Shown here: positions 1 through 35,505 of the stretch, one piece after another
Layout of the letters: each line of letters opens with the position of its first letter
Numbering within the stretch: position 1 is the stretch's first letter
Source: Diplocarpon mali
Lineage: Eukaryota; Ascomycota; Leotiomycetes; Helotiales; Drepanopezizaceae
NCBI GenBank assembly: GCA_024741835.1
Contig: JAENRP010000414.1
Span: 1 to 35,505, forward strand
Direction of reading: 5' to 3'
DNA length: 35,505 nt
The notes under the pieces: model-generated
Database searches by the model: none
Seen by the model: the letters and a program-made list of their open reading frames with translations, nothing else
Told to the model about the DNA's origin: nothing
Translations under genes and position numbers: made by a program

Positions 1-144
1 AAGAAGGCCGCTTACCTTAAATAGCTCTTACTTAGAGAGCTCTTATAAATCAAGATATCTAATATCGTCGTTTGCACCTTATACTTCTTTATGCCCTCTT
101 TTAGTTTACTATTAAGTTTACTATTAGAGAACCTTATTACTATA
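1..144 (+). repeat. 3' part of the 5' LTR of copia-1
   Basis: Bases 1-144 match 5366-5509 base for base except about nine positions, almost all transitions of the RIP type. The window starts inside the LTR, so the U3 part is missing. The LTR ends in ..tata (a mutated ..aca type end) directly before the primer binding site. Confidence 0.9.
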
Positions 145-157
145 AGTTATAAGCCCT
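145..157 (+). other. primer binding site of copia-1 (half-tRNA initiator Met type)
   Basis: The sequence agttataagccc follows the LTR immediately. It is complementary to the anticodon stem-loop of initiator tRNA-Met (GGGCUCAUAACC) with ATG mutated to ATA and GG to AG. Priming from an internally cleaved initiator tRNA is known from Drosophila copia and fungal copia elements. The same site is found in copia-2, where it is better preserved. Confidence 0.7.
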
Positions 158-471
158 ATATGCTTATAAATAGCATTCGATAAATTCCATCGATTAAAGT
201 CTCCTTTATAAATGAAAAGGCCAATTGATATTTTAAGTTTTACTTAACTAATAATGTATAATAGCGTTATTTTAATAATAAAACAGTGGCTACTTCCCTT
301 TTAAAGTATTATGCAATAATCCAAGCTTACGTAAGATTCGTTACTATAGCTAAATCATTAGGACTAATAGCTAAGATTATTAGCTTAATTGCTAAAAGTA
401 CTCTACTGCTTGAATCACCTAATCTTATAAGGACTAATATATAGTACCTTAAACTTTAATATAATAGTTTA

Positions 472-525
472 TCTCCTCCTCCTTCTCCTTCTCCTCCTTT
501 TGATAACTCTATATATATATATATA
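472..525 (+). repeat. pyrimidine tract and (AT)n inside copia-1 gag
   Basis: A run of CCT/TCT triplets (Pro/Ser codons in the gag frame) at 472-500 is followed by a pure AT run at 511-525. Both sit in the open gag frame, so they look like low-complexity coding sequence rather than an inserted repeat. Confidence 0.6.
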
Positions 526-1587
526 AATAAGATATTATTATCTTTAGCTGCCCTTAGCCTCCCTAAGTCTTAAAAGCTTAAAGGTATAAAGGACTATAGC
601 TAATAGAGGAATAAGGTTTTGAACCTTGCAAAGTCAAACGCTTTAACTATATATCTCTATATAAAAGTTAAAATATATACTCTATTTAAGGTTAACTTAT
701 AGGACCGTTCTATTACTCTTAAGGAAAGGGATAGTTAGGTTAAATAAAAAGCTAAGGAATCTTAGATAAAGCTTACTATTATACTTAATTGCAAATTAGG
801 ACTATTAGCTTATATAGAAGGCGATAAATTTGCCTTAGATATATAGAAAGCTCTTCAAAAATAGTATAAAGGATTTGGAATAGTGCTTAAATATAATGCT
901 ATCTAAGCCTATATTACTATTAAATATAACGACTTTAACTTACTTAAAGCTTACGTTATCGCTTTTAGGCTTTTAATTATTAAATTGGAAGCTCTCGACT
1001 CTGCCCTTCCCTTTTATTAATACCTAATTATATTTATTATAGGTTATTCTCATAAATGGCCTATTTAGGCAGATCGATAACGCTTTAACCTTCGCTTAAC
1101 TATAGCAATTAGACGAAAATCAGAAATCATACTTAAAGCTTTTATTAAAGATATTATTAATAAAGCTTAAGCCTTATAGATTTTAAAAATAAATAGAACC
1201 GTACTATATAATAATAAATTAGCTAATAAGCCGCATTCCTTCAAGTATAAGAAGTTAAAAAATAAGAGAGGTTTTAAAGACTTAAAGAAGAGCACCTTTA
1301 AAAGTACTACTACCCTTAATTCCCTTGGCCCTTTTTATAAGTAATTAAAGTTATATTATAAGGCAGAAGATTACTGTATAATTAATAAATTAAAAAGAGA
1401 GGCTTAAAAGAAGGACTTAAGAAAGAAGTACGTATTCTATTACCTTAAAGGTAAAGACGATAAGTCCTTACTATTATTATTACTAAAAGGCAAAAAGCCT
1501 TTTAAGAAGATTTAAAAGGAAGATAAAGAGTTAGATAATAACCTCTTTAGGTATATTATACTATTATTAACCTTATGCCTATTTTTC

Positions 1588-1724
1588 ACTCGCAAGCTAG
1601 GCCTAGGAGTTAATTCCTTACTAAGAGTCGATTTCCTTTTAAGGCTAATTTTCACTCGTAAGCCAGGCCTAAGAGTCAATTCATCTTTAAAGGTAATTTC
1701 CACTTATAAGCTAGGCTTAAGAGT
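1588..1724 (+). repeat. palindromic 23-nt units, cluster of three in copia-1 (gag/integrase linker)
   Basis: Units at 1588-1610, 1654-1676 and 1702-1724. Each has outer arms ACTC/GAGT and inner arms AGGCC/GGCCT around one central base, with RIP changes. Starts are 66 and 48 nt apart, both multiples of three. All begin on the first base of a codon in the polyprotein frame and encode variants of TRKLGLGV. A truncated unit (tail aagagtcgat) lies at about 1619-1632 between the first two, as if a fourth copy lost its front half. On the opposite strand the same DNA encodes TPRPGLRV-like peptide, a product of the palindrome. Confidence 0.85.
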
Positions 1725-3144
1725 TAGTTCTTTTACTTCTACTTCTTATTTCTTATTAAAATTAAGGAATCGTTAGCTATATAATATAGGTATTAGTAAG
1801 CATATCTTTAATAATCTCTTTAAGTTTACCTCTTATATTACTTAAGATAATCTACCCTTTTTAGATATAGTTAATAAAGCTATTCAACCTTTTAATATTA
1901 GCACTTGCAAAGTTAATGCATTTAAATCTAATAGAAAGGTATATATTCTTAAGTTAATTAATACTCTTTATATACCTTAATTACTTATCTACTTATACTT
2001 AAGTAGTAAACTTAATAAAATCAAAGGCTTCTATCGAAATAGTAAGCTATTCCTATTTAATAAGAAGGAAATTTGCACTATTAATAATAATATATATATT
2101 ATTAAGGAATAGTCTTCTACTAACTCCTTTAATTATATAAGTAGATATACTTTCCTAGCTGCTATTAAGAATAGACCTTTTGATATTAAGCTTTAGTACC
2201 GTCGATTAAGCTACGCTAGCCTATAAATAGTCAGAAAGACCTAATCTGCTATTACTAATATATAGATTAAGGAAATAAAATTAGGAAAGACGCGAATCTA
2301 CGCGCCTTATAAGAAAGGCAGACCTCTTTAATACATTAATAAACGTTTAGCTTGCCCTCGACTTATAAAGGCACTTGACGAGATATACGTTAATATAATT
2401 CATTTGAAGCTAATTAGCCTTAACGGTTATAAGTACGCCTCTATCTTCATTTGCTTAGCCATAATAGCTAAGTAGGGATAGACTTATATAAATAAATATA
2501 ATGCCTTTAAGGTAAATAAGAAGATGATCAGCCTTTTACAAACTTAGTATAATCGCATAATTAAGCGGTAGAGAACTAATAAAAGTAAGGAGTACTCTCT
2601 TATATAAATGCAAATACTTATAGAAAACCTTAGTATAATTTGAAAGGAATCTACTTTATATATACTAAGATAAGATAGTAGATTAAAACGATTAATTCGT
2701 ATACTAATAGAAAAGTTGCAAATAGCTATAATTAACTAAAATATCCCTTCCTTTCTTTAGCCTTACCTCCTTCTTATAATAATATATATTACTAACCTTA
2801 CTACCTTTAATATTCTAAGCGGTAAGACTCTATATAAGGTCTTTTAGAATGATATTAAGCCTAATAAGGCCTATACTCCTTTAATCAAGTATCTTAAAGT
2901 ACTAGGCTAGTAAGTCTATATATTAATTAAAAAAGAAAAGCGAACTTAAAGTATTAAACTCGCTTTAAGAGTAAAGGTAAGTACTCTTATTAGATTTAAT
3001 AGTAGAAGTATTTATTAGATTTATATATTATTGCAAATAAAGGAAAAGATTATTTAATCATTTTATATTCAATTTGATAAAGATAGCCTAATTATAAAGC
3101 TATACCTTAAGGAAAATTCCTCTTTTTAATTAAAGGGTGATTTC

Positions 3145-3215
3145 ACTCTTAAGCTAGGCCCGCGAGTCACTTTTTAAAATAATGATAATTCTACTCTTAA
3201 GCTAGGACCGCAAGT
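3145..3215 (+). repeat. palindromic 23-nt units, pair in copia-1 (integrase/RT linker)
   Basis: Units at 3145-3167 and 3193-3215, starts 48 nt apart, in the same codon phase as the three upstream units (start positions all 1 modulo 3). The first is preceded by ttaaagggtgattt, a string that recurs at about 5018 and 5044 before the unit at 5063. They fall between the integrase and reverse transcriptase domains, a place where extra residues would be tolerated. Confidence 0.85.
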
Positions 3216-5019
3216 CGATTTAAGAGAAATTGATAAAGCTAAGCTTCTTACTTTAAAGAAGAGAGGAAGACCTTTTAGTTTAAAGAATAAGGCTTACCTT
3301 TAGCCTTTTAAGAAGAGAGCTACTTGCTCTATTGCTCTTAGATTTAAAGCTAATAACTTTAATAATAAGGAAGCTTATTTAGGCGCCTTTTATATAGCCT
3401 TCTTTAACTCTCTATATTTAAATAACTTAAAAATAGTCGAATAAGCCCTCTCTTACGCTAACGCTAATAAATAGCGATCTACGATCAACTTTAAGTATAA
3501 TTCCCTTGCTTATAAGGATATATAAATAGTAGTGAAACGCTTAGAACTCTCAAAAGACAATAGAGTACTTAGATTAAGGCTTGTCTTTAAAATAAAAAGA
3601 GACTAAAATAGGGAAATCTCTTAATAGAAGGTCAGATTCGTTATATAAGGCTATATATAATAATAAGGTTAAGATTACGATTAGACTTTTGTTAGAGTAT
3701 ATAAATCTATAGTTTAGAAGATCGCAATTGCGCTTATAGCGCTATACGACTTTAAGCTAGATTAGTTTAATATTAAGATAGCTTTCTTTAATTCAAAAGC
3801 TAACTTTAATATCTATATTAAGTTACCTCTTAAATATACTTAAAATAAGGTCGTTCTTTTACCTTAAGACTACTGTCTCAAGCTTCTTAAGGCCTTATAT
3901 AGCTTAAAGCAATCTTTACAACTATAGTAAGAAAAGCTACGGTTTGAGCTATAAAAGCTCGATTTTCAACCTTTTAATATTAATAATTGCGTATATATCA
4001 ACTGCGCCTTTCGGATTCTTATTATTATATATATCGACGACTTCCTTATAGTAGCTAAAAAGGGTGATATATATAATAAGTTTAAGAGAGATCTTCGCTA
4101 CCTCTTCAAGATCATAAGTAGCAAACCGGCTAACTACTTTTTAAGAGTATATATAGTTAGAGATTAATAAAATAGAACGATCTTACTTTATTAAAACGCC
4201 TATATTAATAAGGTTCTTAAACGTTTTTATATAACTAATTATAAAAGCATACTAACGCCTTTTGCTAATAGCTATAAAGTTTATAAAGTCAAATTTAAAG
4301 GCCAAGCCACTCTATAGGAAGTAAAGCTATATTAAAAGATCTGTAGTTCTCTATAGTACTTTGCGTACTTTATGCAATAGGATATACTAAATTACTGCTC
4401 TATTCTTAATAAATTCCTTACCAACCCTTTGCTATAATATATAGCAGCTTTAAAACGAGTTTTATAATACTTATAAGGAACGCGATTCTATTATACTACC
4501 TTCGAAAGTAAAAGAACTGACTTAAAGCTTTAGAAATTGTATAATTATTGCAATTTTAATTAGGTAGGCAATAGAGGAAGTAGAGCCTCCTATTCTAAGG
4601 CCGTCTTTTTCTTTAATAATAGTATAATTACTACTTCCTTTAAGCGATAGACTATTATCGCTCTCTTATCTATAGAAGTAAAGTATATTACTATATGCAA
4701 ATTCGTATAAAAGGCCTTTTAAATACGCTAAGTACTTAAGGAAATAGGCTATAATAGCAATAACGCCACTAAAGTCGAGATGATCTGCGATAATTAAAAA
4801 GCGCTTCATCTTATTAAAAACCCTGAATATTATTAAAGAACGAAGTATATTGATATCAAGTTCTATTATATTTGGCAAGAGCTTTAGAAAGGCTATTTAG
4901 ATCTTTAGTATACTAATACTAAAGATAACGCCGCCGATAGACTTATCAAAAGCTTAAATAGCTCTAACTACGCCGCCTTTATCAAATTATTAAATATAAA
5001 GGTTCTGCACCTTAATTAA

Positions 5020-5260
5020 AGGGTGATTTTTTTGATACTTCTATTAAAGGGTGATTTTTTTTACTCTTAGGCTAGGCCCGCGAGTTGATTTTGACTTTTT
5101 AAAGGGTGGATTTCCTACTCTAGAGTAGAGGGCGCTAGCGAACTCTACTCTATTTCCTATATCTATAGGTTGATTTTTTATATAAAACTATATATTATAA
5201 TAAAAGTTATAATATTATATATATTATTAGAAAGTACCTTTAAAGGTCTCCTTAAAGGGG
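5020..5260 (+). other. untranslated 3' part of copia-1 with palindromic unit, hairpin and polypurine tract
   Basis: Behind the polyprotein stop come two near copies of ttaaagggtgattttt (about 5018 and 5044), one palindromic unit (5063-5085, out of the polyprotein phase), and an inverted repeat gagtagag/ctctactc at 5123-5130 and 5143-5150 around an NheI-like gctagc. The run cttaaagggg at 5251-5260 directly before the LTR is the likely polypurine tract for plus-strand priming. Confidence 0.65.
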
Positions 5261-5509
5261 TATATTGCAGGTATGCCTATTATATATTTGTTATATAATC
5301 TATTATATAATATATTATATATAATATATATTATATGACTTATTATATGACTTAGCGCCTTCGCTAAGAAGGCCGCTTACCTTAAATAGCTCTTAATTAA
5401 AGAGCTCTTATAAATCGAGACATCTAACATCGTCGTTTGCACCTTATACTTTTTTATACCCTCTTCTAGTTTACTATTAAGTTTACTATTAAAGAACCTT
5501 ATTACTATA
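5261..5509 (+). repeat. 3' LTR of copia-1
   Basis: About 249 bp between the polypurine tract and the copia-2 type leader. The right 144 bases match the start of the window. The left part is a block of TATA-rich inverted sequence (5289-5350). A hairpin cttagcg/cgctaag with a 4-base loop lies at 5351-5368, and a second palindromic segment, agctctt/aagagct, at 5388-5406. The exact left border is inferred from the polypurine tract, not from a second copy. Confidence 0.75.
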
Positions 5510-5689
5510 TAAAGTAAGGAATTATACCTTTTATAATATAGGTTAGCCAAATAGGGAATCATACCTCCTATTCGCTAATTGCTCGCCTTTTGCTATAAGT
5601 CTTATTCAACTTCCTACTAATAGTTGCAGCGCAAGTGCTTTTTAAAGGAAGTTAATAATCAGTTATCGGTCTAATTAGGACTTATAACC
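5510..5689 (-). mobile_element. copia-2 type leader fragment with primer binding site
   Basis: Reading in reverse, this matches the leader behind the 5' LTR of copia-2 (compare 21850-22026): primer site remnant at 5678-5689, then the repeat motif around ggaattatacc near 5518. It is cut at 5510 where the copia-1 LTR begins, so the rest of this copy would be expected to the left of the window, on the far side of copia-1. The open frame of 61 codons that crosses this junction in reverse is a chance product of the two repeats. Confidence 0.75.
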
Positions 5690-5884
5690 TATTAAGCTTA
5701 AGTAAGTCAGCGCAATAGGTAAAGGAGGCTTTTAAAGGTCGATAGTTGATATATTAGTAAGAGTTATAGAAAGAAGGTTACCCCTTTCTTCCTTATAGCT
5801 ATATATATATTAATATCTTACTAACTAAGCAATAGGATTATATAATAATATATTAAAGTGATACCTATATCACCTATCTTAACA
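5690..5884 (-). repeat. copia-2 type LTR (195 bp)
   Basis: Same length and clearly the same sequence as the LTRs at 16037-16231, 22027-22221 and 33751-33945. In reverse it starts TGTTAAGATAGG and ends CTTAAGCTTAATA next to the primer site. It has more A/T changes than the copia-2 LTRs. The 5 bases tttaa at 5885-5889 are the candidate target duplication. Confidence 0.88.
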
Positions 5885-6093
5885 TTTAAGAATATTCTCT
5901 ACTATAGGTAGTTTAATTAAAGGATAATAATATTAAAGTTATTTTATACTTTAAGCAGTTCGCAGATAATAGGAATAGTCTATTCGGCCTTTAGGCAATT
6001 AGTAGGTTATTAATTAGCAAGTACGCTTAATATACTTAAGTTAAAAGAGAGAGGTTATTAGTTTAGCTTAATAGTATTACTATTGAGTAGTAA
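5885..6093 (-). pseudogene. copia-2 type pol fragment (integrase/RT linker region)
   Basis: These bases match 18372-18575 of copia-2 with scattered C/T and G/A differences, for example gcagataataggaatagtct against gcagacgataggaatagtct. Similarity stops near 6093. The fragment abuts a copia-2 type LTR without leader or 3' end, so the LTR copy most likely inserted into an older, already partial element of the same family. Confidence 0.7.
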
Positions 6094-6937
6094 GTAATAG
6101 TAGTAGTTGAAGAACTTAGAGACTTAGGAGGCTTGATTCCTAACTACAGGAGCAAAGCAATCTATATATACAAAATATCTTGAGCTTCTAGAACCTTCTA
6201 GTATATTAGAGTTATACTAGATTATAAATCAATATAGGTATACGTAATGCAATACGTAATCCTTTGATTTGTAATATAGTTTTGGCTAAACTTAGTACTA
6301 TAAGTCATAGCTAAATATAGAACTATGACTCATAGCTAGGATATAAAGTTCATAGCTAAATTTAGCATAGCTATGATTTCTAATCCAACTTAGCTAATAT
6401 AGTATAGAGACCTAAGATGGATAGGTCTTATAACATATATCATATGATCAGCGTAGGACGGTAAGAGGATAAAAGGGCCATCTTCTATATATAGAGATAG
6501 CGCGCGTTGCTATAAGTATTAAATATACCTTATACTTAGGACTTATTCCTAATATCTTGTCTAAAAGAGCCCGCTTATAGTACTTCCTCCTTTTATTTTT
6601 AAGTCTTCCCTTAGGCCTAATCTTATATTATCTCCCTTCTGTTTTATATTAGTGACCTATATAAGGACCGATTTCCTAAGATTTCCGTCCTTATACGACC
6701 TTATCGATCTCTTGGTTTATAAATAAGAGACTGGCCTTTTGAAAAATACATCTTTAAAATACTTATAGCATTTTAATCAACTTTAAAAACCTTATCCTTA
6801 ATTGCTTAATTACTTAGAACTATCGATTTTCATTTAGCAACTATTAATAACCTTAGATTTTCCCTTTTCGGCTCTGCTATAAAAACCCTTATTTTCTTCC
6901 TTAACTTTAAGATTTTCGGAATTTTCGGCTTCTTAGT
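6094..6937. other. non-coding stretch before gypsy-1 gag
   Basis: No convincing reading frame. Between 6303 and 6376 the motif catagcta recurs four times and makes small inverted repeats, such as agtcatag/ctatgact at 6303-6310 and 6323-6330 and the palindrome catagctatg at 6366-6375. TTC-GAA-TTC spacing at 6186-6198 fits a three-unit heat-shock element but may be chance. This stretch should hold the gypsy-1 5' LTR and leader; I could not find a matching second copy to prove it. Confidence 0.4.
6486..6493 (+). promoter_or_regulatory. possible TATA box upstream of gypsy-1
   Basis: The string tatatata sits in a GC-containing context (atagcgcgcg follows), about 445 bases before the gag ATG, a plausible place for an LTR promoter. 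In a sequence this AT-rich the match is weak evidence alone. Confidence 0.25.
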
Positions 6938-7323
6938 ATGAAAAGTTTAGCGAACCCTATAATAGTAATCTCAAATAGCAGTAGTTTTAAGTACTTAAGT
7001 AATACTAAGCGCAAACTCTAATTAAAAGTGCCTCTTTAGAATCTTTAGAAATCCGAATCTAATAATTCAGCCGCCTTAATTTAATAGAACTTTAAAAACT
7101 GCCTTAGAATTGTCTTTAAAGACCCCTTTATTCTAAGGACTAATAGGAATTAGCCTAGAAGCTAAGAAGAATCTTATATATAAACCTTATCTTAGAAATT
7201 AGTCTTTAATTAGGTAAACCTTATCTTATTACGATTAATTACAATACTTTTATTAGCTATTTAGCACTTACTTAAAATCTCTTAGCAAACTTGGATTAAA
7301 CTTTTAATAGAATTCGGAATTCT

Positions 7324-7346
7324 ACTCCTAGGCCTAGCCTATAAGT
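7324..7346 (+). repeat. palindromic unit in gypsy-1 gag, second codon phase
   Basis: 23 nt from actcctagg to ataagt. In the gag frame its first base is a third codon position, giving LLGLAYK rather than TPRPSL. The alternative frame across it would read STPRPSL. Same second phase as the unit at 12377. Confidence 0.75.
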
Positions 7347-8332
7347 AGAAGGATAAAAAGACGTTTATAAATAACTTAAGACTGCTACCTACTTCTTTAA
7401 TATTAATATTAGAAAATACTAAAAATAATAATAATTTTAAACTTTTCACTAACCTTTTATTTAAATCTTTTTAAACTCGTCCTAGTCACTTTAAAATTGA
7501 CTCAGATTTTAAACGTTCTTTAAGCCCTTTTGAATTTCAAAGTACTCCTTTTAGCAATCAATCTCGCAATATTAAAGCTTCTCCTTTACCCTTTATAGAT
7601 TCTATTAACTTAGATAGTTAATATAAAACGATAATAGCCGCATTTAAGGCTATTACTAATCACTTTCCCCTCCTTAATTCCCCTAATGCTCCTTACTTTA
7701 TAAGCGCTAATATTACTAATTTCCTTAAGTAATATAAGGAAACTTATTACAATTTTAATATTATATAAGAGGATATGATTTCTTAACTTCCTTACTATTA
7801 TAATTATATAAGCAAAGATATTATCAAATCCCTTCTTAAATAGAAAACTTATAATTTATAAGAACTCCTTATTAAGGCCTTTCAATCTGAATTCTAAGAA
7901 TTTGATAAATAATAGATTTATAATACTTTAGCTTTCTTAAAGGAATCTGTTTTAATCACTTAAACTCCTAAGGAACTTAAGAACTACTATCGGACTTTTA
8001 CTTATATATTAAATACCTTAATTAGCTAGAAAATACTTAGCAAAGTTGAAAGAGGCTGCCTTTTCTTACTTGGATTACCTATTGGCCTTTAAAATAAGAT
8101 TATCAAGCATTTTAAGATCGATAAGCAAGACCTTATAACCTTTGCCTTATTTAAGGAATTCTTAGCCTTTACTTTAAAATCAGATCTTAGTAAAAGAACT
8201 ATTAATATTATAAAATAGGAAAAAGCCCTTACTCCCTTTTATACTAAAGACCTTAAGAGTCTAGTCTAAGAATACTCAAAAGCTTTAAAAGTTATAAAGG
8301 AAGTAAAGAAGAACCTAGTAGTCATACCTTTT

Positions 8333-8355
8333 ACTTATAGGCCTAACTTAAAAGT
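8333..8355 (+). repeat. palindromic unit in gypsy-1 gag, main phase
   Basis: 23 nt from acttatagg to aaaagt, degenerate in its right arm. In the gag frame it reads TYRPNLKV, the usual Thr-first phase, downstream of the capsid-like part and before the Cys-rich site. Confidence 0.7.
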
Positions 8356-10409
8356 AAGATCCAACCTTAGAATTAAGGAACTTAAGACCTAATTTGCAAA
8401 ACTCTGAATCTAAAGCTTAAAAACTAGGATTAATAATCTCTTACAAGAAAAATAGCATATTCCTTAATTTGGTAATAGGTAAAACTCAGCTACTATAAGC
8501 CAACCTAGTAGTTCCTATTACTAGACTCTTGCTTTTTATCATTTAAAATAACTAGCTAATATAAGAACTTAATAGTTGATTAAAGAAGGAGAAATTGATC
8601 CTAACTAGCACTTTACTAATATTAATACTATAAGGTACTAAGGGAATAGCAATAGAAGAAGACTAACTTGCAACTTTTGCAATAATAAGAAACCCAATTG
8701 CCTTTTATATAAGTATTGCAACAATTGTCCTCTTTTCTATCGTTTTATTAATACTAAAGTTATATATATTAATAAGTATAAGATACTTTATATTAAAGAT
8801 CTTAAGCTAAATGCTATCCCTATTAAAAAATATCAGAATCGCTTATAGCTATAGATTATTCGAATAATAATATATAGTATAAAGTAAGATAAGGATTTGG
8901 CCAAATAAAAGCGTATTATCGAAATAAACTCTAAGGTCCTAACTTATATATATATAGGTCTAGCTAGCAACCTACCTAAAAGAGTACTTACTAACTAAAC
9001 TTTAAACTAAACTACTACTAAAGTCAAAGGAATCTCTATTTTAAAGTAGGTTAATAATAATATATCTGCTAATATTAATGCTACTTCTGTATTTAAAAAC
9101 CCTTAGAATACTCAGCGTCCTTTTAAATCTACTACTCTTTTAATACTAATAAAACTAGCCAAAGTCCAGAAATCAATACGTACAACTTAGGAATCTTAAT
9201 ATAAAGTCCAAACGCTAAAAGATACCTAATAATCTAAAACTATAATAGATAAAGATAAGCTAATATAGCAGATGAATTGATTAAGGATATAATAGATAAA
9301 GATAGCTTTAAGCTTAAAGATTAAGAAGTTGAAGTTATTACGCAGACCCTTGACCTTAAGTAAAAGAGACAGATATTAAAATAGGAAAAATTTATTAATA
9401 AATATACTAATTTAACTGCAATAGAGAAAGCTATAGAAAATGTTATAGCTTAGCAAATTAACCTTACATTTAAAGACCTATTTAGTTTAATTAAACAGTT
9501 TAATAAAGTATTAAGAAAGCATATCTTAATTATATCTAAAGATTTAAATAATAATAAGGAAATAGAAATTATAATATAAAAGAACTCTAAGAAGCACTTA
9601 GCCTTAATTAAATATCTTTAAATTATAGAAGACAAAGGAATCCAAAGGTACTATAATATTATAGTAATAGCTTTAATATCTTAGAATATTAATCGAAATT
9701 ATTCAATAGTTGCGATAAAAAGCCTTATAGTTATTTATTTTATAGAAGAATCAGTTAAAGCAAAGGCTTTGATCGATTATAGTTTAAAAGTTAATGCAAT
9801 AATTAGAAAAGTGGCAGAAATAGCTTAATTAATAATTATTAGCGATCGACTCCTTATTTATTCGACTGTCTTTAAATTAAAATACAATTTTAATAGATAG
9901 GTGAAAAATATAAAAGTTAAAGTTAAAAGGATTATTAATTATACTAACTTTCTAATAATAGAGAATTCTTCAAATGATATTCTTTTAAGAATGCCTTTTA
10001 TTTTAAAATCTTAGCTAATATTTAACTATCTTAAAGATAGTCTTATAAAAGCTAGTCTTTAAAATATAGATCGATCTTTAAAAGGATAAATAATTATTGC
10101 AAGAGATATAATCGAATTCTAGAATAAGGTTTTAAGAAATAATTAACTAATATAAGAGCTAAGCTTAATATTAATAAAAGAAGGCACCTAGTAAGGAGTT
10201 ATAGTAAAAGAAAGGTAAATTTGCCGATTTTAAATAATAGCAATTTAACTTACGGTTTTAGATTAAGAGTCAAATCTGGAATTTTAAAAAATAGTACAAT
10301 TGGCGTTTTATCGGATTAATAATTAAGAAAAAAGAAAAATAAGGTAGAGAAGAGGGTTTATTTTATAAATTTCGATAATTTACTAATTATTTTAAAAAAC
10401 CTAAAAACC

Positions 10410-10432
10410 ACTTATAGGCCAGACCTGTAAGT
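10410..10432 (+). repeat. palindromic unit in gypsy-1 between protease and RT
   Basis: 23 nt, reads TYRPDL(stop)V in the pol frame with the RIP stop replacing Gln. Thr-first phase. It lies about 650 nt before the first recognised RT motif. Confidence 0.8.
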
Positions 10433-12376
10433 AAAAAATAATAAAATTACTAATAATATTTCCATTTATGCACTTTAAATTAATAACTTAGAAAATCTTT
10501 TATTTATTTTTAAAAAGGAAAATTCGGACCGTTTTATAAGATTTAATAAAAAAGGAAAGAAGTAGAGAAGCATTATACTAGCTAATATTCGAACTATATA
10601 TAAAAGTAAGGCCGATAAAGTACAACTGATAGATTAGGGAATCTCTAATAGCTCAAAGCCTAGAGGACTAAATGATTAGTTTAAATAAGATAAGAAGCTT
10701 CGACCTCTAAAGCTAGGTAGCAAATTCGATAAGTTTATTATAGGCAGATTTTCTAATAAACCTATTAGATATCGGCTAATAAAAGAACATTTTAATATAC
10801 TAAAAATTGGAAATGACCTAATAGAGTGAGAACGCAAACTACTTTATAAAACCTTAATAAATCGAAAGGACGCCTTAGCTTTTAACTCAATAGAACTTAA
10901 TCAAATTTAAGAAGAGGTTACGCCTTATATTAAGATTAAGATAATACCTTACAAAGCTTAGTAAGAGAAAACATTTAAAGTTCCTAAAGCTCTTTAAGAA
11001 AAGGTAATCGAAATATTAAAGGATAGGCTAAAGCAAAGCGTTCTCGAATTCTATAATAGCCCTTATAGGAACAAATAGTTCTTAATTACTAAGAAAGAGA
11101 AGGGAACTTACAAATTAATAATAGTAATAGTAAAGATGAACTAAGTAACTATTAAAGATGCTAACGTTCTTCTAAATATAGATAAGTTCTTAAATGAATT
11201 CGCAGGATTAACCTATAGCTCTTTTATTAACTTCTTCTTTAAATACAACCAATTCATTCTTAATATTAAATTAAAAGATATAATAGCAATTCAAACCCCT
11301 CTTAGGCTACTTCAGATAATAAGATTACCTTAAAGGGCTATAAATTCGATTGCTCAATTTGTCTAAGTAATTTATAAGATACTAGTAGATTATATACCTA
11401 ATATTGCGCTCCCTTATATAAACGATATAAAAGTAAAAGGATTAAGATCATTCTATAACTATAAAGAAGTTCTCCTTAGCATATAACGATTTATAATAGA
11501 ATATATTTAAAACTTAAATTAGGTACTTATATAATTCGAAAGGGCAAGAGCAATAGTTGGTCCGAAGTTATAATACTATCTTCTATTAATAGAAATTATT
11601 AGTTTCATTACTAATTCCAATGGCCGAAGTCCTTAGAGGGCTAAAGTATTTCAAATCGATAAATAGAAGAGGTATAATAATATAGCAGAAGCTCGCGCGT
11701 TCATTAGCGTTATAGTATACTATTGCATTTAAATTAAGGATTTCGCTAAAAAGGCAGCACCTATTTATGCCTTATTTTAGAAAGAGGCTGAGTTTCAATA
11801 GGAGGAACCTTAAATAGAGGCTATAAAACAATTAAAGCAAGCGTTACTTAAAGCGCTATATTTAATTAAAATAGACTATAGAGCTAACGCTAGGCTAATT
11901 ATACTAACAGTTAACGTAAGCTTAATCAGATAGGGTACTATCCTTTAATAAGCTAATAGCTAATAAAAAAGATATCTAGCTTACTTTAAAAGTGGTCTTT
12001 AGAATCTAGTAAAGACAAAGTATAATACTATTAAATAGGAGTGCAAAGGCGCCTTAAAGGTAATAAAAAAGATAAGAAGCAACCTCTATAGCACTTACTT
12101 CATCCTTAAAACTAATACTAAAGTGCTAATAAAACAACTGAATAGAGTTGCAAGCGACTTACTAAGAGCTTTACTAATAAAATAGATTACTTAAATAAGA
12201 CTAATAGACTTTAAAGTCAAATATATTCTAGGAATGAAAAACACTACCGCTAATAGCCTTTTAAAAAGAACTTATCCCTATCCCTTTAATTTAATTAAAG
12301 AAGATGAAATAGATATTAATAAGTGAATAGAGAACGAAGTTAGTTATCTATTAATATATCACCTTAAAGGGACTCA

Positions 12377-12399
12377 ACTCGTAAGCCTAGTCTGCGAGT
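12377..12399 (+). repeat. palindromic unit in gypsy-1 between RNase H and integrase, second phase
   Basis: 23 nt from actcgtaag to gcgagt. Pol frame 0 is supported on both sides (RNase H end and IHKETGH), and in it the unit reads LVSLVCEL, so its first base is a third codon position as in the 7324 unit. Confidence 0.8.
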
Positions 12400-13811
12400 T
12401 AAATAAGAGAATTTTATTACCTAATTACTTAAGTGACTTTAAAGAAATTGCAAAATTTTTAATTACGCTTAAATAATTAAAGATAGTTTCTTTTAAGGAT
12501 TTTCAAAAGTTTAAAGCTAAAGCTTTAATTTATTTAATACAAGGATAGCAATTATTCAAAAGGAGCAATAACTCATTTCCTATATAGCTCTATTTAAATA
12601 ATAACAAATTATAAGCTAAGGCTATTTAAGATATTCATAAGGAGACTGGCCACTAAGGAGCTAAATCCACTTACTATTAACTCTTAAGAAAATTCTTTTA
12701 AAAAGGTTCTTTTAAAGACTATAAAGCTTTTATAAAAAGCTGCGTCCCTTATTAGAAACGAAAACCTAATTATAAAGAGAATCCTCTATTCCCAACCTGG
12801 ATATTAGGCCTTTTTTATAAAGTTAGCCTTAATATTATATAAGTACTAACTACTAAGAATAGGATAATATATTTTATTCTAATAAAGGAAGACCTATTAG
12901 GATAGCCTAAAGGACAACCTTTAAAATCTGCTAACTCTGAATCTATTATAAAGTTCCTTTAAAAAGATATAGTCTATTGCTATGGACTTTTTAATAGACT
13001 AACTATTAATAGAGGCCTTAAAAATAAAAGAGTAGTTAAAGCTTTCTTATAGAAATATAACATTAAGTAGGTTCAAATCTTAGTATATAACTCAAAAGCT
13101 AATAAAGTAGTAGAATAAGGATATTATAATATTCTTAATAGTCTATCTAAAGTTACTTATAAAGGATTTAAAGATTAGATAAAACACTTTTATAAAATAC
13201 TCTTTACTTATCGAACGACAATTTATAAACTGACTAAAGTTATACTATTCTTCCTTATCTATAGCAGAGAGGCATAGCTCCCTTTTGAATCTCGATAGCC
13301 TATTTAAAGATTATTTAACTATAGTCAAATTTAAAACCGTTCCGATTTGCTTATAATAAGATGCTAATAACTTAAGCTCTAAGATATAGATATAGAAGAG
13401 ATTATCTTATAAAAGAAACAATATTAGGAAAAAGCTAAGGAAGCGTAGGCTACTTTTAAAGTACTTAAGACTCACCTTATTTAAAAAGATAATCTTATCC
13501 TAGTTTATAATATTATAAGAAGTATTAATATATTAGTAGATACTAAACTTAATTATTAATAGCTTGGCCTATTTAAGGTTAAATCTAAGTAGAAAGAAAA
13601 GGGATATTATTCTCTTTAGGAACTTAATAGAATCGATATTAAAGGAACCTTTGCAGCTAATCGACTAAAGCGCTTTTATTAATATAACTAGACCTTATTC
13701 CTTTTAAAAGACGAATTAGAAATTGATATAACCTTCGAATCTTCTATAAGAACTGATAGCGATATAAGCAATTTCAAACCCTTAGATAAAGATTAAGATT
13801 TTTCCAACTTA

Positions 13812-13834
13812 ACCTATAAGCCGGTCCTGCGAGT
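13812..13834 (+). repeat. palindromic unit near the gypsy-1 pol C-terminus
   Basis: 23 nt reading TYKPVLRV in the pol frame, Thr-first phase, about 50 codons behind the last recognised integrase motif, in a tail that is probably not conserved. Confidence 0.8.
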
Positions 13835-14000
13835 AAAGAATGCTAAAATACCCAATTAATTGTAACCTTAAGTTATTATTTCTAAAATATCCAAAGAATA
13901 TAAATAGGAATACTAAGCGATTTCCTAGCCTATTAATTATCTACCTTCCTATAATCCTTATTTTTATATTTTTAATAAGGTCGCCTCTTTTATTATTTAA

Positions 14001-14248
14001 GATATAGATCTTTTAAAATCATTTTAAATTCTTGCCTACTTTAACTTATTTTACATTCTTAATATAGGCCTTTAATTATAGCATTCCTATTACTTTCCTT
14101 AAATAATAAATAAAAAGTCCAATTTCCTTAATATATATATAGTAAACCTATTATAGCTTATATGCCCTTTTAATTCTTATACCCTATTAAACTCTTTTAT
14201 TTATACTCCTTATATTTTATAAGTAATATACCTTTAAAGAACTTATAA
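14001..14248 (+). other. short AT-rich stretch between gypsy-1 pol and the unrecognised frame
   Basis: No gene seen. It is A/T-rich and pyrimidine-leaning with TATA-like strings (for example tattttataagtaatata near 14210). I looked for a gypsy-1 3' LTR matching 6094-6937 and saw none. Confidence 0.4.
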
Positions 14249-15072
14249 ATGGTTTTATCTACTATAATAGAGGATAAACAAATACTAGTTATAAACTTCT
14301 TTTAAGATAGTAGAGCTATTGTATTATTAAAGAGCTTTAAATCGACCTATATAGCTTTAAGAGATATAAAGTAATAAAAACTCCTTTTAGCTTATATAAA
14401 TGCTATTAATAACCTTTTAACTTAAGTAGCCCTTGGAATTCTCTAATTTGACAACTTCTTAACCGAAGAATTAAGACTAAAGGGAATCTCTAAAGAGGAA
14501 TTCTTAGCTAACGTAAACTAATATATGACCTTAGCCGATACTTTTAAAATAAATTAAAACAAAAGGGAAGAATCTATTTAACAACTAGATAATTTAGCTA
14601 CTAATAAAAGAGGACTCTATTTTATTTACGCTTCTTAACAAATATTAATTTTAATAATAGAAGGCAAGTATTATTAAAAATTCTTAAGGAAAATACTCCT
14701 ATAGCTAAAGCTATTCAGATTCTTAATTTCTTTATTATTTAAAAAGGAGTAGTAAAATTCTAAGGCAATCAAATTTGTAGTCGTAGATTTATAGGCCTAT
14801 TTAATATAGTACTTATAGCAGCTAATAAGGCTATAAAAAGATCAAATTAGGCTATAGATATTACCCTACCTAATAGCACTATTATTAATATGCTAAGGCT
14901 CTACGCTTCTGCTTATAGTTTGCTTATTTTAAAAGAGAACTAGACTCCTATACTAAGGTTTACATAAGATTTCTTTGATAATAAAGAAGGGAATTGGTTA
15001 TTTATAATTAAGCCTGCTTTAAAATTCGCCTTTTAACCTAAAGATATAATAAGTGCTAAACTATATAATTTG

Positions 15073-15095
15073 ACTCGCGGTCTTAGATTAGGAGT
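15073..15095 (+). repeat. palindromic unit in the unrecognised frame (first of three)
   Basis: 23 nt reading TRGLRLGV in the open frame (Thr-first phase). It is not in a recognisable transposon domain but has the same length, arms and phase as the transposon copies. Confidence 0.8.
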
Positions 15096-16031
15096 TAGAA
15101 ATAAGAATTTTAAAACTGAACCTAACTTACCTTTTACTAAAATGATTCTAAAAACTACTATTAAACAAACTGCCTAAACGCTTAGCGCAGCCTTTTTAAA
15201 ATTTTCAGAATCTTTAAAGGACTCTCCTTTAGCTAAACGACCAATTTTAGCTTAATCTTTAAGAAGGATAGATTATTTAATAGCTACCTTAACTGATTTG
15301 CAATTTAAAACTAAAGGATTACGCGCCTATTTAGACTCCTTCCTTAATAACTTAAAAGAGCTAGTTCTTAACTTCTTTATATCTATATATAACTACTTTA
15401 AAAATAATAATGCAAGGGAAGACCTTATTCCTACTGCTTTAGAGATAACTAAGAGAGCCGTTAAATAGATTTAATAGCTTATCTTAAACGAGTTCGCCCT
15501 TATAGATATTATTCAATTCTTTAATAATTATAGAAGTTAAAAACCTAGTCTCTTAAATGCTAAGCAAGATTATTTTATCTTATAAGAAAGAGAACGCAAA
15601 GAGGAATCTATTAATTAAGACATTTGTAATTATAGCAATATGCCTTAATCGGTCATTCTTAACCTTAAGCTTAAAGAATAATATGATATTTAGGTGTCTT
15701 TTATAATAAAAACTCGCTTTCGATAGTATCTTCCTAGCGCAGGAGTCGAAGGGAGAAGACTTTGCGACCTTTATATTTGCTCTCTTTCGGTTTACTATAA
15801 TCTTAATTATAAAGGATTTAATATTAACAAAACTATTAAACACCTTGAACTTCTCTATATAGCAAAAGATATTGATCTTTTTCTAATCTACTTTAATAAT
15901 TAATTCTTTATCTCTTTAAGGATATGCAAATCTAACCTATTAATAATAGAAGCATCTTTAGGTATTATAAAATTTAGGGCTGATCCTAAAGCCTTAAAGG
16001 CATTAGAGCTAATTGAATGGAATAATTCTTT

Positions 16032-16036
16032 CTTTT
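16032..16036. repeat. left target-site duplication of copia-2 (ctttt)
   Basis: Matches ctttt at 22222-22226 exactly; five bases is the usual copia length. Confidence 0.85.
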
Positions 16037-16231
16037 TATTAAGCTTAAGTGAGTCGGCGCAGTAGGTATAGGAAACTTCTAGAGGTCGATGGTCGATATA
16101 TTAGTAAGAGTTAAGGAAGGAAGGTTACCCCTTTCTTCCCTATAGCTATATACGTATTAATATCCTACTAACTAAGCAGTAGGGTCATATGATAATACAT
16201 TAGAGTAATAGCTATATCACCTATCTTAATA
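16037..16231 (-). repeat. copia-2 3' LTR (195 bp)
   Basis: Aligns without gaps to 22027-22221; differences are mostly C/T and G/A. In reverse it starts TATTAAGATAGG (TG mutated to TA) and ends CTTAAGCTTAATA. Next to it, at 16232-16240, is the polypurine tract (reverse aagtagggg). Confidence 0.93.
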
Positions 16232-16369
16232 CCCCTACTTAGACCTTACTCTAATTGACCTATAGTTAGGAAAATAACAATTATCCTTTTGCGCTAATCC
16301 AACTCTTAGGTATCTCTTTAAATTAAAAACAATTAATCAATAGCAACCTCTATTGAAATCACCATTCCT

Positions 16370-16519
16370 ACTCGCAAGGCGGGACTAGGAGTCAAATTTC
16401 CTAAAAGATATTCCTTTATAAGACTATATGACTTGACTCGCGGTCTAGGCCTAAGAGTCGATTTAAAAACTTTCCTCTATAAGACTATATAACCTAACTC
16501 GTAGGGCGGGCCTAGGAGT
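16370..16519 (-). repeat. palindromic units, three in the copia-2 3' end
   Basis: Units at 16370-16392, 16436-16458 and 16497-16519, starts 66 and 61 nt apart. The spacers are near copies of each other (ttcctctataagactatat), so unit plus spacer was duplicated. The second spacing is not a multiple of three, and the cluster lies at or beyond the end of the coding frame, unlike the in-frame copies elsewhere. The array sits about 130-290 nt inside the 3' LTR. Confidence 0.85.
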
Positions 16520-16539
16520 TGTCCTTAAGCCTACTAAGC

Positions 16540-19500
16540 CCCTACTATCTTCTATAACCCTAGTATATCTTTAAACGCTTTAAACTTTGCAACTGTCTTT
16601 AATAGCTTTATAAATCCATCTGCTACTATTTAATCGGTTAGGATATAGGTGATTAATAACTTATTCTTTATAATAAGGTCGCAGATAAAGTAGTAGGCAA
16701 TATTAATATATTTTAATTACTTATATAAGTGTAGATTCTTTACAAGTACAATCGCCTTTATATTATCTACTTAAAGATTAATATAGTTCCTATCTTATTT
16801 AATATACTTAGCGAAACCTATATCTTTTAAAACTTAAGCGATCTATAATCCTTACTTGCAATTTGACAATATTGATATATATTCGGCCTTAGTGCTTGCA
16901 GTAGCCATTGATTTCTACTTCCTACTTCCCTATAATATAGGTCTACTATATAGTACTACTACGCTTTTAGATATACTTTTCTAACCTTTCATATTTACCT
17001 AATTGGAATCGGTATATACCTTGAGCTTTGCGCTTATATATTTTATTAGTCCGTATCTTACCTTTTATATAATTGTTAATCGAAGGTACCTTTTAAGTCG
17101 CTTGACTGCATTCTTATATTAAATCGTCAGATCCTTTAGGTTTTGACTAAGTTGCTTAGTAACAAAGGCGATATCTGGTCTTATATATACTATAGCATAT
17201 ATAATTGCTCTAATATCCTATTAATACTTCTTCAAATCTTCTCTCTACTTATTTTTATTAGCAGGCTCTAACTTATTATACTTTCCTTCGATTAGAGTAC
17301 GCTTTGGCTTAAAGTTGGGAGCATAAGTAGAGAGTCCTATTCGGTCTAGGATCTTTTTAATATACTGCTCTTAATCTAACTAGAGTTCTTAAGTAGAGCG
17401 GTTCCTTATAACGCGGATGCTAAGGATCTTATAAATTCCCCTTAGATCCTTGGTATTAAAACGTTTCTGAATTGTTATAAAGAACTAATCCAATTGAGTA
17501 GTTATTTTCGCAATTATAGTAATATCGTCGATATATAGTAGTAACTTGATTCTACGCTTAGCATAGGTAAATAGATAAGGGTTAGCTAAGCTCTAAATGA
17601 ATCCCATTTCTACTAGAGTAGAGCTATATAAGAGGTTCTAATCATAAGCTGATTATTTGAGCCTATAGATACTGCGGAGTATATAAAGAGAGTGGCTAGC
17701 GCATATAGGAATACCATTAGGTCAGGAGAGAAAAATCCGTTCCTTTATAGTCGCTTTGGTAAATGCATTTTTGATATTGTACTATTTGCATTTAAGGTCC
17801 TTAGCAGCTACTATTACTATGAATATGCAAAGGGTATCTATGCGAACTGTCGGTGCGAATGTGTTAAAGTAGTCTTCTCTATACTATTAGGAGAAGCCCC
17901 TAGCTATAAGCCTTGCCTTATAACGCTCTAGGGTTCCATTTGTATATATCTTAATTGTAAAGACCTACTTTGTTAATATTAGGTTCACGTCCTTTAATAT
18001 CGGTTCCTCTATTTATATGCCATTTATAGTAAAAGAGCTTATCTCCTTATAGATTGCCTTACTCTATACTACTCTATTCTCTAGGTTATTAATAGCTTTG
18101 TTATACGTCTTTAGAAGAGAGATTTTCATTATCCCCCTAGCGGCTAGGAACGCATTATCTTTATTAAAGCTCTATTAAAGTTTAAGCTCGTAAATCCTAT
18201 GCGCTATTATAGCCTAGATACGCTTAGACTCGCGTTTATTTAAGGTATCTTTTGATTCTAGGTCTCTATTTCTCTTTAAGGACGTAGGTTCGGCTATAAG
18301 TTCTATAAGCTTATCATTTAAGGAACCGCTTTCTAATAGTAGAGGCTTATTATTACTTATACCTATTTCGGGAATATCCTTTACTATAGGCGCTTTAACT
18401 AAAGGGATAATAATATCAAAGTTATTCTATACTTTAAGTAGTTCGCAGACGATAGGAATAGTCTATTTAGCCTTTAGACGACTAGCTGGTCGTCGATCAG
18501 CAGGTGCGCTTAATGTACCTAAGCTAAGAGAAAGGGGTTATTAGTTCAGCTTAATAGTATTACTATCAAGTGGTATACCTTGCGAATCTCTAGGTATATA
18601 GAGCTTTAAGGATAGCTCCCTCCTATTTTAAGATTCATCGAACTCAACTACTAAAGATATGATTACTCGCCTTAGATTTAGCGCATATACTATCTATTAC
18701 TTTATTATCTATTTAATATACTTAATAAATATATACTCTTTACCTCGGTCTATTAGCTTCTTACTCTTTATACCCGCAGGCTAGGACTTTGGGCTAATAT
18801 AGGAGTAGTAGACGCTTCTAAAGACGCAGATATGGTTTAGGCTTAGTTTCTATCTAAAATATGCCTTATATAGCGATATTCGAGTGCTATTGACTATTGG
18901 TCTATTACCTATTCTATTTTATAAGTATACGTCTACCTTAACTGCAAGGTCTTAAAATTCTAATAGCAGGTCAGCATCTCGCAGTAGAGCGCGATAGTCA
19001 GTCTCTACTTACTAAATGCTTCGCTTAGCGATGCTATTCTAATAGGAACCTTTGTATATTATAATTAGTTTATAATAAACTCCTTATTTTGCCTATTCGT
19101 TAAGCTTTACCTTAATCTCTAATGCGTTATTAGACCTAATAGCTATTAGCTTTAACTAGGTCCAGCGTTCCTCTATTACTTTTTAAGTTTCCAGCTTTTC
19201 TATAAGCTTAGATTTGATCCTAGCGCAAATGGTCTATATCTATTAAGTAGAGTTATCTACTATTTAAGAAAACCAATTATTTCCTTTAATTAAGGTTATA
19301 AATAGTCTAGCAGTATTAATAGATATTAGCGCTAGTATCGAATCTTTCTATAAACTAAGCTTAGTTTGCGTCCGATTTTGAAGTTTTATTAGCTTGCAAA
19401 TTCGGTATACTAGGCGATCCTTTAGTACTTAGATCTTCTATTTTAAGGTCGAGACCTTATGCAGGCCCCTTAATTTCTCTAGCCTTAGATGCGCGAATCT

Positions 19501-21670
19501 TCTATATATTAGCTAATACCTTAATAGGCTTTTAGCTTCTAATAGCTTTAGTAGCCTATTATCAGTTAATACTTTATTATTAGCAACTAGAAAGGACTAG
19601 TAATAGCAGTTTGAGGTTTTGCCGTTTTCTAGTTACGAGCCTGGCTTAGGAGTCGTTTTTAGTAAAACCGCAAGATCTACTCGCGGTCCCGGCTTAAGAG
19701 TCGATTTCCTAGAAATAGCAAGATCTACTCGCAGTCCCGGCTTAGGAGTCGTTTCTAACAAATTCGCGAATTTCACTTGCAGTCTTGGCCTAGGAGTTAT
19801 TTCTGCGAATTTCACTTGCGATCTTAGCTAAAGAGTTATCATTAGCAAATTTGCAGAATCCACTTGCAGTCTTAGCCTAGGAGTCATTTCTACTAAATTC
19901 ACTTATAATCCTAGCTTAGGAGTCATCTTTGAGGATACCTTGCAATCTACCTATAGTCCTGGCTTAGGAGTCATTTTTGCGAATTTTACTTATAATCCTA
20001 GCTTAAGAGTCCATCTATTCTCCTTATCCTTACTTAATTGTATTAGGGCGGAGAATGCACTTTCCTTAAAGGAATTCACTTATAGGTCTGGCCTAGGAGT
20101 CAATTTCTATAATATTACCTTTAAGATAATATAAAGTCTATCTTTAATTTTAACTTTAAAGATCACTTTATAATTATTATTTATAAACTATATAAATTGA
20201 TTATTGAAAACTCTAATATAATTTAACTCTATATAGATCTTGCGGCTAGATAAGAAATTAATACTTAAGCTAAGTATAAGGAGAACATTTTGCAAAAGGA
20301 AAGAAACGCTAGTAACATTCATCTCTACTATACCTATTGAGTCTATATATAACCTTCTACTACTAACCTTAATAGAGCGCCTTTTTATTTTGGTAAGCAG
20401 GCCTTTAAATAGGTAGGATTTATTAGTTATATATGCTATATAACTAGTATTACTATATTAGTCAGATTCAAGGATCTTATAAAGATCGGCTTTTAAAACG
20501 TAGGCATCTTTATTATAATTATCGTTTGAATTATTAAAAGTGGATTTAGGTTCAAATGACCTACTATTATTATTAGAGGTATCTGCTAAAGTTCTGGCTA
20601 AATAGCCTTTTCCTTTGCCTTTCTTTAGTAGTTGCGGCCTTTGGCGGGATAAGGGCAGTTTGCTTCTTGACTTCTGCTTCGATTACTTCTTAATATTAAA
20701 GCTAGCGACTATATTAATCAGTTGCCTTCTAACTTTACAATTAGTAATATTATAAGTACTATTATAGAAGTAGCATCTCTAATAAGCTTAAGGGCTTATC
20801 CTACGCTCCTTCCTCTTCTTAGGCTTATCGTTACCTTATAACGCGGCATTTGCCGATTTAGAGTATCCTTCGAGGTCTTACTCAATAGTTCAAAGGAGGT
20901 CGATCTTCTTATAGATCTTAAGGTTAGGTTAGATAAGAAGAGATTATTTCATAATAGTGAACTTAAAAGGGAAGCTATTAAGTAGGAAACTAAAAAGCTA
21001 AGTTTCCTTAAAAGTTATAGCTATCCTAAGATCTGCGGCTCTTACTCTCCTTCTCACTTTATATAATATAGATTAGGTAGAGTTTATATTTATATCTATA
21101 TCCTTACTATCTTTATCTTTTTTATATTAAAATAAAGTGATCTGCTATAGTAGATATTAGGTATTAAAGGTAATTGTTTAAGAGTATTTTACCTTTAAAG
21201 TATCCTATCTTATCTTTGCGTTATTATAAACTCGAATAAAATCTTAGTCTTTATTGCTTAAACCTCTATTGATCTTAAGCTTGCATTTAGCTAAGGCCAG
21301 CCTATACTCCTTCTCCTTTTCTACATTTAAAATCTGCCTTTGGGATTCTTAATTATTATCTACTAAAGCTCCTAGGCTAAGCTTATTTAGTATATCTGGC
21401 AAATCCTTAGCAGTTGTATTAGCTATTGAAGTGGAAGTAGACGAATCAGTAGAGAGAGTATAAAGGGCTATTCTCGCATATTTAATAAGTATCTTTTAAA
21501 TTGCTATTTCAATGCCTTTGCTCTTAAAGTAAAGCTCTAAATCGTTGAACTATCGTTGCCAGTTCTTCTAAGAGAGTTAAAGGTCTTTAAACTTAGTGTT
21601 TCGATCAGAATCGGATGCTATTGCCGTTTCGAATAGAATTGCATTTAAAATCAAATAAATTAAATAGTTA
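16540..21670 (-). pseudogene. copia-2 gag-pol polyprotein relic
   Basis: One reverse frame (codon starts 0 modulo 3) holds from gag to the C-terminus with no net frameshift. Gag near 21630-20500 has SDSDRNTKFKDL at about 21610 and a zinc knuckle at 20735-20775 with CYFYNSTYNITNC, i.e. C-x2-C-x3-H-x4-C with Cys and His mutated to Tyr. Then comes the palindrome array 19631-20100, integrase (about 19500-18600), and RT with YFNTFAPTVRIDT near 17860, CKxYNIKNAF near 17785 and the catalytic YIDD at 17524-17535, intact. The C-terminus near 16550-16640 reads VADGFIKLL, the copia ADxLTK-like end. The start codon was not found; the frame is open upstream past 21670. Stops are nearly all TAA and TAG. 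Confidence 0.85.
19631..20100 (-). repeat. ten-unit array of the 23-nt palindrome inside copia-2 pol
   Basis: Unit starts: 19631, 19679, 19727, 19775, 19814, 19862, 19901, 19949, 19988, 20078. Spacings are 48, 48, 48, 39, 48, 39, 48, 39 and 90 nt, all whole codons. All ten are in phase with the polyprotein and read as TPKPGLRV-like peptide (for example TPRPRLQV, TPKPGLRV). Spacers share strings such as gcgaatttcacttg and are Phe/Ala/Lys/Ser-rich, so the array grew partly by tandem duplication. It lies between the gag/protease part and integrase, hence a tandem peptide repeat of about 150 residues in the polyprotein. Confidence 0.92.
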
Positions 21671-21780
21671 AGGGCACTCCTCCTATTGAAAAGTTAAAAT
21701 GATTAAATAGCAGGTGTTATAGAAGTATTAAATAGGGAGGAAGTCCTCTTATCGAAAAGGGTTTTTAGGCTATAACATAG

Positions 21781-21910
21781 GGAATTATACCTCTTATAAA
21801 ACATAGTAAAGCAAGGAATCACACCTCTTATAGTACCAAAGGGTTATAAAGCAAGGAATTACACCTCTTGCAATACGGGTTAGCTAAATAGGAAATCATA
21901 CCTCCTATTC
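21781..21910 (-). repeat. leader repeat of copia-2, four units
   Basis: Between primer site and gag, a motif of the type ggaattacacctctta recurs at 21781, 21815, 21855 and 21891, 34 to 40 nt apart. The core ggaattatacc is close to its own reverse complement. The same block appears in the other two family copies (about 5518-5560 and 34066-34195), so it belongs to the element. Confidence 0.75.
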
Positions 21911-22014
21911 GCCGATTGCTCGCCTCTTACTATAAGTCTCGTTCAACTTCCTACTAATAGTTGCGGCGCAAGTGCTTTCTAAGGGAAGTTAATAATCTAT
22001 TATCGGTCTATCCA

Positions 22015-22026
22015 GGGCTTATAACC
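22015..22026 (-). other. copia-2 primer binding site (half-tRNA initiator Met)
   Basis: Reverse strand ggttataagccc directly follows the 5' LTR. It pairs with the anticodon stem-loop of initiator tRNA-Met if one RIP change (ATG to ATA) is allowed. The same string follows the LTR at 33946. Confidence 0.8.
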
Positions 22027-22221
22027 TATTAAGCTTAAGTGAGTCGGCGCAGTAGGTATAGGAAACTTCTAGAGGTTAATAGTTGATATATTAGTAAGAG
22101 TTAGGGAAGGAAGGTTACCCCTTTCTTCCCTATAGCTATATACGTATCAATATCCTACTGACTAAGCAGTAGGGTCATATGATAATACATCGGAGTGATA
22201 GCTGTATCACCCATCTTAACA
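22027..22221 (-). repeat. copia-2 5' LTR (195 bp)
   Basis: Best preserved copy of this LTR: in reverse TGTTAAGATGGGTGATACAG to the primer site. Compared with 16037-16231 it keeps several C and G bases that are T and A there, for example cggagtgatagctg against tagagtaatagcta. Followed by ctttt (22222-22226), the right target duplication. Confidence 0.93.
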
Positions 22222-22355
22222 CTTTTTAATATTATTGAGTAATAAATAGTAAAAGGAAATAGAGGAAGAAGGGTCAATTGTGATGCTTAAACCCTTTGGA
22301 TGCTGCTTCTTAACCGACAATTTTACTACTAATAATAGTACTTTTATAGGTATAT
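22222..22355 (+). pseudogene. unrecognised long frame, piece 2 of 3
   Basis: Starts with the right copy of the copia-2 duplication (22222-22226), then continues the frame of 16036: removing 6,190 bases keeps it open. It reads GSIVMLKPFGCCFLTDNF with the ATG at 22280 or 22283 internal, not a start. It ends in tatat (22351-22355), the left target duplication of gypsy-2, and resumes at 29514. It is the least RIP-mutated part of this frame (two adjacent stops only). Confidence 0.6.
22351..22355. repeat. left target-site duplication of gypsy-2 (tatat)
   Basis: Matches 29509-29513 exactly. The low complexity of tatat lowers its weight, but the frame of the interrupted gene closes across it. Confidence 0.75.
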
Positions 22356-22610
22356 TGTTACGACTTGCTCTCGAGCGTACAGAAGGGCGAGAGTCGAATA
22401 ACGCTAACTATATTACCTTAAGAGGTACGCTATATAATAGAGAAGAAAAGATAAAGAAGAGAGAGTCTTTAGTAGAGCTCCTTTAGAATAAGTATAGGTG
22501 CTTTACTAGTGTATACGTAATCCAGCCACCTTGCTACCTTAGCGTGCACCTGACTTTGTATACCTGACTTCGATATATGATAATACCGTATATATAATGC
22601 GGCTATAATA
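22356..22610 (-). repeat. gypsy-2 3' LTR (255 bp)
   Basis: Aligns gap-free to 29254-29508 over 255 bases (shared strings such as gccaccttgctaccttagcg). On the + strand it runs tgttacgac to ctataata. It is less mutated than the other copy (keeps cgagcg where the other has aagcg). Next to it, 22611-22626 is a C-rich run, in reverse caaagggggg, the polypurine tract. Confidence 0.93.
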
Positions 22611-24267
22611 CTACCTCCCCCCTTTGAAAAACTGCGCCTATGCAATTGTATCTATAGGCGTATTATCCTTTAGGTCCTTATAATCGTTAACTCTATTGTT
22701 ATATGACCTAAGCTAGCTTAATAGCGCCCTTAGTAGCCTCTTAGCTTAAGGGTTTTTTAAATGGAAATCTCAAATAGCATACGGCGCTGTTATAGCATTA
22801 GAGCATAGGTACTATTCGAGGTCTTTATTAGCTCCTTTCCACTTAATCTAATATTCGAGCTTCTTAGCTTGAATATAAGATCTAATTATTTCTTCTATCT
22901 TCTACTTTTCCTATTTTAATAGTACTTTAATTAGGGTAAGAGGTTCCTAAGCTTGGCCTAGTAGAGGATTAGGAATATATCTCTATAGTAAGTAGGAGTA
23001 GAATATAGGGTAGATCGAATAGAGCGAATTAGGCAATTATAGCTTCTAGCTTTCTCTTAGCTTTTTTAATACTTTTACTAGGCCGTACTACTTATTAAAG
23101 AGCTTTCGGCTCGACTGGTCTAGTTTCCAATTTTTAGTATTAATTAATATATTATCTCTTATAGTCTAATCAATTAGCTGGTAGTAGAGATTTGCAAGCC
23201 GTTTTATTTTAGCCTATTATGCTTAAAGAGATAATTAAGCGAATTAGACTACTTTTTAAGCTTTAATAGCTATGCAAAGTGCTATTTTACAATTTAATTT
23301 CTCAATTGCTATTTATAAAGGCTTTAAGTTAATCAAATTCCAAGATAAGCGAGCTTTATAGCCGTTTAGTATTTAAAAAGGGGAAATTTGCCCTAGGGAT
23401 TCGTAAGGTAAGGTCAATTAGGCAATATCTATCAAAGGTAAGAGATAACTCCAATTGTCTTAATAATATAAGTAAAACGGTCTAAGGCGTTATTTTAAAT
23501 ACTAGTTTATAATCTTAGTTTAGCTATCGATATTAGGGTTATAAGCTATAGTTAGCTTAACCTTTATATCTAGTATCCGATAGAGCTCTTTCTAAAAGGA
23601 AGAGACGAATTAGGCGCCTTTATCTAATAGAATTAAGTTAGGTATACCGAAATAGCGTATCTAGTGAATTAAAAATAACTCTATAAGGCCTTTTATATCA
23701 ACCGTTTTATAGTATAGGATTGATACTACCTTCTTTAATAATCGGTCTATTATTATTAGTGCAAAGTTATAGCCGAGTTCGTCAAATGGCAGCTTTATAA
23801 AATCCATTATTAAGTGCTAATATACTTATTTAAGGATTAGCAAGGGTTATAAGAAACCTAGTGCTTTATTATATCGAGCTTTTATCCTTAAATAATAATA
23901 TTTTTAAATATATATGCTAATATTGCTACTAAGGCTTTTCTAATAGTATTTTCTTCCTATTAAAAGTCTGGTCTTTCTAATTCCTGCGTATGCGACGCAG
24001 GGTTACTTATATATATAATAAATTAGGGCTATTCGCAGTTCGGAAGGTTAGGATAGTATAATAAGTCTACCTTAGAAGAAGAGTTTGCCTTAGCTAAGTT
24101 TATAGTCGAGGCTATAGCTCTACGCCTTATCTCGGAACTTCTATAACTTAAAGGAGGTCTTATTTGCTTAAATGACTTTATTGATAATATAATAGTTTGC
24201 TATATTATACTCGACCTTAGACATTAGGTCGGCAGGTGCCTTTATTAGTGCGATAGGTATAATTGTT

Positions 24268-24335
24268 ACTTATAGGCTAGGCCTAGGAGTGGAATTGATC
24301 TGCGCTAAAGTCACTTATAGGCCGGGCCTAGGAGT
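24268..24335 (-). repeat. palindromic units, pair in gypsy-2 (RNase H/integrase linker)
   Basis: Units 24268-24290 and 24313-24335, 45 nt apart. Both are in phase with pol and read as TPRPGL(stop)V, the stop a RIP product of Gln. They lie between RNase H and the integrase zinc site. Confidence 0.88.
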
Positions 24336-26229
24336 AGAATCGCCTTTAGTAGTAAGTACTTCTATAGAGAGCTTATTATTAAGTAAGAGCTGCTAATAGC
24401 GTAAAGCTTATTTCCTAGCCTTAAGAGGGGTCAGCTCTTAATCTTAATATAAGAGTATATTAGCTAGCGTATTTGTTATACTTATTTAATATATAATAAG
24501 GAAGTTGAAGTTAGCGAAGAACTCCGCCTAGCGAGCCTATTAGGCTATTAAGTCCTTAATTATTATAAAATACTTAAGGGCTTTATGATCTATATATATA
24601 TATACTATTTTCTAAGCCTTAAGTAGCTTTGCCTTATACTAGTAGAACAATTTAAAAATCGCTAGGAGCTCCTTATTATAAATAGGATAATTCAGCTTAG
24701 CGTTATTTATAGTCTTTAAGAAGTACTTAATTAAGTAGTAGTTCTTATCTTCTTAGAGTTAGGAAAGTACGCCAGCGACTATGCCATTAGAAGCGTCGGT
24801 CTTAAACCTTATCTACTTCTAAAGGTAATAGTAGTATAAAATCGGGGTTATTTAAAGCCTTATATGTAAAGCTTCTTAAGCTTCCTTATAAGTGTTATTA
24901 AAGTTAAAAGGAACGTTTCCTATAAGAGCTATTAAAGGTCGGCAGATATAACTATAGCTTTAAATAAACCTTTAATAGAAGTTACAAAACCCTAAGAAGC
25001 TTTATATGCTATATACATTCTTAGTGTATTTCTATTCCTAAATGATTAAGACCTTATTAAAGTCTACCTTAATTTTATAAACTCTAATAATAAACCCTAA
25101 GAACCTAGTCTTAATAACCCTGAACTCGCTTTTCTTAATATCTACTTAAAGGCTATAGCATTAGAGAATTCTTAAGATCTTCTTAATATAAATCTTATAA
25201 TTAAGGGAGTTTTTTAAGTAGATTAGAATATCATTTAAATAGGTAGAGTAAAAATCGTTAAGGTAGTTAAAGAGAATATTATTAATAAACTATTAAAAGG
25301 TAGTAGGCCTATTTATCAGCTTGAATGGCAAAACCTTGTATTTATAAGTCTTATAACGTATGCGAAAGGTAGTTAGGTCCTTAGTATCAGCTAATATGCA
25401 GATATAGTAGAAGGCTTATTATATATCGATTTTTATAAAAATATAAGCTTTCGATATATATACTATTATCTTATTAATAAAGGGAATTAGGTAAGGGTCT
25501 TTCTTTATTAAAGCGTTTAGTTTCTAGTAGTCGATATATAAATATAAGGAGCTATTAGCTTTTCTAATAAAGAGGATTAAGGCTGCTTAAGGGGAACTCG
25601 AAGCTTTGATAAATCCTTTATATAAGTTCTTGAGAATATAGCTCTTGACCTTTAAGAGCTATTTATTAGTAAGGCAGTAGAGGGGTTTAATTATTAAGTT
25701 ATTCTCGCCTATTAGTTCGATTTTATAATCTACCCTTAGCCTAGGTTCCGGCAGTTAATTAAAGGCCTAGCAATTAAAAACATTCTTAAATTTAATATAT
25801 TAAAGCAGGAGCTTTTAATCTATTAGCTTATTATTACTCTTATACTTGGCTTGCAGCGCCGAACTAAGGCTAAGGGAGCTAATTTCAGCCTGCCTAACCG
25901 ATTCTCGGTAATTAATTTCTTAGCAATTGATTTCTTAGCAATTGATTTCTTAATTTAGATTATAAATAAAGCTTATAAATATAAACTCTTTAAGCGCCGG
26001 TTCTTAAGTTTATATAGCTTATTTTACCTTAATTATAAAGTGGTAGTAAAAGGCGCTAATTGCTAAGGCTAAGATTAGGCTAATTTAATAAGCTATCTTT
26101 AAAAGAGCATTTCTCTTTACTAAAAGAGTGAGTAAAGAGTCTAGTACTCTTAGCAAGGCCTTCTTTATATAGTTTAAATCTCTTTTCAAGTTTTTAAAGA
26201 AACTACTATCCTTAGGTTTATAAAAGGCC

Positions 26230-26342
26230 ACTTATAGGCTAGGCTTAAGAGTGGAATTCGAATTTGCAGTTTTTACTTATAGGCCGGGACTAGGAGTAGG
26301 ATTCGAGTTCGCGGTTTTTACTCGCAGGCCGGGATTAGGAGT
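26230..26342 (-). repeat. palindromic units, three in gypsy-2 (protease/RT linker)
   Basis: Units 26230-26252, 26275-26297 and 26320-26342, exactly 45 nt apart, all in pol phase. The 22-nt spacers are near copies (ggattcgagttcgcggtttt), so unit plus spacer was tandemly duplicated. The third keeps the best palindrome of the group, with actcgcaggccggga visible. Confidence 0.9.
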
Positions 26343-26949
26343 AGGATTCGAGGCGTTATTACTTACTAGTATTAAGAGCTAGGCTTAGGCTATTCTTAGG
26401 TCTTTATCCTTAGCGCTTATTATAGCTGCTTAATAATCGATATCTTATTAGGCTATTAAGGGTTTTATTAGCTATAAGAGATCGATTAGTATATATTAAT
26501 TAAAGTAGGAGACGATAGGTATATCCTTAAGCTAAGATATACTATTTTTCCCCTTTCTATAGGACTATTTAAGGTTATAGTACTTTAAGAACTTCCTATT
26601 AATTAAAACGTCAGTTGCTTTTAAGCTTATGATTAAGAAAAGGAAGTTTATTTATCGCCTATTAATTATAAAGGTAAGTAAGATAGCGAATCGAATAGTT
26701 TCTCCTTTAAGGCTATTATAGCTAATAAAGGTAATTGGTTTAAGCAATTTAATAAACTTTACCTTAAGTCTTTAAAAGAGCTAATATATTAAAGATATCT
26801 TAATAATACTGAAAATATTAGCTCTACTATTAATATAAGTAACTATTTTAATAAATAATCCATTTTAAGCTAGTTCTATAGGAACTAAGAACTAGCGGCC
26901 GCCTATTAATAGGCAGAAATCAAAATCTAAGTCTTTTTATAAATTATAA

Positions 26950-28310
26950 CCTATACTATAGTAGAAGTCTTTATTATAACTTAGCAGTTTCTTAATAGTA
27001 GGTCGTTTTCTATCTTAACTTTAGCTATTATAAACTCGCCCTACTTCTTTAGCTTAAGGCAGTCTATTATATAATAACTAAGGGCTTTGCAGTTATAATA
27101 GAGACTAGACGACGGCTTTAGGCTAGCGGACCTTTTTTAATAGGCCGCCGGCAAAGGAGAATGAGTATAGGAAGCTAAAGAGGTAGCTATAGCTATAGGT
27201 CTTTATAACTCCCTTTTTAGTATACTTAAGATACGGTCCTTTAAAGGAAAGAACGCAATAGCAAAGGCGACTTATTAAGCATTATAAGCTTCTTCTTACT
27301 TGATATTACAGGCCTCGCGATCTGCAATAGCTAAGAACTCATTTAAAGTAGTATAATTATTATTCATTTTATACTTCTCTACTCAAAGGTCATTCTTTAA
27401 GATTAAGGAGACCTTTTTATAAATATTATTAAATTAATAAGACTAATCGATCTTATTAACTATAGTAAGGGTAATGAACTTAAATTAGAACTTATTATAT
27501 AATATTAAACCTATAGTTAGCCTGCTATATTTAAGCTTAGCAGATTAAATATAGTTATAATTAAAGAACTTTTAATCTAAGACCTTAAGGATATTAGTAA
27601 TATATATAAACTTATTAGTAAAAATAGGATCTATATATTATAGGATTAGGTTTTAAGCTTTACCTATTATACACTTAAAATAAGTAGTAATCTAGTCCTC
27701 TTTTAAAGTAAAGTTACTTAAGTACTTTTAAATAAATACTTTTATAGCCATCTTTTAAGTATTATAAGTAATTTTGCCCTAGTAGTTGCTAAAATAGGTT
27801 TAAAGGTACTTAATCTAATAAGGGTCGACGGCTAGGATTAAAGGTCGGATAATTAGAAGGTAGTAGTTTAAGGGAGGTAATAAATCGGCGGTAAAGGACC
27901 GAGTGTTTTAAGGGCTAGCACTTAAGAAAGAAGGGGTAATAGTATTATTTTAAAAAGCGGCAGCTATAGCAGCGCTAATAAGGTTTGCGATTTCGGCCTG
28001 CTAAGTAGTTGAAAAGAGAGGGGCTAATATAATAAGAGTAAATGTTATTAGAAAGAGTATATCTTCTTTCTTAACTTCAATCGATAGTAATAAAGTATTT
28101 CGAAAATCCACTTATAGGCTAGGATTAGGAGTAGAATCTGTACTAAGAGAGGTTTCTTCTTAAGTAGGCTTAAGAGGAGGAAGATTTCTAAGACCAGGGT
28201 TGGCAATAAGGCCTATAGAATTAGTAGTAGTAAGGCCTAGTAGTAGAGGTGCGGTTAACCTTTTACTTCTCTTAAGTAGTATAAGATTAAAGGTTATAAG
28301 TACTAACTCT
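26950..28310 (-). pseudogene. gypsy-2 gag relic
   Basis: Reverse frame 1 modulo 3, different from pol, so gag and pol were joined by a frameshift or an indel separates them. Near the C-terminus at about 27050-27100 it has a zinc knuckle, YYNCKALSYYIIDC: C-x2-C-x4-H-x4-C with the first Cys and the His mutated to Tyr. The N-terminal part reads RLTAPLLLGLTTTNSIG near 28255 and AEIANLISAAIAAAF near 27985. A palindromic unit at 28110-28132 is in gag phase (TPNPSLxV). The start codon was not resolved; the frame is open to about 28310. Confidence 0.75.
28110..28132 (-). repeat. palindromic unit in gypsy-2 gag
   Basis: Single 23-nt unit. Its phase follows the gag frame and not the pol frame (reverse start 28132 is 1 modulo 3, as is the zinc knuckle), which shows that phase tracks the local reading frame. 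Confidence 0.85.
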
Positions 28311-29253
28311 TCTTATATTATTTAATTTAATCTAAAGGGACCTAATGCTAAATAGTAACCTATTTAAAAGGGGGAAGATTAGTATAAGCAAAGCTATATA
28401 TATTCTTAAAGCCTTTTAATAGAGTATATATTAAGGTATTATAAGTTTATAAGTCTTAAGGAAGAAGGTTTTACTTTGGGATTATATCTCTTTACTAATC
28501 AAGAGTTATAATAAGGTTATCTAAAGGTATAATGCAAATCTAAGGAAGTAGGGTCTAAGGATCTAAAGCTTATTACTCTACTAAAGTTGACCTAGTCTCT
28601 AATAGTATAGTATAACCTACTAAGGCTAACTAAGTCTTTATATATATATATAAGTATAGGTCTCCTAGTTTATACCCGAGTATAAGAAGGAAGGAGTAAG
28701 GAGCTTTAAAGAGTATAAGGAGAGTTGTTAATAAGTATAGGTCAATAGGAAGTATAAAGAAGGTCGATAACTTATTTATAAGGAGGGTTTTTCGAAGAGT
28801 CGAATTATATTCGAGGGTTTAAAGGAGTAAGGAGCTTTGAAGAGTAAAAGGAGAGTTATCGATAAGTATAGGTCGATATAGTATAGAGTATTTATAAGGG
28901 AAGGAGAGAGTTAAAAAGAGAAAAGTTATTATACTACTTTAAGCAGTAGCCTATGCTAGCGAAGCGAGGGTATAGTGAATAATTTTTTTTTTAAATTGAA
29001 ATTGAAGGTGAATTTCCATTTGCTAAATAGAGTAGGTAAGGGGTCGAAAAAACGAGCTAATCTTATATTTAAAGGTTATTATTTAGCTTTCTTTAAAAAC
29101 TAGATTAGTAAGATCTAGGCGTTATATACGAGTTGCTTAAAGCAGTTTATAATAGGAGAATTGAAATCGAGTTACTTAAGGCAGTTTGAAGTAACGATTC
29201 TAAAGGGGGTAGATATTAAGCTTCTTAGCAGAGGTTGAGTTGATCTTTTCTTA
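28311..29253 (-). other. gypsy-2 leader with internal direct repeats
   Basis: About 940 bp without a gene. Two direct repeats of about 56 bp (ggagtaaggagcttt..) lie at 28693-28748 and 28824-28879, 131 nt apart. Two 20-bp repeats (cgagttgcttaaagcagttt type) lie at 29129-29148 and 29168-29187. A T10 run is at 28983-28992. The primer site should be the reverse of the bases just left of 29254 (reverse taagaaaagatcaactc); I cannot assign the tRNA. Confidence 0.65.
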
Positions 29254-29508
29254 TATTACAACTTGCTCTTAAGCGTATAAAAGGGCAAGAGTCGAATAAC
29301 ACTGATTATATTACCTTAAAAGGTATGCTATATAATAGAAAAGAAAAGATAAAGAAGAAAGAGTCTCTAATAGAGCTCCTTTAGAATAAGTACAGGTGCT
29401 TTACTAGCGTGTATATAATCTAGCCACCTTGCTACCTTAGCGTGCACCTGACTTCGTACACCTAACTTCGATATATGATAATACTATACATATAATACGA
29501 CTATAATA
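29254..29508 (-). repeat. gypsy-2 5' LTR (255 bp)
   Basis: Pair of 22356-22610, more RIP-mutated (tattacaac against tgttacgac at the same end). Followed by tatat at 29509-29513, the right target duplication. Confidence 0.93.
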
Positions 29509-29806
29509 TATATTTCTTTCTATTATAAAATAAGAAGTAGAAATATACCTTTATCACTTCTGCTCTATAGATAACGCAACCTTTATACCTTCTTATTTTC
29601 TTTATAATATAATATTCAGTCTTACTTAATAATGCCTTTAGATATATTATAGACTTTACCTCTTAGCTATAATAGCGAAAAGTAAAGGAGCCTATTAGCT
29701 TATAGCCTACCTTAAACCTTCCTAATTAATTGGTCTTAGTCTTTACAATTAAGTCATTTTAATAAAGAGAGATGCAAGTACTATTAATAAAGAAAATCCG
29801 ATTATC

Positions 29807-29829
29807 ACTTGCGGTCTTAGCCTATAAGT
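29807..29829 (+). repeat. palindromic unit in the unrecognised frame (second of three)
   Basis: 23 nt reading TCGLSL(stop)V in frame, Thr-first phase. Confidence 0.8.
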
Positions 29830-30691
29830 TAATTTTATTAGAAAGCAAGTCTTAGATTATCAGATCCTACTAATTGGATAAAGGCCAGCTTTTAAAAGCT
29901 TTAATAAGTAGATCGGCTCTTAATCGGATATAAAACTCACTCTACTTGCGAAGAAGATAAGTCGATAGACTTCTTAAGCACTTGGTTCAAAATCTCAACT
30001 AGCTTATATAATTATAAAAATGAAGTAAAAAGAGATCTTGCGGCCTATTACTAATAATAGTAACCCTATTATAGTAATAACAAAATAAGGGCACCTTTTT
30101 AAAATGCGCTTAAACAAACTTTATAAAACTGGTAGTTTTATAGCCTTTTGCAATAACTATATAGCTATTTGCAATAAGAATACTTTGGAAAATAAGACTT
30201 AAATCTCCGATCTTATCTTTTCAGTCTTTGCTTTAAAGCAACCTTTAGTACTTTAATAGATTAATATAAGTAAAACCATTGCACCTTTTAAGGCAGCTTT
30301 TCATCTTAAGAACTGTAGCAGCCTTTTTAAAGCCATTATTAATTAGCGCTCTTAGATAGATCCCTCTATTATAATCGAAGTATAGGAGTTATACCTTTTT
30401 AATAAGGACAAATTGAAAATCCACCTTATAGAATATAATCAAAAACTCTTTAACGCCCTTATTAAGGCTTAGACGAATATTATAAATACTAAGTCGCTTC
30501 TTTATAGACTTAAGTCTTAAGGATAATGCAATAAAGTAAATGCTATTTAAGAGCCTAATATACTAATTAATAAAGGCATTATTATAAGAAAATTCGGAAA
30601 AGAGATAAACTAAGACGCTAATATAGTATTAGACCCTAATTTAGGAACTAATCTCCTGTTTTTACCCTTAAGCTTAGAAACGCTAAGACTG

Positions 30692-30714
30692 ACTCGCAAG
30701 CCCAGCCTGTAAGT
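30692..30714 (+). repeat. palindromic unit in the unrecognised frame (third of three)
   Basis: 23 nt reading TRKPSL(stop)V in frame, Thr-first phase, about 50 codons before the stop. Confidence 0.82.
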
Positions 30715-30868
30715 AAGGTTAGACTTAGCTAGCTTAAGCCTATAAGATGGTTTAGATAAACCTTAGTTATTAAATCTAAGGGTACTAATAGAAGATCTTT
30801 TAAAAGAGGTCCCTAAAGCTGAGAAATCGCTAAGAAATAAGAACTAACGCAAGAGAAGAAGACTCTGA

Positions 30869-31450
30869 AGTAATAATAAAACTAACAATTGAATCGACTC
30901 GATTTAAAGAATTTAGATTTACCCCCTCTTCTTTAAAAACCATTTAGAGAAATTGCAAATTAGAAGTTGAATTTTTTAGGATTATCTACTTTCTATATGC
31001 CTATACCTCTTTATTCTCCTCTTATTATTTCATTTTATATATATTCTTTATTTACTTTACTCTTTATATAATTCATTTTTTGATTATTCCCTTTATATAC
31101 AACTTTCTAACGCTTACCTTTGAAATATCGTCCTTACCTTTAACAATTATCATTTACTAAAAGTGGGCCTTTATATACGTCACACTCTACTTTTATTCCT
31201 ACCTCCAGCCTCTTTATACCTACTTTTCCTTTATATACTAGCGCGATTCCAAAACTCTATAAATAAGCCTCTCCCTGCATTACGATTTTACTTTTTTACT
31301 TCTTCTATAACCCTACTAGACCTATAATACCAGCACTACTACTATTGTCTTTCATTATCAATCTTTTCTAGTATAAGCCTCCTATATCGTTAATCTTTCT
31401 TAAATAATCATCTCTTCGTTTAGAACTACCCCTTTACTAAGTAATTCATT
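30869..31450 (+). promoter_or_regulatory. non-coding stretch with promoter-like features before the 218-codon frame
   Basis: Pyrimidine-rich on the + strand with no frame. tataaata at 31258-31265 is preceded by a CT-rich segment and followed by about 185 bases of CT-rich leader, like a filamentous fungal promoter. It could equally be the LTR or 5' region of another element; no second copy is in the window. Confidence 0.4.
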
Positions 31451-32107
31451 ATAGCACCTTTGAGCTTAAGTAAGAAAGCCATACCTAAGAAGAATATATC
31501 AGTCGTAGCTTTAGGCAGCAAACCCCTAAATACTGCTAATAATGAACTAATATTAGAGGGTGGCTTTTCATAAGACGGAAAAGCTCTAAGATTATTAGAA
31601 GATATAGTGACTACCTATAGAATATTAAGTAAGATAGAACAATAGGTATTTCTAAATTCATTTATTAAAGTATTAAACTATAGAATCTCTACAGTTAAAG
31701 AAGGGTTTTTAAGCTTTAATGATTTTCTTAAGAATAAGCTTAAGATAAAAGGGATTAATTATAAAAAATTTCTATAAGAATATCAAAGGTATACTAATTT
31801 AATAGATTTGTTTTAGAAAAATCGAGATAAGAAGAATAAGTATATGAAAAGATTATTGCAATTTATAAGTAGCACTTATAGTATACTTTTCCAAACCTAC
31901 TTTATAACCAATATTACTACTAATAACGCCTTATAAGGGCTAGTACGGTCAGCTAAAGGGCCTTCATTAGGTCGCTTAAGAGGCTTGCAAAAGTAGGAGA
32001 AGATGATTTATTATATTATTCTTTAATATATATATAGTAAGAAGACTTCGGAAAGAAAAGGGAGAGTCTATAACTTAATAAAGTCATATAAAGGGTCTTT
32101 AGAATGA
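31451..32107 (+). pseudogene. unrecognised 218-codon frame
   Basis: 657 nt from an ATA at 31451, most likely a RIP-mutated ATG (context cattATAgcacc), to a TGA at 32105-32107. No frameshift; the internal stops are all TAA or TAG. The N-terminus would be basic (APLSLSKKAIPKK), followed by GSKPLNTANNELILEGG, a charged and aromatic middle with RDKKNKYMKRLLQF near 31822, and GPSLGRLRGL near 31960. No family recognised and no catalytic motif visible. It is on the same strand as gypsy-1 and the long frame and has its own upstream region. RIP load implies it was repetitive. It could be a gene of an undescribed element or a duplicated host gene. Confidence 0.55.
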
Positions 32108-32500
32108 GTAAAGACTCCGCCCATTCTATATAATATACCCCTTAGTTAGGCGATGCTCTTAGAATCGCTTAATTATAAAAACAAAAGAAAGAATAGTAAT
32201 TGTAAAGAAAAGAGGCTCTATCTTATATACTGCCCCTTTAAAGGTCGTTCCTTCTAAAATAAGAAGGGTCGCTATAGGCAATAAGCGCGCTTAGGAATCT
32301 TTGCGATTTTATGCTAATGCTCTATTTAACTTCCTATAAAGTATTTCTATTACAAAGGTTCTCCTTTCCTTCTTTTAAAAACAATCCTCTTTTATTATTC
32401 AAAAATATTATCTTTATATTAATAATTTTTAAATATAAAAGGAACTCCTACTTATTATAGCCTTGGCCGCCCTTGCAAAGTAAGACCTTTAGAGTCCTTA
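32108..32500. other. AT-rich stretch, nothing identified
   Basis: No frame, LTR match or palindromic unit seen. A short inverted pair ccttctaaaataagaagg lies at about 32250. Confidence 0.4.
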
Positions 32501-33350
32501 TACCCTGCGTTATACTAACTTTGCACTAGGTCGCTAGTACTCCTTCGGAAGCTGCTACCCTAGCGCGCTCGTTCTAGTGCCTACTAGGCAATAAGCTGCC
32601 GCTGCTATTGCCGCCGCCCCTGCTGCTACTACTACTGCCGCCGCCGCTTAAGAGCCTTGCCCTTACTGCGCATCGTATGCTAAAGCCTATAATAGAATAT
32701 GATAACGCGTGCGTGCGCTATATTACATATAAGAGTATTAGCAATCTTAATTATCGGTGCTTTAATAGTACCTTTAGTATATATTGCATTTATTATACTA
32801 TATTAAGCAATAGCTGCTAGTAGGCTAGCGGCCCTCTCTTTGCCTCTTAAGAGGCTATTATATCAGCTCGCGCTTATAGCACCTTTAAGGAGGAGGTAGC
32901 ACTATTGCTTAATATAATAAAAGGTACGCTTTAGAGCTTCTATAATACGTTTATCAAGTCTTATTAAATTCTAGGCTGATTTTAAAAGATAGGAGCGATT
33001 AGACCCTAGTGCTAAGAGGGCCTACTACTCCTATAAGTAGTAGTACTATTACCTCTTTTGCTCTTAGCGTACTATTCCCGTTCGCTCTTAGCCCCTTTGG
33101 CTTAGACCCGTTCGCCTCTATTATCGCTGCTACTACTCCTATCCCCTTTGCTTCTACTATTGCAGCTGCTGCTATAGTCTCCCTATTTATCTCTTTAGCC
33201 CTTGCTATCGCTATGCCTATCCTCGCCGCCGCCCTTACTACCCTTGCTCCTATCGCCTTTGCCGCACCTCTTGCCTTTGCCCCTGCTATTACTAGTATAT
33301 TTACCAGCAGGCCTTTGGCCAAGGGAGTGCTAATAGGCCTCTCTTAAAAG
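32501..33350. other. GC-richer, weakly RIP-mutated low-complexity island
   Basis: GC-rich triplet runs (gctgccgctgctattgccgccgcc near 32594 and a CGC/GCT/TAC-rich run at 33000-33330) stand out from the rest of the window. Overlapping open frames of 107 (reverse, 32999-33322) and 112 codons (forward, 33009-33347) exist, rich in Ala, Ile and Val or Ala, Pro and Ser; all three forward frames are nearly free of stops, so frame length proves nothing. I cannot decide whether any codes. In one reverse frame the repeat would read as Ser/Gly/Arg-rich. Confidence 0.4.
32800..32915. repeat. inverted repeat with a perfect palindrome in its loop
   Basis: Arms at 32800-32819 and 32897-32915 (atattaagcaatag.. 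against ..ctattgcttaatat) differ by a two-base gap. The 77-base loop contains the perfect 14-bp palindrome gcctcttaagaggc at 32842-32855. It could fold as a cruciform or be a relic of a small inverted-repeat transposon; no target duplication was identified. Confidence 0.6.
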
Positions 33351-33750
33351 GAGATCCATATAAAGCTTATAGCTATAGCGTCTTAGCTCTTAGCCTTAGC
33401 TAAGAGAATCTAAAAGAGGGTCGCGCCTTATAATAGCGGCTTAGGAATATTACCTATCTTATATTTTTAAAAAAGGAGAAGCTTCTACAATGCACTTTAT
33501 AAGAGAAAACAAATAAATATAACTATAAGAGAGTAGGAGCTTATAAGTACAAGTCTTCTAATAATAAGTGACTACTTGCTAGCAAATGCGAGTTGTTAAA
33601 TAATTATTTAAAAGCTTTAGAGGTTTAATAAACAAACGAAGCTCTTAAACTTCTGGCAGTCCAGGTTCTTAGTAAGCCTATTTGCGTATATCTCCTTAGT
33701 AAGGAGGTAGATTATCTAAAAGCTTCCTTTCTAATACTTTTAATAGATCT
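33305..33750 (+). pseudogene. coding-like frame of unknown identity, cut by a copia-2 type insertion
   Basis: One + frame stays open from about 33305 to 33750 apart from TAA/TAG and one TGA: QAFGQGSANRPLLKG, then KRVGAYKYKSSNNK near 33519 and ALKLLAVQVLSKPICVYLL near 33641. It stops exactly where the copia-2 type LTR begins. It has no recognised motif. A hairpin ctcttagc/gctaagag with a 4-base loop lies at 33387-33406 inside it. The evidence is only the lack of non-RIP stops over about 150 codons, so it is tentative. Confidence 0.35.
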
Positions 33751-33945
33751 TGTTAAGATAGGTGATACAGCTATTATTCTGATATATTATTATATGACCC
33801 TATTGCTTAGTCAGTAGGATATTGATACGTATATAGCTATAAGGAAGAAAGGGGTAACCTTCCTTCTTTAACTCTTACTAATATATCGACTATCGACCTC
33901 TAGAAGCCTCTTTTACTTACTGCGCCGACTCACTTAAGCTTAATA
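33751..33945 (+). repeat. copia-2 type 5' LTR (195 bp)
   Basis: Starts tgttaagataggtgatacag and ends cttaagcttaata; exactly as long as the other three LTR copies. The primer site ggttataagcc follows at 33946, and leader repeats at 34066-34195. Confidence 0.93.
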
Positions 33946-34319
33946 GGTTATAAGCCTTAGATAGACCGATAATAGATTATTAACTTCCTTTGGAAAGCAC
34001 TTGCGCTGCAACTATTAGTAGGAAGTTGAACAAGACTTATAGTAAGAGGCGAGCAATCGGCGAATAGGAGGTATAATTCCCTATTTAGCCAACCTGTATT
34101 ATAAAAGGTATGATTCCTTACTCTATAACTCCTTTAGTACTATAAGAGGTATAATTCCTTGCTTTACTATATTTTATAAGAGGTATAATTCCCTGCGTTA
34201 TAGCCTAAAAACCCTTTTCGATAAGAGGACTTCCTTCCTATTTAATACTTCTATAATACCTGCTATTTAATCATTTCAACTTTTCGATAGGAGGAGTGCC
34301 CTTAACTATTTAATTTATT

Positions 34320-35505
34320 TGATTTTAACGCAATTCTATTCGAAATAGTAATAGCTTCTAATTCCGATCGAAATACTAGGCTTAAAGACCTCTAACTCTT
34401 TCGAAAGAACTGGCAATAATAGTTCGACGATTTAGAGCTTTACTTTAAGAGCAAAGGCATCGAAATAGCGATTTAAAAGACACTTATTAAATACGCGAGA
34501 ATAGCCTCTTATACTCCTTCTACTAATTTGTCTACTTCTACTTTAATAGCTAATATAACTACTAAGGATCTGCCAGATATATTAAATAAGCTTAGCTTAA
34601 GAGCTTTAGTAGATAATAACCGAAAATCCTAAAGGTAGATTTTAAATATGGAAAAGGAGAAGGAGTATAGGCTGGCCTTAGCTAAATATAAGCTTAAGAT
34701 TAATAGAGGTTTAAGCGATAAAGATTAAGATTTTATTTAAGTTTATAATAATGCAAAGATAAGATAGGATACTTTAAAGGTAAAATACTCTTAGATAACT
34801 GCCTTTAATACCTAGTATCTACTATAGTAGATTACTTCATTTTAGTATAGAAAAGATAAAGATAGTAAGGATATAGATATAAATATAGACTTTACTTAGT
34901 TTATATTATATAAAGTAAGAAGGAGAGTAAGAGCTATAGATCTTAGGATAGCTATGACTTTTAAGGAAACTTAGCTTTTTAGTTTCCTACTTAATAGCCT
35001 CCCTTTTAAATTCGCTATTGTAAAATAATTTCTTCTTATCTAATCTAACCTTAAGATCTATAAGAAGATCGACCTCCTTCGAACTATCGAGCAAGATCTC
35101 GAAGGACGCTTTAAATTAGCAAATGCTGCGTTATAGGGCAACGATAAGCCTAAGAAGAGGAAGGAGCATAGGACGAGCCCTTAAGCTTATTAGGAATACT
35201 ACTTTTATAATAGTACTTATAATATTACTAATTATAAAGTTAAAAGGCAACTAATCGATATAATCGCTAGCTTTAATATTAAAAAGTAATTAAAGCAAAA
35301 GTTAAAAAGCAAACTGCCCTTATCTTACTAAAGGCTGCAATTATTAAGGAAAGGCAAAGGAAAAGGCTATTTAGCCAGAACTTTAGCAAATACTTCTAAT
35401 AATAATAGTAGGTCATTTAAACTTAAATCTACTTTTAATAATTTAAATAATAATTATAATAAAGATGCTTATATTTTAAAAGCCGATCTTTATAAGATCC
35501 TTAAA
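34320..35505 (+). pseudogene. copia-2 type gag relic, cut by window end
   Basis: Matches the copia-2 gag (reverse 20300-21670) along its length with C/T and G/A differences, for example NAILFE near 34328 and LELYFKSKGIEIAI near 34433. The zinc knuckle at about 35200-35240 reads YYFYNSTYNITNY: every Cys and His of the C-x2-C-x3-H-x4-C site is Tyr here, whereas copia-2 keeps two Cys. A direct demonstration that this copy took more RIP than copia-2. Confidence 0.85.

Follow-up and report, generated by a model that had tools for sequence, protein, structure and literature searches.

The window (the whole 35,505-nt stretch of Diplocarpon mali DNA that was analysed) contains Ty1/copia and Ty3/gypsy elements, recognised by RT, RNase H or integrase domains and by LTRs, that carry a 23-nt palindromic unit. 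In the following list, + and - denote strands, and codon positions are those of the ACT of the unit.

1-144 and 5366-5509: LTR tails of copia-1, 94% alike
562..5016, +: copia-1 polyprotein (gag-PR-IN-RT-RH), RIP-mutated; tblastn with P0001 (Diplocarpon coronariae), 58% over residues 12-1491
1588..1724, +: site A, gag-PR linker, three units (1588, 1654, 1702), TRxPGxGV orientation, codon position 1
3145..3215, +: site B, IN-RT linker, two units (3145, 3193), TPxPGxRV orientation, codon position 1
5063..5085, +: site C, noncoding 3'-UTR copy lying after the ORF and before the LTR; none of the frames is poor in stops across 24 loci
5922..16036, +: left part of gypsy-1, broken by nested insertions, edges approximate (Pfam on the read-through with X at stops; colinear contig-1 copies)
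7324..7346, +: site H, gypsy-1, probably codon position 3 (weak)
8333..8355, +: site I, gypsy-1, position 1, frame weakly supported
10248..10270, +: site K, gypsy-1, upstream of RNase H, codon position 1
10410..10432, +: site L, gypsy-1, codon position 1
about 11814-12131, +: gypsy-1 RNase H, two Pfam matches below cut-off
12377..12399, +: site P, gypsy-1 RNase H-integrase linker, codon position 3, a clear exception to the phase rule
about 12603-12770, +: gypsy-1 integrase H2C2, above Pfam cut-off
13812..13834, +: site O, a decayed unit of gypsy-1 without a clear frame
15073..15095, +: site M, gypsy-1, codon position 1 of a locally stop-poor frame, which is not the frame extended from RNase H
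16037..22222, -: copia-2, nested in gypsy-1; LTRs 16037-16232 and 22027-22222 (93%)
16370..16519, -: site E, copia-2 3' end, three units (16370, 16436, 16497; spacing 66 and 61), probably noncoding, no stop-poor frame
17311-17994, -: copia-2 RVT_2
19631..20100, -: site A', copia-2, upstream of the integrase/SH3 region, ten units (spacing 39/48/90), all codon position 1 in the RVT_2 frame
22358..29508, -: gypsy-2, nested; LTRs 22358-22610 and 29256-29508 (88.5%)
28276-22617, -: gypsy-2 coding region; tblastn with P0108, 57-66%
24268..24335, -: site F, gypsy-2 RNase H-integrase linker, two units, codon position 1
26230..26342, -: site D, gypsy-2 PR-RT linker, three units with 45-nt spacing, codon position 1
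28110..28132, -: site G, gypsy-2 gag N-terminus, codon position 1
29509..33750, +: right part beyond the nested insertions; gypsy-1 at 29509-30107 (L088 and others match it) and presumably also in the remainder
29807..29829, +: site J of gypsy-1, without a clear frame
30692..30714, +: site N, in what is presumed to be gypsy-1, codon position 1 (from just two copies)

Scanning the window for the palindrome ACTYRYRRKYYNRGMYTARGAGT with up to three mismatches gave 51 strand matches at 34 places, against a mean of 0.55 and a maximum of 3 in shuffled windows. All 33 copies listed by a previous sequence-only reading were recovered; the 34th place (27568) is a weak match regarded as chance, and 13812 was added by a wider pattern. 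The grouping given by that reading holds for copia-1 (6), copia-2 (13) and gypsy-2 (6) but not for its three copies in an unrecognised frame: 15073 and 29807 are gypsy-1 and 30692 is presumed to be, which makes eight in or around this element. The contig-1 copies of gypsy-1 carry 7324, 8333, 10248, 10410, 13812, 15073 and 29807 in one order, as in the window, and by this sequence comparison 15073 and 29807 belong to a single gypsy-1 split by the nested copia-2 and gypsy-2. The Pfam read-through of gypsy-1 covered 5901-15800 of the + strand, no LTRs were located for this element, and Pfam on 29501-35500 returned nothing in five of six frames. The DNA as read is in a RIP-mutated state, and a less mutated unit, ACTCGCGGKCCNGGMCCGGGAGT, is present elsewhere in the genome. 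The unit has a 23-nt core with the half-site ACTC-S-CGG-K-CC, a free centre base and a flanking consensus that reaches about 37 nt. The core contains CGG-N7-CCG, in the style of fungal zinc-cluster factor sites. The DNA word of the unit had 0 matches in IMG/VR and GTDB contigs, and a literature search, with most subscription papers outside its reach, returned no description of this element.

A scan of the genome yielded 11,408 palindrome matches versus 12 for the reversed control. Clustering by flanks assigned 190 distinct copies to about 17 places, which are spread over four families of LTR retrotransposons. These copies were drawn from the loci examined, most of which had been fetched by the motif itself (three mismatches at most), so the set of sites is ascertained by pattern. 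The copies are not independent: those beyond the roughly 17 places represent tandem or transposon multiplication, and most of the 33 copies in the window are tandem units or inherited rather than separate insertions. Except for the joined A and A' arrays, the flank contexts show no mutual alignment over 100 nt, and isolated single copies occur at unrelated points of gypsy-1. The proposal of palindromic DNA common to copia and gypsy elements and situated in interdomain linkers was borne out. Copies were found in LTR retrotransposons on large contigs, not in mitochondrial DNA, and 39.5 kb around 11 host kinase genes contained 0 copies. The best protein match, at 92%, was to D. coronariae. Protein searches returned, among the matches listed, only D. 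coronariae retroelement proteins, though a host protein with just one unit might have gone unnoticed; the octapeptide encoded by the unit occurs in the predicted proteins P0001, P0108 and P0109. Among 107 homologues of the copia protein, the motif expression was found in P0001 only and was absent from P0002 and P0003 (Rhynchosporium); relatives at 55-58% identity carry neither insert, and three other copia families of this genome lacked the motif within the 3.3-3.7 kb examined of each. The motif is present in all nine copia-1 loci that were retrieved independently of it, the 3'-UTR copy included, and the insertion is thus old.

Of the 26 window copies whose site has a clear frame, 25 have ACT at codon position 1, giving the main phase T-x-x-P-G-x-x-V; counted by insertion place, the figure is 10 of 11 (about 1e-4 versus 1/3). 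The bias previously tallied as 27 of 29 is genuine, but that tally counted tandem units as independent, and the unit is neither always coding nor always in one phase: 12377 lies in another codon phase, 5063 is noncoding and 16370-16519 probably is. The claim that it persists only if it contributes eight residues in frame is not supported, given the 3'-UTR copy of the nine copia-1 loci and site P (L090), where a perfect core inside a 117-codon open frame is read as LAVLARE. Two candidate causes of the phase were rejected. Target codon phase was insufficient as a full cause: RAWTY starts at codon position 1 in 25 of 49 cases in copia-1, 12 of 27 in gypsy-2 pol, none of the 3 in the gag stretch of gypsy-2 and 76 of the 218 in host ORFs, and a null of about 0.47-0.49 still leaves 10 of 11 at p 0.003-0.005 (hand arithmetic). 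Stop avoidance fails because, judging from the consensus, stops are nearly absent as well when ACT falls at codon position 2.

An octapeptide TxxPGxxV with a function common to the polyproteins, such as a spacer, host-factor motif or processing site, would account for its reading at 10 of 11 clear coding sites, its location at domain joints and its presence in the three predicted proteins. The freest core positions (9, 12 and 15) are moreover third codon positions in the main phase, as peptide selection would yield. However, the other third positions (3, 6, 18 and 21) show no transversion variation, and 104 of the 108 words able to encode TPGPGPRV use ACT, CCG and CGA. Orientation gives two different peptides, both present in frame in P0001 (two of TREPGPGV and three of TPGPGPRV), the core of one site is read in a different frame, an identical core stands in 3' UTRs, and relatives lack the motif. 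A shared peptide function, offered earlier as an alternative, is weakened accordingly and appears very unlikely. Because of the noncoding 3' copies and the two orientations in one protein, a DNA-level unit is favoured over a peptide motif, even though its freest bases are codon third positions.

Comparison of 17 site representatives showed that 17 of the 23 core positions are free of any transversion and six vary. Positions 9 and 15 vary alike (G/T and C/A), and noncoding copies have the same core sequence as coding ones. Such mirror-symmetric conservation and the retention of noncoding copies would suit a cis-acting site, a putative two-fold symmetric protein-binding site or RNA hairpin that aids several retrotransposons and is kept at the DNA level wherever tolerated. 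Relative to a 65%-alike gypsy-1 relative, 0 of 20 fixed core positions carried a transversion versus 80 of 465 (p 0.025), and predicted folding energies are -12.7 to -17.7 kcal/mol for unmutated forms and -7.9 for one RIP-mutated form. A second relative, however, gave 0 of 20 versus 36 of 348 (p 0.12, not significant), and the many tandem copies within coding linkers would be unusual for a site of this kind. Mismatched 9/15 combinations are also common, by inspection, in the list of core words, so pairing is not preserved; hairpin pairing was rejected as a conserved feature on this ground. We consider a cis-acting site quite unlikely.

The flank consensus nRAWTYn fits 12 of 17 sites on each side versus 11% of background 7-mers. 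The two flanks resemble each other as direct repeats when compared at a shift of 30 (0.479 versus 0.381; p 0.002 uncorrected, about 0.04 corrected, this being one of 14 or 18 shifts tested); with all 23 units used, shift 39 also gave p 0.008. At site C in L073, TGATTTT is found on both sides, the left one together with a T run, and sites M, O, P and F show no duplication of flanks. An extended outer palindrome was rejected (inverted-flank test, p 0.91). The shift-30 repeat is suggestive of a 7-nt target duplication, and if this is genuine, the duplication and the 23-nt core together add 30 nt, exactly ten codons, in place of the eight residues per insertion proposed earlier. A search for the empty version of site C, the kind of copy that had been expected to reveal insertion borders, gave 0 exact matches, and mutated empty sites would escape such an exact search.

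The unit-number differences observed amount to 45-48 or 61 nt, that is, tandem change and not 30 nt. The number varies in place at the copia-1 IN-RT site (two or three units) and at the gypsy-2 RH-IN site (one or two), L053 apparently lost one 61-nt period between cores, and a spacing of 45-48 nt recurs across different families; in coding arrays the 8-residue Pro-Gly motif is mostly spaced by 13-16 residues. An alignment of 123 nt at 62.6% joins the gag-PR array of copia-1 to the copia-2 array, which may hint at exchange, and the flank AGGGGTGATTT is common to copia-1 sites B and C, encoding at B an RGD also present in relatives. The variable unit number, recurrent spacing and shared sequence would suit an origin in which the unit never inserted by itself: a single ancestral minisatellite in a linker would have been passed among retrotransposons, either by recombination or by template switching of reverse transcriptase at the palindrome, and afterwards homogenised by exchange between units. 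Against this, the other site clusters do not align past the core over 100 nt, both orientations are present and lone copies stand at unrelated gypsy-1 points, and we regard such an origin as rather unlikely.

The reading we prefer, at slightly less than even chances, is that the unit is a minute, putatively mobile palindromic insertion in nuclear retrotransposons, in principle like the Rickettsia palindromic elements (RPE). The narrower proposal, that the 23-nt palindrome is itself mobile in the nuclear genome as a parasite of parasites, with nRAWTYn targets, a 7-nt duplication and a frame-neutral gain of ten codons, is tentative and somewhat doubtful; it would be the smallest such element known to us. 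As we infer the act of insertion, a GC-rich 23-nt palindrome would have entered about 17 places in the four families by transposition-like insertion at AT-rich nRAWTYn targets, probably duplicating seven target bases and so adding ten whole codons to an open frame. The insertions that survived would be those between domains (in the gag-PR, IN-RT, PR-RT and RH-IN linkers), at the gag N-terminus and in 3' UTRs; linker placement and target codon make-up may have favoured the T-x-x-P-G-x-x-V phase. Tandem multiplication of units and recombination between cores would have come later, as would a rise to about 11,000 copies along with the transposons, and RIP mutation.

In-frame palindromic insertions have so far been a bacterial and mitochondrial curiosity, whereas here they would be nuclear and lie in two retrotransposon superfamilies. 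With RIP-mutated copies next to less mutated ones, the spread of very short palindromes, and their tolerance in coding sequence, become testable. Polyprotein linkers may be built out of foreign DNA, and translated repeats common to unrelated proteins may originate at the DNA level. If the unit is mobile, a frame-neutral ten-codon addition would permit life inside the coding sequence of other transposons.

MITEs have an inverted-repeat structure, an AT-rich target and a target duplication; the unit resembles them in the first two and possibly the third, but it is far shorter, with only one base between its inverted halves, and we know of no parent transposon for it. Mitochondrial GC clusters or hairpin elements of fungi and sponges are outlined in PMC2800124 (see also PMC4464245 and PMC7218506) as short palindromic hairpin-forming repeats across the genome, sometimes inside genes; the unit is likewise short, dispersed and in part genic, but lies in nuclear-type retrotransposons and has a codon phase. 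PARCEL, as sketched in PMC2996958, comprises coding tandem repeats with dyad-symmetric DNA, linked in some taxa to mobile elements; its 25-residue amphipathic repeats differ from the 8-12 residue Pro-Gly linker encoded here, which also has noncoding copies. A further likeness, already drawn in principle by the sequence-only reading, is to RPE, which PMC10969869 outlines as palindromic repeats of about 150 bp that are inserted in frame where they fall within unrelated coding sequences and that occur elsewhere too. Like RPE, the unit is a dispersed palindrome found outside coding sequence as well as in frame within the ORFs of unrelated elements (four families, with one phase at 10 of the 11 clear sites); unlike RPE, which are bacterial, lie in host genes and measure about 100-150 bp, it is 23 nt long (30 with the repeat), nuclear, eukaryotic and, in the loci examined, seen only in LTR retrotransposons.

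The palindrome that the sequence-only reading had described proved abundant: a scan of both strands of the genome (49.4 Mb, 676 contigs, the window being contig 414) with the 23-nt core (half-site ACTC-S-CGG-K-CC) at ≤2 mismatches gave 5775 + 5633 hits, against 7 + 5 for the reversed control. In the window, 34 places match the core at ≤3 mismatches (0.55 hits expected); at ≤2 mismatches there are 34 hits for 33 places, so the genomic hit total approximates the copy total, which can fairly be put at about 11,000. At window density these would occupy a calculated 11.8 Mb, or about 24% of the genome, which is close to the LTR content stated for the 51.2-Mb D. coronariae assembly (copia 20.74%, Ty3 5.67%; PMC11527701) and thus leaves little room for copies outside LTR elements. 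The core was absent from 11 host kinase loci (39.5 kb; about 9 expected under even spread) and from three further copia families of the genome (L031, L038, L042), within 3.3-3.7 kb of each. The less mutated form ACTCGCGNKCCNGGMCCNGGAGT has 113 exact genome hits (control 0). Both halves carry G at the fifth base in 7 places and C in one, which makes the typical element slightly asymmetric. A protein-database search with the motif-bearing stretch of P0001, a predicted D. coronariae copia protein, scored 3 hits among 120 candidates, all from D. coronariae: P0001 itself and two further motif carriers, gypsy polyprotein P0108 (E 0.07) and gag-type P0109 (E 0.24). A joined query aimed at shorter proteins hit a D. 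coronariae gypsy piece (at least one hit among 7991 candidates scored). In both searches single motif copies in host proteins could fall below the thresholds. P0108 omits the PR-RT linker array present in P0109, as if it were annotated as an intron, which may be a gene-model artefact.

The carriers in the window are two copia and two gypsy elements:

562-5016, + strand: copia-1, by tblastn with P0001 (D. coronariae prediction)
28276-22617, - strand: gypsy-2, by tblastn with P0108 (D. coronariae prediction)
17311-17994, - strand: copia-2 RVT_2 domain, by Pfam on read-through frames (X for stops)
16037-16232 and 22027-22222: copia-2 LTRs, by window self-comparison
22358-22610 and 29256-29508: gypsy-2 LTRs, by window self-comparison
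+ strand: gypsy-1 integrase H2C2 domain (above cut-off) and two RNase H matches (both below), by Pfam read-through

A gypsy-1 copy on contig 1 has site spacings matching 7324, 10248 and 15073 and, 1.4 kb further on, a counterpart of 29807. Because this copy joins the 15073-type and 29807-type sites across 1.4 kb, copia-2 and gypsy-2 are nested within gypsy-1. What had been listed from sequence as an unrecognised frame is, by the same colinearity, at least partly interrupted gypsy-1, with 30692 only presumed to belong by its position. An inverted second copia-2 left end (33751-35505 versus 20467-22221; 90% over 1756 nt) reaches the window's right edge, and a copia-2-type LTR fragment (5508-5921; 83-89% to 21845-22259 and 33751-34127) lies immediately to the right of copia-1. 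L008 (C1:290609-293631), a divergent gypsy-1 relative (65%) with counterparts of sites H and J ~0.8 kb apart versus ~9 kb, is possibly a deletion derivative. Repeat-induced point mutation has marked the window DNA (observed/expected CpA 0.38, TpG 0.37, TpA 1.31, CpG 0.87), and no open frame of ≥150 codons exists across the window; the copia protein of a less mutated copy, L032, matches P0001 at 92%, which suggests that the genome belongs to D. coronariae or a near relative. Low-complexity GCY/ACT-like triplets at 32597-33297 are GC-richer than their AT-rich surroundings.

Clustering of 190 distinct copies by masked flanks yielded 19 clusters, two of them single weak hits (27568 and L075:704), and 17 named sites. 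One cluster unites site A (copia-1 gag-PR linker) with site A' (copia-2 array) at 62.6% over 123 nt; the two were scored separately, since they belong to different families and their orientations relative to the gene are opposite. A lone copy outside every cluster (L051:1984) is perhaps a further site. In coding linkers the distance from one unit to the next is 39, 45, 48, 54, 66, 72 or 90 nt, always a multiple of three; in the copia-2 3' group it is 66 and 61 nt. Unit number varies among copies of one and the same element.

The best reading, held tentatively, is a palindromic DNA unit inserted at about 17 retrotransposon places. P0001 has TREPGPGV twice in its gag-PR linker and TPGPGPRV three times in its IN-RT linker, which are two orientations of one palindrome. 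Its relatives P0002 and P0003 (the latter from Rhynchosporium) lack both motifs, and a motif expression matched P0001 alone among at least 107 homologues (among the matches listed; 7994 candidates). Of 108 genome words able to encode TPGPGPRV with any codons, 104 fit ACT...CCG CGA GT and the other four have CCA; counting those in its motif units, ACT serves 34 of 85 copia-1 threonines. Among the 23 core positions, 17 are free of transversions in all 17 site representatives; positions 9, 12, 15 and 19 show them, as do 10 and 14 at one site each. All these figures lean towards conservation, since the copies were found by the pattern itself. Positions 9 and 15 mirror one another about the central 12, as expected of a DNA palindrome. 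A TxxPGxxV peptide with a function common to the polyproteins would explain these three free positions equally, each being the third base of a codon in the prevailing phase, and the DNA reading was therefore weighed slightly lower and the peptide higher; yet third positions 3, 6, 18 and 21 remain fixed, and the peptide explanation is improbable. Compared with a 65%-identity relative, site H has transversions at 0/20 fixed positions and 80/465 flanking ones (p 0.025); a second relative gave 0/20 versus 36/348 (p 0.12, not significant), and two close copies were uninformative.

Frames were called from stops within ±150 nt in 2 to 24 copies per site. A clearly stop-poor frame places ACT at codon position 1 at sites A, B, A', D, F, G, K, L, M and N and at position 3 at site P (F and N with smaller stop differences, N and P with two copies each); H (position 3) and I (position 1) are weakly supported. 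By these counts no stop-poor frame exists at C, E, O or J, and site C (3' UTR, 24 loci), with three frames nearly equal in stops, serves as negative control. The phase at M follows the local stop-poor frame, not that extended from RNase H. The codon-phase bias reported earlier is thus real, at 10/11 clear sites, with phases not evenly spread: against 1/3 per frame, p is about 1.3e-4 (11/13, about 2e-4; hand arithmetic). When target codon structure is allowed for, the null probability becomes about 0.47-0.49 for transposon ORFs (0.35 for host ORFs) and p is 0.003-0.005, so selection is needed only in part. Site P is a solid exception, since in L090 a perfect core, ACTCGCGGTCCTGGCCCGCGAGT, lies in a 117-codon open frame and is translated LAVLARE.

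Both sides of the core share the consensus nRAWTYn, satisfied (4 of 5) at 12/17 sites per side versus 11% of background 7-mers; the second base from the core, read outward, is a purine in 24/24 units on each side (several units per site). As RAWTY is self-complementary, the consensus may reflect either an outer palindrome or duplication of the target. In 22 units, each unit's own flanks agree as direct repeats (longest match 3.68 versus 3.08 in shuffled pairs, p 0.003), with no excess as inverted repeats (p 0.91). Direct repeats peak at a 30-nt shift when each site is represented by one unit (0.479 versus 0.381, p 0.002; about 0.04 corrected for 14 or 18 shifts; p 0.0025 with half credit for transitions, 0.037 on purine/pyrimidine only). 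Noise shifts were 28 (p 0.035) and 39 (p 0.047), or 39 (p 0.008) and 38 (p 0.038) with all 23 units. A 30-nt shift equals the core plus 7 adjoining nt, which as a target duplication would add ten codons net. Left and right 7-mers agree at 1 to 6 of 7 bases per unit (G 6; C and L 5; F, O and P 2; M 1); site C is flanked by TGATTTT on both sides, with an additional T run on the left, and no exact empty site C was found. The copia gag-PR linker exceeds that of P0003 by 26 residues, which would equal 10 from a single insertion and 16 from a single 48-nt duplication; the sum is no proof of insertion, since the excess over P0002 is 30. In a copia-1 3' UTR (L073:424-521), 29-30-nt tandem repeats (AAATCACCCCTTAAT...) resemble the core-adjoining strand at the IN-RT linker (75% over 32 nt).

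The simplest account is that a DNA palindrome entered several unrelated places, linkers and 3' UTRs being where it was mostly tolerated. Elements also exchange sequence and units multiply locally in tandem, and we infer that the palindrome is mobile. Although the size and host of the Rickettsia palindromic elements, to which the sequence-only reading had compared it, are not matched, and the core here was seen only in retroelements, the likeness to them holds in principle.
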